64,000 nt of DNA from the NCBI RefSeq assembly GCF_002994045.1, contig NZ_MQUC01000003.1, positions 2,518,501-2,582,500 on the forward strand, in the 5' to 3' direction. Positions 1-64,000 of this stretch are shown here, in pieces. Numbering within the stretch: the first letter of the stretch is position 1; each line of letters begins with the position of its first letter. Under the pieces are notes generated by a model, which was not told where the DNA came from, ran no database searches, and was given only the letters and a program-made list of their open reading frames with translations. Position numbers and translations under genes: made by a program. The stretch is from Nonlabens agnitus. GTDB lineage: Bacteria; Bacteroidota; Bacteroidia; Flavobacteriales; Flavobacteriaceae.

Positions 1-640
1 GAGCGAAATCAAATTCCCATTTACGAAAATAGACTCCACAAACTACCAGTAGAGTTACAAAACTCGCACTCATCATCGCGATAAAATATAATTCGACCTT
101 ATCTGCTGGCAGCCATTGATTAAGTGCTGGAACATCTTTTAAATAGACTAAGAAAAGAACGGTCATGGAAAAAGATATGACCACATTGATCATTTTTATG
201 ACTGCATATTTCACTGCTTTACCGCGTGCTCTTAAGTAAGCAAAAGGGATTACCATGAGCGTGTCAAAAGCAAGAATGCCTGTTACCCATTTCCAATAAT
301 TAGCCGATTTGCCTGACCATGAAGCAACTTGATCCAACAGAAGAAAAGCAAGTGCAACAAAAACAATGGTAGTTGCCAATAATGATAAAAGTGATGTGCT
401 TAATAGCTTGTTGTCGTTTCCGCTTTCGCGAAAGCGAAAAAATGATGTCTCCATACCATAAGTCAACACCACATTAGCTAAAATGATCCAAGAAAAGATA
501 ATGGTGACGTTACCGAAATCTGCTCTTGTGTCCAAATAAGTAGTGAGAACCCAAGTCAATAAAAAAGTCAACAGTCTAGGCAAAACGGTCGCCAGACCAT
601 ACACAAAGGTGTGTTTAAAAAGACGGTTGATGGAACTCAA
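1..640 (-). CDS. Oligosaccharide flippase family protein (Wzx-like), C-terminus cut by window edge
   Basis: The reading frame runs leftward off the window, giving about 213 N-terminal residues. It begins LSSINRLFKHTFVYGLATV, which resembles the amphipathic start plus first membrane helix of Bacteroidota polysaccharide flippases, and at least five hydrophobic segments follow. By family it would move lipid-linked sugar repeats across the inner membrane for LPS or capsule. No ATG is in frame, so I chose the TTG at 640. It lies about 20 nt below a TACCTTTG -7 box (661-668), and an in-frame stop lies a few codons above. Residues about 67-73 (FFRFRES) are encoded by a copy of the palindromic repeat at 421-436. 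The family call is good, the start is moderate and the substrate is unknown. Confidence 0.8.
   Translation of the reverse strand, partial: MSSINRLFKHTFVYGLATVLPRLLTFLLTWVLTTYLDTRADFGNVTIIFSWIILANVVLTYGMETSFFRFRESGNDNKLLSTSLLSLLATTIVFVALAFLLLDQVASWSGKSANYWKWVTGILAFDTLMVIPFAYLRARGKAVKYAVIKMINVVISFSMTVLFLVYLKDVPALNQWLPADKVELYFIAMMSASFVTLLVVCGVYFRKWEFDFA
421..436. repeat. Iterated palindrome copy 1 (in gene)
   Basis: Exact CGCTTTCGCGAAAGCG inside the flippase frame, read as RFRES. Confidence 0.95.
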
Positions 641-660
641 AGACAGTTGGTTTTGAGGTT

Positions 661-668
661 CAAAGGTA
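661..668 (-). promoter_or_regulatory. Bacteroidota -7 promoter box for the flippase gene
   Basis: The minus strand reads TACCTTTG, an exact TAnnTTTG match, about 20 nt before the TTG start and just after the terminator of the preceding gene. I saw no clear -33 element. Confidence 0.55.
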
Positions 669-673
669 CAATT

Positions 674-707
674 AAGGCTGCATTTCTAAGTTAAGAATTG
701 CAGCCTT
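674..707 (-). terminator. Hairpin terminator after the lipoprotein gene
   Basis: AAGGCTGCA (674-682) pairs perfectly with TGCAGCCTT (699-707). Inside this, TTCT and AGAA can also pair. It sits 20 nt past the stop of the leftward lipoprotein gene and before the flippase promoter. The U-run is short. Confidence 0.6.
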
Positions 708-726
708 GTCTCTGTAGGTTTCTAGT

Positions 727-1209
727 TTATTGAGGTCTGGACGGTAAGTCCATAGAAGGTCGCGTCTGTATTCCCGTAATTAAGGTATAGGTGGTTTTAC
801 CATCACGCGAGAACTTCACTACCGCTTCACTGTCCTCAAGCTCAAAGGGGAATTTTTGATTTGCGGGTGGCTTATTGCCATATTCCTCTTCGTACTCTAG
901 GTTCATGTTCATGTCTGGCTTGTTGTTAAAGTCGGTTTTGAACCTAGCGATAATGTAGCCGTTGGGATCCTTGATGTCAAAGGTTTGAGTGATCATGCCT
1001 TTAAAATAAACGGCTTCCATTTGCTGCATTACGGTAGTGTCTAATGGTAAAAATAGGTTTATTCCACTACCAGATCCTGGTATGCCGCCAGTCCAGGATT
1101 GCGCATACGGTTGATAGCCTTCTTCAAAACTGCTGAGTGTGTTGTCAATTTTTTGGGAATTGCAAGAACCCATGATAACGATTACCAATAGCAGAGAAAT
1201 GTATTTCAT
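727..1209 (-). CDS. Predicted lipoprotein of unknown function
   Basis: A 160-residue protein with a short basic N-terminus, a hydrophobic stretch and a lipobox IMGSC, placing the lipidated cysteine at residue 16. It should therefore be anchored in the periplasm or outer membrane. The mature part is charged, with few strong motifs; the end reads TRPSMDLPSRPQ. I do not recognise a named domain. It lies between the YitT gene upstream and the flippase downstream, on the same strand. A good hairpin follows the stop, so it probably has its own transcript or ends one shared with the gene above. The start is an ATG directly before the signal sequence. I infer no function. Confidence 0.75.
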   Translation of the reverse strand: MKYISLLLVIVIMGSCNSQKIDNTLSSFEEGYQPYAQSWTGGIPGSGSGINLFLPLDTTVMQQMEAVYFKGMITQTFDIKDPNGYIIARFKTDFNNKPDMNMNLEYEEEYGNKPPANQKFPFELEDSEAVVKFSRDGKTTYTLITGIQTRPSMDLPSRPQ

Positions 1210-1266
1210 AATCCTTTATTTTAAAATGATGTGCATTTATTATGCCTTATTGCTCATAGCTGCTTG

Positions 1267-2241
1267 CTAATGAGAAAGTGGGCGCTTTTTAATCATACCG
1301 CCTTTAATGTCCTTAATGGTGTTCATGACAATAAAAACATTAGGCTCTATCTTTTCAATTTCAGTATTGAGTTTATTGAGTTCCAGGCGTGTGATGACCG
1401 TATATATGATGTCCTTTTCTTCAGCGATGCCGTCTTTTAAGTAGCCGCCTTGGCCCTTATAAATAGTAACGCCACGGCCCAATTTTTCAATGATCATTTC
1501 TTTGACGCGGCTGCTTTGTGAAGCAATGATCGTAACACCTATATATTCTTCGATTCCTTCAATAACAAAGTCCAATGTTTTTGAAGCGACAATGTAAGTG
1601 ATCATAGAGTACAGCGCAATCTCGATAGAAAGTAAGTAAGCCGCTACTGAAAAAATAAAGACGTTAATAACGATAATGATATCGCCTATACTTAGACCTA
1701 TCTTCCTACTCAAGTAAATGGCAAGAATCTCTGTTCCATCAATGACAGCGCCGCCTCTTATGGATAGCCCTATCCCAGCACCCAAGAAAAATCCGCCAAA
1801 AACCGCCACCAGCAAATCATCGTCAGTCACATTAGGAAACGGCACCAGTGCCACGCATAGTGCCAGCCCAATGATCGCCATCATGGTCATCACGGCAAAT
1901 TGTTTACCCATGATCTTATATCCCAAAGCAATGAATGGAAGGTTGACTAAAATGAGGAAAACATATAACGGTATATCTGATAATGCAGCTAGTAAAAGAG
2001 ATATTCCAGTAGCACCACCATCGATAAAATCGTTAGTCAATAAGAAACCCTTAAAACCGAACGAGGCAGAAAAGATTCCTGTTACGATTAGTATGAAGTT
2101 CTTAATATTACGCTTTACGGCTGTTACCAGCTGCTTATATTTTTTGGCCAGACGGTATTCTGACGGCCTCTGTTCTGGCAGATTGCCCTTTCTAAATTTT
2201 TTAGTGGTATTAATCAAGATATTAGCGAGAAATGGATTCAA
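1267..2241 (-). CDS. YitT family membrane protein (DUF161 + DUF2179)
   Basis: 324 residues. After a basic cytoplasmic N-terminus (residues 1-45) come about five to six hydrophobic segments. These include the family-typical FIDGGATGIS near residue 75 and a second GGAVIDGTEIL near 165. The last 80 residues form a soluble DUF2179 domain with GRGVTIYKGQGGY. Such proteins are inner-membrane proteins of unsettled function, possibly transporters. The frame opens with TTG at 2241 (residues MNPFLANIL); no better start exists before the first helix. It is divergent from rsmI. The long plus-strand open frame opposite it is a shadow. Confidence 0.85.
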   Translation of the reverse strand: MNPFLANILINTTKKFRKGNLPEQRPSEYRLAKKYKQLVTAVKRNIKNFILIVTGIFSASFGFKGFLLTNDFIDGGATGISLLLAALSDIPLYVFLILVNLPFIALGYKIMGKQFAVMTMMAIIGLALCVALVPFPNVTDDDLLVAVFGGFFLGAGIGLSIRGGAVIDGTEILAIYLSRKIGLSIGDIIIVINVFIFSVAAYLLSIEIALYSMITYIVASKTLDFVIEGIEEYIGVTIIASQSSRVKEMIIEKLGRGVTIYKGQGGYLKDGIAEEKDIIYTVITRLELNKLNTEIEKIEPNVFIVMNTIKDIKGGMIKKRPLSH

Positions 2242-2319
2242 GGAAAGGGAATTAAGAATTAAAGGTTTTTGAAGCTATTCCAAAGTGTAATACGACAATC
2301 CTAAGGTAACCCATTTTCC

Positions 2320-2327
2320 TATCTTTG
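2320..2327 (+). promoter_or_regulatory. -7 promoter box for rsmI
   Basis: TATCTTTG, an exact TAnnTTTG, 15 nt before the rsmI ATG. Confidence 0.6.
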
Positions 2328-2342
2328 CCCTAAACCGCACCC

Positions 2343-3008
2343 ATGAAACTCTATCTGGTCCCAACGCCCATAGGCAACCTTGCAGACATGACCTATCGTG
2401 CCGTAGAAATCCTGAATAGCGTGGATTTAATCCTTGCCGAGGATACCAGAACCAGCGGTAAACTGCTTAACCATTATGGGATCAAAACAAGCATGTTGTC
2501 GTACCACATGCACAATGAGCACAAGATCTCAGACAACATCGTTTCCAGAATTCAAGGCGGTGAAACCATGGCACTCATCACAGATGCCGGTTCGCCTGGT
2601 ATCAGTGATCCTGGGTTTTTGCTTACGCGAAAGTTGCTTGCCGCAAACATAGCGGTAGAATCCTTGCCTGGTGCTACAGCCTTTGTCCCAGCGCTTACCA
2701 GTAGTGGGCTGCCATCTGATAAATTTGTATTTGAGGGTTTTTTACCCGTCAAAAAAGGCCGCCAAACCAGACTCAAAGAACTCGCCGAAGAAAGCAGAAC
2801 CATCATTTTTTACGAGTCGCCCCACAAATTGCTCAAAACCCTGGAAGATTTTAAAATGCATTACGGCGCTGATCGCCAAATCTCCATTTCTCGAGAAATC
2901 ACCAAGATGTTTGAAGAGCATTACCGCGGCACCGTGGCAGATGCCATCCAGCATTTTACAGAAAACAAGCCTAGAGGTGAGTTTGTTGTGGTGTTAGGTG
3001 GAAAATAA
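2343..3008 (+). CDS. rsmI: 16S rRNA (cytidine1402-2'-O)-methyltransferase
   Basis: 221 residues. RsmI uses SAM to 2'-O-methylate C1402 of 16S rRNA in the decoding site. The family signatures are plain: LYLVPTPIGNLADMT at the N-terminus, LAEDTRTSGKLLNHY near residue 32, and ITDAGSPGISDPG near 80, then PGATAFVPALTSSG. The length fits the short Bacteroidota form, which lacks the extra C-terminal domain of the E. coli enzyme. The ATG follows a TATCTTTG box. A degenerate copy of the iterated palindrome (2631-2646) encodes LTRKL immediately after the ISDPGF motif, in place of a less conserved helix. Confidence 0.95.
   Translation: MKLYLVPTPIGNLADMTYRAVEILNSVDLILAEDTRTSGKLLNHYGIKTSMLSYHMHNEHKISDNIVSRIQGGETMALITDAGSPGISDPGFLLTRKLLAANIAVESLPGATAFVPALTSSGLPSDKFVFEGFLPVKKGRQTRLKELAEESRTIIFYESPHKLLKTLEDFKMHYGADRQISISREITKMFEEHYRGTVADAIQHFTENKPRGEFVVVLGGK
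2631..2646. repeat. Degenerate palindrome copy (in rsmI)
   Basis: GCTTACGCGAAAGTTG-type sequence; several bases differ from the consensus, read as LTRKL. It could be chance or an eroded copy. Confidence 0.4.
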
Positions 3009-3030
3009 GCACCCGATAAAAAGCTTCATT

Positions 3031-3312
3031 ATGAAATCAAATCGAAATGAGAGAGTTTTAAAAATTGTAGGGTTTTACTTCTTTGGCTTAGTATGTCTGG
3101 TCTCTTTCTATTGGTTAGATAATTCAGATTTTATTGCAGAGGAAGTCAAACAATCAAAAGGTGGTGGCTACAATGGTTTTCGGGCATTTCTAGTTTCAGG
3201 ATTAATTAAATATGGATTTCTCGTAGCAGGAATATGCTCAATAGTCATTATGAGTTTAATCCTTATCCAGAAAAGAATCTCAGAAAATCATTTGAAAAAT
3301 AAGTTTGATTGA
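3031..3312 (+). CDS. Small two-helix membrane protein, unknown
   Basis: 93 residues from the ATG at 3031 (MKSNRNERVLK). A GTG at 2998 would add 11 residues but overlap the end of rsmI. I prefer the ATG, though neither start has a clear ribosome site. Two hydrophobic segments (about residues 10-28 and 60-80) flank a polar loop containing KGGGYNGF. The C-terminus is basic. I recognise no family. It directly follows rsmI and may be cotranscribed. Its base composition is more AT-rich than rsmI, which may indicate a recent arrival or simply weak constraint. Confidence 0.55.
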   Translation: MKSNRNERVLKIVGFYFFGLVCLVSFYWLDNSDFIAEEVKQSKGGGYNGFRAFLVSGLIKYGFLVAGICSIVIMSLILIQKRISENHLKNKFD

Positions 3313-3334
3313 CGCAAATACAAGGTGGCTCTTG

Positions 3335-4147
3335 CTAAATAGTCATCTCGCCTGAGAGGATGATTCTCGCATCACCTGTAATCAAAATCTGTTCTTCGCT
3401 CAACACTTCAAGCTCTAAAACGCCAGTCCTAGCAGAGCATTGAAAAGCGCGCAACTTGGTTTTGCTTAATTTTTTTGCCCAATACCCGGTTAAAAAAGTG
3501 TGCGTAGCTCCAGTCACGGGATCTTCATTGCCGCCGCTCCATGGCCAGAAATATCTTGATTCAAAATCAAAATCTGGTTGATTTGATTTTGCGGTGACTA
3601 CAACACCATTGATGTCACTGATGGAGGCTTTCATAGCGTCAAAATCTGGTTGCAGATTTCTAAGTTCATCAGCGTCTTCTAATTCAATCATGAGTTCAAG
3701 ATTTTCATAATTGTAAGCCGAATTCAAAATACTGTCAATTCCCATAGCATACAGTAATGCTTGTGGCGCATCTCGATCGACAATGCCATAGTTTGGGAAT
3801 TTCAAGGAAACTTTTTCACCGTTACGGTAAGCTTGTAATTCTAGACCTTCCGCAGTTTTGAAATGGATCTCGTTTACATCTTGATTTTGATCAAACAACA
3901 CTTTGGCGCTCGCCAGGGTCGCGTGACCGCACAATGGTATTTCCATGATGGGCGAGAAATACCTTATAGAAAAATAATCGCCTTGATCCTGCACAAAAGC
4001 AGTTTCTGATAAATTGACTTCAATCGCGATGGATTGCATAAAGTCATTGGACAGTGGCTTGTCCAGCAAGCAAACACCAGCAGGATTCCCTTTAAACGGC
4101 TCGCTGGTAAACGAGTCCACCATATAATAAGGAATGCTTCTACTCAA
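3335..4147 (-). CDS. PhzF family isomerase/epimerase
   Basis: 270 residues. The N-terminus (YYMVDSFTSEPFKGNPAGV) and the block LSETAFV, which carries the conserved catalytic glutamate, are diagnostic of the PhzF/YddE fold. Near residue 72 is LCGHATLASA, and near 212 DPVTGATHTFL. These are diaminopimelate-epimerase-like enzymes; the physiological substrate of most members is unknown and no phenazine cluster is present here. The start is TTG at 4147, since the first ATG (4123) would remove the first beta-strand. The start overlaps the trhO stop by 8 nt, so the two are probably translationally coupled. Confidence 0.88.
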   Translation of the reverse strand: MSRSIPYYMVDSFTSEPFKGNPAGVCLLDKPLSNDFMQSIAIEVNLSETAFVQDQGDYFSIRYFSPIMEIPLCGHATLASAKVLFDQNQDVNEIHFKTAEGLELQAYRNGEKVSLKFPNYGIVDRDAPQALLYAMGIDSILNSAYNYENLELMIELEDADELRNLQPDFDAMKASISDINGVVVTAKSNQPDFDFESRYFWPWSGGNEDPVTGATHTFLTGYWAKKLSKTKLRAFQCSARTGVLELEVLSEEQILITGDARIILSGEMTI

Positions 4148-5183
4148 CCTTATGCTTTTTGAACTCTAGTTTCTCTGATCTTCCTTTTTTAAAAATGTTG
4201 TTGCTGTTATACTTGCCGGCACGCAATGCTTTTTGCTCTTCATAAGGTAGCTGGATGATCTCATGACATTCTGTGCTGCAGGTATTCTCATATTTAGATT
4301 TACAATCCTCGCACTGGATAAACAATAAATGACATGCTTCATTCGCACAGTTGGTATGCGTATCGCAAGGATTACCGCACTGGTGACAGTTGGATATCAC
4401 CTCATCGCTGATTTTCTCTGACAACCTGTGGTCAAACACAAAATTCTTCCCACGGAATTTGTTCTCTAAGCCTTGCTCAGTTACCTGTCGATGATACTCG
4501 ATGATACCACCTTCCAGCTGGTACACATCTTCAAAACCACGATGCTTGTAGTAGGCACTGGCTTTTTCACAGCGTATGCCGCCCGTACAATACATCACCA
4601 GTTTTTTGTCCTTTTTATGCTCCTTGATTTCTTCTTCGATAATCGGCAAACTATCCCTAAAGGTATCTACATCTGGAGTCCAGGCATTCTGGAAATGGCC
4701 TATCTCGCTCTCATAATGATTGCGCATATCGACCAGAATGGTATCTGGATCTGAGATAAGCTCGTTAAACCTAGCCGCGTCCACATGCACACCTTTATTA
4801 GTCACATCAAAAGTCTCATCTTCCAATCCATCGGCGACAATTTTGTGGCGCACCTTGACTTTTAGTTTTAGGAAACTCTCATTATCGTGTTCCCTAGCGA
4901 TGTTGAGTCGGACATTTTCCAAGAAATAGATCCCATCCAGAAAATCCTTGAACTCGTCAAAACGGTCTGCTGGAATGGAAAGCTGGGCATTGATCCCTTC
5001 ATGGGCGACATAAATGCGACCCAGCACTTCTTGCGCGTCAAACGCAACAAAAAGATGGTTTCTAAATAAATGTGGATTCCCTATGCGGGCATACTGATAG
5101 AAAGAAATCGTGAGCCGTTCCTTACCGGCCTCACGTATCAATTCGCGTCTTTCTTCAGCACTTAATTTGTTATACAGTTGCAT
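4140..5183 (-). CDS. trhO: tRNA uridine(34) hydroxylase, rhodanese-like (TrhO/YceA)
   Basis: 347 residues. TrhO makes 5-hydroxyuridine at the wobble base of some tRNAs. The N-terminal UPF0176 domain is followed by a rhodanese domain (about 130-235) with the active loop YCTGGIRCEKA. After it comes a cysteine-rich tail (CHQCGNPC, CEDCKSKY, CSTEC), likely metal-binding. The longer frame can start with TTG at 5213, but that TTG is part of a TACCTTTG promoter box. I therefore choose the ATG at 5183 (MQLYNKLSAEERREL), which also fits homologues. It is the first gene of a pair with the phzF-like gene and is divergent from recA. Confidence 0.92.
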   Translation of the reverse strand: MQLYNKLSAEERRELIREAGKERLTISFYQYARIGNPHLFRNHLFVAFDAQEVLGRIYVAHEGINAQLSIPADRFDEFKDFLDGIYFLENVRLNIAREHDNESFLKLKVKVRHKIVADGLEDETFDVTNKGVHVDAARFNELISDPDTILVDMRNHYESEIGHFQNAWTPDVDTFRDSLPIIEEEIKEHKKDKKLVMYCTGGIRCEKASAYYKHRGFEDVYQLEGGIIEYHRQVTEQGLENKFRGKNFVFDHRLSEKISDEVISNCHQCGNPCDTHTNCANEACHLLFIQCEDCKSKYENTCSTECHEIIQLPYEEQKALRAGKYNSNNIFKKGRSEKLEFKKHKVE

Positions 5184-5210
5184 GCTATAAACATTTGAGT
5201 GTTGAAGTTG

Positions 5211-5218
5211 CAAAGGTA
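5211..5218 (-). promoter_or_regulatory. -7 promoter box for trhO
   Basis: TACCTTTG on the minus strand, an exact TAnnTTTG. It overlaps the spurious TTG start at 5213 and so decides the trhO start in favour of the ATG at 5183. Confidence 0.6.
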
Positions 5219-5282
5219 GTTAGATTATAGATAATAGATCGCTGCGCTGTTAGAAGATAGAATATAGAATTGCTTATGCGTT

Positions 5283-5392
5283 AGGGATTGAAGTGAAAAT
5301 CCTTTTGAAGCTTTTTACGCTTCAAAAGATTGCAACGAAAAGCCCGACCGAAAACAGGAGCGATAGCGACGGTTAGAGGGAACGCCCAAATG
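5283..5392 (+). ncRNA. Candidate structured RNA or repeat upstream of recA (Flavo-1-like)
   Basis: Inside the 355-nt trhO/recA gap. There is a GGATT/AATCC hairpin, then a perfect 9-bp hairpin TTTTGAAGC (5303-5311) with GCTTCAAAA (5319-5327). After this come single-strand-like blocks GCAACGAAAAGCCCGACC and GGGAACGCCC, with CGACCG and CGGTTAG able to pair. From memory this resembles the Flavo-1 RNA motif of Flavobacteria, but I could not run a covariance search. The plus-strand orientation is inferred from that resemblance. Confidence 0.45.
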
Positions 5393-5411
5393 ATTGTGAT
5401 AAAAGTTTTCT

Positions 5412-5448
5412 CGCTTTCGCGCCTTGCCTGCCGGCAGGCAGGAAAGCG
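5412..5448. repeat. Composite repeat: palindrome interrupted by a second palindrome
   Basis: CGCTTTCGCG (5412-5421), then a 21-nt insert containing GCCTGCCGGCAGGC (5426-5439), then AAAGCG. The two outer parts together are the iterated palindrome. A sister copy with the same junctions is at 12652. Either side of it in this gap (5219-5280 and 5449-5515) I see AT-rich ATAGA-type spacer and nothing coding. Confidence 0.8.
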
Positions 5449-5492
5449 TAATTCCGAACCATCCTATCGTTAATAACCATTGCATCACGCTA

Positions 5493-5523
5493 TTGGAAAC
5501 GGCGCTTTCAAAGCCTATTTTTA
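5493..5523 (+). promoter_or_regulatory. Likely recA promoter
   Basis: TTG (5493-5495), 20 nt, then TATTTTTA (5516-5523), one base off TAnnTTTG, 15 nt before the recA ATG. I see no recognisable LexA-type operator. Confidence 0.4.
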
Positions 5524-5538
5524 CAGAAAATATTTACA

Positions 5539-6552
5539 ATGGCAGACGATAAAGAAAAAGCAGCAAAGGAGAAAGCGCTCAAATTGACGCTGGACAAGCT
5601 GGATAAGGCATACGGGAAAGGTACGGTAATGAAAATGGGCGACCGCCAGGTGGTTGATGTAGAGGCGATCTCTACAGGTTCACTGGCGTTGAATGCAGCT
5701 CTAGGTGTAGGCGGCTATCCACGTGGCCGTGTGATTGAAATCTATGGACCAGAATCTTCTGGTAAAACAACATTGACGCTACACGCTATTGCCGAGGCGC
5801 AAAAGGCTGGTGGTATCGCTGCGTTTATTGACGCAGAACACGCTTTTGACCGATTCTATGCAGAAAAGCTGGGCGTTGATCTGGAAAACCTGATCATTTC
5901 ACAGCCAGATCATGGGGAACAAGCTCTTGAAATTACTGAGAACCTAATACGCTCTGGAGCGATCGATATTATCGTGATTGACTCGGTTGCTGCATTGACT
6001 CCTAAAAGTGAGATTGAAGGTGAGATGGGTGATTCTAAAATGGGACTGCATGCTCGTTTGATGTCTCAGGCCTTGAGAAAATTGACGGGTACCATTTCTA
6101 AGACGAACTGTACCGTGATTTTCATCAACCAGTTGCGTGAGAAGATAGGTGTGATGTTCGGTAATCCAGAGACGACTACTGGTGGTAACGCGTTGAAGTT
6201 TTATGCATCGGTACGACTGGACATAAGAAGATCCACCCAAATTAAAAACACTGATGGTAGCGTTCAAGGGAACAAGACTCGTGTCAAGGTGGTGAAGAAT
6301 AAGGTGGCGCCGCCATTCCGTACGGCAGAGTTTGATATCTTGTACGGTGAAGGAATTTCCAAAATAGGTGAGGTCATCGATCTAGGTGTTGATTATGAAA
6401 TTATCAACAAGGCCGGTAGCTGGTTTTCTTATGGAGATACTAAACTAGGTCAAGGTCGCGACAGCGTTAAAAACATCCTGATGGATAATCCAGACTTGAT
6501 GGACGAACTGGAAGTGAAAATCATGGAATCCATCAAGCTCGCAAGCAGCTAG
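5539..6552 (+). CDS. recA: Recombinase RecA
   Basis: 337 residues, the normal length. RecA forms ATP-dependent filaments on single-stranded DNA, drives strand exchange and triggers LexA cleavage where LexA exists. The Walker A motif GPESSGKTT lies at residues 70-78. The Walker B strand [12 protein letters not shown] lies near 140. The L2 loop block [17 protein letters not shown] lies near 195. The start is the ATG at 5539 followed by a lysine-rich helix. It is monocistronic by appearance: an intrinsic terminator follows and the gene upstream is divergent. No inteins or breaks were seen. Confidence 0.98.
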
Positions 6553-6573
6553 ATTTCAATTGATTGGAATAAT

Positions 6574-6609
6574 AAAAAATCGCTTTGATGAATTCAAAGC
6601 GATTTTTTT
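6574..6609 (+). terminator. Intrinsic terminator after recA
   Basis: AAATCGCTTTGA pairs with TCAAAGCGATTT around a short loop, followed by a run of seven T. Confidence 0.85.
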
Positions 6610-6666
6610 ATGTTTTGGACGCAACCTTTTCAAGGATATCGCATCTAGAAAGTAAAGAAGAAGATT

Positions 6667-7086
6667 ATGAAATTTAAATTTATCGCGTTGCTGGCATTTA
6701 TTGCCCTTGGAATAAGTTCCTGCGAATTGAGTGACGATAATCAACCTCAAATACAATTGGTAGCTCTAGGTATTACAGATGTTGAAATACCAGACCCTTT
6801 TTTATTTGGCCAAGATAATGATATCGTAATACGTTATAACAACCCGTCGTCTTGTCATAGGTTTGAAGGATTTCAAATTCAAAATAATTTGAATATTTAT
6901 GAGGTTACTGTGTTTGCTAACGTTTTAGTAGATGGTGCATCTTGTGAGGACAATAATTTATCAACAGAGCAAGTTTTGTCTTTTCCTGGAAATACCAACG
7001 GTACACTTGTATTCAAGTTCTTCACAGGATTAGACGCTGCTGGAAATCAAGAGTTTTTAGAAATTGAAGTGGATGTTGTAGAATAG
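6667..7086 (+). CDS. Predicted lipoprotein, unknown
   Basis: 139 residues. A signal peptide ends in a lipobox GISSC (Cys19). The mature region is beta-rich and acidic, with two spaced cysteines (in PSSCHRF near residue 63 and GASCEDN near 93) that could form a disulphide in the periplasm. I do not recognise a family. It is separated from recA by a terminator and ends 13 nt before an ECF sigma-factor gene, so it may be the first gene of a three-gene transcript with the sigma factor and its barrel partner. Confidence 0.7.
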   Translation: MKFKFIALLAFIALGISSCELSDDNQPQIQLVALGITDVEIPDPFLFGQDNDIVIRYNNPSSCHRFEGFQIQNNLNIYEVTVFANVLVDGASCEDNNLSTEQVLSFPGNTNGTLVFKFFTGLDAAGNQEFLEIEVDVVE

Positions 7087-7099
7087 GATATTTTTAAAT

Positions 7100-7645
7100 G
7101 TGGTACAACAACAAATTCTTGAGGGATGTAGGAAAGGAGATCGTAAGTCGCAGCGGGCGCTTTACGATCAATATGCTGCTTCCTTATACGGATGTTGTTT
7201 AAAATACGCTTCTAACGCGCAGGAAGCTCAAGATATATTACAAGATAGTTTTATAACCATTTTTGAAAAGATCCAGCAATTCAAGAATGAAGGATCTTTA
7301 GAAGGATGGTGCAAACGAATTGCTATTAATACTGCTTTGCAGCGCTATCGAGGCGCCAAAGTATACTTGTTGGAAGACGAGCAGCAATTAGTGGAAGAAA
7401 TGCCTGAGGTCGAGTATTTGGAACAATTAGGGCTGGAAGACTTATTAGCGATGGTACAACAGTTGCCTGATAGATATAGAATGGTTTTTTCTCTTTATGC
7501 ATTAGATGGATTTAGTCATCAAGAAATTGCAGAGTTAATGGACATAAGCGAAGGAACCTCCAAGTCCAATTTGTCCAGAGCCAGGGCTAGCTTACAACAA
7601 ATGGTACAGGCGTGGCGCAGAAAAATGAATAGTGACGCCGTATAA
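7100..7645 (+). CDS. RNA polymerase sigma factor, ECF (sigma-70 family)
   Basis: 181 residues. Region 2 is visible as ALYDQYAASLYG...QEAQDILQDSFITIFEKI (about 20-65), and region 4 as LPDRYRMVFSLYALDGFSHQEIAELM plus SNLSRARASLQ (about 120-170). It would direct polymerase to a small regulon in response to an envelope signal. The start is GTG at 7100; an ATG two bases earlier is out of frame. The next gene starts 5 nt after its stop and encodes the likely anti-sigma/outer-membrane partner. The family is certain; the regulon is unknown. Confidence 0.9.
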   Translation: MVQQQILEGCRKGDRKSQRALYDQYAASLYGCCLKYASNAQEAQDILQDSFITIFEKIQQFKNEGSLEGWCKRIAINTALQRYRGAKVYLLEDEQQLVEEMPEVEYLEQLGLEDLLAMVQQLPDRYRMVFSLYALDGFSHQEIAELMDISEGTSKSNLSRARASLQQMVQAWRRKMNSDAV

Positions 7646-7649
7646 TACA

Positions 7650-9137
7650 ATGGAAGAAGAAAAGAACATAGACCGATTGTTCCAGAAGAAATTCCAGGAT
7701 TTCAAACCAGCTGCTCCAGCTGGATCTTGGGATGCCATTGAGTCAAAACTGGATCAAGCTAAAAAGCGACCAGCAGTGCTACCTTTATGGTGGAAACTTG
7801 CCGGCGTCGCTGCAGTTCTAGCAGTTCTTTTATCTGTATTTGTGTGGAATTCTGACGAGGTTACTCCTGTTGAGAATATGGCTTTAGAAGAGGCACCATC
7901 TTCTGAAGAAACAGAACTTCATCAAGGTATTGCTAATGAGGAAAAGCAACCTGATAACATAACAGATCAACAGTCAAACTCCACCGATTCCAATCCAAAT
8001 CAAACTGAACAGTCTCAAGAAAGTGTAGTAGAGAATACTGGTGAAGATGCAGTCGCCATGCCCAGTAGTAGCAAGTCAAACGGTGGTAAATCTCCCAAAA
8101 CCAAAGAATCTACGCCACAGAATAAGGTCACTAGTCAGGCGCAAAAAGATTTTATAGCTCAAAGCGAGCAAACTAGAGAACCATTGTATTCAAGGGCAAA
8201 TGGTAATGATGTTGATCCACAAAATGCTGCTGATTCAAAATTGTCAAGTGATTCATTCCAGAATTCGGTAAATGAAAACGTTGGAGATGCCATCGCGATG
8301 AACCAAGAAAGTAAAGTCGATGATGTCCAAGAAAAGGAAGAAACTGAATTAGAAAGTCTGGAAGACATTGCTGCCGCAAATACTATAACCCAACAGGATG
8401 AACCAATGCCTAGAAAGAAATGGAGTGCTGCCACCGTTGTCGCACCTGTTTATGCTAGTAGCTTAAGTGGATCATCTATTAGTGATCGCATTTCCAGAGA
8501 AAATCAAAACGCCCAAACCGACATAAGTTATGGAGTAGCCATCTCTTATGCGATCGATTCCCGTTGGAGTGTTCGTACCGGCTTACATCAAGTCAACATG
8601 AACTACAACAACCAGGATATCAATTATGGTTTGAATGCAAACACCCTAATTCTTAACAATGCAGAAGCCATGGCCATCTTTGACCCTAGCGCCGTCAATG
8701 CGCCAGCGCCGGCGATGTTCTCCAGTGCTAGTAGCTTTAATCAGGAGTTGAGAAATGCCCAGATTCTATCCAGTTTTAAAGGCGAGATAAGCCAGCAATT
8801 GGGTTATCTGGAAATGCCCTTTGAAGTGACTTATAGGCTGGTAGACAAAAAATTGGGAGTGAATGTTTTGGGTGGTTTTAGTGCGCTGTTTCTCACTGAC
8901 AATAATGTAAGTATTGTAAACGATAGCCGCAGGTTGGACCTGGGCAGTGATGAAAATTTCAACAGCTTTAACCAGAGTGCCAATTTTGGTATAGGTCTGG
9001 ACTATCAGTTTTCCAAAAATATTGGACTAACACTAGAGCCTACGTTTAAATATCAGTTGAACTCGTTAAAAGAAAACACAAGTGACTTCAGGCCTTACAC
9101 CGTTGGTGTATATACTGGTTTGATGTATAGATTTTAA
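7650..9137 (+). CDS. Anti-sigma-like/outer-membrane beta-barrel fusion protein
   Basis: 495 residues from ATG 7650 (MEEEKNIDRLFQKKF). A GTG at 7632 would overlap the sigma gene and is less likely. Layout: a cytoplasmic motif (1-40) typical of proteins encoded beside Bacteroidota ECF sigma factors, one membrane helix (about 48-66), then some 190 residues rich in E, Q, S, N. The C-terminal 220 residues look like a porin-type barrel (YGVAISYAIDSRWSVRTGL, ending GVYTGLMYRF). I infer that it senses the envelope and holds the sigma factor. How one chain could span both membranes is unclear. Confidence 0.7.
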   Translation: MEEEKNIDRLFQKKFQDFKPAAPAGSWDAIESKLDQAKKRPAVLPLWWKLAGVAAVLAVLLSVFVWNSDEVTPVENMALEEAPSSEETELHQGIANEEKQPDNITDQQSNSTDSNPNQTEQSQESVVENTGEDAVAMPSSSKSNGGKSPKTKESTPQNKVTSQAQKDFIAQSEQTREPLYSRANGNDVDPQNAADSKLSSDSFQNSVNENVGDAIAMNQESKVDDVQEKEETELESLEDIAAANTITQQDEPMPRKKWSAATVVAPVYASSLSGSSISDRISRENQNAQTDISYGVAISYAIDSRWSVRTGLHQVNMNYNNQDINYGLNANTLILNNAEAMAIFDPSAVNAPAPAMFSSASSFNQELRNAQILSSFKGEISQQLGYLEMPFEVTYRLVDKKLGVNVLGGFSALFLTDNNVSIVNDSRRLDLGSDENFNSFNQSANFGIGLDYQFSKNIGLTLEPTFKYQLNSLKENTSDFRPYTVGVYTGLMYRF

Positions 9138-9235
9138 CCACAAATTGTTGTCATTGCAGGCGTTTGTGGGTATATGAAAAAGAGATTGAGGTTGGTTAAT
9201 CATTGAACTCAATTAAATGCAATGAAAAAGAGTGG

Positions 9236-9269
9236 AACCGTCCTGTTTGCTATGCAGGACGGTTTTTTT
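9236..9269 (+). terminator. Intrinsic terminator between convergent genes
   Basis: AACCGTCCTG (9236-9245) pairs with CAGGACGGTT (9255-9264), followed by a T-run. It serves the rightward barrel gene. Confidence 0.85.
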
Positions 9270-9291
9270 ATGCGTCTTAAAGAAGGATAGG

Positions 9292-10038
9292 TTAGGAATT
9301 CTGTTGCCTGACAAGATCTTCATAGATGATATTTCTTACGCTTTCGCGAAAGCGAACTTTATCTCTAGGCAACTGCAAGCCGGCAGTTTGTTGGATCTCA
9401 TGGGTTCTTGCACGCATGCGTCCCGGTGATCCATTAAAAAAGGAGAACGGAAAACGCTTCTTGTTGTCATAAAAACTCATGGGAACTACGGGAATTTGGT
9501 GCTCTATGGCCAGTCTAAAGGCACCATCCTTGAAATGATCCAGCAGTATCGACCGGTCTGACGGCACGCCACCTTCTGGAAAAATACATATTCCAACACC
9601 ATCATCCAGTCTGCGGCTGGCGCTTTCAAAAACGGCCTTGCGGCTTTGCGGGTCACCGCGATCTACAAGAATACACGTGCGCTTATAGAAGAAACCAAAA
9701 ATGGGGATTTTAGAAAGCTCTGCTTTACCTACAAAAACAAAGGGGTTTTTTGCTGCCAGCAGCATGAGCATGATGTCTGCCATGCTCGTATGGTTGGCCA
9801 CCAGCATATAGCTTTGTCCCTTCTGCATGTGAGCATCCCTATATATTTGTGGCCACCAGAACATCCCATAGATAACAAACGCAGCCCATGCTTGAGCCAT
9901 CTTGAAAAAGATACCGTAGGTTTTCTCTGAAATAGTCGCCAACACCAGAAACGGAAACATGACCAAAATAGGAATGGCGAGTAGCACATAAAACCAAACT
10001 CTATAAAGAGGCATTACAATATATCGTATCCATTCCAT
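9292..10038 (-). CDS. plsC: 1-acyl-sn-glycerol-3-phosphate acyltransferase
   Basis: 248 residues. PlsC transfers an acyl chain to lysophosphatidate to make phosphatidate at the inner membrane. Two N-terminal hydrophobic segments precede the acyltransferase motif NHTSMAD (H-x4-D) and the second motif FPEGGVPSD. I start it at the ATG at 10038 (MEWIRYIVMPLYRVW). A start at 10077 is possible, but it would place a full promoter (TTG-N19-TATTTTTG) inside the gene. The resulting leader is only a few nt. Near the C-terminus KVRFRESVRN is encoded by an exact palindrome copy (9339-9354). Confidence 0.88.
   Translation of the reverse strand: MEWIRYIVMPLYRVWFYVLLAIPILVMFPFLVLATISEKTYGIFFKMAQAWAAFVIYGMFWWPQIYRDAHMQKGQSYMLVANHTSMADIMLMLLAAKNPFVFVGKAELSKIPIFGFFYKRTCILVDRGDPQSRKAVFESASRRLDDGVGICIFPEGGVPSDRSILLDHFKDGAFRLAIEHQIPVVPMSFYDNKKRFPFSFFNGSPGRMRARTHEIQQTAGLQLPRDKVRFRESVRNIIYEDLVRQQNS
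9339..9354. repeat. Iterated palindrome copy (in plsC)
   Basis: Exact 16-mer, read as RFRES near the C-terminus. Confidence 0.95.
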
Positions 10039-10044
10039 GAGTTC

Positions 10045-10074
10045 CAAAAATAGCAGAATTAAAACAGGCCACAA
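10045..10074 (-). promoter_or_regulatory. plsC promoter, full Bacteroidota consensus
   Basis: On the minus strand, TTG (10074-10072), exactly 19 nt, then TATTTTTG (10052-10045). The box ends 6 nt before the ATG at 10038, so the transcript has little or no leader. Confidence 0.7.
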
Positions 10075-10114
10075 CACCTTGATCTGCTTCTTGTGGTTTA
10101 AGCTCTTAAGGAAT

Positions 10115-10122
10115 TATCTTTG
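10115..10122 (+). promoter_or_regulatory. -7 promoter box for trpS
   Basis: TATCTTTG, with a TTG at 10091-10093 (21 nt spacing), 17 nt before the ATG. Confidence 0.6.
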
Positions 10123-10139
10123 TCCCCTAAATTATACCA

Positions 10140-11108
10140 ATGGCTAGAGTACTTACGGGAATACAATCTACGGGAATACCACATTTAGGGAATTTATTGG
10201 GCGCCATCTTGCCAGCGATAGAAATGGCCTCACAACCTGATAATGATTCCTTCCTGTTCATTGCAGATTTTCATTCCTTGACGCAAATCAAGGATGGCGA
10301 GACTTTGCGAGAAAACACGTATGCCACAGCTGCTGCCTGGATGGCTTGTGGACTGGATTCTAGTCGTACCACTTTTTATAGACAAAGTGATGTCCCACAA
10401 GTCACAGAGCTTAACTGGTATCTTAATTGCTTTTATCCCTATCAACGGTTGACACTGGCTCACAGTTTCAAGGATAAATCAGACCGATTGAATGATGTGA
10501 ATGCTGGATTATTCACCTATCCTATGTTAATGGCAGCAGACATCTTGTTGTACGACGCTCAAGTTGTGCCTGTGGGAAAAGACCAACTGCAGCATCTTGA
10601 AATGGCCCGCGATGTGGCAGGACGTTTTAATAATCAAATGGGCGATACGCTTATAGAGCCTCAAGCCAAAATCCAAGAGAATACGATGTATGTTCCAGGA
10701 ACAGATGGTGAGAAAATGAGTAAATCCCGTGGTAATTTGATTAATATCTTTTTACCTGAAAAGCAGTTGAAAAAACAAGTCATGTCCATAGAAACGGATA
10801 GCACGCCGCTGGAAGAGCCTAAAGATCCAGACACCTGTAACGTTTTTGCGATTTACAAACTGATTGCTACGGCCCAGCAAACCGCAGAAATGCGTGAAAA
10901 ATATGAAGCTGGAAATTACGGTTATGGACATGCTAAAAAAGCACTGTTTGAATTGATCTTGTTCAAATTTGGAAAGAATCGGGAACGTTTTGAGCACTAT
11001 ATGTCCAATAAACATGAAATAGATGCTGCTCTCAAAGAAGGTGCGGCAAAAGCTAAACTTGTTGCGGACGACGTGCTTTCCAGAGTTCGTGAAAAGTTGG
11101 GCTATTAA
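10140..11108 (+). CDS. trpS: Tryptophan--tRNA ligase
   Basis: 322 residues, normal for the bacterial enzyme. It charges tRNA-Trp using ATP. The class I signature appears as GIPHLGN (about residues 12-18) and the second signature as KMSKSRGN near 193. VPVGKDQLQHLEMARDV near 143 and IADFHSLTQ near 42 are typical of TrpRS. The ATG follows a TATCTTTG box by 17 nt. It is divergent from plsC and is followed by 430 nt without an intact gene. Confidence 0.97.
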   Translation: MARVLTGIQSTGIPHLGNLLGAILPAIEMASQPDNDSFLFIADFHSLTQIKDGETLRENTYATAAAWMACGLDSSRTTFYRQSDVPQVTELNWYLNCFYPYQRLTLAHSFKDKSDRLNDVNAGLFTYPMLMAADILLYDAQVVPVGKDQLQHLEMARDVAGRFNNQMGDTLIEPQAKIQENTMYVPGTDGEKMSKSRGNLINIFLPEKQLKKQVMSIETDSTPLEEPKDPDTCNVFAIYKLIATAQQTAEMREKYEAGNYGYGHAKKALFELILFKFGKNRERFEHYMSNKHEIDAALKEGAAKAKLVADDVLSRVREKLGY

Positions 11109-11164
11109 CTAGAAGCTCTAAAAAACTTCCTTCTTGTTATTTTGCACGCAAAAGTCTACTGAAT

Positions 11165-11377
11165 TTATCTTTCAAGTGGACGATTCTTCTTTTGGATATA
11201 CTTGTTTATAATAGTTTGACCTAAATCCTTGGCGCAAACTTTTCATTAGTCTTTCCATAGCAACATTCTGATGCCATATTCTGTGCCTAGATGTCTACTA
11301 TTTCTTGGTGTTAGAATCACTGATGGTAGTTTACCACCTGCTTTTATCTCGTTCAAATACACGATTACCTGTTTAAA
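11165..11377 (-). pseudogene. Decayed gene remnant, identity unknown
   Basis: This lies in the 430-nt gap between trpS and the next lipoprotein. Leftward, one frame reads through YLNEIKAGGKLPSVILTPRN and then RHLGTEYGIRM. A second frame continues AMERLMKSLRQGF, and a third ends QTIINKYIQKKNRPLER and a stop at 11165-11167. Each piece looks protein-like, and together they read as one C-terminus with two frameshifts. I cannot name the family; a mobile-element protein is possible. The rest of the gap (11378-11538) is AT-rich and shows nothing beyond presumed promoter DNA for the next gene. Confidence 0.45.
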
Positions 11378-11538
11378 TGTATATTAAGATAATTTTAAGG
11401 CCACGCTATAATCTACTATTATACAATTTATTAGAGGTATTTAATGCATTTCATCGATGTTTTGCGTTTGTTTATCGTGTTCAAACCTCGCATATTTAAA
11501 CCATTATTAAAACGATAACAATCAAAAACCTCTACAAA

Positions 11539-12549
11539 ATGAAAAAATTTACCCTAACAGCAGCTATCCTATTTACCGCAGCAACATTTGTTTCCTGCTC
11601 CACAGATTCTGAAGGTATCGACGATACCAGCGCACCGGTAAGCGGTCCCAAAGTGACCTTGTTTACAGGCAGCAACACATCTGGTAAGATCAACATGTTC
11701 GATCTTACCGATTCTAACAACATCACCAACAAATCTTTCCAGAGCGCCAGTACCGATGGTAATGGCATCCACTACGATCCACTCAATGACTGTCTTTTTG
11801 AGGCATCAAGATCAGAGAGTAACGTATTGGTCTTTGAAAACTTAAACAATAACGAGTCCGGAGCGGCACTTGCTCCATCACTTAGATCTGACGTACAGGT
11901 GGAGAACCCAAGAGATATTGCCATCTCTGGAAACCGCATCGTGGTATCTGCAGATGCAGTGGGGCCACGCGACAGCAATAAGTTCTATGTATATGAGTCC
12001 ACGCCTAACTCTGTAAGATTGGTCAACATCTATGAGACGGGTAACCAGCACTGGGGAATCTTCCTTGCCGGCAACACTCTTTATGCAGCCGTGGACAACA
12101 GTGGTAGAATAGCCGTTTACAACGACTTCTTCTCCAACAATAGTGGTGAGCTTACTGCAGACGACCAGATCACCATTGAAGGTGCACAGTCCCTAAGAGG
12201 AATCACCTATGACGAGGTAGAGGACCAACTCTTCCTTGCCGATGTCAGAAACCCATTGAACGACAGCGACGGAGCGATCCACACGATCAAGAACTTCTCA
12301 GTGATCTACAGCGGTCTTGAGGCTTACGGCACCATCACCGATGTGACTACGGTAAGCGGTTCAGAGACGATGTTGGGCAACCCGGTAGACCTGGAATACG
12401 ATAACGTAGGAAAGGTGCTCTATGCGGCAGAGCGCAGCACCAACGGTGGCATGGCTTTATCATTCGATACTACTACCGTAGGCAACGCAAAACCTAAGAT
12501 GCAGCAGTCCGTTTCAGGAATCTCAAGCATCTACCTTAACGTAGAATAA
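11539..12549 (+). CDS. Secreted lipoprotein with beta-propeller-like repeats
   Basis: 336 residues with a signal peptide and lipobox TFVSC (Cys20). The mature part has recurring blocks such as GNGIHYDPLNDCLFEASR, ENPRDIAISGNRIVVSA, LRGITYDEVEDQLFLAD and GNPVDLEYDNVGKVLYAAE. This spacing fits NHL/SMP-30-like propeller blades. Codon choice strongly favours C-ending codons (AAC, ATC, GAC, TAC), unlike neighbouring genes, which suggests high expression or a foreign source. The start is an ATG right before the signal peptide. An intrinsic terminator follows, so it is probably transcribed alone. The ligand or enzymatic role is unknown. Confidence 0.8.
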   Translation: MKKFTLTAAILFTAATFVSCSTDSEGIDDTSAPVSGPKVTLFTGSNTSGKINMFDLTDSNNITNKSFQSASTDGNGIHYDPLNDCLFEASRSESNVLVFENLNNNESGAALAPSLRSDVQVENPRDIAISGNRIVVSADAVGPRDSNKFYVYESTPNSVRLVNIYETGNQHWGIFLAGNTLYAAVDNSGRIAVYNDFFSNNSGELTADDQITIEGAQSLRGITYDEVEDQLFLADVRNPLNDSDGAIHTIKNFSVIYSGLEAYGTITDVTTVSGSETMLGNPVDLEYDNVGKVLYAAERSTNGGMALSFDTTTVGNAKPKMQQSVSGISSIYLNVE

Positions 12550-12600
12550 CATACAACGATTTTTCAAGTGCAATTTGTAGAGTAGATTGTAGAAAAGAGA

Positions 12601-12627
12601 AGAGACCCATCAAGGGTCTCTTTTTTT
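12601..12627 (+). terminator. Intrinsic terminator
   Basis: AGAGACCC (12601-12608) pairs with GGGTCTCT (12614-12621), then a run of T. It follows the propeller lipoprotein gene. Confidence 0.88.
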
Positions 12628-12651
12628 GTTCCATAGTATTGAGGATTGTTA

Positions 12652-12686
12652 CGCTTTCGCGCTTGCCTGCCGGACAGGCAGGAAAG
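12652..12686. repeat. Composite repeat, second copy
   Basis: CGCTTTCGCG (12652-12661), then a 21-nt insert carrying CCTGCCGGACAGGCAGG, then AAAG. It has the same junctions as the copy at 5412, but the right end (CG) is lost. It lies between two convergent gene ends. Confidence 0.75.
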
Positions 12687-12720
12687 AAACATTATCCATT
12701 CTAATTACCTATTAAATATT

Positions 12721-13815
12721 TCAGGTCAACATAAACAGCTTGCCTGGCAATGGCTTCACCACACCTTTAAGCTCCATGGACATCAGCAAAGAGGCTACTT
12801 TATGAACCGGCATGTGCACCTGTAGCGCAATAATATCTAGCAATTCCTTTTCTTGTTCTTTGAGTACGGTATAGATGGCTCTTTCGTCTTTGTCCAGTTC
12901 CACAAATAACTGCTTTTGAACGGCCACTTCATTTTGTTGCCAGCCTAGTATATATGGTATATCTGCTGCGGTCGTAAGTAAGTGTGCCTTACTTTGTTTG
13001 ATCAGACTATTACAACCTGAAGAATATTTATCATTCACTCGGCCTGGAACAGCAAAAACCTCTCGATTGTATCCGCTGGCCAGGTCTGCAGTGACCAGAG
13101 AGCCTCCTTTTTCTGCACTTTCAATGACCACAGTCGCTTCACTCAATCCAGCAATAACACGGTTGCGACCCAAAAAGTTTTTACGATCAAAAGTGTCCGT
13201 ACTCCAAAAGTCAGTAACAAAACCGCCGTTTTTCTTGACATCATTATTGTGTGCGGCGTGGTTGCGAGGATAGGTCTGATTCAGCCCATGCGCCATGACT
13301 GCCACAGTTTGCAGGCCATGCTCGATAGAAAGTTTATGTGCCAGAATATCTACACCATATGCATAACCACTAATAATGGTAGGATGGAGCGGAGCAATAT
13401 CTGCCATGAATTTTTCCAGAAAAGCGCTGCCTTGACTGGTAATCTGGCGTGTACCGACAATACTTAAGGTGTATGGATTGTTCCAGTTGATGTTTCCGTT
13501 TTCAAAGAAGATGATAGGTCCATCAACGCAATACTGCAATCGCTCTGGATAGTCGTCATTATAGTAAACCCTATACTTGAGCTTGTTTTCTTCAATAAAC
13601 TTGAGCTCGTTTTCTGCCTTTTGGAAAAGGTCTTTTGCTTTGATAAATTGGGCTTTTTTCTCACCTATGCCTTCGATGGCGGCAATTTCACGGTAAGGTT
13701 GTTCAAAGACTGCTGCCGCACTGCCAAAAGTCCTAATCAACTTTTTGGCCATGATATCGCCTATAAGTGGTGCCTTTTTTAAGGCAAGAAGTGAGAGCAG
13801 CTCTTGTTGATCCAT
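12721..13815 (-). CDS. dprA: DNA-processing protein DprA
   Basis: 364 residues. DprA protects incoming single-stranded DNA and loads RecA during natural transformation. An N-terminal helix-hairpin-helix region (about 1-60) precedes the Rossmann-like Smf domain, with SIVGTRQITSQG near 118, ISGYAYGVDILAH near 147 and GGSLVTADLASGYNREVFAVPG near 238. A C-terminal winged helix (about 300-364) completes it. The ATG overlaps the upstream M23 peptidase stop (TAATG), indicating coupling in the scoB-M23-dprA chain. Confidence 0.95.
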   Translation of the reverse strand: MDQQELLSLLALKKAPLIGDIMAKKLIRTFGSAAAVFEQPYREIAAIEGIGEKKAQFIKAKDLFQKAENELKFIEENKLKYRVYYNDDYPERLQYCVDGPIIFFENGNINWNNPYTLSIVGTRQITSQGSAFLEKFMADIAPLHPTIISGYAYGVDILAHKLSIEHGLQTVAVMAHGLNQTYPRNHAAHNNDVKKNGGFVTDFWSTDTFDRKNFLGRNRVIAGLSEATVVIESAEKGGSLVTADLASGYNREVFAVPGRVNDKYSSGCNSLIKQSKAHLLTTAADIPYILGWQQNEVAVQKQLFVELDKDERAIYTVLKEQEKELLDIIALQVHMPVHKVASLLMSMELKGVVKPLPGKLFMLT

Positions 13816-14453
13816 TACCCAAAAATAAAAGGATTAGGATCCAGAATGATTTTTTCAAAAGCCTTGAGATCGCCTTCGGCAAGAACTCCAGGAAAATCAC
13901 CGCGATACTCCTGCATGGTAGTCATCAATTGAAAATGTAGATGTGGCGAGTAACCGCCGTTTTCTTGTGGTGTGCCTAGAGTTGCAATTTGTTCGCTTTC
14001 GCGAAAGCGAACTCCAATTTTCCACGCTTGCATATCAGATTTAGAAAGGTGGCCATAAAGACTGTACAACTTGCCATCATTGTAATCGTGCTCTAAAATT
14101 AGTGTTGGTCCATAATTCCCAGCGTCATCATTATCTGCAAAAGAATGGATTTTTCCATCCATAATCGCGTGAACACTAGTGCCAGCAGGTGCCCATAGGT
14201 CAATTCCCATATGGACGTCGCGCACCGCACCATCCTGAAATCTCGCAGATTTGCGATACAGTGCTCGCTGTTCTTTGTAGCCGCCGTGAGCAACAAATCT
14301 GCCTGTTTGATGGCGATGATCCTCAAGATATTTTTCCATCACGGCAATATCACTCACATCGTTTTTGTCCCAATATGGGTTGTGCACGGAGAGATCCATA
14401 GGGAAATAGTCCTGAGATGCATATCGTGGATCGAGAAGGTTTTTGAATGCCAT
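13815..14453 (-). CDS. M23 family metallopeptidase-like protein
   Basis: 212 residues. LytM/M23 fold with the zinc motifs HMGID (H-x3-D, near residue 82) and SPHLHFQL (near 170). No signal peptide is visible, so it would be cytoplasmic unless exported in another way; many M23 relatives cut peptidoglycan cross-links outside the membrane. The loop before the strand IATLG contains VRFRES, encoded by an exact palindrome copy (13994-14009, extended to a 22-nt palindrome). Start and stop overlap scoB and dprA respectively as TAATG. The fold is confident; the substrate is not. Confidence 0.82.
   Translation of the reverse strand: MAFKNLLDPRYASQDYFPMDLSVHNPYWDKNDVSDIAVMEKYLEDHRHQTGRFVAHGGYKEQRALYRKSARFQDGAVRDVHMGIDLWAPAGTSVHAIMDGKIHSFADNDDAGNYGPTLILEHDYNDGKLYSLYGHLSKSDMQAWKIGVRFRESEQIATLGTPQENGGYSPHLHFQLMTTMQEYRGDFPGVLAEGDLKAFEKIILDPNPFIFG
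13994..14009. repeat. Iterated palindrome copy (in M23 gene)
   Basis: Exact 16-mer with symmetric GTT/AAC flanks, giving a 22-bp perfect palindrome at 13991-14012. Confidence 0.95.
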
Positions 14454-15106
14454 TAGATGACCATTTCTGGGATGTCGCCTTCTATGATAAGTGTACCTTC
14501 GGTAGCTGCTTGAATCTCCTGAACGGTGACGCCAGGTGCTCTTTCCAGCAGTTTGAAACCTTGGTCTGTTATTTCAATGACGGCCATATTAGAAACAACT
14601 TTAGTGATACAATTGACACCTGTAAGCGGTAAGCTACATTTTTTAAGCAGCTTTGACTCGCCGGCGCGATTGGTATGCATCATGGCAACAATGATATTTT
14701 CTGCGCTGGCGACAAGATCCATGGCACCGCCCATTCCCTTGACCATTTTACCAGGTATTTTCCAGTTGGCGATATCACCATTTTCGGCTACCTCCATGGC
14801 GCCCAAAATGGTGAGGTCAACATGCTGACCACGTATCATCCCAAAACTGGTTGCGCTGTCAAAGAAACTTGCGCCTGGTAATGTGGTGATGGTTTGCTTT
14901 CCTGCGTTGATGACATCTGCATCTTCCTCACCTTCAAAGGGAAAAGGTCCCATTCCCAACACGCCGTTTTCTGACTGGAACTCTACATCGATACCTTCTG
15001 GAACATAGTTTGCCACTAGAGTTGGTATACCAATACCTAGATTGACGTAGTAACCGTCTTTCACTTCTTGCGCGATTCTTTTTGCGATGCCTATTTTATC
15101 TAACAT
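14453..15106 (-). CDS. scoB: 3-oxoacid CoA-transferase subunit B
   Basis: 217 residues. The beta subunit of succinyl-CoA:acetoacetate CoA-transferase type enzymes carries the catalytic glutamate, here in FQSENGVLGMGPFP near residue 47. GIGIPTLVANYVPEG near 25 and GGAMDLVASAENIIVAM near 125 are typical. It acts with ScoA (15597-16298) in ketone-body/short-acid CoA exchange in the cytoplasm. Normally the two genes are adjacent, but here about 490 nt carrying a small extra gene separates them. The stop overlaps the next ATG as TAATG. Confidence 0.93.
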   Translation of the reverse strand: MLDKIGIAKRIAQEVKDGYYVNLGIGIPTLVANYVPEGIDVEFQSENGVLGMGPFPFEGEEDADVINAGKQTITTLPGASFFDSATSFGMIRGQHVDLTILGAMEVAENGDIANWKIPGKMVKGMGGAMDLVASAENIIVAMMHTNRAGESKLLKKCSLPLTGVNCITKVVSNMAVIEITDQGFKLLERAPGVTVQEIQAATEGTLIIEGDIPEMVI

Positions 15107-15157
15107 ATATAATTTGGTAATTTGATGATGTGTTGATTTAATAATTTACAACCCATA

Positions 15158-15523
15158 TCATCCATTATTCATATTTCTTTTAGTGGTGCCAATGATCTTT
15201 GATAATACTTTTGAAATTGAATCACGGTCTTTAAACAACTTCTCGTCAGGAGTTGGAAGGTGTTTGGAAGCTTTACATATTTCCATCCAATATTCTGTTT
15301 CATCAGACTCCTTAGCTGAGATCTTGAATTTATGAATGAAATCTTTGGGGCTCTCAGCGTTTTGTGCTTCCCAAACATTTGCTCCTATACTTGTACCAGA
15401 TCTGAACAATTGTGAGGCAAGATCCCAATCTTTTTGTGCTTTCAATTTCTGTACAAATTCAATAATGTCTAAAGAAAAATTGAAAGTCATATTTACAATA
15501 GGATTGCTGTTAAAATTCCTCAT
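15158..15523 (-). CDS. Four-helix bundle protein (23S rRNA intervening-sequence type)
   Basis: 121 residues; ATG at 15523, with an alternative Met 11 codons later. The block LFRSGTSIGANVWEAQNAES and the later KISAKESDETEYWMEI are hallmarks of the four-helix-bundle family first seen inside split 23S rRNA genes. Its biochemical role is not established. It lies alone between scoA and scoB in the same direction. Both flanks (15110-15155 and 15550-15596) are AATTTG-rich spacer sequence in opposite orientations, which suggests that the gene arrived as a unit. It might be cotranscribed with the CoA-transferase genes. Confidence 0.85.
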   Translation of the reverse strand: MRNFNSNPIVNMTFNFSLDIIEFVQKLKAQKDWDLASQLFRSGTSIGANVWEAQNAESPKDFIHKFKISAKESDETEYWMEICKASKHLPTPDEKLFKDRDSISKVLSKIIGTTKRNMNNG

Positions 15524-15596
15524 GAAACCTTCTATTTATAAAATGCTTTATCCGTTTCCTCCAGTTTTCAAATTGACAAATTCAAACATTAACAAA

Positions 15597-16298
15597 TCAA
15601 TCTCGAGTCCTCGTAGTTCTCTGCTCAATACGCTTTTCATACTTCTCACCTTGAAAAATGCGTTTGACAAATATTCCAGGAATGTGGATCTGGTTGGGGT
15701 CGAGCTCACCTGCGGGAACTAGTTCTTCTACCTCAGCCACGGTAATGCTGGCAGCGCCACACATGACTGGATTGAAATTTCTGGCAGTTCCTTTAAAAAT
15801 AAGGTTTCCTGCAGTGTCTCCTTTCCATGCTTTGACAAAAGCAAAATCTGCCTTAAAGGCGTGCTCTAGAATATGAGGTTTGTCATTAAAGACTCGCTCT
15901 TCTTTTCCTTCGGCTACTTCTGTTCCGTAGCCTGCCGGTGTGTAGAAGGCAGGAATTCCTGCTTGTGCGGCGCGGCAACGCTCGGCCAGCGTTCCTTGTG
16001 GGATCAATTCTACTTCCAGTTCACCGCTAAGCATCTGGCGCTCAAACTCATCATTCTCACCCACATAAGACGATATCATTTTCTTGATTTGTTTGCCCTG
16101 CAATAACAACCCTAGTCCAAAATCATCGACTCCAGCATTGTTGGAAATACAGGTCAAATCACTGACTCCCAACTCCACCAATTGGGCAATACTGTTCTCT
16201 GGAATCCCTGATAAACCGAATCCACCAACCATCAATGTCATACCACTCTTTACGCCAGCTAGTGCTTCTTTCACACTTGCTACTGTTCTATTAATCAT
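15597..16298 (-). CDS. scoA: 3-oxoacid CoA-transferase subunit A
   Basis: 233 residues, the normal length for the alpha subunit. The glycine-rich CoA-binding block [13 protein letters not shown] sits near residue 24, [15 protein letters not shown] near 52, and [19 protein letters not shown] near 148. It pairs with ScoB to transfer CoA between short acyl acids. It begins the leftward block scoA / four-helix protein / scoB / M23 / dprA. The C-terminus ([12 protein letters not shown]) is intact, so the intervening gene did not disrupt it. The 178 nt upstream hold no gene. Confidence 0.93.
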
Positions 16299-16476
16299 GC
16301 AAATTTTCTTTGCTATGAAAATACGAAATACTTGAGAGTTTTAAGTGAACGGTGGTTCAAAGCACGAAACGATCACGCACTACATATACAGTTTTCCACT
16401 TATTGAAAATAAGGCACAGTGATTGACTAACTAACCATTTGAAGGCCAGTCAAAAAAGTTAAGCAAGATTTTTTAC

Positions 16477-17517
16477 TTAAACCTCGTCAAAGTTTACATT
16501 GACTTTTGCGCTGGTAGGACAAGCCTGACAAGTGAGCGTAAAACCGTCGCTGACTTCCTCATCTGTCAAAATGGAGTTCTTGCGCATTTTGACATCACCT
16601 TCCTCAATGAGTGCTATACAGCTGGAGCAAATACCACCTTGACAAGAGTAAGGTGCATCAATATCATTCTTGAGCATCACGTCCAGCATGACTTCATCAC
16701 GTCGCATGGTAAACGTGTGCGTCTCGTCATCCAGAATGACGGTAATTTCAGAAAGGTGACTGTCCTCGGTAATTTCTACATCACTTTCAGTTGATGTGAA
16801 TAGTTCAAATTTGATGTTCTCCTCAGCCAGCAATCCCTTTTCTATGAGGTTGAGTTGGATCATTTGAATCATTTCTTCAGGACCGCATAAGTACGCTTTC
16901 GCGAAAGCGAACCCTTCACAATCATTCTTCAAAAAATAGTTCAAGTTGCCTTTTGTTATCCTACCAAACAAGGCATCCTGACGCTCCTCACGGCTGAAAC
17001 AGTATTTCAACGTAAATCGCTCACCGTACTGGTCTTTAAGGTCATTGAGCTGTTCGAGATAAATGGCCTGACTTTCTGATTGATTCCCATAAATCAATGC
17101 TACTTTATTGTCAGCATCGATAGCTAGTGCGGTTTTCAAGATCGACATGATAGGCGTTATACCGCTACCTGCTGCAACCATCAAAAAGGTTCCCTTTTCT
17201 TGCTTCTCATGAATGAACAACCCATCTGGCGGCGCTACTTCTAAGGTATCGCCAGCTCGCAGTTTCATAGCATAATTTGAAAAAACGCCCAGATCTACCG
17301 CCTTGACCACCACCATTAATTGGTCGTCGTCAGGAGCGCTGCTTATGGAGTAAGCGCGACGCACCTCATTGCCATCAATCGTGGCTTTAAGTGTCAAATA
17401 CTGACCTGCCTGATATCGGAATTCTTCCTGGAGACTGCCAGGGATTTCAAAAATAATTTCAACGGCTCTAGAAGTAACCTTAGTGACTTGTTCAATGCGT
17501 AATTCGTGAAAAACCAT
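16477..17517 (-). CDS. Ferredoxin-NADP reductase-like flavoprotein with C-terminal 2Fe-2S domain (PaaE type)
   Basis: 346 residues. Domains in order: FAD-binding barrel (RAYSISSAPDDD near 55), NAD(P)-binding domain (AAGSGITPIMSILKTAL near 115; YLCGPEEMI near 209), and a plant-type 2Fe-2S ferredoxin (CQGGICSSC near 293 plus a later C in TCQACP). It passes electrons from NAD(P)H to an oxygenase. No paaABCD genes are present, so the partner is unknown. An exact palindrome (16894-16909) encodes FAFAKA just before the conserved YLCGPEE strand. It is divergent from the DUF5687 permease gene. Confidence 0.88.
   Translation of the reverse strand: MVFHELRIEQVTKVTSRAVEIIFEIPGSLQEEFRYQAGQYLTLKATIDGNEVRRAYSISSAPDDDQLMVVVKAVDLGVFSNYAMKLRAGDTLEVAPPDGLFIHEKQEKGTFLMVAAGSGITPIMSILKTALAIDADNKVALIYGNQSESQAIYLEQLNDLKDQYGERFTLKYCFSREERQDALFGRITKGNLNYFLKNDCEGFAFAKAYLCGPEEMIQMIQLNLIEKGLLAEENIKFELFTSTESDVEITEDSHLSEITVILDDETHTFTMRRDEVMLDVMLKNDIDAPYSCQGGICSSCIALIEEGDVKMRKNSILTDEEVSDGFTLTCQACPTSAKVNVNFDEV
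16894..16909. repeat. Iterated palindrome copy (in reductase gene)
   Basis: Exact 16-mer, read as FAFAKA. Confidence 0.95.
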
Positions 17518-17612
17518 GTGTCGATTAATTGGGCTGCAAAAATAAGAAACAGAGAAAGAGTTGTAACATTTTTAATTTTATCTTCACTAATCCAGCAACT
17601 AACCTTACTACC

Positions 17613-19091
17613 ATGTTCAAACTCTTTGCTAGTCTAGAATGGAAAAGTTTCTTTAGATCTGCTGCCTTCAAGCAAAATCTTTTCTTCAAGATATTTATAG
17701 GTTTTTTTGCTGTTCTCTTTTTGCTGGAATTTGCCGCTTTGGGCGCTGGAAGCTTCTATATCCTGAAAAATTTTATTGAGGACGGCGACATCCTAGCATC
17801 TGATCCTTTAGCGGTAATTAACCAATTCTTGATCTATTGGTTTGCGGTTGATCTCATATTTAGATATTTCTTCCAAAAAATGCCTGTGGCTAATATCAAG
17901 CCACTTCTCTATTTACCTTTTACTAAAGGAAAGATCGTTCAATATGCGATGGGAAAAACGGTGATCTCGTTTTTTAATATTCTACCGGCATTCTTTTTTA
18001 TTCCATTTTCCATTGTCCTATTAATAGAAGGCTATGACCCTATAGGCGTGATAAGCTGGCATCTTGCGATGCTGTCCATCACATTATTGCTCAATTTTTT
18101 GAATATTTTTCTTAATAATCTAGATAAGGTATTCTATCCAGTAGTGATCCTTATAGCAGGTCTTGCCGCTATACAATACTACGGCTACTTTGATATCACC
18201 AGTTACACACAGCCTATGTTTGACTTTTTCTATAGTCAGCCATGGAGTTTTGTCTTGCCGCTGGCGCTGACCGTTTTTAGTGGCCAATATGCCTATGTCT
18301 ATTTTAAAAAACAGCTGTATCTGGATGCAGGACTCAAAACCAAACATGAAACCGCTACCACAGAAAATCTGGATTTTCTCAATCGCTTTGGGAAAATGTC
18401 AACTTACCTTAAGAATGATGTGAAGCTCATACGCCGCAACAAACGAGCTAGGACCACTTTTATCATGGGATTCTTATTTATGTTCTACGGCCTTTATTTT
18501 ATTGCTGTAGGTCAAGGCGAATGGATGAAGGTTTTTGCCGCATTGTTTTGTACAGGTGGTTTCCTATTCAGTTTTGGTGGTCTGGTGCCGTCATGGGATA
18601 GCAGCTACTATAAATTGATGATGGCGCAGAATATTCCCTATCGTGAGTTTCTTTTGAGCAAATGGTGGCTCATGGTGGTTGTGACCGGCTTTAGCACCTT
18701 GCTTAGTTGCTTCTATGTCTATTTTGGTATCGAGTGGCTTTATGCCATTCTTGCCGGCGCCGTTTACAACATTGGACTCAATGCATCCATCACATTGCTG
18801 GGTGGTGCCTATGTAAAAACGCCCATCGATTTGACGAGCAATAAGAAAGCCTTTGGCGACAGTAAGGCCTTCAATGTCAAAACGCTCTTGCTTACCATTC
18901 CTAAAATGATCTTGCCCGTGATTATATATTATGCATTTTCTCTAACCATTAATAGCGAGGCTGGATTTATTGCCATTGCGGCAACTGGGCTGCTGGGATT
19001 GCTTTTCCGGGATAAGATCTTGACTATTGTAGAGAATGTGTATAAGAACGAGAAATACGATACAATTGCTGCCTATGCGCAAAAGGATTGA
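17613..19091 (+). CDS. DUF5687 family protein, ABC exporter membrane subunit
   Basis: 492 residues from the ATG at 17613 (MFKLFASLEWKSFFRSAAF). The open frame extends upstream to 17529, but the typical family start and absence of homology favour 17613. About ten to twelve hydrophobic segments are visible. DUF5687 proteins are Bacteroidota ABC-2-like permeases encoded with an ATPase, and the ATPase gene follows here after 80 nt that hold an exact palindrome copy. The exported substrate is unknown. It is divergent from the PaaE-type reductase. Confidence 0.85.
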   Translation: MFKLFASLEWKSFFRSAAFKQNLFFKIFIGFFAVLFLLEFAALGAGSFYILKNFIEDGDILASDPLAVINQFLIYWFAVDLIFRYFFQKMPVANIKPLLYLPFTKGKIVQYAMGKTVISFFNILPAFFFIPFSIVLLIEGYDPIGVISWHLAMLSITLLLNFLNIFLNNLDKVFYPVVILIAGLAAIQYYGYFDITSYTQPMFDFFYSQPWSFVLPLALTVFSGQYAYVYFKKQLYLDAGLKTKHETATTENLDFLNRFGKMSTYLKNDVKLIRRNKRARTTFIMGFLFMFYGLYFIAVGQGEWMKVFAALFCTGGFLFSFGGLVPSWDSSYYKLMMAQNIPYREFLLSKWWLMVVVTGFSTLLSCFYVYFGIEWLYAILAGAVYNIGLNASITLLGGAYVKTPIDLTSNKKAFGDSKAFNVKTLLLTIPKMILPVIIYYAFSLTINSEAGFIAIAATGLLGLLFRDKILTIVENVYKNEKYDTIAAYAQKD

Positions 19092-19114
19092 TGTGAAAAT
19101 GGCTTGAACTATTT

Positions 19115-19130
19115 CGCTTTCGCGAAAGCG
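19115..19130. repeat. Iterated palindrome copy (intergenic)
   Basis: Exact 16-mer, 24 nt after the permease stop and before the ATPase gene. It could form an RNA hairpin. Confidence 0.95.
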
Positions 19131-19171
19131 AACTCCTACCAAAACTCTTAACCAACACTAAAACATTTGAA

Positions 19172-19930
19172 ATGATCCACATACAGAACCTTTCCAAAAA
19201 ATACAACGACACCACAGTTCTTGATATCGAAAGCCTGCAAATTCCTAGAGGACAGGCTGTCGGGCTGGTTGGGAACAACGGTGCTGGTAAGACCACGTTG
19301 TTTTCCCTATTGCTGGACTTGATTGAACCTACCACGGGACATATCATGTCCAATGATATTCAGGTCAATGAAAGCGAAGGATGGAAGCCTTTCACCAGCG
19401 CGTTTGTCGATGAGAGTTTCTTGATAGGCTACTTGACGCCAGAGGAATATTTCTATTTCATAGGCGAGCTGCGCGGACAGAACAAAGCAGATATCGATGC
19501 TCTTATGGAAAAGCATGCCGATTTCTTCAACGGTGAGGCGATAGGTCAAAAAAAATACCTGCGTGACCTTTCTAAGGGTAACCAGAAAAAAGTTGGGATT
19601 ATCGCTGCTCTTATAGGGAACCCTGAAGTGATCATTCTGGATGAGCCGTTTGCCAATCTGGACCCATCAACACAGATAAGGCTTAAAGCGATCATAAAGG
19701 ATCTGTCTAACGACCCTAATGTCACCATGCTTATCTCAAGCCACGATTTGATTCACGTGACCGAGGTGGCGCAACGCGTTGTACTGTTAGAAAAGGGTAA
19801 GGTCGTGATGGATCAAGTGAAGGATGCAGCTACCTTTGGCCAGCTGGAAAAGTACTTTATGGGAATTAGTGAACTTCATATAATTCCAGCCGAAGAAAAT
19901 ACCATGATTGCTAATTCTGAAGAAGAATAG
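19172..19930 (+). CDS. ABC transporter ATP-binding protein
   Basis: 252 residues. Walker A GNNGAGKTT (about 33-41), signature LSKGNQKKV (near 133), Walker B VIILDEPFANLDP (near 152) and the switch histidine in SSHDL are all present, so it should be an active ATPase. Immediately after the DUF5687 permease gene, it is almost surely that protein's motor. Two small membrane-protein genes follow within 10 nt and probably belong to the same operon. The start is the ATG at 19172, just before MIHIQNLSKKY. Confidence 0.93.
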   Translation: MIHIQNLSKKYNDTTVLDIESLQIPRGQAVGLVGNNGAGKTTLFSLLLDLIEPTTGHIMSNDIQVNESEGWKPFTSAFVDESFLIGYLTPEEYFYFIGELRGQNKADIDALMEKHADFFNGEAIGQKKYLRDLSKGNQKKVGIIAALIGNPEVIILDEPFANLDPSTQIRLKAIIKDLSNDPNVTMLISSHDLIHVTEVAQRVVLLEKGKVVMDQVKDAATFGQLEKYFMGISELHIIPAEENTMIANSEEE

Positions 19931-19932
19931 AA

Positions 19933-20166
19933 ATGTCACCTAATATCAAAGCGTTCCTTATTTATTTTGTTTGTTTTATAGTCCTGTATTTGGTTTCTAA
20001 GTTTCTCTTAGGTTTTATTGTGGAGGAGCAAAACCTTTGGTCCCATTACCTCCCAATAATTATTGCAGCTATATTGTCTCCTAGACCTCGTGTTAAAAAA
20101 ACTGCTAATGGAAAAGAGTATGGTTATAAAAGTATTTTCTCCAAGAAGCGCTACATTCTCAAATAA
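19933..20166 (+). CDS. Small two-helix membrane protein, tandem copy 1
   Basis: 77 residues. Two hydrophobic segments (about 6-27 and 36-50) are followed by a basic tail ending EYGYKSIFSKKRYILK. It starts 2 nt after the ATPase stop. It is clearly related to the next gene: both open MSP(N/K)IK(A/V)FLIY, share P(R/K)P in the middle, and end YG-KSIF-KK. I recognise no named family. The pair could be accessory subunits of the exporter, which is inference from position alone. Confidence 0.7.
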   Translation: MSPNIKAFLIYFVCFIVLYLVSKFLLGFIVEEQNLWSHYLPIIIAAILSPRPRVKKTANGKEYGYKSIFSKKRYILK

Positions 20167-20175
20167 GAAAAAGAA

Positions 20176-20409
20176 ATGTCCCCAAAAATCAAAGTATTCC
20201 TAATCTACGGCATTAGCTTCATGCTCGTGTTTCTTATTACGCGGTTTATTCTAGTACAGTTTTATCCAGAACCTAGTATGTGGCTCACTTTTATTCCGCT
20301 AGGTGTAGGAATGATACTGGCGCCCAAGCCACACATTGAAGAAACCCAATCTGGACGGCAGTATGGTTTGAAGAGTATTTTCTTTAAGAAGATCATTCAC
20401 ATCAAATAA
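20176..20409 (+). CDS. Small two-helix membrane protein, tandem copy 2
   Basis: 77 residues, the same length as the preceding gene and about 40 percent identical to it by eye. The start MSPKIKVFLIYGISF and end QYGLKSIFFKKIIHIK align end to end with copy 1. The genes are 9 nt apart, so this is a tandem duplication that has diverged. The hydrophobic segments are kept while the linker changed. The function is unknown; context suggests a role with the adjoining ABC exporter. Confidence 0.7.
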   Translation: MSPKIKVFLIYGISFMLVFLITRFILVQFYPEPSMWLTFIPLGVGMILAPKPHIEETQSGRQYGLKSIFFKKIIHIK

Positions 20410-20451
20410 TTTTTCGCCTGTGTTGATCCCCTAATTTATATTGATGAGTCA

Positions 20452-20811
20452 ATGAAACCAACAGCCCAACATAATGAACGCATAGCTAGCATGAAGTTTT
20501 CTTCAGTATATCCTCACTATGTCTCCAAGATTGAAAAAAAGGGAAGAACCGTAGCAGAGCTTCATGAGGTGATCCAGTGGTTGACAGGCTACAATGAGGA
20601 GCAATTACTCGACTATAGCAGTGGTGATGCTACTTTTCAAAACTTTTTTGCAAACGCACAGCTACATCCTAATGCTCACTTGATCAAGGGCGTGATATGC
20701 GGCTATAGAATTGAAGAAATCGATAATTCTTTGACACAACAGGTTAGATATTTAGATAAACTTGTAGATGAACTGGCTAAGGGACGTACCATGGAAAAAA
20801 TTCTTAGATAA
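20452..20811 (+). CDS. DUF2200 family protein
   Basis: 119 residues, soluble, with the DUF2200 pattern: IASMKFSSVYPHYVSKIEKKGR at the start, EVIQWLTGYNEEQL near 41, and PNAHLIKGVICGYRIEEI near 75. It is a conserved small cytoplasmic family without known function. It starts 43 nt after the tandem membrane genes, and could be on the same transcript. After it, 20812-21008 contains a hairpin (AAGCTTCTC with GAGATAAGCTT) and a promoter box for porW, with no convincing gene. Confidence 0.8.
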   Translation: MKPTAQHNERIASMKFSSVYPHYVSKIEKKGRTVAELHEVIQWLTGYNEEQLLDYSSGDATFQNFFANAQLHPNAHLIKGVICGYRIEEIDNSLTQQVRYLDKLVDELAKGRTMEKILR

Positions 20812-20941
20812 ATGCGGGCGGTTTATAATGAAAAGGAAACACCTCTATCCATCATAAAAATCTTCACATCAAGCTTCTCAAAAAAACCGAGATAAGCTTA
20901 GAGCTAATTGTCGTTATTTGCGGGCTCGACACATAATTCCT

Positions 20942-20949
20942 TATTTTTG
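20942..20949 (+). promoter_or_regulatory. -7 promoter box for porW
   Basis: TATTTTTG, an exact TAnnTTTG, with a TTTG about 21 nt upstream. An out-of-frame ATG at 20984 lies between this box and the porW start. Confidence 0.5.
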
Positions 20950-21008
20950 AACGGTATCACAATATCATAACCCTACAACAGTTATGATAGCTAGAAAAAA
21001 GAGCTCGT

Positions 21009-23630
21009 TTGAAAAATCTTTTTGCTTTTACTGCCATCATTTTTTGCCTGCTGCTAGTTCTCGCCAGTTGTAGCCGTAAGAATGATTCTTTTATTAGCCG
21101 CAACCTGCATGCGGTTGGTACAGAATATAATACGCTCTATAATGGCAATCTTGCTTTACAGGCTGGACTGGATAATATAGAGGCAAATTATAGGGACAAC
21201 TACTGGGATATCTTGCCCGTAGAGCGCCTGACAGTCAAAGACGAAATAAGAGTTAGTGCAGACGACCGGTCTGATCCCAACTTTTCACTAGCCGAAGAAA
21301 AGGCCGTCAAGGCAGTTCAAAAACACAGCATGCTTATCGACGGTGAAGAAGTGAACCCACAAATCGACGAGGCCTATATGCTACTGGGAAAAGCCCGTTA
21401 TTATGATCAGCGCTTTATTCCTTCGTTAGAAGCTTTCAACTATGTATTGCAATTCATGCCAGAATCTGATGAGATTAGAATGGCAAAAATCTGGCGCGAG
21501 AAGACCAACATGCGCCTGGAGAACAATGAAATTGCCATTGAAAATTTACAACAGCTTATCAAAGAAGACAGTCTCGAGATTGAGCGTGAAGAATTGATTC
21601 TTGCTAATGCTACTTTGGCTCAGGCTTATCTTAATGTGGATAAAGTTGACAGTGCGCTTATTTATATGAACCGCGCTGCCCAAAAAACAAAGGATCGAGC
21701 CACTGAAGGTCGTTACAAATTCATTGCCGGACAGCTTTTTGCAAAGGCAGGTCAAAGAGACAGTGCCATTGCACATTTTGACGAGGTCATTGAATTACAT
21801 AGGAAAATACCTCGCAACTACTACGTCAACGCCTTCATAGAAAAAATCAAACTTAGAGATACGGTAGAACAGTCTGATGATGAGTTTCTAGAAGTGTTCA
21901 ATGAGCTGGAAGAAAACAGGGAAAATAGGCCATGGCTGGATATCATCAATTATCGCAAGGCCATATACCTGGAAACTATCGACAGTGTAGACGGCGCCGT
22001 GGCTTATTATAACAAGTCCTTGAAAGCCGGCGATAGAGATCCATATTTACAGGGAAACATCTATGATGCTTTGGGCCGCATCAGTTTTGACGATGCCCGT
22101 TTTGAAACAGCTGGAAAATATTTTGATAGCGCATCTACCAGATATGAGGATAAATCCAGAGAACAGCGTGCGGTTATCAAGAAGAGAGAAAATCTGGCAG
22201 ATATTATTCTTTACGAGAGCAATCGCCGCAGTGCTGACAGTCTCTTGAGTATCGTTGCCATGAGCGACGGCGAACGAGTAGAATATTACAACAACTACAT
22301 AGAAGAACTAAAAGAGCGCGAGGCACAGCTAGCCGAACAGGCAGCCATAGAAGAAGCAAATCTTGCCCAGCAAAAAACAGCCCTTGCGACCATCCAGACC
22401 AACAATTCCGTTAATAACAGATTGGGGCCACCTAGTGGTGCTACCATAAATGATTCAGGTCCAACAAGCACCAACAGTGGTTTCTATTTTTATATACCGG
22501 CAACGGTGGCAAGAGGCAAGTTGCAGTTTAGGGCTATTTGGGGAAATCGCGCCCTCAAGGATAATTGGAATCTGGCGAGCGTGAACAGCAACCTGATCGA
22601 TGAGGCGACAGACGGTAGTGTCACCGCCATAGAAAACGGCGATCTAGCTCCAGAATATCAAGCAGCCTACTACATTGACCGCTTACCAAAAGGTCAAGTG
22701 GCATTGGATAGCATTGCGGGAGCTCGCGATTTTGCCTACTATCAGTTGGGTGTTTTGTATAAGGAGAAATTCAAGCGCAATGACCTTGCGATCGATAGGT
22801 TTGAAACGCTTTTGACCTTTGAGCCAGAAGAAAAGCTGCTGCTTCCTACGCTGTACAATCTATACTTAATGGGTCGTGACGGCTCAAATGACGGTAGTGA
22901 TATCGCTTTCGCGAAAGCGGAACAATACAAATCCACCATCATATCACAATATCCTGAAACCAGATACGCACAAATCCTTCAAAATCCTGACGGCAAACTT
23001 GACACCAGTGAAACTGCAGAAGGTGTCTATAATCGCATCTTCAAACAGTACGAGCAAGAAAACTATGCTGCTGTTATTGAACAGGCAAACAATCAAATCA
23101 TCCGTTTTGCGGGCGATCCCATCATTCCAAAGTTGGAACTTTTAAAGACCTATGCATCGGGTAGACTATATGGATTCAAGGCCTATAAAGAAGGTCTTGA
23201 TTTTATTGCATTGAACTATCCCAGTACAGAAGTAGGTAAGGAAGCCGCAGTTCTAGCGGCAGATGCAGAAAAACTAGTGATCCCAAGTGAATTTGCACCA
23301 GAGGAAAACAGCAATAACTTTAAGCTGGTCTATACCGTCGATGCGGCAAATGAGCAGCTTATCAATGACTTAAAACTCAATCTGGAACAACCAGCAAAAG
23401 CATTAGGTAGCGACATCACTTATTCCATAGATGTTTACACACCGCAACAGTCACTGCTCGTCATTCATGGTATGAAAACCAAAGATAGAGCAGCACAAGT
23501 GGCCACCTATCTGGATGAAAATCTGAAAGGCGTCGAGCTACCTTCCATGCCGGTAGCCATATCGTCAGAAAACTACAAGATCATACAGGTTTACAAGAGC
23601 CTCAACGATTACATGATACAGATCCCATAA
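21009..23630 (+). CDS. porW: Type IX secretion system lipoprotein PorW/SprE (TPR protein)
   Basis: 873 residues. The signal peptide ends in a lipobox VLASC (Cys20-21). NLHAVGTEYNTLYNGNLAL and YWDILPVERL near the start match the PorW/SprE family, with TPR-like helices through the first half. SprE/PorW is needed for type IX secretion and gliding, probably linking outer-membrane parts to the motor. An in-frame stop at 20988 forces the TTG start at 21009. An exact palindrome (22904-22919) encodes IAFAKA near residue 633. Bactofilin follows after 11 nt. Confidence 0.9.
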   Translation: MKNLFAFTAIIFCLLLVLASCSRKNDSFISRNLHAVGTEYNTLYNGNLALQAGLDNIEANYRDNYWDILPVERLTVKDEIRVSADDRSDPNFSLAEEKAVKAVQKHSMLIDGEEVNPQIDEAYMLLGKARYYDQRFIPSLEAFNYVLQFMPESDEIRMAKIWREKTNMRLENNEIAIENLQQLIKEDSLEIEREELILANATLAQAYLNVDKVDSALIYMNRAAQKTKDRATEGRYKFIAGQLFAKAGQRDSAIAHFDEVIELHRKIPRNYYVNAFIEKIKLRDTVEQSDDEFLEVFNELEENRENRPWLDIINYRKAIYLETIDSVDGAVAYYNKSLKAGDRDPYLQGNIYDALGRISFDDARFETAGKYFDSASTRYEDKSREQRAVIKKRENLADIILYESNRRSADSLLSIVAMSDGERVEYYNNYIEELKEREAQLAEQAAIEEANLAQQKTALATIQTNNSVNNRLGPPSGATINDSGPTSTNSGFYFYIPATVARGKLQFRAIWGNRALKDNWNLASVNSNLIDEATDGSVTAIENGDLAPEYQAAYYIDRLPKGQVALDSIAGARDFAYYQLGVLYKEKFKRNDLAIDRFETLLTFEPEEKLLLPTLYNLYLMGRDGSNDGSDIAFAKAEQYKSTIISQYPETRYAQILQNPDGKLDTSETAEGVYNRIFKQYEQENYAAVIEQANNQIIRFAGDPIIPKLELLKTYASGRLYGFKAYKEGLDFIALNYPSTEVGKEAAVLAADAEKLVIPSEFAPEENSNNFKLVYTVDAANEQLINDLKLNLEQPAKALGSDITYSIDVYTPQQSLLVIHGMKTKDRAAQVATYLDENLKGVELPSMPVAISSENYKIIQVYKSLNDYMIQIP
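22904..22919. repeat. Iterated palindrome copy (in porW)
   Basis: Exact 16-mer, read as AFAKA between two helical repeats. Confidence 0.95.
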
Positions 23631-23641
23631 CCATTCCCCAT

Positions 23642-24031
23642 ATGAAATCAAACAAAGCAACAGAACTAATGGGCAACTCTCAAAACAGAATTGCCAAAGG
23701 AACCGTCATTAAAGGTGATATCAATAGCGAGGCTGGTTTTAGAATCGATGGTGAAATCATAGGTACCTTAACCACACCTGCAAAAGTGGTGATAGGGAAA
23801 GACGGGAAAATTGACGGCACACTTGAATGTACCAATGCAGATATTGAAGGTACCTTCTCTGGTAACCTTAAAGTAAGTAGCCTATTGTCTTTAAAATCCA
23901 CGGCTATTATTGAAGGCGATGTAAGCACCGGCAAATTATCTGTAGAACCTGGCGCGACCTTCAACGCATCCTGTACCATGGATAGTGGCGTGAAGTCCAT
24001 TGCAAATGGCCAGCAGGGAAAATCTGCTTAG
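23642..24031 (+). CDS. Bactofilin (polymer-forming cytoskeletal protein)
   Basis: 129 residues. The core (about 18-105) is a run of short beta-strand repeats (IAKGTVIKGDINSEAGFRID, VVIGKDGKIDGTLECTNADI) typical of the DUF583 right-handed helix. It would polymerise without nucleotides and scaffold cell-shape or envelope proteins. It sits 11 nt after porW and ahead of the ATP synthase cluster, an order I recall as usual in Flavobacteriia. Its 3' end overlaps the start of the broken atpZ by 26 nt. The ATG at 23642 follows the porW stop directly. Confidence 0.92.
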   Translation: MKSNKATELMGNSQNRIAKGTVIKGDINSEAGFRIDGEIIGTLTTPAKVVIGKDGKIDGTLECTNADIEGTFSGNLKVSSLLSLKSTAIIEGDVSTGKLSVEPGATFNASCTMDSGVKSIANGQQGKSA

Positions 24032-24222
24032 GACTTGTGGGATCTTTTAAGGGATAGCGATCCAGATGCTGGCAATCATAGCTGTTCTGGCAAGGTTGTG
24101 ACGCTTGGGTCTTTAATAAAATCCTTATCATTTTAGGCGTAATGTTGGGTGTCTGTCTTTCTATATATGTCGTGTTCATTCCATTAAAACGCATCAACAT
24201 TCACAATAGCCACACATCATAA
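24006..24222 (+). pseudogene. Broken atpZ-like gene (AtpZ/AtpI family)
   Basis: From ATG 24006 (inside the bactofilin 3' end) the frame reads MASRENLLRTCGIF, a TAA stop at 24048-24050, then GIAIQMLAIIAVLARL. The TAA replaces what would be a serine of the family FSGIAIQM block. A shift near 24099 then continues DAWVFNKILIILGVMLG and VCLSIYVVFIPLKR to the TAA at 24220. Both membrane helices of an AtpZ protein are recognisable, but two separate lesions break it. Position between bactofilin and atpB matches the normal atpZ locus. Confidence 0.65.
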
Positions 24223-24246
24223 CTATTTAAAACCAGTCCGCTTATT

Positions 24247-24612
24247 TTGAAATTTTACCTCAAGACTTTTCTCATCGTCGCCTTTTTAACGGTCGCTGCA
24301 TATTTCTTGCACAGCTGGTGGATTGTCGATCCCGCAATCCCGCTTGCGAGAACGTACAACTTTCTAGGAACCGCAACGTTTGTTACGGTAAGTGCGCTGC
24401 GCTTTGTACACTTTTATGTTCCAGAGAAATTAGGGTATGCATTCATGGCCGCGATCTTTGTGAAATGCGGTTTGGCGATCGTTTGTTTTCCAGAATTGAT
24501 CGTGAAAAACTCTGGATTGAATTTGATGGAGGTTTTGGGGTTTCTAGTGCCTTATTTCATATTCCTGTTCATTGAAGTAGTGATCGTCATCAAATGGCTC
24601 AATGATAATTGA
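24247..24612 (+). CDS. AtpI-like four-helix membrane protein (DUF6168-like)
   Basis: 121 residues with four hydrophobic segments (about 5-20, 38-52, 62-80 and 95-116). It lies between the broken atpZ and atpB, where Flavobacteriia usually carry a small membrane protein of this length that I recall as DUF6168. By position it may aid assembly of the c-ring or ion supply to ATP synthase, as AtpI does. The start is TTG at 24247; no ATG precedes the first helix. An exact 26-nt palindrome (24615-24640) begins 3 nt after its stop. Confidence 0.65.
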   Translation: MKFYLKTFLIVAFLTVAAYFLHSWWIVDPAIPLARTYNFLGTATFVTVSALRFVHFYVPEKLGYAFMAAIFVKCGLAIVCFPELIVKNSGLNLMEVLGFLVPYFIFLFIEVVIVIKWLNDN

Positions 24613-24619
24613 TTGGGTT

Positions 24620-24635
24620 CGCTTTCGCGAAAGCG
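24620..24635. repeat. Iterated palindrome copy (intergenic, before atpB)
   Basis: Exact 16-mer within a 26-bp perfect palindrome (24615-24640), directly behind the AtpI-like gene. Confidence 0.95.
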
Positions 24636-24699
24636 AACCCACAACAGTTTCAAGAAATTAATCTAAATAAAAGGACTATTTTAAGATTGTTTTTTGTCA

Positions 24700-24707
24700 T
24701 ACATTTG
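24700..24707 (+). promoter_or_regulatory. -7 promoter box of the ATP synthase operon
   Basis: TACATTTG, an exact TAnnTTTG, 40 nt before the atpB ATG and downstream of the palindrome. Confidence 0.55.
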
Positions 24708-24746
24708 CACCCGAATTAAAAGACCCAATTTTTTAAGGTGTTTCAC

Positions 24747-25949
24747 ATGTCAAAAGCGTACGTTATAACAGCATTGCTATCCTTGGTATTTTTCACTTCC
24801 ATGGGCGTGAATGCTCAAGAAGTTTCAGAAACCGAACACGGTCCTGCGCATGAAGAAGTCATGGATAACGATGGCGGCCGCATCAATACGTCTGAAGAAA
24901 TTAATGAGTACATCCAGCATCACCTAAAAGATGCGCATGATTTTCATGTCTTTTCTTATACCAGTGATGAAGGTGAGAGAAAACATGTAGGTTTCCCTTT
25001 ACCAGTAATGGTTTGGACTACGGAAGGTCTTCAGGTTTTTATGTCCTCTAAATTTCACCACGACGATGCTGGTGAGGTGATTGTTGAGTCTGGTGGAGCA
25101 AGATTGGTAAAACTACACAGCAAGATTTACGAACTGGATGCTGGAGCAAACGCTTTGAGTTTTGATGAAGAGCACCACCCAACGAATGCACACAAAGTAT
25201 TGGACTTTTCTATTACCAAATCGGTTTTTGGGACTTTGTTCATCGGTTTACTGTTGGTGATTTTCTTTGGTAGACTTGCAAAAGAATACAAGAAGAAGAG
25301 CATCCCAACTGGATTTAGCCGTGTGTTGGAGCCATTGGTTATCTACATAAGAGACGAGATTGCTAGACCTAATATAGGTGAGCACAAGCATAAGAAGTTT
25401 ATGCCATATCTACTTACCGTATTCTTCCTTATCTGGATTGCCAACCTTTTAGGATTGACCCCTTTTGGATTCAACATTACAGGTCAGCTGGCTGTGACCG
25501 CATGTCTAGCGATATTTACTCTAGTGATCTATCTAGCAAGTGGTAACAAAGACTTCTGGATGCACATGTTGTGGATGCCAGGTATTCCTGTGATTTTCAA
25601 GCCTATTCTTGCTGTTATTGAATTAGTAGGTTTCTTGTTGATCAAGCCTTTCTCACTCTTGATGCGTCTATTTGCAAACATTACCGCAGGTCACTTTGTA
25701 TTGATGAGTCTTATTGCTTTGATGATTACACTTAAAGCACAGTTTGGACCCATAGGTTCTACTGGAGTATCCTTGTTTTTAGCCTTATTTATCATGGTTA
25801 TAGAATTGCTGGTTGCTTTTCTACAGGCCTTTATATTCACAATGTTGTCTGCCCTATTTATAGGAATGGCTGTTGCAGAGCATGATCATGAAGAACATGC
25901 ACACACACCAGAAGATGATATTGATGAAGTAAGAGAACGTTTTATATAG
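24747..25949 (+). CDS. atpB: F0F1 ATP synthase subunit a
   Basis: 400 residues from ATG 24747, preceded by AAGGTG at a good ribosome-site distance. A GTG nine nt upstream is less likely. An apparent signal peptide (1-25) and a long His/Asp-rich extension (to about 150), usual in Bacteroidota, precede the membrane domain. LLMRLFANITAGH near residue 305 holds the essential arginine that faces the c-ring. The tail is His-rich again (EHDHEEHAH). It is the first gene of atpB-E-F-H-A-G. Confidence 0.93.
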   Translation: MSKAYVITALLSLVFFTSMGVNAQEVSETEHGPAHEEVMDNDGGRINTSEEINEYIQHHLKDAHDFHVFSYTSDEGERKHVGFPLPVMVWTTEGLQVFMSSKFHHDDAGEVIVESGGARLVKLHSKIYELDAGANALSFDEEHHPTNAHKVLDFSITKSVFGTLFIGLLLVIFFGRLAKEYKKKSIPTGFSRVLEPLVIYIRDEIARPNIGEHKHKKFMPYLLTVFFLIWIANLLGLTPFGFNITGQLAVTACLAIFTLVIYLASGNKDFWMHMLWMPGIPVIFKPILAVIELVGFLLIKPFSLLMRLFANITAGHFVLMSLIALMITLKAQFGPIGSTGVSLFLALFIMVIELLVAFLQAFIFTMLSALFIGMAVAEHDHEEHAHTPEDDIDEVRERFI

Positions 25950-25982
25950 TAGAGTTTTTTATTAATTTTTAAATCGATTGTT

Positions 25983-26177
25983 ATGTACAATTTAATTGGA
26001 GCAGGTCTTGTCGTTATCGGTGGTGGTATCGGTCTTGGTCAAATAGGTGGAAAAGCGATGGAAGCTATCGCTCGTCAACCTGAAGCAGCTGGAAAAATCC
26101 AAACTGCAATGATCATTATCGCAGCACTTCTTGAAGGACTTGGTTTTGGTGCACTTATCTTGGGTCAAGTACTCTAG
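25983..26177 (+). CDS. atpE: F0F1 ATP synthase subunit c
   Basis: 64 residues forming two membrane helices around the polar loop ARQPEA. The ion-binding glutamate lies in ALLEGLGFG (Glu about 51). The serine and threonine that follow this glutamate in sodium-type c-subunits are absent (EGL here), and the helix-1 glutamine is displaced, so I infer proton coupling. The GIGLGQIGG block supports tight helix packing. The ATG is 33 nt after atpB. Confidence 0.96.
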   Translation: MYNLIGAGLVVIGGGIGLGQIGGKAMEAIARQPEAAGKIQTAMIIIAALLEGLGFGALILGQVL

Positions 26178-26271
26178 GTAGCAAACCAAAAAATTTATGG
26201 CACAACTTGTAACGGTTGGTTGCAAGTTGTGTTTTTAAAACAGCAATCAGAATTAATTTAGACAGAAGATT

Positions 26272-26760
26272 ATGTTAGAAGATTTTTCGCCAGGCTTGTT
26301 TATCATGCAGGCCATTATATTGATTATACTGGTATTACTTCTAGGAAAATATGCCTGGAAGCCTATCCTAGCTGCTCTAAGTGAGCGTGAAGAAGGAATC
26401 GCAAATGCACTTGACGCTGCCGCAAAGGCTAAAGCTGAAATGGCACTACTGCAAGAATCCAATAAGGCTGCCGCTCAAGAAGCTCGCGCAGAACGTGATG
26501 CGATCATCAAGGAAGCTCGTGAGATCAAGGAGAAAATGCTCGTGGACGCTGCAGCAACCGCACAGGAAAAAGCAGACAAGATTATTGCAAGCGCTCAAGA
26601 AGCTATTCAAGCAGAAAAGAAAGCAGCTCTAGCAGACATCAAGTCGCAAGTAGCAGACCTATCTGTTGCCATTGCAGAGAAAGTTACCCGCAAGGAACTT
26701 TCTGAAAAAGAGGCGCAGTTTGCTCTCATTGACAAAATGCTAGCTGACGCAAACATCTAG
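26272..26760 (+). CDS. atpF: F0F1 ATP synthase subunit b
   Basis: 162 residues. One N-terminal membrane helix (about 8-26) is followed by KYAWKPILAALSEREEGI and a long charged, alanine-rich coiled coil to the C-terminus. This is the peripheral stalk that keeps F1 from turning. Length and motif order are normal. It starts 94 nt after atpE and ends 9 nt before atpH, so it is cotranscribed. Confidence 0.95.
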   Translation: MLEDFSPGLFIMQAIILIILVLLLGKYAWKPILAALSEREEGIANALDAAAKAKAEMALLQESNKAAAQEARAERDAIIKEAREIKEKMLVDAAATAQEKADKIIASAQEAIQAEKKAALADIKSQVADLSVAIAEKVTRKELSEKEAQFALIDKMLADANI

Positions 26761-26769
26761 AAAACAACT

Positions 26770-27318
26770 ATGAAACTTTCAAGAGCAGCATCCCGATATG
26801 CCAAAGCCATCCTAGATCTAGCGATCGACAAGAAGGAAGCGGCTGCCGTGAATGAAGACATGAAATCTGTCCTTACGACGGTTCATAAAAACAAAGAGCT
26901 TCAGGATTTCTTGAAAAGTCCTGTGGTAAAAACAGAACAAAAGCGCGGTGCGTTGCGTCAAGTTTTTAGCCAGGTTGGTGGTATCACCATGGGAGCTTTT
27001 GACTTGATCGTTGACAATCAACGTGCAGATATCCTGAGTGATATTGCTACTAAGTACATTCTGCTTTTTGATGAAATGAACAAGCGTGAGGTAGCTACTG
27101 TTACCACGGCTGTAGAGATTTCAAAAGAGTTGGAAGCTAAAATTCTTGCTAAGGCTACAGAACTGGCAGGCAAGGAAATAACTCTTGAAAAGAAAATTGA
27201 CCCTAGTATCGTTGGTGGATTCATCCTGCGCGTTGGTGATAAAGAAATCAATGCCAGTGTTCACAGCACCTTGGGTGATCTAAAAAGAGAATTTGCATAC
27301 AAGTACTCGATAGAGTAA
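26770..27318 (+). CDS. atpH: F0F1 ATP synthase subunit delta
   Basis: 182 residues. The N-terminal helical domain starts SRAASRYAKAILDLA, and the C-terminal part contains VGGFILRVGDKEINASV near 155, both typical of subunit delta/OSCP. It joins the peripheral stalk to the top of the alpha3beta3 head. The ATG lies 9 nt after the atpF stop. An exact palindrome copy follows 20 nt after its stop, between atpH and atpA. Confidence 0.95.
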   Translation: MKLSRAASRYAKAILDLAIDKKEAAAVNEDMKSVLTTVHKNKELQDFLKSPVVKTEQKRGALRQVFSQVGGITMGAFDLIVDNQRADILSDIATKYILLFDEMNKREVATVTTAVEISKELEAKILAKATELAGKEITLEKKIDPSIVGGFILRVGDKEINASVHSTLGDLKREFAYKYSIE

Positions 27319-27337
27319 AACAAATTTTGAACAGTAC

Positions 27338-27353
27338 GCTTTCGCGAAAGCGA
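27338..27353. repeat. Iterated palindrome copy (intergenic, atpH-atpA)
   Basis: Exact 16-mer inside the ATP synthase operon, 20 nt after atpH and 59 nt before atpA. Confidence 0.95.
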
Positions 27354-27411
27354 AAACAACAATAATATATTAGGTCCCAAAAGACCGAAGCAATAGTATA
27401 AATAGAACAAC

Positions 27412-28986
27412 ATGGCAGAAGTAAATCCAGCAGAAGTATCTGCAATACTTAAGCAACAATTATCAGGTTTTGATGCTACGGCATCCCTTGATGAAGTGGG
27501 AACCGTTCTTACCGTAGGTGATGGTATCGCACGTGTTTATGGTCTTTCAAACGCACAATATGGAGAACTTGTTTCTTTTGAGAGCGGTATGGAAGGTATC
27601 GTATTGAACCTTGAAGAAGATAACGTTGGTGTGGTACTTTTGGGTCCATCCATCGAGATTAAAGAAGGTGATACAGTAAAAAGAACCGAGCGAATTGCTT
27701 CCCTAAGAGTTGGTGAAGGAATTGTAGGTCGAGTTGTAAATACTTTAGGCCAGCCTATCGACGGTAAAGGTCCTATTGAAGGTGATCTTTATGAGATGCC
27801 TCTTGAGCGTAAAGCTCCAGGAGTTATCTACCGTGAGCCGGTAACCGAGCCTATGCAGACCGGTATCAAGTCCATCGACGCCATGATTCCTGTAGGACGT
27901 GGACAGCGTGAGTTGGTTATTGGTGACCGTCAGACGGGTAAGTCTACCGTGTGTATCGATACCATCATCAACCAGAAGGAATTCTATGATGCTGGTGAGC
28001 CAGTATATTGTATCTATGTGGCCATAGGTCAAAAAGCTTCTACCGTTGCATTAATTGCAAAGGTTCTTGAAGAGGCTGGAGCTCTTGCCTATACTACTAT
28101 TGTTGCTGCAAATGCATCAGACCCTGCACCTATGCAGGTGTACGCACCATTTGCTGGAGCTGCGATTGGAGAGTACTTCCGTGATACAGGTCGTCCTGCA
28201 TTGATCATTTATGATGATTTGTCTAAACAAGCGGTAGCCTACCGTGAGGTGTCCCTATTGCTACGTCGTCCACCAGGACGTGAGGCTTATCCAGGTGACG
28301 TTTTCTTCTTGCACTCAAGATTATTGGAGCGCGCGGCAAAAGTCATAAACGATGACAAAATTGCTGCAGAGATGAACGACTTGCCTGATAGCTTAAGACC
28401 TATCGTTAAAGGTGGTGGATCATTAACGGCACTACCTATTATCGAAACTCAGGCTGGTGACGTATCTGCCTATATCCCAACTAACGTGATCTCGATTACA
28501 GATGGACAGATATTCTTAGATGGTGACTTGTTCAACTCTGGTGTACGTCCAGCGATTAACGTAGGTATTTCTGTATCTCGTGTTGGTGGTAACGCACAGA
28601 TCAAATCGATGAAGAAAGTGGCTGGTACCTTGAAGTTGGATCAAGCTGCTTTCCGTGAATTGGAAGCTTTCGCAAAATTTGGTTCTGACCTAGATGCTGC
28701 GACTTTAAGTGTTATCGAGAAAGGAAAGAGAAACGTGGAGATCTTGAAACAAGCTCAAAACAATCCTTATCCAGTAGAAAACCAAATCGCAATTATCTAT
28801 GCAGGTTCTAAAAACTTGTTGAGAAATGTACCGATTGAAAAAGTAAAAGAATTTGAAAGAGATTATCTAGAACTTCTGAATGCTAAGCATAGAGGTACAC
28901 TAGACACGCTTAAGGCAGGTAAGTTGACAGACGAGGTGATCGATACGTTGACTGCTGTGGCAAAGGATCTTTCTTCTCGTTACTAA
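27412..28986 (+). CDS. atpA: F0F1 ATP synthase subunit alpha
   Basis: 524 residues, standard. The P-loop GDRQTGKST lies near residue 169, and the ATPase alpha/beta signature [14 protein letters not shown] near 383 includes the arginine finger. It forms the non-catalytic nucleotide sites of the F1 head. The catalytic beta subunit gene is not in this window, as expected for Bacteroidota, which usually keep atpDC elsewhere. The gap to atpG (28987-29048) holds a 9-bp hairpin GAGTATAGA/TCTATACTC. Confidence 0.98.
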
Positions 28987-29048
28987 GAATATAGATTTTA
29001 GAGTATAGACATCCATATTCTATACTCCATACTCTAACCTCATAAACT

Positions 29049-29921
29049 ATGGCGAATCTTAAGGAAATACGTAATAGAATAACCTCAGTATCTTCAACGA
29101 TGCAGATTACATCTGCTATGAAGATGGTGAGCGCAGCGAAGCTTAAGAAGGCACAAGATGCCATTACAGCGATGCGTCCTTATTCTGATAAGCTAACAGA
29201 GTTGCTTCAAAATCTGAGCGCTTCCATGGAAGGTGACGCTGGTAGCAAATATGCCGAACAGCGTGAAGTAAAAAGAGCATTAGTGGTAGCCATTACCTCT
29301 AACCGTGGTCTTGCAGGAGCATTTAACTCAAATATTATTAAGGAGTTAATCAGACTCAACAAGGAAGATTTGAAAGGTGTTGCGGTTTCTTACATGACTA
29401 TTGGTAAAAAAGCCAATGACTTTGCCAAGAAAGGATCCAACATTCAATCCAACAAAAGTGATTTGTTTGACGACATTTCCTTTGATAAGGTTTCTGCCAT
29501 CGCAGAAGAATTGATGGAGCTATTTGTTACTGGTGAGTTTGACAAAATTGTTTTGGTTTACAACAGTTTTAAAAACGCAGCCACACAGGTAGTCATGAGT
29601 GAGGATTTCCTGCCTTTAAAGCCTCTGGATCAAGTGGAAGGTGAAGCGCCAGCAAATGCGACAGAATACATCTATGAGCCATCTAAGGAAGAAATCATAG
29701 AGCAGCTGATTCCTAAGTCTTTGAAAATGCAATTGTACAAAGGTGTGCGTGATTCATGGGCAAGCGAGCACGGTGCTCGTATGACCGCCATGCACAAAGC
29801 AACCGACAACGCCACAGAATTGAGAGATCAATTGAAATTGACTTACAATAAAGCGCGTCAAGCAGCCATTACCAACGAGATTCTTGAAATCGTAGGTGGT
29901 GCGGAAGCCTTGAATAATTAA
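29049..29921 (+). CDS. atpG: F0F1 ATP synthase subunit gamma
   Basis: 290 residues. The N-terminal helix MANLKEIRNRITSVSSTMQI and the C-terminal helix around MTAMHKATDNATELRDQL form the rotor shaft that turns inside alpha3beta3. It is the last gene of this cluster. The following gap (29922-30154) carries a mobile-looking hairpin repeat at 29931 and a strong intrinsic terminator at 29992. Confidence 0.97.
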   Translation: MANLKEIRNRITSVSSTMQITSAMKMVSAAKLKKAQDAITAMRPYSDKLTELLQNLSASMEGDAGSKYAEQREVKRALVVAITSNRGLAGAFNSNIIKELIRLNKEDLKGVAVSYMTIGKKANDFAKKGSNIQSNKSDLFDDISFDKVSAIAEELMELFVTGEFDKIVLVYNSFKNAATQVVMSEDFLPLKPLDQVEGEAPANATEYIYEPSKEEIIEQLIPKSLKMQLYKGVRDSWASEHGARMTAMHKATDNATELRDQLKLTYNKARQAAITNEILEIVGGAEALNN

Positions 29922-29930
29922 AATTTTCTT

Positions 29931-29958
29931 GTTATGCTGAACTCGATTCAGCATCTGA
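29931..29958. repeat. Dispersed hairpin repeat (ATGCTGAA family)
   Basis: ATGCTGAA (29934-29941) and TTCAGCAT (29947-29954) around CTCGA. From memory this ATGCTGAACTCGATTCAGCAT-type unit is scattered widely in Bacteroidota intergenic DNA. A worn relative is at 62186. Confidence 0.6.
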
Positions 29959-29991
29959 ATAAGAAAACAAATCAGCTTATTGGATCTCCAT

Positions 29992-30024
29992 AAAAACCTT
30001 CTAGGAACTCTAGAAGGTTTTTTT
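29992..30024 (+). terminator. Intrinsic terminator of the ATP synthase operon
   Basis: AACCTTCTAG pairs with CTAGAAGGTT around GAACT, followed by a T-run. Confidence 0.88.
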
Positions 30025-30154
30025 ATGCTTTAAAACTTTTAGCGATTGGTTATCGCCCGTCAAATACGGCACCAACAAGCACAAAAAAAGAGGATTTATA
30101 ATCGTAACATTTTGTGAGTTGATTATCTAAAAGGTAAATCATAAAACCTAACTG

Positions 30155-30997
30155 ATGAAAACAACATCTTTATTCTGTTACTGTATCTTTTTACTTTGCC
30201 TGTATAGTAATGCACAAAATGATCCCATAAGAGTGACTGTTTCTGGCTCAGGTGATCCCATCCTTTTACTCTCTGGATTTGCAACTAATGGTGATGAGGC
30301 TTGGCAATCTACCACCGAATTGCTTACCAAAGATTACGAATGCCACATTGTAAACTATGCTGGATTTGCTGGAATGGAACCTGTAGCTTTTCCATGGTTG
30401 CCAAAAGTTATAACCGCGATTGAAGAGTACATCAAAAATAGAAACCTTAAAAAACCTATAGTTATAGGTCATAGTCTAGGAGGCACCATAGGTATCCATC
30501 TCGCTGCAAATAAAGAATTAGACATTTCAAAACTGATTATTGTGGATGCGTTGCCCGCTACGGGAGCCATGATGATGCCCGATTTCAAACCAGAACGCTT
30601 TCAATATGAAAGCCCATACAATGATCAAATGCTAGCTATGAATGAAAATGAGTTTACTCAAATGTCCCTAGGAATGGCTGCTGGGATGACCTCTAATGTT
30701 AACGGGCAAAAACAAATCGCAAACTGGATGCAAGCAACAGATCGCAAGACTTATGTGTATGGATATACAGATTACCTTAAGTTTGATGTGCGCGAAGACC
30801 TGAGAAATATTAGTATTCCAGTAACTATTCTGGGTGCGGGCAAGCCGTATGGAGTTGAAACAGCTAGAGCAAACTATACTAATCAATATCAGAACTTGCA
30901 GCAATATGACCTCAAGATGAATGAAGACAGCGCTCACTTTATCATGATGGACCAACCAGAATGGTTTCTGGAACAAATCCAGATTGCACTTAAATAA
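30155..30997 (+). CDS. Secreted alpha/beta hydrolase
   Basis: 280 residues. A signal peptide ends near SNAQ (residue 21). The nucleophile elbow GHSLGGT gives Ser about 110. An acid residue and the late histidine in DSAHFIMMDQPEWF (near 267) complete a plausible triad. It would act in the periplasm or outside the cell on an ester or similar bond; the substrate is unknown. It is 6 nt ahead of an ECF sigma gene, so the hydrolase, sigma factor and membrane protein may form one operon. Confidence 0.85.
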   Translation: MKTTSLFCYCIFLLCLYSNAQNDPIRVTVSGSGDPILLLSGFATNGDEAWQSTTELLTKDYECHIVNYAGFAGMEPVAFPWLPKVITAIEEYIKNRNLKKPIVIGHSLGGTIGIHLAANKELDISKLIIVDALPATGAMMMPDFKPERFQYESPYNDQMLAMNENEFTQMSLGMAAGMTSNVNGQKQIANWMQATDRKTYVYGYTDYLKFDVREDLRNISIPVTILGAGKPYGVETARANYTNQYQNLQQYDLKMNEDSAHFIMMDQPEWFLEQIQIALK

Positions 30998-31003
30998 TCG
31001 ATC

Positions 31004-31492
31004 GTGACAGAAGCGGAATTCACCACTACCTACAACAATTTACACCCTAAAGTTTATCGGCTTTGTTTGGGCTATGTTACTGGTGACGAACAGATTGCTC
31101 GTGAACTTTGTCAACAAACATTCATCAACGTCTGGAACCACAGGAAGTCCTTTAAGGGCAACTCTAAAATAGATACCTATATCTATCGCATTGCCGTGAA
31201 TTGTTGTTTAGGCCATCTAAAAAAGAAAAAGCCTACCAATATCGACATTCGCGATCAAACAAAAATGGTGGACGATAGTGTATTACCCGAAGAGAATCCC
31301 AAAACTATAGAGCAGCTTTACCGCTGCATTGATCAACTCAAACCTATTAACAAAACCGTCATCTTGATGGAATTGGAAGAAATACCACAAGATGAAATAG
31401 CGACCACTTTGGGCTATTCCCATGGATCTATTCGCACGCGACTGTCTAGAATTAGGGAAGCACTTTTAAAATGTATCACTCATGGAAAATAA
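31004..31492 (+). CDS. RNA polymerase sigma factor, ECF
   Basis: 162 residues. Region 2 reads LHPKVYRLCLGYVTGDEQIARELCQQTFINVW (about 12-44) and region 4 MELEEIPQDEIATTLGYSHGSIRTRLSRIR (about 122-155). The start is GTG at 31004, 6 nt after the hydrolase stop; no ATG fits. Its 3' end overlaps the following membrane-protein gene by 11 nt. That overlap suggests the next protein is its regulator. The regulon is not predictable from sequence. Confidence 0.9.
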   Translation: MTEAEFTTTYNNLHPKVYRLCLGYVTGDEQIARELCQQTFINVWNHRKSFKGNSKIDTYIYRIAVNCCLGHLKKKKPTNIDIRDQTKMVDDSVLPEENPKTIEQLYRCIDQLKPINKTVILMELEEIPQDEIATTLGYSHGSIRTRLSRIREALLKCITHGK

Positions 31493-32039
31493 CATCATAG
31501 ATAACATTTGGCAACGGCAGGATACCGGCGCAAATCCAGTCACACCTCAACAATTAATCAAGAAGGCCACAACACAACGACGTAAACAAAAAATAGGCGT
31601 TCTTGTGATGAGCCTGACGGTAGTGATTCTCACGGCATATACTGTCTGGCAGCTACCTAATCATTTCAATACATTCATCTTAGGATTATTCCTGATGATA
31701 GGTAGTCTCATCATTAGAATTTTGATTGAAGTAGCATCTCGCAATAGTAAAGTAACCAGGCTCTTAGAGTTGGATGGCAAGATGTACCTGCAGTATTTGA
31801 AGCGCTTTTACAAACGCAGGAAGCGCATTCATTTTATCATTACACCTATATGCTTTGCTGTTTATGTTTTAGGTTTGATCCAGTTGTTTCCCTATTTCAA
31901 AGCCGAATTCTCCAAGGGTTTCTATATCTATCTTATCGTTAGCGCCATCGTATCGCTGCTCGTTATTGGCTTCCTTATCACAAATCAAATCAAAAAAGAA
32001 CTTGATTTTTTGAAATCATTGCAACCCGATTCCTTCTAA
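31482..32039 (+). CDS. Four-helix membrane protein beside ECF sigma factor
   Basis: 185 residues. A cytoplasmic N-terminus (about 1-35; NIWQRQDTGANPVTPQQL) is followed by two hydrophobic pairs (about 38-55 with 62-80, and 118-135 with 145-165). It overlaps the sigma-factor gene, so it may be an anti-sigma factor of an unusual polytopic type, but I see no known anti-sigma domain. The end faces a convergent DoxX gene, and the palindrome at 32080 separates the two. Confidence 0.7.
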   Translation: MENNIIDNIWQRQDTGANPVTPQQLIKKATTQRRKQKIGVLVMSLTVVILTAYTVWQLPNHFNTFILGLFLMIGSLIIRILIEVASRNSKVTRLLELDGKMYLQYLKRFYKRRKRIHFIITPICFAVYVLGLIQLFPYFKAEFSKGFYIYLIVSAIVSLLVIGFLITNQIKKELDFLKSLQPDSF

Positions 32040-32079
32040 AATTATGGGATGATGAGAAGAAAAGGCTCGATGTGTAGTT

Positions 32080-32095
32080 CGCTTTCGCGAAAGCG
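32080..32095. repeat. Iterated palindrome copy (between convergent genes)
   Basis: Exact 16-mer inside a 26-bp perfect palindrome (32075-32100) that overlaps the last codons of the leftward DoxX gene. It could act as a two-way hairpin. Confidence 0.95.
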
Positions 32096-32097
32096 AA

Positions 32098-32451
32098 CTA
32101 TTCAAACGATCTCACTTTCTTACCCAAAAAATAAGAAGTCATCAACATGAATAGTGCTACAACAGCGGTCCATTGCCCACCATCTGCAATGGTCAAATGG
32201 GCGATGGCTGCGAGTAGAATATCAAAGAATAATCCAGCATAAGCCCATTCAGTCAACGATCTGTTTTTTCTGAAAAGAATCACCAAAACAGCGGCAACCT
32301 TTGCAAAGGCTAATGGATAAATGACCCAAGTGGGAAAGCCCAGCTTCACAAACTCTGAAGAAACCTGAGCGTTTTCAAAAACATAAAATCCAGCGGAAGC
32401 TAATAGGATCAGGCTCACAAGTCCCGTGACGATCCAGTAGGCATATTTCAT
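32098..32451 (-). CDS. DoxX family membrane protein
   Basis: 117 residues with four hydrophobic helices (about 5-22, 45-62, 70-86 and 92-110). The block FVKLGFPTWVIYPLAFAKVAAVL is typical of the DoxX-like small membrane family; its biochemical role is not settled. The first helix begins at the ATG, so the start is firm. It lies 10 nt downstream of the acidic repeat protein gene on the same strand and is probably cotranscribed. The stop sits in the palindrome region. Confidence 0.85.
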   Translation of the reverse strand: MKYAYWIVTGLVSLILLASAGFYVFENAQVSSEFVKLGFPTWVIYPLAFAKVAAVLVILFRKNRSLTEWAYAGLFFDILLAAIAHLTIADGGQWTAVVALFMLMTSYFLGKKVRSFE

Positions 32452-32461
32452 AACGGCAACC

Positions 32462-33445
32462 CTACTGGTACTTGCGCTCGATAAGCTCTAAAAACCGGTT
32501 CTCAAAACTCTCCTTGCCTTCCCAGTTATTATAGTCTGGCTTGATCATGGTATGGATAAAGTTTTGAGCCTGATCAAAATTGTCAATAGTATTCAACTGC
32601 GAGATCACTCTGTTGAAATCTTGGTTGTTCCCATTAAAAAGATGCTTTACAAAACCCATGCGATCGTTCACTCCTATCTTGAGTCCAGTGTTCAATTTTG
32701 AATTGAGGGATTGAGGCTTATCGCTTTCTTGCGCGGCAGACTTGCGCTCAAAAACCGGCATCGTTTGAAAATCAACGGTGAGCTGCTCGAGGTCGGTTTT
32801 GGAATGTGGACTAGGTTGTTTAGGCTTGGGCTCTACGGGCTCATCGCCTGGCATTTCAGTAACCATTTTGTTGATGGTCGCGATTCCCGGTAGGTCCATC
32901 TCTTCACGATCATCATCTTCTGGGACTTCTAGATCGTTCAAGCTGTTGGTAGTAAACGAGTCTCTGTAGCGGTTAGGTAGTTTGCCTGTAGCTCGATAAT
33001 CTTCTTTTTCAGATGGGTCTGGTTGTGGTGTTTGTGGAGCGCTTTCTGGCATTTCTGTAACCATTTTACTTATGGTAGAAATTCCAGGCAGGTCCATTTC
33101 TTCACGAGTATCTTCTTCTGGAACAAAGAGGTCGCTCAAATCATTGGTAGAAAAGGTTTCGCGAGCTTGCTGTTGCGCTTCTTCCATGACTTGTTCCACA
33201 TCGTCTGCCACATTTTTAACGTCTTGCTGTGCCTCTTCAAAGGCACGCTTGAGCTTGTCTTCTACCTCGCGGTTTCCTGCAGTAGGTTGTATGTCAGAAA
33301 AGTGCTTTTCAGTAAATACCAGCACTGTTAGTTTCTCGTATAATTCTTTGGCGATGGCTTGCAACTCCTCTACATTTTCCTTGTCTTTGATCTGTAGTAC
33401 ACGATGTGCGAGGCTGGTAAGGTCTGCCGCTATTTTCTTTTTCAT
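32462..33445 (-). CDS. Acidic cytoplasmic protein with an internal duplication, conserved in Flavobacteriia
   Basis: 327 residues, no signal or membrane segment. It contains two related segments. The first (about 100-140) reads [20 protein letters not shown] then [15 protein letters not shown]. The second (about 165-205) reads [19 protein letters not shown] then [16 protein letters not shown] basic/aromatic C-terminal domain (about 240-327; [35 protein letters not shown]) follows. I recall this protein next to tdk/rsmI in relatives, with no known role. It is divergent from tdk. The EEMDLPGI repeats look like short binding motifs. Confidence 0.75.
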
Positions 33446-33474
33446 ATTGGGTTTCTATGCCGTGTGTTTCTTTG

Positions 33475-33482
33475 TATTTTTG
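33475..33482 (+). promoter_or_regulatory. -7 promoter box for tdk-alr
   Basis: TATTTTTG, an exact TAnnTTTG, 51 nt before the tdk ATG at 33534. Confidence 0.45.
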
Positions 33483-33533
33483 GAATCAAGGCAGGAACGA
33501 TACGGCATCCTGCTAGAGCCTGTAAATTACAAA

Positions 33534-34172
33534 ATGTTTCTAGAAAATACAGTTAATCATGAGGAGCAATTCGGCTGGATCGAGGTGATTTGCGGCTCCA
33601 TGTTTTCTGGAAAAACAGAAGAATTGATTCGCAGGTTAAAACGCGCCAAATTTGCCAATCAAAAAGTTGAAATCTTCAAGCCCGCTATAGACGTGCGGTA
33701 TGATGAAAAAAAAGTGGTCTCTCACGATTCCAATGAGATTCATTCCACTCCAGTGCCCGCGGCAGCAAACATACCATTGCTCGCTACCGGCTGCCAGGTA
33801 GTAGGAATAGATGAGGCACAATTTTTTGATGACGAGATTGTCGCCGTTTGCAACAATCTGGCAAATCGAGGCATACGCGTGATTGTCGCCGGCCTGGATA
33901 TGGATTTTAAAGGTAATCCCTTTGGCCCTATGCCAGCGCTTATGGCTACTGCAGAGTATGTGACTAAGGTCCATGCCGTTTGCACACGCACCGGTAATCT
34001 TGCTCAATATAGCTACCGCAAATCAAGTGACGAGAACGTTGTGGTTCTAGGTGAACATCAAGAATATGAACCCTTGAGCCGTGGCGCATATTACAAGGCC
34101 ATGCTTTCTAGCAAGGTCAAGGATATTCCTGTCAAAGATGCACAGGAAATCAAAAACAAAACAGGATCCTAA
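33534..34172 (+). CDS. tdk: Thymidine kinase
   Basis: 212 residues from ATG 33534 ([19 protein letters not shown]). The frame stays open far upstream, but that part is the antisense shadow of the divergent gene. The P-loop [11 protein letters not shown] lies near residue 22, the DEAQFF block near 98 holds the catalytic acid, and the thymidine-binding lasso is near [12 protein letters not shown]. It phosphorylates thymidine in the salvage pathway. The stop directly abuts the alr ATG. Confidence 0.95.
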
Positions 34173-35279
34173 ATGGAATCAAAAGGCACCAGACTGGAAG
34201 TAGATCTGGCGGCGCTCGCCCATAATTTTCAGTATTTAAAATCAAAAATTCCGGCCGAAACTCTTTTTATGAGCGTGGTCAAGGCAAATGCCTATGGTCA
34301 TGGTATCACAACCATTGCCCGTAAACTTCAGGATTTAGGGACCGATTATTTTGCGGTGGCTTATGTAGAAGAAGGTGTTGAGATGCGCGATGCCGGCATT
34401 ACAAAACCTATTCTGGTGCTGCACGCGCAGGTACACACCTTGCAGCAATGCATCGATCGATGTCTGGAGCCCGTGATTTATAGCGTTGAGATGCTGGAAG
34501 CTTTTATCGCTTTCGCGAAAGCGAATTCCCAAAAATCCTATCCTATCCATTTAGAATTCAATACGGGACTTAATCGTATAGGAATAGATCCTGATGACCT
34601 TGACAGAGCGATTGCTATTGTCAAAGCTACCGATGCAATAAAAGTTTGCGGACTGCAATCCCATCTTGCCGCCAGTGAAGATTTGAGCGAGAAGGATTTT
34701 ACCCTTAGACAAATCGAGACCTTTGAAAACCTATGCAACAAAGTAGAGGGTCAAATAGGCTATCAATGCCTGCGACATACCGATAATACTAGTGGTATTC
34801 TCAATTATAACCACTCACATTACAGCATGGTGCGTTCTGGGATAGGTCTCTATGGTTACGGGAATGACCTCAAGTTTGACGCTCACTTGAAACCAGTGGC
34901 TTCCCTTAAATCCAACATTTCCCAGATCAGACATATCAAAAAAGGAGAAAGCGTAAGTTACAATCGCAGCCACAAAGCTTCTCAGGACATGGACTATGCC
35001 GTTATCTCATTAGGCCACGGCGATGGTATCAACCGTATTTATGGTTATGGTAAATCCAGCATATTGGTCAATGGTAAATGGGCGCCTACTCTAGGAATTA
35101 TTTGTATGGATATGTTCATGGTAGATGTCACTGGAATAGATTGTAAGACAGGTGACGAGGTCATTATTTTTGATCAAACGCATCCTGCAAGAGACATGGC
35201 AGAAAAAGCAGGAACAATATCCTACGAACTTTTAACAGGAATACAAAAACGAGTTCCTAGAATTTATTTAAACAGCTAA
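34173..35279 (+). CDS. alr: Alanine racemase
   Basis: 368 residues. It converts L- to D-alanine for peptidoglycan. The PLP lysine is in SVVKANAYGHG (Lys37), the second catalytic tyrosine in ESVSYNRSH (near 261), and RSGIGLYGYG near 222 is conserved. The ATG immediately follows the tdk stop. Residues about 112-118 (AFIAFAKAN) are written by an exact palindrome copy and fill the alanine-rich helix before the conserved LEFNTGLNRIG strand, so the protein should still fold normally. Confidence 0.96.
   Translation: MESKGTRLEVDLAALAHNFQYLKSKIPAETLFMSVVKANAYGHGITTIARKLQDLGTDYFAVAYVEEGVEMRDAGITKPILVLHAQVHTLQQCIDRCLEPVIYSVEMLEAFIAFAKANSQKSYPIHLEFNTGLNRIGIDPDDLDRAIAIVKATDAIKVCGLQSHLAASEDLSEKDFTLRQIETFENLCNKVEGQIGYQCLRHTDNTSGILNYNHSHYSMVRSGIGLYGYGNDLKFDAHLKPVASLKSNISQIRHIKKGESVSYNRSHKASQDMDYAVISLGHGDGINRIYGYGKSSILVNGKWAPTLGIICMDMFMVDVTGIDCKTGDEVIIFDQTHPARDMAEKAGTISYELLTGIQKRVPRIYLNS
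34508..34523. repeat. Iterated palindrome copy (in alr)
   Basis: Exact 16-mer, read as AFAKA in a helix. Confidence 0.95.
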
Positions 35280-35392
35280 TCGTCTGATTTTTAAATAAAC
35301 TGATCGAAAGACCATTTTTTCCTATTCCCTTTGATTCTTAAATTCCTGTTAATCTAGTAAGTTTACCATCCAATATTTTAAATCTAACCATT

Positions 35393-35806
35393 ATGCTTAA
35401 AGAGTTCAAAAAATTTATCATGACAGGAAATGTCATAGACCTAGCCGTTGCCGTATTGCTTGCTGGTGCGACAGCACTTGTCGTTAACGGATTTGTAAAA
35501 CTTATCATGATGCCTATCGTTGGGCACTTTACGGGTGGAACTGACTTTTCAGAATTCAAAGTAGTCCTAAGTGAAGCTGTGGTAGCTGCAGATGGTACTA
35601 TTGAGACGCCAGAAAATGCTATTCTTTATGGAGAATGGATCAATACAATCATCAACTTGATCATTGTAGGCTTTGTTTTATTTATGATCGTGAAGGCTTA
35701 TAACAAAACCAAGAAGAAAGAAGAGCCCGCTCCTGAGGCACCAAAAGGTCCTACTCAAGAAGAATTGCTTATAGAAATAAGAGATGCCATCAAGGCGCAA
35801 AACTAA
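35393..35806 (+). CDS. mscL: Large-conductance mechanosensitive channel
   Basis: 137 residues. The N-terminal MLKEFKKFIMTGNVIDLAVAV helix, the gate-lining AGATALVVNG, and the second helix near TIINLIIVGFVLFMIV are classic MscL. The C-terminal bundle (TQEELLIEIRDAIK) is present. It opens under membrane tension to release solutes after osmotic downshock. It is preceded by 113 nt without a gene and followed by an intrinsic terminator. Confidence 0.96.
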   Translation: MLKEFKKFIMTGNVIDLAVAVLLAGATALVVNGFVKLIMMPIVGHFTGGTDFSEFKVVLSEAVVAADGTIETPENAILYGEWINTIINLIIVGFVLFMIVKAYNKTKKKEEPAPEAPKGPTQEELLIEIRDAIKAQN

Positions 35807-35830
35807 TTCTGAAAATTGCTCAAAATTGAT

Positions 35831-35860
35831 AAGCCGTTTCTATGATAGAAGCGGCTTTTT
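35831..35860 (+). terminator. Intrinsic terminator after mscL
   Basis: AAGCCG-T-TTCTA pairs with TAGAA-G-CGGCTT, followed by T5. Confidence 0.82.
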
Positions 35861-35906
35861 CTATTCTTAACTTTTGTAAGAGTTGGGTTTATAAATACTT
35901 GACGCT

Positions 35907-35914
35907 TACATTTG
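35907..35914 (+). promoter_or_regulatory. -7 promoter box for asd
   Basis: TACATTTG, an exact TAnnTTTG, with TTG at 35883-35885 (21 nt spacing), 20 nt before the asd ATG. Confidence 0.6.
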
Positions 35915-35934
35915 CTAACTTAAATTTTACGACA

Positions 35935-36930
35935 ATGAAAATAGCTGTTGTGGGCGTTACCGGCATGGTAGGTCAAGTGATGCTCAAGGTTCTAGAAGAA
36001 CGCAATCTTGAAATAACTGAATTGATTCCTGTAGCATCAGAGAAATCTGTAGGTACTGAAATTGTTTTTAAGGGCAAACCCTATAAGGTGGTGAGCATGC
36101 AGGATGCTATCGACATGAAACCAGCTATTGCATTATTTTCTGCTGGTGGTGGCGTGAGTCTAGAAAACGCTCCCAAATTTGCAGCAGTAGGTACGACCGT
36201 TATAGATAACTCCAGCGCATGGCGCATGGAAGCAGATAAGAAATTGGTTGTTCCTGAAATCAACGCAGACCAGCTTACCACAAACGACAAGATCATTGCA
36301 AACCCTAACTGTTCAACCATACAACTGGTAATGGCACTAGCGCCTTTGCACAAAAAGTACGGTATCAAAAGATTGGTGATTTCTACCTATCAGTCTATTA
36401 CGGGTACAGGTGTCAAAGCCGTGGAACAATTGGAAAATGAATACACCAATACTAAAGGTGCCATGGCATATCCATACCAGATCCACAGGAATGCACTACC
36501 GCACTGTGATGTTTTTGAAGAAAACGGATATACCAAAGAAGAGCTCAAATTAGTACGAGAAACTCAAAAGATTCTAGACGATAAAACCATCGCCGTGACA
36601 GCAACTGCAGTAAGAATACCAGTAGTTGGTGGTCATTCAGAATCTGTAAATGTAGAATTTCATAACGACTTTACAGAATCTGAAGTACGCGCCATCCTCG
36701 CAGATACTGACGGTGTAACGGTACAGGACAATACAGATGTCAACTTATATCCTATGCCACTCATGGCACACGGGAAAGATGACGTTTTTGTGGGACGAAT
36801 AAGACGAGACCATTCTGCGCCTAACGCGCTCAATATGTGGATCGTTGCAGATAACCTGAGAAAAGGTGCTGCTACCAATGCTGTGCAGATAGCCGAGTAT
36901 TTGATCAAAAACGAACTGGTAAGCGCTTAA
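35935..36930 (+). CDS. asd: Aspartate-semialdehyde dehydrogenase
   Basis: 331 residues from ATG 35935 (MKIAVVGVTGMVGQVML). The frame is open from 35842, but that would cover the promoter and the mscL terminator. The NADP-binding GVTGMVGQ lies near residue 7, the catalytic cysteine in NPNCSTIQLV near 127, and GGHSESVNVE near 226 is conserved. It makes aspartate semialdehyde for lysine/diaminopimelate, threonine and methionine. It is transcribed from its own TACATTTG promoter. Confidence 0.96.
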   Translation: MKIAVVGVTGMVGQVMLKVLEERNLEITELIPVASEKSVGTEIVFKGKPYKVVSMQDAIDMKPAIALFSAGGGVSLENAPKFAAVGTTVIDNSSAWRMEADKKLVVPEINADQLTTNDKIIANPNCSTIQLVMALAPLHKKYGIKRLVISTYQSITGTGVKAVEQLENEYTNTKGAMAYPYQIHRNALPHCDVFEENGYTKEELKLVRETQKILDDKTIAVTATAVRIPVVGGHSESVNVEFHNDFTESEVRAILADTDGVTVQDNTDVNLYPMPLMAHGKDDVFVGRIRRDHSAPNALNMWIVADNLRKGAATNAVQIAEYLIKNELVSA

Positions 36931-36984
36931 TTGTGAGTGCCACCGCTGGATTTTCTCTACATTTATCGTTCTAGAGAAATCCTT

Positions 36985-38295
36985 ATGAATAAATTTTTAC
37001 TTGCATGCATTGCTGCTCTTTTCACTTGGAACCTGCAGGCACAGTTCTGGAGTGAAGTCGATTCTGACTTCCCAACAGAATCCACCGGTATTTCAAGATT
37101 TAGCATCGTTGATGAAAATGTGGCTTGGGGAATAGGCTACAACGGCATTAATCCAGAAAACAACATCCAGCAGTTCTCTAAAACTACAGATGCTGGTTCC
37201 ACCTGGAACGCGGGTTCCATCGCCGTAGGAAATACCAATTTGGGAATAGGTGACATTGCTGCCATCGATGGCGAAACCGCTTTTATAGCGGTCTATCCCA
37301 GAATCGCTGGACAAAATGGTGGTGTCTGGAAAACGGAAGATGGCGGCGGTACCTGGGCTAAAATAAGCCAGACAGAGTTTACCTCTAATGGAAGTTTTCC
37401 CAATACGATCCATTTTTTTGATGCAGATAATGGGGTTGTCACTGGCGATCCTGTGAATGGCAATTGGGAGATTTACACCACTGCAGATGGTGGGTCGACG
37501 TTTACGCCAGTTCCAGCGGCCAATATTCCTGCGCCGCAAACTAATGAAACCGGATATCTGGCACAAAACACCGCCAGCGGCGACTCCATATGGTTTACGA
37601 CGAGTACAGGTCGGATATTTCATTCCACAAACCGTGGTTTGAACTGGAATGTGTATCAGTCGCCCATTAGTGATTTTGGCGGCAGTGAAGTTTCTGGAGA
37701 CATCAGTTTTGCAGATGCTTCTAAAGGAATTCTACAAACCAATGTCGCAATTTTATACAGTACGACAAATGCAGGCCAGACCTGGACACAGATAGTGACC
37801 AGCGGCACGGGAACACCTTACGGCGACAACATTGCTTACCTTCCATTCACTTCCTATATCGTGAGTGTAGGCTCTGATCCTAATTTTGCAGGTAGCTCCT
37901 ACTCTGTTAACGATGGTGTGACTTGGGTGAATATTGACACTAAACAGCACGTGGACGTTGCCTTTTTGAATACTTCGGCAGGTTATAGTGGTGGTTTTAC
38001 CAGTGATACAAATACGACTGGTGTTTTCAAATATGTTGGAGATGTACTTAGTGCTGGTGATGAGTTCGCTTTCGCGAAAGCGATATCCCTTTATCCCAAT
38101 CCTACAAGAAATGAGCTTAACATCTCTGGTACAGACCGTGTTTTGAATCTGGAATTGTTTAATTTAAGCGGTCAAAGCCTCAAGGTATTCCAGCCTTCTC
38201 ACAGTTTATCGCTGGAAGGTTTGCCTACAGGCTTATATCTATTGAAAATCACAACACCACTGGGAATGCAATCATTACCAGTGCTTAAAAATTAA
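36985..38295 (+). CDS. T9SS-sorted BNR/YCF48-like repeat protein
   Basis: 436 residues from ATG 36985; a longer frame from 36937 is unlikely because the signal peptide starts at [15 protein letters not shown]. Repeats such as [35 protein letters not shown] and [12 protein letters not shown] mark a sialidase/photosystem-assembly-like propeller. The last 75 residues ([14 protein letters not shown] to the end) are a type A T9SS sorting domain, so it is exported and surface-attached or released. An exact palindrome (38067-38082) encodes FAFAKA at the joint between propeller and sorting domain. Confidence 0.88.
38067..38082. repeat. Iterated palindrome copy (in T9SS cargo gene)
   Basis: Exact 16-mer at the domain boundary, read as FAFAKA. 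Confidence 0.95.
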
Positions 38296-38297
38296 TT

Positions 38298-40466
38298 ATG
38301 AGATTTAATAACATCTATATCGCGGCTTTGGGTTTTGTGGCCCTAGCAGCTTGTAAGCAGGAAAACAATGAAGAAACGGCTATGGCAATGACCTATCCCG
38401 AAACTAAGAAAGTGGATACGACTGATGTGTATTTTGGCAATGAGGTAGCAGATCCTTATCGCTGGTTGGAAGATGACCGTAGCGAGGAAACCGGTGAATG
38501 GGTCAAGGCACAAAACAAGGTCACACAGGATTATCTCTCACAAATTCCCTATCGCGACAAGATCAATAAGCGTCTTACTGAGTTGTGGAACTATGAGAAA
38601 ATAGGCGCACCATTTATTGAAGGTGACTATGCCTATTATTACAAGAATGATGGTTTGCAAAACCAATCTGTGTTATCCAGGTATGAAAAAGATGCAGACC
38701 CATCAACGGCGACCGTTTTTCTGGATCCCAATAGTTTTGCAGCAGATGGTACGATTTCATTGGGCGGCATGAGCTTTACTGAAGATGGCTCTAAACTTGC
38801 TTATGCTATCTCTACCGGCGGCAGTGACTGGCGCAAGATTATTGTGATGGATGCAGCAACTAAAGAAATCATAGGCGATACGATTCAAGATGTGAAATTT
38901 TCTGGTCTTTCCTGGTATAAGGATGAAGGCATCTATTATTCCAGTTATGACAAGCCTAAAGGAAGCGAGCTAAGCGCCATGACAGACCAGCACAAGCTGT
39001 ATTACCATAAACTGGGAACCCCACAAAGTGAAGATAAAGTGATCTTTGGCGGTACTCCAGATCAAAAATACCGTTACATAGGTGGTAATGTTACAGACGA
39101 TCAAAAGCTGCTGATTATTTCGGCAAGCACGAGTACGAATGGCGGTAAGCTGTTCATGAAACGTTTGGACCAGCCTAATGCACCGCTGGTGACAATACTG
39201 GACAATTTTGACACAAACACTTATGTATTACATAATGATGGTGATTTACTATGGTTGGTAACTGACTACAATGCTCCCAACAAGCGCGTGGTCACGACGA
39301 ATATTTCCAACCCAACTCCAGACAACTGGGTCGATTTGATTCCGGAAACCGATAATGTACTATCACCTTCTACCGGTGGCGGCTACATATTTGCAGAATA
39401 TATGGTCGACGCGGTATCACAGATCAAGCAATTCAATCTGGACGGCACCTTAGTTCGCGATGTAGAGTTGCCTGGAGTAGGAAATGTAGGCGGTTTTGGC
39501 GCTAAGGATGAGGACAAGACCCTTTATTATTCCTTCACTAACTATGTGACACCTGGCAGCACTTACATCTACAATATAGAAAAAGGGACTTCAGAGTTAT
39601 ATCGCAAACCGGATATAAAATTCAACCCAGAGGAATATGAAAGCAAGCAGGTTTTCTATACTTCAAAGGACGGTACACAAATCCCTATGATCATCTCTTA
39701 CAAGAAAGGAATGCAGCAGGATGGTACCAATCCTACCATTCTTTATGGCTATGGTGGCTTTAATATTTCACTCAATCCTGGTTTCTCTGTAACCCGAGCT
39801 GCATGGATGGAAATGGGCGGCATTTATGCCGTAGCCAACTTGCGTGGTGGTGGTGAATACGGTAAAAAATGGCACGATGCAGGTACTAAAATGCAAAAGC
39901 AAAACGTCTTTGATGACTTTATCGCTGCTGGAGAATACCTAAAAACCGAAAAGTATACAAGCACAGAAAAGTTGGCCATTCAAGGTGGATCCAACGGTGG
40001 TTTGCTAGTTGGTGCAACTATGACGCAACGTCCGGACCTAGCTGCCGTAGCCATTCCACAAGTAGGTGTACTTGATATGTTGCGCTATAATAAGTTCACC
40101 GCTGGTGCTGGTTGGGCTTATGACTATGGAACGGCAGAGGATAATACAGAAATGTTTGACTACCTTAAAGGCTACTCGCCTTTACATAACGTTGAGGAAG
40201 GTACACAATACCCAGCAACATTGATTACCACTGGTGATCATGACGATCGTGTAGTACCTGCTCACTCCTTCAAGTTTGCGGCAGAGCTTCAAGCAAAACA
40301 AGCAGGCAACAACCCAACGCTTATACGCATTGAGACTGATGCTGGTCATGGCGCGGGAAAACCTACCAGTAAAATCATTGAGGAACAAACAGACATCTAC
40401 GGTTTCACGCTCTATAACATGGGTTATAAGGAGTTACCACAACCTGTTGATGATGTAAAAATGTAA
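38298..40466 (+). CDS. Prolyl oligopeptidase family serine peptidase (S9A)
   Basis: 722 residues. A lipoprotein signal ends LAAC (Cys19), so it is likely anchored outside the cytoplasm. The N-terminal region [14 protein letters not shown] and a beta-propeller (about 75-430) are followed by the hydrolase domain, with Ser about 565 in [11 protein letters not shown], Asp in [12 protein letters not shown] (near 648) and His in DAGHGAGKP (near 685). It cleaves short peptides after proline. It starts 2 nt after the T9SS cargo gene and ends in a good terminator, so the two may be coexpressed. Confidence 0.95.
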
Positions 40467-40488
40467 GAATAACAGGTCACTTTTTATG

Positions 40489-40521
40489 AACCGCCTAGCC
40501 TAAATGCTTGGCGGTTTTTTT
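40489..40521 (+). terminator. Intrinsic terminator
   Basis: AACCGCC-T-AGC pairs with GCT-T-GGCGGTT, followed by a long T-run, after the prolyl oligopeptidase gene. The remaining gap to 40811 holds no gene, only the operator-like repeats at 40691. Confidence 0.88.
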
Positions 40522-40690
40522 ATTGATAGGATCATCGTTTATAGAAGAAGATGATTTCAAATAAATAGTATGCGAAAGCCATTATAGCTGTCTATTTACT
40601 GAGATTAGATGTTTTGATAGAAGATCAAGATTTGACTTATCTTATAAGTTGAAGAAATGCTGAACTTTAACTTTTAACAGATACCACTCG

Positions 40691-40723
40691 GTCATTCATG
40701 ACGATAATGATGTCACTCATGAC
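40691..40723. promoter_or_regulatory. Paired palindromic operator-like sites upstream of LuxR-type gene
   Basis: GTCATTCATGAC (40691-40702) and GTCACTCATGAC (40712-40723) are near-identical 12-mers, each an inverted repeat (GTCA/TGAC). Their starts are 21 bp apart, two helical turns, about 90 nt before the regulator gene. This is the arrangement expected for cooperative dimer binding, perhaps autoregulation. Confidence 0.5.
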
Positions 40724-40811
40724 AAAACGCATAATATTCAAGCAATTAGCGATTTTTTTTTCATTTTTGACATGGCCTTTAGATTAGGGTCTCCACTCAA
40801 AAATTTTGAAA

Positions 40812-41552
40812 ATGACACAGCTTTATCAGTCCGATTTTCTAAATATCCATACAGCAGATGAACTTCTAATTCAAGAATGGACTGGAAAGCAGTTGACTGT
40901 AGATCATTTCAAGAGAGAATTAAAGAATTTCTTATGGCTTTTTAAAAAATCCCGACTAAAAGGAGTGCTTTGGCTTCAAGAAAGGTTTACCCTGGATATT
41001 CCTAATGAGCTGCACGACTGGATCGAAAAAAATATATTAGAGCCACAATATAAATTTGGACTACGCCGGTTGGCATTTACCATTCCCAAAGATCAAGAGG
41101 CACATATCTCCATCATCGATTCCTTTAATAAAGTAAACAGCGTCATGCAACCTAGATATTTTGTATGTAGGGACAAAGCCATAAGGTTGCTGTTAGAAGG
41201 TGATTTCCCTAAAGAAAAGGAAGACATCAATTATGAGATCAATCGATCTATAGATGCTACTCAAATCACGTTAGAAGTCCATCACAGACAACTGCCACAC
41301 GCTATCAGACACTTGGATAAGCTGAAAGAGCAATTTCAGTTTAGAATAAACCATACGGAAAAATTCGAGCAATTAACTTTAAGAGAGCTAGAAATTTTAA
41401 AAGCTATTTGTCGTGGCGACGTAAATAGAGAGATCGCAGAGCGTCTCTTTTTATCAGAGTCCACGGTAGCTACCCATAGGAAGTCTATAGTAAAGAAATT
41501 AGGTATTAAGTCCAGTAATGACTGGCATCAATTTGGCAGTGCTTTCTTGTAG
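40812..41552 (+). CDS. LuxR-type transcriptional regulator
   Basis: 246 residues from ATG 40812; a TTG six nt earlier is possible. The C-terminal 60 residues form a GerE/LuxR helix-turn-helix: LTLRELEILKAICRGDVNRE and LFLSESTVATHRKSIVKKLG. The first 180 residues are of mixed charge, contain IPKDQEAHISIIDSFNKV, and show no sensor domain I can name. Similar PAS-less regulators occur in Flavobacteria. Paired operator-like repeats lie upstream. The following genes (ABC ATPase, TonB receptor, TPR-like protein) could be targets, by proximity only. Confidence 0.8.
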   Translation: MTQLYQSDFLNIHTADELLIQEWTGKQLTVDHFKRELKNFLWLFKKSRLKGVLWLQERFTLDIPNELHDWIEKNILEPQYKFGLRRLAFTIPKDQEAHISIIDSFNKVNSVMQPRYFVCRDKAIRLLLEGDFPKEKEDINYEINRSIDATQITLEVHHRQLPHAIRHLDKLKEQFQFRINHTEKFEQLTLRELEILKAICRGDVNREIAERLFLSESTVATHRKSIVKKLGIKSSNDWHQFGSAFL

Positions 41553-41582
41553 AACAGGCTCTATGGGCAGTACCTTTGCTGG

Positions 41583-42509
41583 ATGCTGCAACTAGTTGAT
41601 ATAGATTTCGCTTTCGCGAAAGCTAAAACCCTCAAAAACATCTCCTTACAGTTGGAACAAGGCGCTGTTGTTGCCGTAATGGGCGAGAGCGGCTGCGGGA
41701 AAAGCACCCTACTCAATCTCATTTATGGGATCTTGCAGCCTGATACTGGTAAAATCCTATGGAATGGCAAAGAATTACTGGGTCCAGACCATCATCTCGT
41801 TCCCGGGCATCCCATGATGAAATACGTACCGCAAGAATTCGACCTCATGCCCTACACTACAGTGTTTGAAAATGTGGGCGAGCACCTTTCCATACAACTG
41901 GATGATCGTGCACAAACTATCCACAGACTTTTAGAGGTCGTAGAAATGGAAACCTATGCAGACCGTAAGGTCAAAACTCTTTCTGGTGGTCAAAAGCAAC
42001 GTGTCGCCATTGCCAAAGCACTGGCGCAACAACCACAACTACTATTGCTTGACGAACCCTTCAGCCACGTGGATAATTTTAGGAAAAACACCTTAAGACG
42101 CAGACTTTTCAAACACTTAAAGGATGAAAATATTAGCGCTCTTATCGCAACACATGATCGCGACGATGTGCTTTCATTTACTGATGAAACCATCATTATG
42201 AGAGCAGGTCACATCGTAGATCATCGATCTACTAGAGAAGTATACCATGACCCAAAAGACGTTTACGGAGCTACTTTGTTTGATGATATCAACGTGCTGC
42301 CGTCTGGTGTGATGTCAAATACAAAAGATCTTTTGTTATATCCACATCAATTAGAGATCGCAAATGCTGGATATGAAAGCTTAGTGGTTAATTCCTATTT
42401 CAAAGGCAAATCTTATTTGATTGAATGCAAGTCTGCAGAGCGTACATTTTGGGTGAAATCACAGAAGGAGCTCTCCAATTCTTCAATAGTTTATTTAAAA
42501 ATCAAGTAG
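41583..42509 (+). CDS. ABC transporter ATP-binding protein (CysA/PotA-like)
   Basis: 308 residues. Walker A GESGCGKST (about 34-42), Q-loop VPQEFDLMP, signature LSGGQKQRV (near 132), Walker B LLLLDEPFSHVD (near 152) and switch HDRDDV are present. The C-terminal 90 residues resemble the regulatory extension of importers. No permease or binding-protein gene is next to it, which is unusual for this type. The palindrome variant at 41609 encodes FAFAKA right after the first strand, in the A-loop position before Walker A. Confidence 0.88.
   Translation: MLQLVDIDFAFAKAKTLKNISLQLEQGAVVAVMGESGCGKSTLLNLIYGILQPDTGKILWNGKELLGPDHHLVPGHPMMKYVPQEFDLMPYTTVFENVGEHLSIQLDDRAQTIHRLLEVVEMETYADRKVKTLSGGQKQRVAIAKALAQQPQLLLLDEPFSHVDNFRKNTLRRRLFKHLKDENISALIATHDRDDVLSFTDETIIMRAGHIVDHRSTREVYHDPKDVYGATLFDDINVLPSGVMSNTKDLLLYPHQLEIANAGYESLVVNSYFKGKSYLIECKSAERTFWVKSQKELSNSSIVYLKIK
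41609..41624. repeat. Iterated palindrome, one mismatch (in ABC ATPase gene)
   Basis: CGCTTTCGCGAAAGCT; the last base differs from the consensus. Read as FAFAKA. Confidence 0.85.
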
Positions 42510-42604
42510 TTAAATCATTTCAGGAACTGGATTTTACAGTTGGGTAGCTTAAAATTGAGCACAGTGTAAAACCGCCGCATGTTTGTCACATCAAACCGAC
42601 AATC

Positions 42605-44746
42605 ATGAAAAAGCTAATACTGTTTATACTTCTAATTTCAGCCGCTACGACTGCGCAAACAACAATTTCTGGGACCATTACGGATTCAAAGAAGCTGCCA
42701 TTGATGGGCGTGAACGTCTATCTAGAAGGAACCTATGACGGTGCCATGTCTGATGTTGATGGGAATTTTACCTTCACGACTTCAGAAACTGGAATGGTGA
42801 TTCTTCTCGCCAGTTTTGTAGGTTATGAGGAGTTTAGACGTGAGGCAGATGTTTCTACCTTAAACAAGGTGACCATATCACTTAGGGAAAGCATGAATGA
42901 ACTCAATACTGTTGTATTGAGTGCCGGTAGTTTTAGCGCTGGCGACAGTTCAAAAGCTAGCGCTCTAAAACCTCTAGACATCGTCACAACCGCTGGTGCC
43001 GTTGGAGATGTTCTGGGCGCATTGCAAACATTACCGGGAACCACGGCAAATCCAGACGATGGTCGCCTCTTCGTTCGAGGTGGTACCGCAGATGAAACCC
43101 AGATTTTCATTGACGGGAATCGAGTATTTAGTCCATACATTCCTACGACTGGAAATATACCTACTCGAGGCCGGTTTTCGCCATTTTTATTTGATGGCAT
43201 CACCTTTTCTACCGGCGGCTATAGCGCAGAGTATGGAGACGCTTTGTCCTCTATTTTACTGCTCAACACCATCAATTTCCCAACCCAAGAAGAAACCGAA
43301 GTACAATTGATGAGTGTAGGCTTTGGTGGCGGTAATACTCAAATCTGGGATGACAATAGCTTGAGCGTCAACGCCACGTATATCAATCTAGCGCCTTACA
43401 ACGATCTTGTACCACAAAACAATCAATTCATTGATCCATATCAAAGCTTCAATGGCGAGGCTGTTTATAGGCACAAAACAGATAAGGGTCTGTTTAAAGC
43501 CTACGGCGCCTTTTCATACAGTGATTTTAGCTTGATTCAAGAAGATATTGATATTGAGGATGGATTCTTCTTTGGGTTGCGCAACCGCAATTATTACGGC
43601 AATCTCAACTATAACGGCGAACTTTCACAAAGTTGGGATGTGCAGGCGGCCTTGAGTGTTTCAAGAGATCATACCGATTTGAACATTACAACAACTACAT
43701 TAGAAAATGCAGAAACTGCAGCTCATGCAAAGCTTAAACTTTCCAAGCGCTATAATAATTATTTCAAACTATTCTTTGGAGCAGAACAGTTTGCCATCCA
43801 TAGTAATGAAAAAGTTTTATTTGAAAACCAACCCTTCCATACAAGGATCAGCCAATACAATACTGGTGCTTTTGCAGAAGCTGAAATCTTTGCGTCTAAA
43901 GAACTAGCCTTTAAAATAGGTGGCCGTGCTGATTATTTTAATACGACACAAAAAGCGACCCTATCACCTAGATGGAGTGCCGCTATAAGTTTGAGCGAGA
44001 GTTCGCAATTATCTGCAGCCTATGGGATGTTTCACCAGCAAATTGATAATAGTATCCTTCAATACGATTCTAGTTTAGAAACCGAAACAGCCCAACACTA
44101 CATCCTCAATTTTCTGCACAAGAAAAACAATCGCATGCTGCGTGCCGAGGCTTACTATAAAAAGTACGATCACCTATTGACCTACGACTCTGCCATGCCT
44201 AGCTTTGACAGCTCCTACTCCAACGATGGCAATGGATATGCAGCAGGCTTGGATCTTTTCTGGAGAGATGAGCAGTCCATTAAAAACTTAGAATACTGGA
44301 TAAGCTATTCCTATCTGGATACAGAGCGACTTTATCGCAATTATCCTGAAACCGCAACGCCTGCCTTTGCGACAGACCACAATTTGAGCATCGTGACAAA
44401 ATACTGGATGGAAGATCTTCAGTCACAAGTGGGGTTCACTTACAACTATTCCAGCGGTAGACCCTTTACAAATGCCAATGAGAACGGATTCCTAAACGAC
44501 ACGGCAGCATCATTCCAAAGCCTAGATTTTAACTGGGCATACCTTATCGATGACCAAAAGATTCTGTATCTATCCATTAGTAATGTATTGGGTCGTGACA
44601 ACGTCTTTGGGTATCAATACAGCAACACACCAGATGTGCAGGGTCAATTTGACAGACGCACGATAGGTCAGGCCGCAGACCGGTTCATTTTCATCGGCTT
44701 CTTCTGGACTATTGGCGGTAAGGATAATCAGCTGGACAATTTGTAA
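42605..44746 (+). CDS. TonB-dependent receptor with carboxypeptidase-like N-terminal domain
   Basis: 713 residues. Signal peptide (1-18), then a CarboxypepD_reg-like domain (ISGTITDSKKLPLMGVNVYL, about 20-105), a plug (about 115-215; LFVRGGTADETQIFIDGNRV) and a 22-strand-type barrel to the C-terminus. It would import a ligand across the outer membrane with TonB energy. The ligand is unknown; no SusD partner is adjacent. It follows the ABC ATPase gene by 95 nt and is followed by the TPR-like secreted protein. Confidence 0.9.
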   Translation: MKKLILFILLISAATTAQTTISGTITDSKKLPLMGVNVYLEGTYDGAMSDVDGNFTFTTSETGMVILLASFVGYEEFRREADVSTLNKVTISLRESMNELNTVVLSAGSFSAGDSSKASALKPLDIVTTAGAVGDVLGALQTLPGTTANPDDGRLFVRGGTADETQIFIDGNRVFSPYIPTTGNIPTRGRFSPFLFDGITFSTGGYSAEYGDALSSILLLNTINFPTQEETEVQLMSVGFGGGNTQIWDDNSLSVNATYINLAPYNDLVPQNNQFIDPYQSFNGEAVYRHKTDKGLFKAYGAFSYSDFSLIQEDIDIEDGFFFGLRNRNYYGNLNYNGELSQSWDVQAALSVSRDHTDLNITTTTLENAETAAHAKLKLSKRYNNYFKLFFGAEQFAIHSNEKVLFENQPFHTRISQYNTGAFAEAEIFASKELAFKIGGRADYFNTTQKATLSPRWSAAISLSESSQLSAAYGMFHQQIDNSILQYDSSLETETAQHYILNFLHKKNNRMLRAEAYYKKYDHLLTYDSAMPSFDSSYSNDGNGYAAGLDLFWRDEQSIKNLEYWISYSYLDTERLYRNYPETATPAFATDHNLSIVTKYWMEDLQSQVGFTYNYSSGRPFTNANENGFLNDTAASFQSLDFNWAYLIDDQKILYLSISNVLGRDNVFGYQYSNTPDVQGQFDRRTIGQAADRFIFIGFFWTIGGKDNQLDNL

Positions 44747-44784
44747 TACAGTTCAGATAGGTAAAATGACAGTTGGGTTTGTTT

Positions 44785-44800
44785 CGCTTTCGCGAAAGCG
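44785..44800. repeat. Iterated palindrome copy (intergenic)
   Basis: Exact 16-mer, 39 nt after the TonB receptor stop. Confidence 0.95.
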
Positions 44801-44845
44801 AAATTACCTAGACATTTGAACTAAACTTATAACAATCAAACCATT

Positions 44846-45460
44846 ATGAAGACTATAGCCACTACTCTATTATTACTATTCACAGCACTAAGCATGGCAC
44901 AGACACCCTATGAAAAAGCGATGGGCAACGCCTTGGAACTATTAAAAACGGACAACAAGGCGGCCGCTCAACAATTTGAACGCATCTCAAAAGCCGAAAA
45001 GGAGAACTGGTTGCCTGCCTATTATGTCGCTCTGGCAAACATCAGAAGTTCCTGGGGACAACACGGCCCAGAAGAAACGCTCGCAACCATGAAACAAGCT
45101 CAAGAATACATCACCCTAACCGATCAATTATCTCCCAACAATCCAGAGGTTATGGTACTTCAAGGACTACTCAATACGTGCTGGATCAACTATGATGAAT
45201 CGATTTATGGAATGAAGCTTTCTGCAGCCACGAGCGCCCTCTATGAAAAGGCTTATGCCATGGCGCCAGACAATCCAAGAGTAGTGAGCAATCGTGCACA
45301 GTGGTTGATGGGTAGTGCCCGTTATTTTAATAAAGATGTAACGCCCTATTGCAGTGGCCTAGAAAAAGCTGTTGCTCTATTTGGTGAAGAAACTGCAACT
45401 GGCTTTGAACCTTCTTGGGGACTCCAAGGCACCATCGACGCGCAAAAGGATTGTCAATAA
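44846..45460 (+). CDS. Secreted TPR-like protein, unknown
   Basis: 204 residues with a signal peptide ending near SMAQ (residue 19). Helical repeats of TPR character follow (YEKAMGNALELLKTDNKAAA, NWLPAYYVALANIRSSWG, NPEVMVLQGLLN, YEKAYAMAPDNPRVVSNRA). It is probably a periplasmic protein-binding scaffold. It lies 99 nt after the TonB receptor, with a palindrome copy between them, and could be its partner. A hairpin shared with the convergent accC follows. Confidence 0.75.
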   Translation: MKTIATTLLLLFTALSMAQTPYEKAMGNALELLKTDNKAAAQQFERISKAEKENWLPAYYVALANIRSSWGQHGPEETLATMKQAQEYITLTDQLSPNNPEVMVLQGLLNTCWINYDESIYGMKLSAATSALYEKAYAMAPDNPRVVSNRAQWLMGSARYFNKDVTPYCSGLEKAVALFGEETATGFEPSWGLQGTIDAQKDCQ

Positions 45461-45472
45461 TCCTAAAAATAA

Positions 45473-45499
45473 AAGCGCCACATGATTCATGTGGCGCTT
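45473..45499. terminator. Bidirectional terminator between convergent genes
   Basis: AAGCGCCACATG and CATGTGGCGCTT pair perfectly around ATT, with A-rich left and T-rich right flanks. It serves the TPR gene and accC. Confidence 0.85.
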
Positions 45500-45519
45500 A
45501 CTTATTTCTATATAGATTG

Positions 45520-46869
45520 TTAGTCCTCTAACGGTTTCATGACAAAAGTGTCCATGAATGCGGTGGTGTAATCACCTTTTACATAAGCAGGCTCGTCCAT
45601 CAATTGTCTGTGAAATGGAATGGTGGTTTTCACACCTTCAATCACAAACTCATCTAGGGCGCGCTTCATTTTATCAATCGCCTCTTGACGTGTACGTGCA
45701 GTAGTTATCAACTTAGCAATCATACTATCATAGTTAGGCGGAATGGAATAGCCCGCATAAACGTGAGTATCCAATCGTACTCCATGACCACCAGGCGCAT
45801 GAAGTGTGGTGATTTTACCTGGAGATGGTCTAAAGCCATTATATGGATCCTCTGCATTTATACGACATTCAATCGAGTGCAATGCAGGCTCATAATTCTT
45901 ACCAGAGATTTTGACACCGCTGGCCACTAAAATTTGCTCGCGTATCAAGTCAAAATCGATCACTTGTTCCGTAATAGGGTGCTCTACCTGGATACGGGTA
46001 TTCATTTCCATAAAGTAGAAGTTGCGGTGTTTATCCACAAGAAATTCTACGGTTCCAGCACCTTCATATGCGATATATTCTGCGGCACGGACAGCTGCTT
46101 CTCCCATGTCCTTACGCAACTTTTTAGTCATGAAAGGTGATGGTACTTCTTCAGTCAACTTCTGGTGGCGTCGTTGAACGCTACAGTCGCGTTCACTCAA
46201 GTGACATGCTTTACCGAAGCTGTCTCCCACAATTTGGATCTCGATATGTCGCGGCTCTTCAATGAGTTTTTCCATGTACATATCATCATTGCCAAAAGCG
46301 GCCTTACTTTCCTGGCGTGCACTTTCCCATGCGGCTTGCAGTTTATCTTCTGACCAGACCGCTCTCATACCTTTACCACCACCACCGGCAGTAGCTTTGA
46401 GCATGACAGGATAACCTGTTTCCAGTGCGATTTTCTTACAGGTCTCAAAGTCTGGAATGATACCTTCAGATCCTGGTACGCAAGGTACTCCAGCGACTTT
46501 CATGGTAGCTTTGGCGGTTGCCTTATCTCCCATTTTGGCGATCATGTCTGGACTCGCGCCTATAAATTTGATTTTATGCTCATCACAAATGCGAGAAAAA
46601 TCTGCATTTTCTGACAAGAAACCATATCCTGGATGTATCGCGTCTGCATTTGTAATCTCTGCAGCACTTATAATGTTGGACATTTTTAGGTAGGATAGGT
46701 TGCTGGGTGGTGGCCCAATACAAACGGCCTCGTCTGCAAATTTTACGTGGAGACTATCAGCATCTGCCGTAGAATAAACCGCCACGGTCTTGATACCCAT
46801 TTCTTTACAGGTACGTATAACACGCAATGCGATCTCACCACGATTTGCAATCAATATTTTTTTAAACAT
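45520..46869 (-). CDS. accC: Acetyl-CoA carboxylase, biotin carboxylase subunit
   Basis: 449 residues. The N-terminal domain starts [20 protein letters not shown]. The ATP-grasp part contains the glycine loop [12 protein letters not shown] (near 163), [12 protein letters not shown] and [15 protein letters not shown] (near 288), with the catalytic residues in place. It carboxylates the biotin on AccB with bicarbonate and ATP, the first step of fatty-acid synthesis. It lies downstream of accB with a palindrome copy in the 91-nt gap. Confidence 0.97.
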
Positions 46870-46905
46870 AATGTTTGTTTTTAGTGAGTGTGTTTATGGA
46901 GATAT

Positions 46906-46921
46906 CGCTTTCGCGAAAGCG
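46906..46921. repeat. Iterated palindrome copy (intergenic, accB-accC)
   Basis: Exact 16-mer, 40 nt after the accB stop and 37 nt before the accC start, inside the operon. Confidence 0.95.
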
Positions 46922-46960
46922 TCATCACCACAACATTTACAATCTAGTCTAGCTGTAGAA

Positions 46961-47449
46961 CTAAGATGGGTCTACTAAAAATAATGGCTGGTCAAATTCT
47001 ACCGGCGACATATCATCGATAAGAACTTTAACGATCGTTCCAGATACCTCACTTTCAATCTCGTTGAATAGTTTCATGGCCTCGATGATACACAAGGTGT
47101 CACCAACCTTAACGCTATCGCCTACCTCAACAAAAGTGTCCTTTTCTGGAGAAGGTTTTCTATAGAACGTTCCTATGATAGGAGATTTGACGGTAATGTA
47201 CTTGTCATCACTTGATGCAGATGCAGCTGGTGCGGCGCTCTCGTTAGACGCTGCAGTAGCAGCTGGAGCTGCGGCTGGTGCAGGTGCTGGAGCGGCCTGC
47301 TGTGCCATGGGCTGTTGCATGTAGGTGATGTTAGGCTCATCAGATCCTGTTTTGATGGTGATCTTGATGTCATCCATTTCTAGCTTGACCTCACTGGCGC
47401 CTGACTTTGCCACAAATTTGATTAGATTCTGTATTTCCTTAAGTTCCAT
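46961..47449 (-). CDS. accB: Biotin carboxyl carrier protein of acetyl-CoA carboxylase
   Basis: 162 residues. An N-terminal helical region ([20 protein letters not shown]), an Ala/Pro-rich flexible linker (about 45-80), and a biotinyl domain whose [11 protein letters not shown] motif (Lys about 127) accepts biotin. It carries the carboxyl group between AccC and the carboxyltransferase. It follows fabH by 16 nt and precedes accC, the conserved fabH-accB-accC order. Confidence 0.97.
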
Positions 47450-47465
47450 AAGTTAATGGTTATTA

Positions 47466-48464
47466 TTAATTAGTATTATAGGCCCATTTCAAGAGAATGG
47501 ATCCCCATGTAAAACCACCACCAAAGGCAGCAAATACAAGGTTATCTCCTTTTTTGAGTTGTTTTTCGTAATCGTTTAGACAAAGTGGTAAGGTGGCACT
47601 GGTCGTATTCCCATATTTATGGATGTTCACCATCACCTGATCTTCTGGAAGCTGCACACGTCTGGCCGTGGCATCTATGATGCGCTTATTTGCTTGATGA
47701 GGTACAAGCCAGTCAATATCGTTATTAGTAAGGTTGTTTCTTTTTACAATCTGTTCAGACACATCTGCCATATTAGAAACAGCATGTTTGAAAACATTCT
47801 TACCATCTTGGTAGACAAAGTGTTGGTTGTTCTTCACCGTATCCAAGCTTGCCGGCATTAGTGAGCCACCAGCCTCGATGCGCAAGAAATCCCTACCGCT
47901 ACCGTCTGTTCGTAGAATCTCATCTTGAAGCCCAAATCCTTCCTCATTGGGTTCAAAAAGAACCGCGCCACCTGCATCTCCAAAAATGATACACGTGGCG
48001 CGGTCTTTATAGTCGATGATGCTGGACATTTTGTCTGCACCAATCAATAACACCTTTTTATATCGCCCAGATTGAATGTAAGCTGCGGCATTGCTCATAC
48101 CGTAAAGGAAACTGGAGCAAGCAGCCATCAAGTCGTAGGAAAAGGCATTGGTAGCACCTATTTCTGTAGCTACATAAGCCGCAGTTGATGCCACTGGCAT
48201 ATCTGGTGTCGCCGTCGCAACAATTACTAAGTCTATGGTGGAAGGATCTGTGTTAGATTTACCTAAAAGATCCTGTGCTGCTTTTATAGCGAGAAATGAA
48301 GATCCTTTATCTGGATCTTTGAGTATGCGACGTTCTTTTATACCTGTGCGAGTGGTGATCCACTCGTCATTGGTATCTACCATGGTTTCCAGGATGGAAT
48401 TGGTAAGTCTATATTCAGGGACATAAGCGCCTACGGCAGTTATGGCCGCTTTCATATCTATCAT
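47466..48464 (-). CDS. fabH: Beta-ketoacyl-ACP synthase III
   Basis: 332 residues. The Cys-His-Asn triad is visible: Cys in MAACSSFLYGM (near 119), His in VPHQANKRI (near 254), Asn in KYGNTTSAT (near 284). It condenses acetyl- (or branched acyl-) CoA with malonyl-ACP to start fatty-acid chains. Two close ATGs exist (48464 and 48455), and an AAGG lies just above. I keep the first. It follows rpmF, but a hairpin terminator lies between. Confidence 0.96.
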   Translation of the reverse strand: MIDMKAAITAVGAYVPEYRLTNSILETMVDTNDEWITTRTGIKERRILKDPDKGSSFLAIKAAQDLLGKSNTDPSTIDLVIVATATPDMPVASTAAYVATEIGATNAFSYDLMAACSSFLYGMSNAAAYIQSGRYKKVLLIGADKMSSIIDYKDRATCIIFGDAGGAVLFEPNEEGFGLQDEILRTDGSGRDFLRIEAGGSLMPASLDTVKNNQHFVYQDGKNVFKHAVSNMADVSEQIVKRNNLTNNDIDWLVPHQANKRIIDATARRVQLPEDQVMVNIHKYGNTTSATLPLCLNDYEKQLKKGDNLVFAAFGGGFTWGSILLKWAYNTN

Positions 48465-48516
48465 ACCTTAATTACTAGAAGTATTACTTCAACTTCGAAA
48501 GCTACTAAAAAACAAG

Positions 48517-48556
48517 AAAAAATGACACATTTTCTCGGAAAAACGTGTCATTTTTT
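48517..48556 (-). terminator. Intercistronic hairpin between rpmF and fabH
   Basis: AAAAAATGACAC (48517-48528) pairs with GTGTCATTTTTT (48545-48556). On the minus strand it ends in a T-run, so it can stop or attenuate yceD-rpmF transcripts before fabH. Confidence 0.75.
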
Positions 48557-48607
48557 ATCAAATTCGATATAAAACCGCTAGAAAGCAGTGTTCTCTAAGG
48601 TTTTATG

Positions 48608-48805
48608 TTATGCTTCAGCAACCTCAGTTTTGTCTATAAGGACATTACCTCTATAGTACAATTTACCTTCATGCCAGTGAGCACGGTGGTATAAGTGAGC
48701 CTCACCAGTTGTGCTATCAGTTGCGATTTGCGGAACAGATGCTTTGTAGTGCGTTCTTCTTTTGTCTCTTCTCGTTTTCGAGATTTTTCTCTTAGGATGC
48801 GCCAT
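48608..48805 (-). CDS. rpmF: 50S ribosomal protein L32
   Basis: 65 residues, strongly basic at the N-terminus ([20 protein letters not shown]), as in all L32 proteins. The zinc cysteines of some L32 forms are absent (the non-zinc type; [15 protein letters not shown] occupies the place). It is part of the large subunit. It directly follows the yceD homologue, the usual pair, and precedes fabH. Confidence 0.97.
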
Positions 48806-48810
48806 GGCTA

Positions 48811-49350
48811 TTAATTATTATCCGTTTTTAATTTTTTTAATGCGTCCCATCTGGGATCAATGTCAATTCCTTCTTCTGACTCGTCAGGACTTGACAATTT
48901 CAATTCTTCTAATTTATCCAGAACGTCTGATTCTAAAGAACCATCTTCCAATCCTGGATGTGTTTTTTTAAGTGGTATGAATAAAACAACCATTTCATAA
49001 AGGTATTGAGCCACATTCAACTCATATTCCCCATGAGGTAAGATCAAAATATCCTCATTATCATCATTGAAGCGCTCTCCAAATTTTACCACAATATCCA
49101 TTGTGGCGTCGACAGGCATATCAAAAGGTTCATTAGTAACATCGCAGTTGACATTAATGCTACCTGAACCTACTAAATGAAGGTCCATGAGGGTTGATCT
49201 TTTATCCAATTCTACATTAGCAATTACTGCAGCAGAATTAAACTCATCGTATCCAAAACTTTCAAAAAACTCATTATCAAGCTCAAAGGAAAACTCATGT
49301 TTACCTTGCTTAAGTCCAGCAAAGGCGATTTTGAATTCTTTGAGTTCCAT
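48811..49350 (-). CDS. DUF177 family protein (YceD-like)
   Basis: 179 residues, acidic. The DUF177 core includes [20 protein letters not shown] (near 60) and [20 protein letters not shown] (near 105). YceD-type proteins are linked to 23S rRNA/50S biogenesis in several bacteria and are nearly always encoded before rpmF, as here (5 nt apart). It has a TATCTTTG promoter box 25 nt above the ATG, so it starts the transcript. Confidence 0.9.
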
Positions 49351-49374
49351 AATATTCTCTTTTCAAAGAGCGGG

Positions 49375-49382
49375 CAAAGATA
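49375..49382 (-). promoter_or_regulatory. -7 promoter box for yceD-rpmF
   Basis: TATCTTTG on the minus strand, 25 nt before the yceD ATG. Confidence 0.6.
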
Positions 49383-49406
49383 ATAAAAGTTATTAAAAAA
49401 GCCTTG

Positions 49407-50462
49407 TTAATATTCTCTGCGTTTTCGAGAGCTAGATTTTAATGGATTTGAGGTCAGTTTGTCATAGCTCATTCTGTTGCGGTATATCGCAACCGCAGCA
49501 TGTATCGCAGCGATCATAGAACTAGGGTTCGCTTCATTTTTTCCAGCAATATCAAACCCAGTACCATGATCAGGGCTGGTTCTAACATGGCTCAAACCAG
49601 CCGTGTAATTAACTCCAGATCCAAAGCTCAAGGTCTTAAAAGGCACCAAGCCTTGGTCGTGGTAACTTGCTAAAATAGCGTCAAAGTTTTTATAGTTGCC
49701 GCTGCCAAAAAAGGCATCTGCAGCATACGGGCCAAAAATAATATTACCATCTTCCCTCAATTCTTCCAGCGCAGGAATCAGTTTTTCTTGATCGTCCCTT
49801 CCAATGACACCATTATCTCCCACATGTGGGTTGATTCCCAAAACTGCAATTTTTGGTTTTGTGATGCCGAAATCTCTTTTCAGAGACTTTTTAATCGTTC
49901 CGATTTTGGATTTTATAAGCTTACCCGTTATTTGGTTAGCTACTTCACTAATAGGTACATGGTCTGTGATTAATCCTACACGAAGGCTCTCAGATATCAT
50001 AAACATCAAACTCTCGCCTTCCAACTCTTGATTTAAGTAGTCTGTATGTCCGGGAAATTTAAAGTCATCTGACTGAATAGCTTCTTTATGTATAGGCGCA
50101 GTCACCAAAACATTGATTTGATTTTCCTTTAAGGCTTCAACCGCAGCTCGCAGACTTTTAATGGCAACCTCGCCAGCCTTTGGGCTAACGGTTCCCCATT
50201 CCACAATAAAATCATCTTCCAGCAATCTTACCACATTGATTTTACCTAGAACAACATCATCCAAAGATTTAATGCCGTGAATCTTGTTAGACAAATCAAA
50301 TTCTTTAAGGTAAAAAGAGAAGAGTCTGGTACTTGCGAAAATGACCGGTGTGTACAGCTCAAGCATCAATGGATCCTCAAATGCTTTTAATATAATCTCA
50401 CCACCTATCCCATTGGGGTCACCTATACTAATACCTACCTTAATGTTCTTTTGCTTTGCCAT
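49407..50462 (-). CDS. pdxA: 4-hydroxythreonine-4-phosphate dehydrogenase
   Basis: 351 residues. ISIGDPNGIGGEII near residue 12, TAPIHKEAIQSDDFKFPGHT near 120 and SYHDQGLVPFKTLSF near 265 carry the metal-binding histidines and the substrate site of PdxA. It oxidises 4-phosphohydroxythreonine in pyridoxal-phosphate synthesis. PLP is the cofactor of the alanine racemase in this window, though no operon link exists. It is divergent from ribE; the start is ATG 50462. Confidence 0.95.
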   Translation of the reverse strand: MAKQKNIKVGISIGDPNGIGGEIILKAFEDPLMLELYTPVIFASTRLFSFYLKEFDLSNKIHGIKSLDDVVLGKINVVRLLEDDFIVEWGTVSPKAGEVAIKSLRAAVEALKENQINVLVTAPIHKEAIQSDDFKFPGHTDYLNQELEGESLMFMISESLRVGLITDHVPISEVANQITGKLIKSKIGTIKKSLKRDFGITKPKIAVLGINPHVGDNGVIGRDDQEKLIPALEELREDGNIIFGPYAADAFFGSGNYKNFDAILASYHDQGLVPFKTLSFGSGVNYTAGLSHVRTSPDHGTGFDIAGKNEANPSSMIAAIHAAVAIYRNRMSYDKLTSNPLKSSSRKRREY

Positions 50463-50482
50463 GAAGTGAGCGCTTTTCGCTG

Positions 50483-50490
50483 TATTTTTG
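50483..50490 (+). promoter_or_regulatory. -7 promoter box for ribE
   Basis: TATTTTTG, an exact TAnnTTTG, 31 nt before the ribE ATG. I see no FMN riboswitch in this short gap. Confidence 0.5.
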
Positions 50491-50521
50491 AAAGTCTAAA
50501 AATAACGGTTTTCAACTACTT

Positions 50522-51106
50522 ATGTTCACAGGAATCATAGAGTCTACTTCAAAAATTATACAGATTGATCAAGATCAGTCCAACGTGCATTTCACACTTG
50601 AAAATGACCTCGCGTCAGAATTGAAAGTTGACCAAAGCGTCAGTCATGATGGGGTTTGCTTGACTGTTGTGGAATTATCGGGTAAACGATATAAGGTAAC
50701 AGCGATCAATGAAACCCTGAAAAAGACCAATTTAGGCACTTGGAAAGTTGGTGATCTGGTAAATATGGAAAGAGCCATGCTTATGAATGCCCGGCTTGAT
50801 GGTCATATCGTGCAGGGTCATGTGGACCAGATAGCCACCTGCACTGAAAAAAGTGAAGAAAATGGTTCGTGGATTTTCTCATTCGAATATGATCCTGGCT
50901 TACATAATGTCACTATTGAGAAAGGCAGTATTTGTATCAACGGTGTTAGCTTAACCGTTGTTAACTCAAGAGAGTCTTCGTTTTCCGTAGCCATTATTCC
51001 TTATACTTATGAGAATACGGGCTTTAAACGTCTAGAGGTAGGAAATAAAGTGAATTTGGAGTTCGACGTTATTGGAAAGTATGTCAAGAGACTGATGTCT
51101 CTTTAA
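50522..51106 (+). CDS. ribE: Riboflavin synthase, alpha subunit
   Basis: 194 residues built of two similar lumazine-binding domains. The first starts MFTGIIESTSKI and has SHDGVCLTVV (near 42). The second has GSICINGVSLTVV (near 139) and ends FDVIGKYVKRL. It turns two 6,7-dimethyl-8-ribityllumazine molecules into riboflavin plus a pyrimidine. Its 3' end overlaps the convergent small gene by 4 nt. Other rib genes are not in this window. Confidence 0.96.
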   Translation: MFTGIIESTSKIIQIDQDQSNVHFTLENDLASELKVDQSVSHDGVCLTVVELSGKRYKVTAINETLKKTNLGTWKVGDLVNMERAMLMNARLDGHIVQGHVDQIATCTEKSEENGSWIFSFEYDPGLHNVTIEKGSICINGVSLTVVNSRESSFSVAIIPYTYENTGFKRLEVGNKVNLEFDVIGKYVKRLMSL

Positions 51107-51306
51107 TTTCTTTTGAAATCTTTTACCCTGCTGGAGTAAAGATGCCAAATCCCAATACATATAGCGACTAATACTAATACCAAAATAGACTCATCAATAG
51201 GAACAGGGTCTCCTACTGGTGGCGCCAGATTTTTGGGAACTGGTGGCGAATCTGCCGAACCCTGCAACAGGATTGCTGTAACCAAAATGTAAAACTGTAT
51301 TAGCAT
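51103..51306 (-). CDS. Small signal/TM protein resembling PID-CTERM sorted proteins
   Basis: 67 residues. An N-terminal signal-like stretch (1-17), a short Pro-rich middle (SPPVPKNLAPPVGDPVPID), one hydrophobic helix (about 40-57) and a basic end (SSRVKDFKRN). This layout, with PID just before the helix, is what I recall for the PID-CTERM sorting motif of Bacteroidota. If right, the protein would be processed at the envelope. It is very short, and a plain small membrane protein is the alternative. Confidence 0.5.
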   Translation of the reverse strand: MLIQFYILVTAILLQGSADSPPVPKNLAPPVGDPVPIDESILVLVLVAICIGIWHLYSSRVKDFKRN

Positions 51307-51490
51307 TTAATAATTAACTAAGGTCAAAAATAGGGAGTTCTTGTAGTTAAGTACGTAAAAACAGGATTTTTGGTTCGTATATCGTCTTTTGTATGTTATA
51401 CGTCGTATATGTTAACTAATGTTATCAACATTTTTTAAACAAACACAACTTATCGGCAATTTAACTAATGCTGTTAAAACCAATAACAAA

Positions 51491-51523
51491 AAAAACCTCG
51501 AAATATTACATTCCGAGGTTTTT
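51491..51523 (-). terminator. Intrinsic terminator after the S8 protease
   Basis: AAAAACCTCG pairs with CGAGGTTTTT. Read leftward it ends in a T-run past the S8 gene stop. Confidence 0.85.
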
Positions 51524-51540
51524 CTTACACTTTATCCAAT

Positions 51541-53193
51541 TTATTTCATCTTTGAAGCTAATACTAAAGCGTTATAAAGATTTGCCATTTTTCCAGAAAC
51601 AGTAATTTCATCAAAGCCTTTTTTGCTCTCATCACCTAAGACTACATCAATACTGGTTGTCAAACCGCTGTCCAAAATGACTTGCTTAGTCTGTGCCGCT
51701 GTTAATTTTGGGAACTGAGATCTTATCACCGCTGCCACTCCTGCTACTGCTGGTGAGGCCATACTAGTACCATCAGCATTTCTGTACTCATTTAATGGTG
51801 CCGTAGAATATATAGCGACTCCTGGAGCGAAGATGTCAACAGAAGATCTTCCATAATTGGAGAAATTAGCTACCATCTTTGGACCGTAAGTAGGTGCAAG
51901 TGCGCCAACGGTCAAGAAGTTATCAGAAATGTTGGCTCCTGTTCCTTCTTGGTCTTGTGGATACACTTGGGTGAAATCAGTATCTATAGACTCGTTTCCA
52001 GCTGCATTTACAATAAGCACATCCTTGCTTGCGGCATATTTTATCGCATCCCATACCCATTCTGGATTAGGAGAATGATACTTTCCAAAGCTTGTATTAA
52101 TGACTTTAGCGCCATTGTCTGCTGCATAGCGTATTGCTTTTGCAACATCCTTGTCGTACTCATCTGCTTGAGACACGGCTCTCAATACCATAATCTGCGC
52201 ATTGTTGGCGACGCCATTAACGCCTAAACCATTATTACGCTCTGCCGCAACAATACCTGCAACGTGAGTCCCATGAAAAGCATCGGCTTTTTTAGGATCT
52301 GGTCCAGAATATTCATTGTTACCATAAACACCCGTATCCCAAACGTAAGGATCATCACCTAATATATCTCTACGATAATTGGTTTTAAGCTTATCGCCGT
52401 TCATAAGACTTGTAGCGCTGTTGATCAATTTGGTCAACTCTTCTTTAGCTTGGTCTGCAGATTCTAGTCCTTGCGCCATATAGGCTTTCAAGGTAGCAGC
52501 TGCCTGCTGCACTTGAGGATCATCAGATTTGGCAGCCTTTTCAATATCCTCGTTGGTGTAGTCATCCTTGCCAGAGAATTTCTCAAGCGTTGCATCAACC
52601 TGATTGATTTGCTGTAGGATTTGCTCATAAACCATTTTGGTCTGGCTAGCCTCGGCAACTTTCTCATCGTATTCAGCTTGAGCTTTTGCAACGATGTCTG
52701 CAGGTAATTTTGCCTTGTCTCTTACGATTCTCTCGTACTCAAGGTTTTCATCCACGATGTCTCCCAAAAAATTCCAGCCGTGAATGTCATCCACATAACC
52801 ATTCTTGTCATCGTCAATGCCGTTTCCAGGGATTTCATCCTCATTAGTCCAGATAACACCATCCAGATCTTCATGCTCAATGTCTACACCAGAGTCAATA
52901 ATGGCTACAATAACAGGCTCACCTTTACGCACGACTGTTTTACCGTTTACGGTAGTAGTCAATAGTTCATTATAAGCTCTATCGACAGACATTCCAGGAA
53001 CAGTGTCCATGGCAAGATCCAGATCCTTCCAGTTTTTTGCCTCAGCTTCAGAAAGCTCTCCAACTTTTAGTGGTCGTTGATCTATATTTTCAATAGGTGG
53101 TGAAGCAATGTTCAAGCTGCTACCTCCACAACCAGCAAGTGTACTAGCTGCTACTACAGCAAGAAAAGTGTATTTAAAAAAGTTTTTATTCAT
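51541..53193 (-). CDS. S8 (subtilisin-like) serine protease, lipoprotein
   Basis: 550 residues. Lipobox LAGC (Cys22). The catalytic residues are Asp about 100 (AIIDSGVD), His about 306 (FHGTHVAGI) and Ser about 474 (GTSMASPAVAG), with the oxyanion Asn in NAAGNES. Between Asp and His there is an insert of roughly 150 residues, helical and charged (YDEKVAEASQTKMVYEQI onward), much longer than in common subtilisins. A short prodomain precedes it. It is likely tethered outside the cell or in the periplasm. The MBL hydrolase gene lies 15 nt upstream on the same strand. Confidence 0.92.
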   Translation of the reverse strand: MNKNFFKYTFLAVVAASTLAGCGGSSLNIASPPIENIDQRPLKVGELSEAEAKNWKDLDLAMDTVPGMSVDRAYNELLTTTVNGKTVVRKGEPVIVAIIDSGVDIEHEDLDGVIWTNEDEIPGNGIDDDKNGYVDDIHGWNFLGDIVDENLEYERIVRDKAKLPADIVAKAQAEYDEKVAEASQTKMVYEQILQQINQVDATLEKFSGKDDYTNEDIEKAAKSDDPQVQQAAATLKAYMAQGLESADQAKEELTKLINSATSLMNGDKLKTNYRRDILGDDPYVWDTGVYGNNEYSGPDPKKADAFHGTHVAGIVAAERNNGLGVNGVANNAQIMVLRAVSQADEYDKDVAKAIRYAADNGAKVINTSFGKYHSPNPEWVWDAIKYAASKDVLIVNAAGNESIDTDFTQVYPQDQEGTGANISDNFLTVGALAPTYGPKMVANFSNYGRSSVDIFAPGVAIYSTAPLNEYRNADGTSMASPAVAGVAAVIRSQFPKLTAAQTKQVILDSGLTTSIDVVLGDESKKGFDEITVSGKMANLYNALVLASKMK

Positions 53194-53208
53194 TAGTATA
53201 GGATTAAA

Positions 53209-54069
53209 TTAATTGTCAAATAATTCTTTGAAGGTAAAGACTTTATCCAGTCGCACACCTTTATCAGTATGTTTTACAGTGATGATTTCATGAAAAGGAT
53301 CGTGTTCCAGGATCAAATAGTAGTTATGTGTAGCTGCCCTGTCCAGAAATTTTGCCTTTTCATCAAGAGTTAACAATGGTCTAGTATCATAGCCCATTAC
53401 GTATGGTAAAGGAATATGACCTGCAGTAGGTAAAAGGTCTGCCATATAAACGAAGGTTTTACCGTCAACTTCCAGGTGTGGGATCATCATCTTTTCAGTG
53501 TGACCATCCACAAACAAAATGCCAAAATCCATCTCTTCACGCTCTTGAAATTCTGAGGTTTGATCTATAAAATGGAGCTGGCCACTTTCTTTAATGGGTA
53601 GAATATTTTCTTTAAGGAAACTTGCTTTTTCTCTTTCGTTAGGTTCTGTAGCCCATTTCCAGTGGTTGTGGTTGGTGTGGAATTTCGCTTTCGCGAAAGC
53701 GGGCTCATAAATCTTCTTTTCCTTATTATAAACTATTGCACCACCAGAATGATCAAAATGCAGATGGGTAAGGAACACGTCTGTAATATCATCCCTGGAA
53801 AAACCTAATTTGTTGAGGGAGCTATCCAGATCATATTTATGATCCATGTAATAGTAGCCGAAGAACTTTTCAGACTGTTTATTTCCCATTCCTGTATCCA
53901 GCAGCGTGAGTCTGTCGCCATTCTCAATCAACAAGCAGCGCGCCGCCATATCGATCATGTTGTTGGAGTCTGCCGGGTTAGTGCGAGACCATAATGACTT
54001 AGGCACCACGCCAAACATAGCACCGCCATCCAATTTAAAATTTCCAGCTTCTACAGGATAGATATTCAT
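53209..54069 (-). CDS. MBL-fold metallohydrolase
   Basis: 286 residues. The zinc motif HLHFDHSGG (near 105), FVDGHTEKMM (near 172) and late LILEHDPFHE (near 255) define a lactonase/metallo-beta-lactamase fold. No signal peptide is present, so it is cytoplasmic. The substrate is not determinable; AHL-lactonase-like relatives share this architecture. Its fifth-strand region EPAFAKAKFHTNHNHW is partly encoded by an exact palindrome copy (53686-53701). It is followed closely by the S8 protease gene. Confidence 0.88.
   Translation of the reverse strand: MNIYPVEAGNFKLDGGAMFGVVPKSLWSRTNPADSNNMIDMAARCLLIENGDRLTLLDTGMGNKQSEKFFGYYYMDHKYDLDSSLNKLGFSRDDITDVFLTHLHFDHSGGAIVYNKEKKIYEPAFAKAKFHTNHNHWKWATEPNEREKASFLKENILPIKESGQLHFIDQTSEFQEREEMDFGILFVDGHTEKMMIPHLEVDGKTFVYMADLLPTAGHIPLPYVMGYDTRPLLTLDEKAKFLDRAATHNYYLILEHDPFHEIITVKHTDKGVRLDKVFTFKELFDN
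53686..53701. repeat. Iterated palindrome copy (in MBL gene)
   Basis: Exact 16-mer, read as AFAKA. Confidence 0.95.
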
Positions 54070-54140
54070 ATACCTGCAAAATACAAAATAGGTTAGGTAG
54101 ACGTTAAACTGGCCCTTAATATTATGACTTGTTTAATACT

Positions 54141-54587
54141 CTAGCGGTTATACAGACTGCTTATTGCAAATGTATTTGCGCTTGTCAAAACTTGACCGTC
54201 ATTACAGCCGTCTTTGCTAGGCCATGTTTCCTTAGACTTGTCCCTTCTAAAGAAAGTGACATTATTAAGCTTGAGCTTATCAAGGCTGGCCGTGCCAAAT
54301 GAAAAAGTGTAGATATAATCCTCTCCATTGACAAATTTTGAAGTAACATCTTGAAAAACCGACTTTTCCTTACCATTGAAAGTATAGCAGATCATTACTG
54401 CATAAACTCCAGAGGTCTTGGTGGTTTCTGAAACGTTACCATCAAAAGTATTGGGTGTTATTCTAAGCCAGTGATCGTTAGTCGTTTTCTCAAACAAAGA
54501 ATATTTTACTGCTGTAATGTTTTGTGCTGTGGTAATAGTGACCGTAAACAGCACTATGATTACGAATAGGAAAGTTGCTTTTTGCAT
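54141..54587 (-). CDS. Secreted protein of unknown function
   Basis: 148 residues. A signal peptide ends near TTAQ (residue 22). The mature chain is beta-rich with two spaced cysteines (MICYTF near 67, KDGCNDG near 128) and SLDKLKLNNVTFFRRD. I recognise no domain. It lies upstream of the MBL hydrolase gene with 71 nt between. A perfect inverted repeat TATACCCT/AGGGTATA lies 48 nt upstream of its start and may be an operator. Confidence 0.65.
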   Translation of the reverse strand: MQKATFLFVIIVLFTVTITTAQNITAVKYSLFEKTTNDHWLRITPNTFDGNVSETTKTSGVYAVMICYTFNGKEKSVFQDVTSKFVNGEDYIYTFSFGTASLDKLKLNNVTFFRRDKSKETWPSKDGCNDGQVLTSANTFAISSLYNR

Positions 54588-54634
54588 CTGGTTGGATTTT
54601 GAGCTTAAAGCTATTGTCCATGAGATTAAAAACC

Positions 54635-54654
54635 TATACCCTATTCAGGGTATA
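54635..54654. promoter_or_regulatory. Operator-like inverted repeat in a divergent promoter gap
   Basis: TATACCCT, ATTC, AGGGTATA: an 8-4-8 perfect inverted repeat between two divergent genes (54587 leftward, 54794 rightward). A half-site-like ATACCC recurs at about 54699. No T-run follows, so a protein-binding site is more likely than a terminator. Confidence 0.45.
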
Positions 54655-54793
54655 TTTGAATTGATACATAATTGCAGTTATGTTTTTACAGGTCAAATTA
54701 TACCCAATGTTATATGCTTATCGCGCTTACACTCGAACTTACTACTTTTCAACCTCATCAAAAGGTTGTAATTTCAGCCCTTATAAATAGCCC

Positions 54794-56656
54794 ATGTTAG
54801 AACTTTCTGGAATCATCATATTGGGAATACTGGCGCAATGGACCGCCTGGAGGTTCAAAATTCCTGCCATTTTACCATTGATCATCATAGGACTTTTAGT
54901 GGGTCCACTTGCGACACTTTTTACCGCAGAACATACCAAGCTTATCCAACCTGTTTTTGACCTAGAGTCTGAGTTGGGGCTTTTCCCTGGAGATAGCCTG
55001 TATTACTTTGTTTCTCTGGCGATTAGCATCATCCTTTTTGAAGGTGGATTGACTCTTAAACGCGCCGAGATCTTAAACACCGGACCTGTGATAGGTAAAT
55101 TGATTTCTGTTGCGGTGATCATCACATTTTTAGGTGCTGGTGTGGCGACTCATTTCATTTTTGGATTGTCCTGGGAGATTTCCTTGCTGTTTAGTGCACT
55201 TATCATTGTGACTGGTCCAACGGTAATCACGCCTATCTTGCGTAACATACCGCTCAAAAAGGACATAAGTTCCATTCTTAAATGGGAAGGAATATTGATA
55301 GACCCAATTGGGGCGCTTTTTGCCGTTTTGGTTTTTGAATTTATTAGTGCAAATGCTGGAGGCGAGTTTACCGTGGTCGCGCTTCAAGAGTTTGGTAAAA
55401 TTGTATTGTTTGGATTCTCCTTTGGCTTCTCATTTGCTCATGGTCTTGCTTTTATCATAAAAGCAAAGCAAGTACCTCACTACCTTTTAAATGTTTTTAC
55501 ACTGGCAACGGTTCTGGGTGTTTTTGTTTTGAGCGACTCTTTTGCTCATGAGTCTGGACTTCTTGCGGTTGTAGTTATGGGAATGGTGTTAGGTAACATC
55601 AATTTACCTAATATTAAAGAGTTGCTTTACTTCAAAGAGTCGCTTAGTGTCCTTCTTATCTCTATTCTATTTATTCTGCTTGCGGCCAATATTGACATGG
55701 CAAACCTAGAATTACTTTATAATTGGAGAACTGCACTGTTATTTGGTGTGGTCGTATTGGTCATCAGGCCGTTGGGAGTTTTTGCGAGTAGCATCAATAG
55801 TGGGCTCAACCTGAATGAGAAGCTGTTCATTTCTTGGGTAGGGCCGCGTGGTATCGTTGCCGCTGGTATCGCTTCACTATTTGGGTCCAAGCTGGTGAGC
55901 CAAGGTATTCCTGGAGCAGAGTACATCACGCCATTAGTGTTCATGATCGTTCTAGGAACCGTTCTTTTAAATGCAACTACAGCCAGATTATTTGCCAAAA
56001 TCGTAGGCGTATTCCTCAAGCAATCTGAAGGTATCATGATCGTGGGCGCCTCTAAATTCTCAAGGCTTATCGCCCAATATCTTAAAGAACATGGTAGAAG
56101 TGTCGTTCTAATAGATACCAACAACAATAACATACGCGCCGCAAAAGAAAGAGGCCTTGATGCCCAGGTTGCGGATATCTACAGCGATGCCTTGACGGAC
56201 GATATTGAATTCAACAATATAGGATACCTGCTGGCGCTTACCGGTAACTCGCAAATCAATGATTATGCGATAGAGAGATTTGGTAAACTATATGGAGAAA
56301 ATGGCGCCTTCAGATTGGTGCACTCCAGTGAAATAAGCAATCCCAATGAGAATCCAGATGCTGGATTATTTTCTGCTACAGACGATTATGTTAACCTGAT
56401 GGAAGTTGCCCGTCATTACGGCGATATCCATGAGATCGAACTTCATAGCACAGAGCATTTTCGTGGGTTGATTGAGATCACTAAAACCGATACCGACATC
56501 GTTCCTCTATTTATCAGGACCGGCAAAAAGATCGATTTGATTCCTTCTAATTCTTTGGAAATTGAGATTGAAGAAGGTAGCCTACTCGTTTACATGGGTA
56601 AACAAATTGTAGAACAAGCCAGTGGAGAGGTGACCATGGAAAATGTGGAAGAATAA
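54794..56656 (+). CDS. Cation:proton antiporter (CPA1) with C-terminal RCK/TrkA-N domain
   Basis: 620 residues. About 12 hydrophobic helices (1-410), with LFSALIIVTGPTVITPIL near 135 and ISWVGPRGIVAAGIASLF near 350, are typical of Na+(K+)/H+ exchangers. A cytoplasmic Rossmann domain (about 414-530; GIMIVGASKFSRLIAQYL) and a TrkA-C-like tail follow, suggesting nucleotide-dependent gating. It exchanges monovalent cations for protons across the inner membrane. It is convergent with lepA; a palindrome copy lies between the stops. Confidence 0.93.
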   Translation: MLELSGIIILGILAQWTAWRFKIPAILPLIIIGLLVGPLATLFTAEHTKLIQPVFDLESELGLFPGDSLYYFVSLAISIILFEGGLTLKRAEILNTGPVIGKLISVAVIITFLGAGVATHFIFGLSWEISLLFSALIIVTGPTVITPILRNIPLKKDISSILKWEGILIDPIGALFAVLVFEFISANAGGEFTVVALQEFGKIVLFGFSFGFSFAHGLAFIIKAKQVPHYLLNVFTLATVLGVFVLSDSFAHESGLLAVVVMGMVLGNINLPNIKELLYFKESLSVLLISILFILLAANIDMANLELLYNWRTALLFGVVVLVIRPLGVFASSINSGLNLNEKLFISWVGPRGIVAAGIASLFGSKLVSQGIPGAEYITPLVFMIVLGTVLLNATTARLFAKIVGVFLKQSEGIMIVGASKFSRLIAQYLKEHGRSVVLIDTNNNNIRAAKERGLDAQVADIYSDALTDDIEFNNIGYLLALTGNSQINDYAIERFGKLYGENGAFRLVHSSEISNPNENPDAGLFSATDDYVNLMEVARHYGDIHEIELHSTEHFRGLIEITKTDTDIVPLFIRTGKKIDLIPSNSLEIEIEEGSLLVYMGKQIVEQASGEVTMENVEE

Positions 56657-56707
56657 ATCATTCCTCCTGAAATGACTGTAGTAAAGGCTTGAGGGTTTTA
56701 GCTAGTT

Positions 56708-56723
56708 CGCTTTCGCGAAAGCG
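56708..56723. repeat. Iterated palindrome copy (between convergent genes)
   Basis: Exact 16-mer within a 24-bp perfect palindrome (56704-56727), 52 nt after the antiporter stop and 15 nt from the lepA stop. No other terminator is visible here. Confidence 0.95.
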
Positions 56724-56737
56724 AACTCCTCACAAAC

Positions 56738-58537
56738 TTAATCGTTCAATTTAAGAACCGCCATAAACGCCTGTTGTGGGATTTCCACATTTCCTACCTG
56801 GCGCATGCGCTTTTTACCTTTCTTTTGCTTTTCAAGAAGTTTACGTTTACGCGAGATATCACCACCATAACATTTTGCGGTTACGTCTTTACGCAGGGCT
56901 TTGATGGTTTCACGAGCGATGATCTTTGCTCCAATGGCCGCCTGTACTGGAATATCAAATTGCTGGCGCGGTATGAGTTCCTTGAGTTTTTCCACCATTT
57001 TCTTACCTATGGTATAGGCATTGTCAAAGTGGATTAAGGCGCTTAAGGCATCGACCGTTTGGGCATTCAATAAAATATCTACTCTTACCAGTTTTGAAGC
57101 GCGCATACCTATAGGTGCGTAATCAAAAGATGCGTAACCTTTCGAAACGGTTTTCAAACGATCGTAGAAGTCAAAGACGATCTCAGCAAGTGGCATGTCA
57201 AATGTCAACTCTACACGCTCTGTAGTTAGATAGGTCTGATTGGTCACGATTCCTCGTTTCTCGATACACAAGGACATCACGTTACCAACAAAGTCAGATT
57301 TTGTAATGATCGTGGCTTTGATGTATGGTTCTTCTACCCTATTGAGTGTGGACGGTTCTGGAAGGTCTGACGGGTTGTTGACGATAAGTGGCACGTCAGG
57401 CTCCTTGTTAGTGTACGCAAAATAGGAAACGTTAGGTACCGTGGTGATCACGGTCATATCAAACTCACGCTCCAGTCGTTCCTGAATGATTTCAAGGTGC
57501 AGCATTCCCAGGAATCCACATCTAAAACCAAATCCCAGCGCCGCACTACTTTCTGCTTGAAATACTAATGAAGCATCATTTAGCTGCAACTTTTCCATAC
57601 TGGACCGCAGGTCTTCATAGTCCTCAGTATCCACTGGATAGATTCCTGCAAAAACCATAGGCTTTACATCTTCAAATCCGCCGATGGGGTTTGTAGTTGG
57701 GTGTTCATGGTCTGTGATCGTGTCACCTACTTTAACTTCCTTGGCTTCTTTGATACCGGTAATCAGGTATCCTACATCACCCGCTTTAATTTCTTGCTTG
57801 GGAACTTGATTTAGTTTCAAGGTTCCTATCTCGTCTGCATAATAGCTCTCGCCCGTTGCCACAAACTTGATGTGTTGACCTTTTTTGATCGAGCCGTTGA
57901 TAACTCTAAAGATGGTCTCAACACCTCTAAACTGGTTGTACTGTGAATCAAAAACTAGAGCCTGTAAAGGCTCATCCACATTACCTTTAGGTGCGGGAAC
58001 GCGTTCAATAATCGCATCTAATATATCTTGGATTCCTTGGCCGGTTTTGGCACTTGCGGGAATCACCTCGCTAGGGTCGCAACCCAATAGGTCCACGATA
58101 TCATCTGTAACTTCCTCTACGTTAGCAGATGGAAGATCCACTTTGTTTAAGACTGGAATGATTTCTAGATCATTCTCCAGCGCTAGGTAAAGGTTGGAAA
58201 TCGTTTGTGCCTGTATGCTTTGTGCCGCGTCCACGATTAAAAGGGCGCCTTCACAAGCCGCAATGGAACGGGAAACCTCATAGGAGAAATCCACGTGTCC
58301 AGGCGTGTCAATCAAGTTTAGGATATACTTCTCGCCGTCAGGTGCGATATAGTCCATCTGGATCGCATGGGATTTGATAGTGATACCACGCTCACGTTCC
58401 AGATCCATATTATCAAGCAACTGCGCCTTTGACTCTCGTGCGGTAACTGTTTGGGTGGCATCCAGCAGGCGATCTGCCAACGTGCTTTTACCGTGGTCAA
58501 TATGGGCGATAATACAAAAGTTGCGTATGTTTTTCAT
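56738..58537 (-). CDS. lepA: Elongation factor 4 (LepA), ribosomal back-translocase GTPase
   Basis: 599 residues, standard. G motifs: [10 protein letters not shown] (about 10-19), [12 protein letters not shown] (near 77), NKVDLPSA (near 131). The LepA-specific C-terminal domain is complete ([20 protein letters not shown]). It binds ribosomes and affects initiation or stalled translocation. The ATG at 58537 is 16 nt below a TATATTTG promoter box. It is divergent from the receptor gene at 58638. Confidence 0.97.
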
Positions 58538-58553
58538 AGAAATTTTATCGGTA

Positions 58554-58561
58554 CAAATATA
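58554..58561 (-). promoter_or_regulatory. -7 promoter box for lepA
   Basis: TATATTTG on the minus strand, an exact TAnnTTTG, 16 nt before the ATG. Confidence 0.6.
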
Positions 58562-58637
58562 ATCTAAAAGGTTAAGCGCTATAATCTTCCTTTAAACAGG
58601 TGGGTTTTATTATTTTTACGAATTACAACTTTCCTGT

Positions 58638-61052
58638 ATGAAAATTATTACGCTTATGGTGCTGCTCGTGAGCCTTCAAATCACAGCTCAACATTCCATA
58701 CAAGGAAACCTAATAGATGAACAGAACCAGCCGGTAGCCTATGCCAATGCACTGTTGTTCAAAATGCCTGACAGCACTTATTACAAAGGCACTACTACAG
58801 ATGATAATGGTCGGTTTAAGATGGAAAACATTGCAACGGGCGACTATACTTTTGCAGCGAGTTATATAGGATATGTAACGCTTTCGCGAAAGCTGACCAT
58901 CAACAACACCACGAACTTAAACGATCTCCTTCTTTCCACTGCAACAGAATCGCTAGACGGCGTCACCGTCACCGCAAGGCGTCCCACGATTGAAAAACGT
59001 CCCGACCGATTGATTTTCAACGTAGTAAACACCTCGCTAAGCACCAGTAATGCCGCAAATATTTTGAAGAACACACCTGGTGTTTTTGAAATGAACGGTT
59101 CCTACATGGTACAAAACGCTACGGCAGTAATCTACATAAATGACAGACGCGTGTACATTACACAAGACGAGCTCAACGATTTTTTAAGAAGTCAGAGCGG
59201 TGATAATATCAAGAGCGTCGAGGTCATCACAAACCCGTCAGCCAATTATGATGCAGAAGGTGTTGCCGTGATCAACATCAACACCAGTAAAGGCGTGTCT
59301 CTAGGTTACAAAGGTTCCATAAACGGTAGTTATTCTATTGATGAACTTGCCAAGTATCAGATTGGAACTTCACAATTCTACAAGAACAACTGGGTAAATA
59401 TCTATGCCAACTACAGTTACAATCCACGTAAAGACTTAAAACTGGACGAGGCTCAAGTAGGCTTTTTCAATCCTGACGGCTCTCGCAGCTCGCGATGGTT
59501 TACAGATTTTGAAAAGGTGACAGAAAGTGATGCGCACAACCTCAACACGGCCATCGATTTTACACTTGACGACAGCAACGACATCAGCATTTCCGCAAAT
59601 TACAGTGCCAACAATAATCAAGACGTAAGAACAGATGTGGAAACCTTCATTTTGCCCAGCGGCTCCATGAGTTTTGATGGTTTTGACACCAACAGCGACC
59701 TGGCTATTGACCGTACCACAGGTTTTGTAAACGCAGCCTGGAACAACTCTTTTAATCAAGGTGCTGGTCGTTTCTCTCTTGAAGGAAACTACATTTTTAC
59801 AGATCGTGACAAAACACAAGATTTATTGAGTAATTTTTTCGATCAAAACGGTGCCACTACTTCTACCAACAGTTTCTTTACAGATGCTGCCCAGACTATT
59901 GATATCGCTGTCGCGAAAGCAGACTACGAAAACACCATCGGGAATTACCTGCTTAAGGCTGGTGCCAAATTCTCTGATGTAAGCTCTACCAGCCAACTAG
60001 ACTTTTTTGATACAGATACGGGCTCACGCCAGTTCAACGCCGCTCTTTCAGATCGTTTTATATATGACGAAAATATCTATGCCGCCTATTTCCAGGTAGA
60101 TCGCGATTGGGATAGATGGGCCATGGCGCTAGGCCTACGCGCAGAACAAACAGATGTAGAAGGCGACAGTCGCTCTTTGGGTCAGGTCAATACGCAGGAA
60201 TATTTTGAGCTATTCCCTAACCTTTCTGTGACGAACCAAGTAAGCGACAACCACTCCTTAACCTTGAGTTATAGACGCTCTATCGAGCGACCGCGATATG
60301 AGAGTTTGAATCCGTTCACGTATTTTATAAATGATAATAATGTGAACACAGGAAATCCTAACCTGCGACCTTCTTTCACAAACCGTTTGGACCTTAACTG
60401 GACGATTAAAAATCAATATTCCTTTGATTTATATTATGTCAATACTAAGGGTGCTTTAGCCATATTACCTTTTCAGGATAACCAAACTAACGTCCTGAAT
60501 TCACAAAATGTCAATATGGAATACGAACGTCAGTATAGTTTTGACTTTTCTACTTATAAATATCTTACTCAATCCATTTTTGTACAGCTTCAAACAAGCC
60601 TCTATCATCAAGAAAATGAATTTAGAGCGTTGAAGTCTGAAAAGGAACTACAAAAACTGAATATTACTGGTTTTTATTTTAGCGCATTTAGTAGAATCAC
60701 TCTTTCAAAGGATCGAACCTTAAGTCTAGATGTGAACACCAGTTATCTGTCAAACTATCTCGCTGGATCGTACGAACTTAAAGATAGGTTAGAAACAAAG
60801 ATTGGCTTTTACAAAAGCCTATGGAATAATCGCGCTTTCGTAACATTAGATTATAGTGACATCTTCTTAAGTCAAAATCAGCCGCTCAGGTCCAGATATC
60901 AAAATCAGGATAATGAATTCCTCGCCATACCAGAAACAAATCTGATTACAATAGGGTTCACTTATAAATTTGGGAACTTTAGACTGAGTAATCGTGATGT
61001 ATCAACTCCAGATGACCAAGAGCGGACCAATGCTAAAGGTGTCGGATTTTAG
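58638..61052 (+). CDS. Outer membrane beta-barrel/TonB-dependent receptor family protein
   Basis: 804 residues. Signal peptide (1-18), carboxypeptidase-like regulatory domain (IQGNLIDEQNQPVAYANAL, to about 105), a plug-like region with ILKNTPGVFEMNG and VEVITNPSANYDAEGVAVI, and a long barrel (YRRSIERPRYESLNPFTYF near 550). It belongs to the OMP_b-brl_3 group rather than SusC. Two altered palindrome copies lie inside: 58879 (read TLSRKL) and 59906 (read IAVAKA). An exact copy follows 8 nt after the stop. Ligand unknown. Confidence 0.88.
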   Translation: MKIITLMVLLVSLQITAQHSIQGNLIDEQNQPVAYANALLFKMPDSTYYKGTTTDDNGRFKMENIATGDYTFAASYIGYVTLSRKLTINNTTNLNDLLLSTATESLDGVTVTARRPTIEKRPDRLIFNVVNTSLSTSNAANILKNTPGVFEMNGSYMVQNATAVIYINDRRVYITQDELNDFLRSQSGDNIKSVEVITNPSANYDAEGVAVININTSKGVSLGYKGSINGSYSIDELAKYQIGTSQFYKNNWVNIYANYSYNPRKDLKLDEAQVGFFNPDGSRSSRWFTDFEKVTESDAHNLNTAIDFTLDDSNDISISANYSANNNQDVRTDVETFILPSGSMSFDGFDTNSDLAIDRTTGFVNAAWNNSFNQGAGRFSLEGNYIFTDRDKTQDLLSNFFDQNGATTSTNSFFTDAAQTIDIAVAKADYENTIGNYLLKAGAKFSDVSSTSQLDFFDTDTGSRQFNAALSDRFIYDENIYAAYFQVDRDWDRWAMALGLRAEQTDVEGDSRSLGQVNTQEYFELFPNLSVTNQVSDNHSLTLSYRRSIERPRYESLNPFTYFINDNNVNTGNPNLRPSFTNRLDLNWTIKNQYSFDLYYVNTKGALAILPFQDNQTNVLNSQNVNMEYERQYSFDFSTYKYLTQSIFVQLQTSLYHQENEFRALKSEKELQKLNITGFYFSAFSRITLSKDRTLSLDVNTSYLSNYLAGSYELKDRLETKIGFYKSLWNNRAFVTLDYSDIFLSQNQPLRSRYQNQDNEFLAIPETNLITIGFTYKFGNFRLSNRDVSTPDDQERTNAKGVGF
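58879..58894. repeat. Iterated palindrome, one mismatch (in receptor gene)
   Basis: CGCTTTCGCGAAAGCT, read as LSRKL. Confidence 0.85.
59906..59921. repeat. Iterated palindrome, two mismatches (in receptor gene)
   Basis: CGCTGTCGCGAAAGCA, read as AVAKA. Confidence 0.7.
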
Positions 61053-61059
61053 AAAATTA

Positions 61060-61075
61060 CGCTTTCGCGAAAGCG
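61060..61075. repeat. Iterated palindrome copy (intergenic)
   Basis: Exact 16-mer, 8 nt after the receptor stop and ahead of dusB. Confidence 0.95.
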
Positions 61076-61121
61076 AACTTCCACAAATTTCTACGCATCA
61101 TAAATTGTCAAACAACTGCCC

Positions 61122-61129
61122 TATCTTTG
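61122..61129 (+). promoter_or_regulatory. -7 promoter box for dusB (leaderless start likely)
   Basis: TATCTTTG ends only 4 nt before the dusB ATG, so transcription probably begins at or next to the start codon. Confidence 0.55.
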
Positions 61130-61133
61130 CAGC

Positions 61134-62126
61134 ATGGTTAAGATAGGCGACATTCAATTACCAGATTTCCCATTACTTCTCGCACCTATGGAAGATGTGA
61201 GTGATCCACCATTCCGTACGTTGTGTAAGGAAAATGGTGCAGATGTCGTTTTTACAGAGTTCATTTCTAGCGAAGGCCTCATAAGAGACGCCGCAAAAAG
61301 CACCATGAAACTGGACATTTATGAAACGGAGCGACCTGTTGGTATCCAGATTTTTGGCGCCAATATGGAATCCATGCTACAGTCTGTAGAGATCGTGGAG
61401 CGCACCAAGCCAGACATGATTGACATCAACTTTGGTTGTCCCGTGAAAAAGGTAGTTTCTAAAGGTGCCGGCGCAGGAATTCTAAAAGACATTGACCTGA
61501 TGGTGCAACTTTCTGCCGCCATGGTCAAGCACACCAATTTGCCTATTACCGTAAAAACACGATTGGGTTGGGATCACGACTCCATCAAGATCGTTGAAGT
61601 AGCAGAGCGTTTGCAAGATGTAGGTATCAAGGCCATTAGTATTCACGGTCGCACGCGAGCCCAGATGTACAAAGGCGATGCCGACTGGAAACCTATTGCA
61701 GAAGTTAAGAACAATCCACGGATGCATATTCCGGTTTTTGGGAATGGCGATGTCAACACACCAGAGCGTGCTGTAGAAATGCGTGATGAATATGGACTTG
61801 ACGGCGCTATGATAGGTCGGGCCAGTATAGGTTATCCATGGTTTTTTAGAGAAGTCAAGCACTTTTTCAAGACCGGCGAGCACTTGGATCCACCTACCAT
61901 GCAAGAACGTGTGGAGGTAGCGAGACGCCACCTGGAAATGGCTATTGCCTGGAAAGGAGAAAAACTAGGCGTTTTTGAAACCCGTCGTCACTATACTAAT
62001 TATTTCAAAGGGATTCCCAACTTCAAAGAACACCGCATGAAAATGGTCACTAGCGATGATAGTGCATCAGTTTTTGCCGCTTTTGAAGAAGTGTTGCAGG
62101 AATTTGGTGATTATAGCTTTGCTTAA
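61134..62126 (+). CDS. dusB: tRNA-dihydrouridine synthase (DusB type)
   Basis: 330 residues. TIM-barrel flavoenzyme: LLLAPMEDVSDPPFRTLC near residue 14, the catalytic cysteine in INFGCPVKKVVSKGAGAG (near 103), and FMN-binding GNGDVNTPE and GAMIGRASIGYPW (near 223). It reduces specific uridines in the tRNA D-loop using NADPH. The ATG agrees with the typical family start MVKIGDIQLPDFPL. The promoter box sits so close that the mRNA is probably leaderless. Confidence 0.95.
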   Translation: MVKIGDIQLPDFPLLLAPMEDVSDPPFRTLCKENGADVVFTEFISSEGLIRDAAKSTMKLDIYETERPVGIQIFGANMESMLQSVEIVERTKPDMIDINFGCPVKKVVSKGAGAGILKDIDLMVQLSAAMVKHTNLPITVKTRLGWDHDSIKIVEVAERLQDVGIKAISIHGRTRAQMYKGDADWKPIAEVKNNPRMHIPVFGNGDVNTPERAVEMRDEYGLDGAMIGRASIGYPWFFREVKHFFKTGEHLDPPTMQERVEVARRHLEMAIAWKGEKLGVFETRRHYTNYFKGIPNFKEHRMKMVTSDDSASVFAAFEEVLQEFGDYSFA

Positions 62127-62185
62127 AGCTTAATTATTACTGCTTTACCCAACTCTTCCTTTTAATTATCACCAACTCGAATATT

Positions 62186-62219
62186 CCTGTCACCCTGAAC
62201 TCGTTTCTGGATCTGTTAG
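62186..62219. repeat. Worn dispersed repeat (CACCCTGAACTCGTTTC family)
   Basis: The CACCCTGAACTCGTTTC core resembles, from memory, a hairpin repeat common in Bacteroidota intergenic DNA and related to the copy at 29931; the right arm is altered (TGGATC). Nothing else is evident in the 223-nt gap between dusB and the permease gene. Confidence 0.45.
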
Positions 62220-62349
62220 AAGTAAGCGCAAAATAATGGTGATTTAAAATTCGATCGCAAATAAGTTGCCTTTAGTGAGAATATTGGTATCATCTAAGCA
62301 TCGCAAAAAAGGATGCTAACATGCAAAAACATGACAGAAGAAAATCGGT

Positions 62350-63567
62350 TTACAACTTCGCTTGAGAAAGCAACCGGTCGTTGATCCTGCGGCTACCTAC
62401 ATAACTGGCTATAATTCCCAGTACGGCAATCGTCAATAAAGAAACCAAGACATTCAAAAGCTCCATCGCAAAAGGATAAGGTATACCTGGAGCAATGTAG
62501 ATCCAGTTATAATGGATCTGGCCATATACAAACCCTATACCTATCAACAAACCGATGATGCCGCCAGAGAGCGTCATTAGGGTTCCCTGTAAAAAGAATA
62601 TAAGGCGTAGTTGACCTACCTCAGCGCCTAGATCTGCCAGGGTTTTGAGGTTTTTCTTCTTGTCTAAAATCATCATGATGATAGAACCTACCACATTAAA
62701 AAGAGCAATGATTAACACCAGTGTAAAAATCAAATACACCGCCAGATTCTCACTGTTCAACATCTTGTAGAGCGCACCGTTAAGCTGCAGCTTGTTTTTG
62801 ATTTCAAGATCCACATCAAAAAGAGCAGTGATCTCTTCACGCACCTCATCTTCCATGTCAGGATCGGTAAGCTTGATTTCAAGCGCCGTGACCGTGGAGT
62901 CACTATAACTAAGCAACGTTCGAGCAGCACTCAGCCGCATGAAAATATACTTGTTGTCTAGATCTTCATTAACGCTAAATTGTCCCGTGGCAATCGCATC
63001 CAGCGTGCTAAAAGAACGGCTTAAATTCATCGCATTGATCGCATTGGTACCTGGTCGCGGCACCATGATTTGCATAAAGGTTGAATAATCGTTGACAGAT
63101 ATAGAAAGGTCGTCTGCAATTCCTGCACCCATGACCACTTGGGGATCATTGTCAGTAAGCCAGCTACCGTAAATTAGAATGGAATCTGGCGACACGATCT
63201 GGTCATAATTGTCTGGCACGCCTTTTATATAGGCAATGTCATTTTTTTCAGAATAGCTTAAAAAGGCCTTTTCTTCAATGACTTCAGAGAGCACTTGGAT
63301 ACCAGTGATGTTTTCGAGAGCACGCTTTCGCGAAAGCGGAACATTCAACGTTTTTCCCTGCACCGCCGTGACCTGAAGGTCTGGATCAAAATAACCGCTA
63401 AAACTGGTGCTAAACTCCTTCAACCCGCTAAAACCAGAAAGCACAATAAACAATGCCGTGGTCCCAACGATTGTGATAATAAAGCTGAGGATATTGATGA
63501 TGTTGATGGCATTCTTGCCATTCTTGGAAATCAGGTAACGTCGCGCTATGTAAAACGAAAAGTTCAC
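62350..63567 (-). CDS. FtsX-like ABC transporter permease (LolC/LolE-like)
   Basis: 405 residues. An N-terminal helix (FYIARRYLISKNGKNAINII), a large periplasmic domain (about 45-265), and three further helices (about 270-395; VGSIIMMILDKKKNLKTLADLG) form the MacB/LolC architecture. It is likely an inner-membrane subunit for lipoprotein release; the ATPase gene is not adjacent. The start is GTG at 63567, immediately after the rbfA stop, so the pair is coupled. An exact palindrome (63323-63338) encodes PLSRKR in the periplasmic domain. Confidence 0.88.
   Translation of the reverse strand: MNFSFYIARRYLISKNGKNAINIINILSFIITIVGTTALFIVLSGFSGLKEFSTSFSGYFDPDLQVTAVQGKTLNVPLSRKRALENITGIQVLSEVIEEKAFLSYSEKNDIAYIKGVPDNYDQIVSPDSILIYGSWLTDNDPQVVMGAGIADDLSISVNDYSTFMQIMVPRPGTNAINAMNLSRSFSTLDAIATGQFSVNEDLDNKYIFMRLSAARTLLSYSDSTVTALEIKLTDPDMEDEVREEITALFDVDLEIKNKLQLNGALYKMLNSENLAVYLIFTLVLIIALFNVVGSIIMMILDKKKNLKTLADLGAEVGQLRLIFFLQGTLMTLSGGIIGLLIGIGFVYGQIHYNWIYIAPGIPYPFAMELLNVLVSLLTIAVLGIIASYVGSRRINDRLLSQAKL
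63323..63338. repeat. Iterated palindrome copy (in permease gene)
   Basis: Exact 16-mer, read as LSRKR. Confidence 0.95.
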
Positions 63568-63963
63568 TTATGACTTCTTGCGTCGTGGCAGGATATCAGG
63601 ATTTTCAATAGGGTTGTTCTCGCCCTTCAACTCCTTATCGATCTGGTCCATATATTCCAGGCTATCGTCATTGTAGAATTGCAGCTCTGGCATACGACGA
63701 AACTGGTGGCGCACCTTTGCCGCAACCTCATACCGTATATCGCTCGTCATCTCCTTGATCTCATTCACCACAGCATCTGCCTTTTCTGGCGGGAAAACTG
63801 AAATAAAAGCCTTGGCGTAACCCAGGTCTGGCGTGACCGTTACCTTAGTAACAGACACCAGCAGATTTTTAACGGCATTCTCCCGCATTTTCTCCTGCAA
63901 CACATTCGAGATATCCTCTTGCAGGATACCGGCGATTTTCTTCTGACGTTGAGTTTCTTCCAT
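63568..63963 (-). CDS. rbfA: 30S ribosome-binding factor A
   Basis: 131 residues. The KH-like fold is visible in VTKVTVTPDLGYAKAFISVF (near 38) and RHQFRRMPELQFYNDDS (near 86). RbfA binds the 30S subunit and helps mature the 5' end of 16S rRNA, especially in the cold. The ATG at 63963 lies 4 nt from a TACCTTTG box, suggesting a leaderless mRNA. The LolC/E-like gene starts at the next base after the stop. Confidence 0.95.
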   Translation of the reverse strand: MEETQRQKKIAGILQEDISNVLQEKMRENAVKNLLVSVTKVTVTPDLGYAKAFISVFPPEKADAVVNEIKEMTSDIRYEVAAKVRHQFRRMPELQFYNDDSLEYMDQIDKELKGENNPIENPDILPRRKKS

Positions 63964-63967
63964 GCTA

Positions 63968-63975
63968 CAAAGGTA
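63968..63975 (-). promoter_or_regulatory. -7 promoter box for rbfA (leaderless start likely)
   Basis: TACCTTTG on the minus strand, ending 4 nt before the rbfA ATG. Confidence 0.55.
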
Positions 63976-64000
63976 ACTAGATTCTATAATTATAATGATT

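What the first reader, a model, noticed from the sequence alone, without database searches (positions are those of the whole stretch)
421..63338. A 16-bp perfect palindrome, CGCTTTCGCGAAAGCG, is iterated about every 3 kb
I count 17 exact copies (421, 9339, 13994, 16894, 19115, 22904, 24620, 27338, 32080, 34508, 38067, 44785, 46906, 53686, 56708, 61060, 63323), two with one mismatch (41609, 58879) and two weaker ones. A given 16-mer is not expected even once in 64 kb by chance. Copies sit in unrelated genes and spacers, so they do not follow one gene family. In habit it is like the HIP1 octamer of cyanobacteria or DNA uptake sequences, but the sequence is different. Possible roles: uptake or recombination signal (dprA and recA are here), methylation site, nucleoid-protein site, RNA hairpin.
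Basis: partly seen in the sequence, partly recalled or inferred. Interest (0 to 1): 0.85.

Follow-up and report, generated by a model that had tools for sequence, protein, structure and literature searches.

The report
Evenly spaced palindrome marking bacterial chromosomes
Marine bacteria of the genera Nonlabens and Dokdonia carry the same 16-letter DNA palindrome hundreds of times, evenly spaced and kept in place by selection, which looks like a genome-wide recognition mark for an unidentified protein, perhaps one that sorts self DNA during DNA uptake.

Summary
The genome (Nonlabens) has 676 exact copies; 23 of 23 genomes of the genus have 180-737, Dokdonia sinensis 630, a third genus 153. 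Of 397 sampled genomes of the family, 349 have none.

The 16-mer is the core of a larger symmetric site: about 18 bp on each side, weaker to 30, are G-depleted on the outward strand, in genes of either direction and in spacers, down to wobble bases. Copies repel each other (1 gap under 800 bp, 38 expected), occur in all spacer types, and keep their places (58 of 72 aligned) between species at 73-80% DNA identity. This is a DNA site under strong selection.

It resembles DNA uptake sequences (conserved, permissive places, dialects, even spacing), but is palindromic and has unusually few mismatched forms. I rate an uptake or self-recognition signal most likely (0.45); an intracellular chromosome-architecture or repair site is the main rival (0.35). 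HIP1-like methylation, RecBCD Chi, an extra ParB/Noc, termination and mobile-repeat readings are disfavoured. The binding protein is unknown.

The parts
421..436 (.). exact palindrome (inside predicted gene 2-640, -)
5412..5448 (-). split copy: 21-bp palindromic insert between CGCTTT and CGCGAAAGCG; 90 bp upstream of recA; in the middle of the largest gap between copies
   Evidence: genome G020 has an intact copy at the homologous place (L340)
5539..6552 (+). recA (PF00154), next to the split copy; context only
9339..9354 (.). exact palindrome, 3' end of acyltransferase-like gene
12652..12686 (-). second split copy with a related 21-bp insert, about 35 bp downstream of dprA
12721..13815 (-). 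dprA (PF02481 + DprA winged helix); context only
13994..14009 (.). exact palindrome inside gene 13815-14453 (-), weak peptidase-like matches only
16894..16909 (.). exact palindrome inside PaaE-like reductase gene (16477-17517, -)
19115..19130 (.). exact palindrome, spacer; kept at 14 or more of 16 in 13 of 14 aligned Nonlabens
22904..22919 (.). exact palindrome inside porW/sprE (21009-23630, +)
24620..24635 (.). exact palindrome, spacer; the least conserved of the six tested places (4 of 9)
27337..27352 (.). exact palindrome, spacer between atpH and atpA (reader wrote 27338)
32080..32095 (.). exact palindrome, spacer
34508..34523 (.). exact palindrome inside alanine racemase gene
38067..38082 (.). 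exact palindrome inside gene for a T9SS-sorted protein
41609..41624 (.). one-mismatch copy (outermost base), start of an ABC ATPase gene
44785..44800 (.). exact palindrome, spacer
46906..46921 (.). exact palindrome, spacer between accB and accC
53686..53701 (.). exact palindrome inside lactonase-like gene
56708..56723 (.). exact palindrome, spacer between convergent ORFs
58879..58894 (.). one-mismatch copy (outermost base) inside ORF 58638-61052
59906..59921 (.). two-mismatch copy, weak
61060..61075 (.). exact palindrome, spacer before dusB
63323..63338 (.). exact palindrome inside lolC/E-like gene

Best explanation
The palindrome is the core of a roughly 52-bp (up to 76-bp) symmetric protein-binding site. 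Two mirror-image half-sites each consist of 8 core bases plus 18-30 bp of G-poor flank with a weak helical-turn rhythm. The most likely use is self-recognition of DNA during natural transformation. A receptor, probably dimeric, would bind the site on incoming double-stranded DNA and favour uptake of DNA from the same group through ComEC, DprA and RecA. Biased uptake and recombination would then hold one site in every few kilobases of shared genome, at places where genes tolerate it, with genus-specific edges ('dialects'). Shown: site anatomy, selection, spacing, positional conservation, dialects, presence of ComEC (family search) and of dprA and recA in the window. Inferred: a dimeric binder, that it acts in uptake, and that uptake bias drives the copies.
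For: (1) Genome-wide excess: 676 exact copies; 23 of 23 Nonlabens 180-737, D. sinensis 630, G250 153. (2) Flank signature in coding and spacer copies; wobble bases are 25% A+C in the 18 bp upstream, 74% downstream, 49% elsewhere in the same genes. (3) Even spacing: gap CV 0.49 against 0.88 simulated; 1 gap under 800 bp against 38.2; G002 and G266 as even in 8 and 20 of 2000 simulations, G016 only in 97 of 2000. (4) Six window sites in 16 other Nonlabens stretches: 72 of 96 places could be aligned; 58 keep 14 or more of 16 bases and 46 keep all, while the first 18 bp on either side are 64-72% identical and DNA 60-200 bp away 74-80%. Neisserial DUS are likewise highly conserved in slightly more divergent, permissive parts of the core genome (PMC2397512, abstract and passages). 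(5) 42% of copies lie in spacers (95 of 225), which are about 10% of the DNA; coding copies favour the frame reading AFAKA, often near the protein start (25 of 31 in the first 35 codons). (6) Dialects at the first flanking base: A in G000 (0.69), T in Dokdonia (0.59). (7) ComEC in 32 of 32 genomes tested, 20 of them Nonlabens. (8) No copy at up to 3 mismatches in two phages of a Nonlabens-type host (the second without its last 652 bases). (9) Riemerella columbina, which PMC7965970 places in the same family, prefers its own DNA in transformation (section 16 read).
Against: Known uptake sequences are not palindromes (PMC1939737, passages). Mismatch variants are rarer than uptake bias usually leaves: 175 exact, 37 with one, 15 with two, 11 with three mismatches in 864 kb. 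The same paper cites reported even spacing of uptake sequences but calls them 'not as evenly spaced' as compaction sites would be; evenness here is strong. ComEC is equally present in 10 of 10 tested genomes without the genome-wide set, so it does not discriminate. In the one search for transformation in these genera, the 10 papers listed (of 647 holding two of four terms) mention neither Nonlabens nor Dokdonia. Phage contigs carry several copies, for instance 4 in a 23.9-kb contig with an integrase and 6 in a 37.4-kb contig with baseplate and portal genes. Of about 17 comparable Dokdonia coding places 1 is shared with Nonlabens and 1 decayed there. No receptor was identified.
Confidence: 0.45

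Rival explanations
1. The site is bound inside the cell by a homodimeric chromosome-architecture or recombination/repair protein, as MatP, SlmA, Noc or ParB bind theirs (recalled), loaded about every 4 kb to organise, protect or segregate the chromosome.
For: Perfect dyad symmetry; sharp mismatch spectrum; strong repulsion between copies and no density trend round the chromosome; flanks with a weak 10-11 bp A/T rhythm suggesting bending (no significance test); copies on phage contigs and on metal-efflux islands of other genera.
Against: No extra ParB-family protein: 26 of 28 genomes have 1 match and 2 have 2, one a Nonlabens and one without the genome-wide set. No dropout at either end of the skew axis as Noc or SlmA sites would show. 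An architectural site need not differ in edge bases by genus.
Confidence: 0.35
2. HIP1-like: the repeat reflects a DNA methylase that recognises its centre (such as TCGCGA or CGCG).
For: HIP1 is an abundant palindrome tied to methylases (PMC4390886, start of abstract in the listing; a word search of the text for five terms found none).
Against: G007 and G009 have no PF00145 or PF01555 match yet carry 680 and 427 copies; a 16-bp core with 18-bp flanks is far longer than usual methylase sites (recalled). Other methylase families were not tested.
Confidence: 0.06
3. Chi-like recombination hotspot read as single strand by a helicase-nuclease; the G/T-rich 5' flank would be a RecA-loading region.
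For: The strand 5' of the core is G/T-rich on both sides; E. coli Chi has a similar genome count (1008, table passage in PMC1939737).
Against: RecC (PF04257) absent in 32 of 32 genomes, with E. coli as positive control; Chi sites are short and not palindromic (recalled). AddAB was not tested.
Confidence: 0.06
4. RNA hairpin or transcription terminator.
For: Single strands of three copies fold into hairpins.
Against: Density is similar in tandem (42 in 49.2 kb), divergent (17 in 20.9 kb) and convergent (11 in 9.7 kb) spacers, and 104 of 175 copies are inside genes; mirror positions of the flanks do not covary consistently.
Confidence: 0.03
5. Dispersed mobile repeat (REP/MITE-like).
For: Many near-identical copies; at spacer places 6 of 7 Nonlabens orthologs lacking the site align with gaps.
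Against: At the three coding places 7 of 7 orthologs lacking the site align without gap, so copies differ by substitution there; flanks share composition, not sequence.
Confidence: 0.02

Closest known systems
DNA uptake sequences of Neisseriaceae and Pasteurellaceae (DUS, USS)
   Same: Hundreds of near-identical copies, spacer-enriched, at permissive but conserved places, dialects, fairly even spacing (PMC2397512, PMC1939737 passages; dialects from the title of PMC3630211); weak flanking signal (recalled).
   Different: Perfect 16-bp palindrome with symmetric flanks, sharp mismatch spectrum, different phylum, no shown uptake function or receptor.
HIP1 of cyanobacteria (GCGATCGC)
   Same: Highly iterated palindrome of unsettled function.
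   Different: Twice as long, different sequence, flanking asymmetry, no consistent methylase of the two families tested.
Noc/ParB, MatP and SlmA binding sites (recalled)
   Same: Palindromic sites of 12-16 bp for dimeric chromosome proteins.
   Different: Many more copies, no dropout found along the chromosome, no extra ParB-family protein.
Chi sites
   Same: Similar number per genome; G/T-rich strand 5' of the site.
   Different: Palindromic and long; RecC absent.

Membership tests
DNA uptake sequence | Strong genome-wide over-representation in a related group | tested here: met
DNA uptake sequence | Conserved in place, in permissive parts of the shared genome | tested here: met
   58 of 72 aligned places keep 14 or more of 16; nearby DNA less conserved than DNA further off (six sites only)
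DNA uptake sequence | Rare in recently acquired DNA | tested here: inconclusive
   2 of 52 stretches have no copy and GC 0.366 and 0.383, but a stretch of GC 0.364 has 3; islands in other genera and phage contigs carry copies
DNA uptake sequence | Lineage dialects | tested here: met
   first flanking base A in G000, T in Dokdonia
DNA uptake sequence | Competence machinery present | tested here: met
   ComEC in 32 of 32; DprA and RecA in the window; does not discriminate
DNA uptake sequence | Not a palindrome, as in the known ones | tested here: not met
   core is a perfect palindrome; known ones are not (PMC1939737 passages)
DNA uptake sequence | Raises DNA uptake by competent cells; dedicated receptor | not testable with these tools
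   needs a transformation assay
HIP1 | Sequence GCGATCGC | tested here: not met
HIP1 | Consistent methylase recognising the inner bases | tested here: not met
   for two families only, PF00145 and PF01555
Chi of RecBCD | RecBCD present | tested here: not met
   RecC absent in 32 of 32
Chi of AddAB | AddAB present and recognising the site | not tested
   no search made
Noc/ParB site | Additional ParB-family protein in bearers | tested here: not met
Noc or SlmA site | Depleted around the terminus | tested here: not met
   position of origin and terminus not settled
REP/RAYT repeat | Confined to spacers, spread as a unit | tested here: not met
   130 of 225 copies in predicted genes; substitution at coding places

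The most novel reading that the evidence does not exclude
A so far undescribed genome-marking system: a chromosome-wide, evenly spaced palindromic address read as double-stranded DNA by an unknown dimeric protein that wraps or bends about 50-75 bp, shared by at least three flavobacterial genera with largely different sets of places, carried also by phages and metal-efflux islands that live with it, and itself the target of a 21-bp palindromic insertion.
Probability: 0.4. Interest if true: 0.92.

Novelty: new variant of a known kind. Interest (0 to 1): 0.8.

Why it matters
If it is an uptake signal, it would to my knowledge (recalled) be the first in Bacteroidota and the first palindromic one, and would help explain preferred gene flow among marine bacteria. 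If it is an architectural site, it is an unusually regular one, with hundreds of natural replicas for testing how bacterial chromosomes are organised. Either way the site is so well defined that its binding protein could be fished out with one oligonucleotide.

Tried and rejected
Dialects in other genera: 80-100 kb from each of G029, G035, G034, G033, G028, G030 and G136 showed no palindrome of 12 bp or more above 2 copies; a recurring TTTCTTCGGAA in three of them had no constant surroundings. Extra ParB, RecC and two methylase families did not track the motif. Mirror covariation in the flanks: none consistent, though single positions deviate (spacer position 11: 36 pairs against 27.7; position 6: 11 against 21.3; coding position 1: 55 against 45.2). 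Density along the chromosome: no trend (Spearman 0.16, p 0.27, 52 stretches); dnaA, parB and the skew extrema do not coincide, so the origin is not assigned. One-gene tree (PorW, 29 rows): the three genera need two changes; one origin is not ruled out. Shared places between Dokdonia and Nonlabens: 54 Dokdonia coding sites, 25 with any Nonlabens hit, 17 with an alignment over the place; 1 exact match (in a signal-peptide-like start) and 1 decayed copy; a narrower run against G000, with G250 too, gave 0 of 6. Plasmid search with one site and flanks: no match. Rfam was not searched. Literature: no paper of the open-access library holds the 14-mer, 12-mer or 16-mer; 10 hold the 10-mer TTTCGCGAAA, of which I saw passages of one, on absent words in animal genomes (PMC8034619), and only the listing of the others. 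None holds Dokdonia, Nonlabens and 'palindrom' together or the four uptake terms; the 10 listed of 11 have unrelated titles. PMC7965970 counted words up to 10 bases in three flavobacteria and lists only A/T-rich ones.
Full report
WHAT IS THERE. The 16-mer CGCTTTCGCGAAAGCG occurs 17 times exactly in the window, twice with one mismatch and once with two; dinucleotide shuffles give 0.24. The window lies in a 3.2-Mb genome (G000) with 676 exact copies and 819 within one mismatch; the backwards control is 0. In 41 stretches (864 kb) the spectrum is 175 exact, 37, 15 and 11 with one, two and three mismatches, then background (27 and 164 at four and five); 19 of the 37 one-mismatch copies differ at an outermost base; an order-5 Markov model expects 0.10 strand-counted copies against 350.

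WHO HAS IT. All 23 of its genomes searched have 180-737 copies; of 76 other relatives 4 have 1-4. In 397 genomes of the family, 48 have any copy: 4 Nonlabens, G266 (630), G250 of a third genus (153), and 42 with 1-13. One protein tree does not decide between one and two origins.

COPIES ELSEWHERE. I fetched 20 stretches around the few copies in other genera. Fourteen share DNA with L244, an island whose genes look like metal efflux (RND pump, P-type ATPase and the like, named by eye from translations). Aligned pieces are 67-99.9% alike, several copies of the palindrome sit at matching places, and 31 distinct copies from the 20 stretches show the flank signature. This suggests repeated export from motif-bearing hosts (inference). 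IMG/VR holds 41 stretches with the 16-mer. Some are phages by tail, head, portal or, in one, integrase families, and many of these copies have G-poor flanks; others, on GC-rich contigs, do not. Two sequenced phages of a Nonlabens-type host have none at up to 3 mismatches.

ANATOMY. Reading outward from either end of the core, G is depleted: in 446 flanks of G000, positions 3-6 hold 2-5% G, and 4.5 bits of information lie in positions 1-18, 0.5 in 19-30. Among nine periods tried, A-minus-T content is strongest at 10-11 bp, weakly and without a significance test. The signal is similar upstream and downstream in genes and in spacers. At wobble positions A+C is 25% in the 18 bp upstream, 74% downstream, 49% elsewhere in the same genes. 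This is selection on DNA rather than on protein. Mirror positions do not covary consistently, so the flanks behave as two independent half-sites, not a longer hairpin. The first flanking base is mostly A in G000 (0.69), T in Dokdonia (0.59), mixed in other Nonlabens, and G at 0.47 in the stretches of other genera. G250 has the weakest signature (22 sites).

PLACEMENT. 95 of 225 copies (42%) lie in spacers, about 10% of the DNA, at similar density in tandem, divergent and convergent spacers. Of 130 coding copies 77 are in the AFAKA frame; 31 are in the first 35 codons, 25 of them in that frame, where it fits a signal-peptide end (inference). Copies avoid each other: 203 gaps, mean 3.9 kb, CV 0.49 (simulated 0.88, lowest of 500 0.75), 1 gap under 800 bp against 38.2. 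The listed positions of G002 and G266 are as even in 8 and 20 of 2000 simulations; G016 in 97. Density shows no trend along the chromosome; 2 of 52 stretches have none, both of low GC, though another of equally low GC has 3.

CONSERVATION AND ORIGIN. Six window sites were compared with stretches of 16 other Nonlabens; 72 of 96 places could be aligned: 46 keep all 16 bases, 58 at least 14; without the nearly identical G007, 40 and 52 of 66. Two further sites of the compared region had no aligned place. DNA identity to 15 of the 16 genomes is 73-80% over the aligned parts. The profile around the 58 kept places (core identity there is inflated by the selection) is 64-72% in the first 18 bp outside the core and 74-80% beyond 60 bp. 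Of 14 places without the site, the 7 at the three coding sites and 1 of 7 at the spacer sites align without gap, the other 6 with gaps. So coding copies differ by substitution; spacers leave it open. Alignments found by local similarity may favour conserved places. Four genomes of other genera gave no alignment over a site.

SPLIT COPIES. A 21-bp palindromic insert (CCTGCCTGCCGGCAGGCANGG) splits some sites between CGCTTT and CGCGAAAGCG. At up to 3 mismatches the composite occurs 9 times in G000, 7 in G007, 14 in G004, 4 in G250, 2 in G020 and 1 in G015, and in none of the other 34 genomes tested; exact in 5, 3, 4 and 1 of those in G000, G007, G004 and G250. The window copy (5412-5448) lies 90 bp upstream of recA in the middle of the largest gap (421 to 9339). 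G020 has the intact palindrome at the homologous place and G019 a copy with two mismatches; the G022 stretch did not align there. So the insert hit an existing site. A related split copy lies beside dprA (12652); its homologous place elsewhere was not checked.

MECHANISM. Symmetry, length, sharpness and flanks imply a sequence-specific dimer that contacts or bends 50-75 bp of duplex DNA (inference). Which process it serves is not shown. Positional conservation in permissive surroundings, dialects, even spacing, spacer enrichment and tolerance in coding sequence match what is reported for uptake sequences (abstract and passages of PMC2397512; passages of PMC1939737). The palindrome, the scarcity of mismatched forms and the strong evenness fit an intracellular architectural or repair site at least as well. 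I put 0.45 on uptake or self-recognition and 0.35 on the latter. RecBCD Chi, two methylase families, an extra ParB and termination were tested and disfavoured.

LIMITS. No binding protein was found. Competence of these genera is untested here. The genome was sampled (52 stretches of 20 kb plus the window), genes were predicted by a simple script, and comparison with Dokdonia rests on 17 places in 54 coding sites. The paper library is open-access only.

Noticed in passing
window 5412-5448 and 12652-12686: 21-bp palindromic inserts that split the 16-mer; intact site in genome G020 at the first place. A tiny insertion that hits the palindrome; composite found in 6 of 40 genomes.
   Followed up: partly
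L244-L263 (other Flavobacteriaceae): Metal-efflux-like islands shared by several genera carry the palindrome at matching places; first flanking base most often G (0.47), unlike G000 or Dokdonia.
   Followed up: partly
L155, L158, L168, L180, L187 (IMG/VR contigs): Phage contigs, one with an integrase, carry the palindrome with G-poor flanks, some with the same flanks in several contigs.
   Followed up: partly
L191 (G000:C4:1-20000): 24 copies of AAGCTACACGATCCAGCAG with a period of about 387 bp: a long tandem array at the contig end.
   Followed up: no
L222 (G000:C4:1860001-1880000): Stretch without the 16-mer, with five predicted genes of exactly 966 bp on the minus strand (perhaps a repeated element) and four copies of CCTGCCGGCAGG.
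   Followed up: no
L252 and G019:C1:1269093: A ParB-like protein with a 616-aa open frame beside an island, also in one Nonlabens genome.
   Followed up: no
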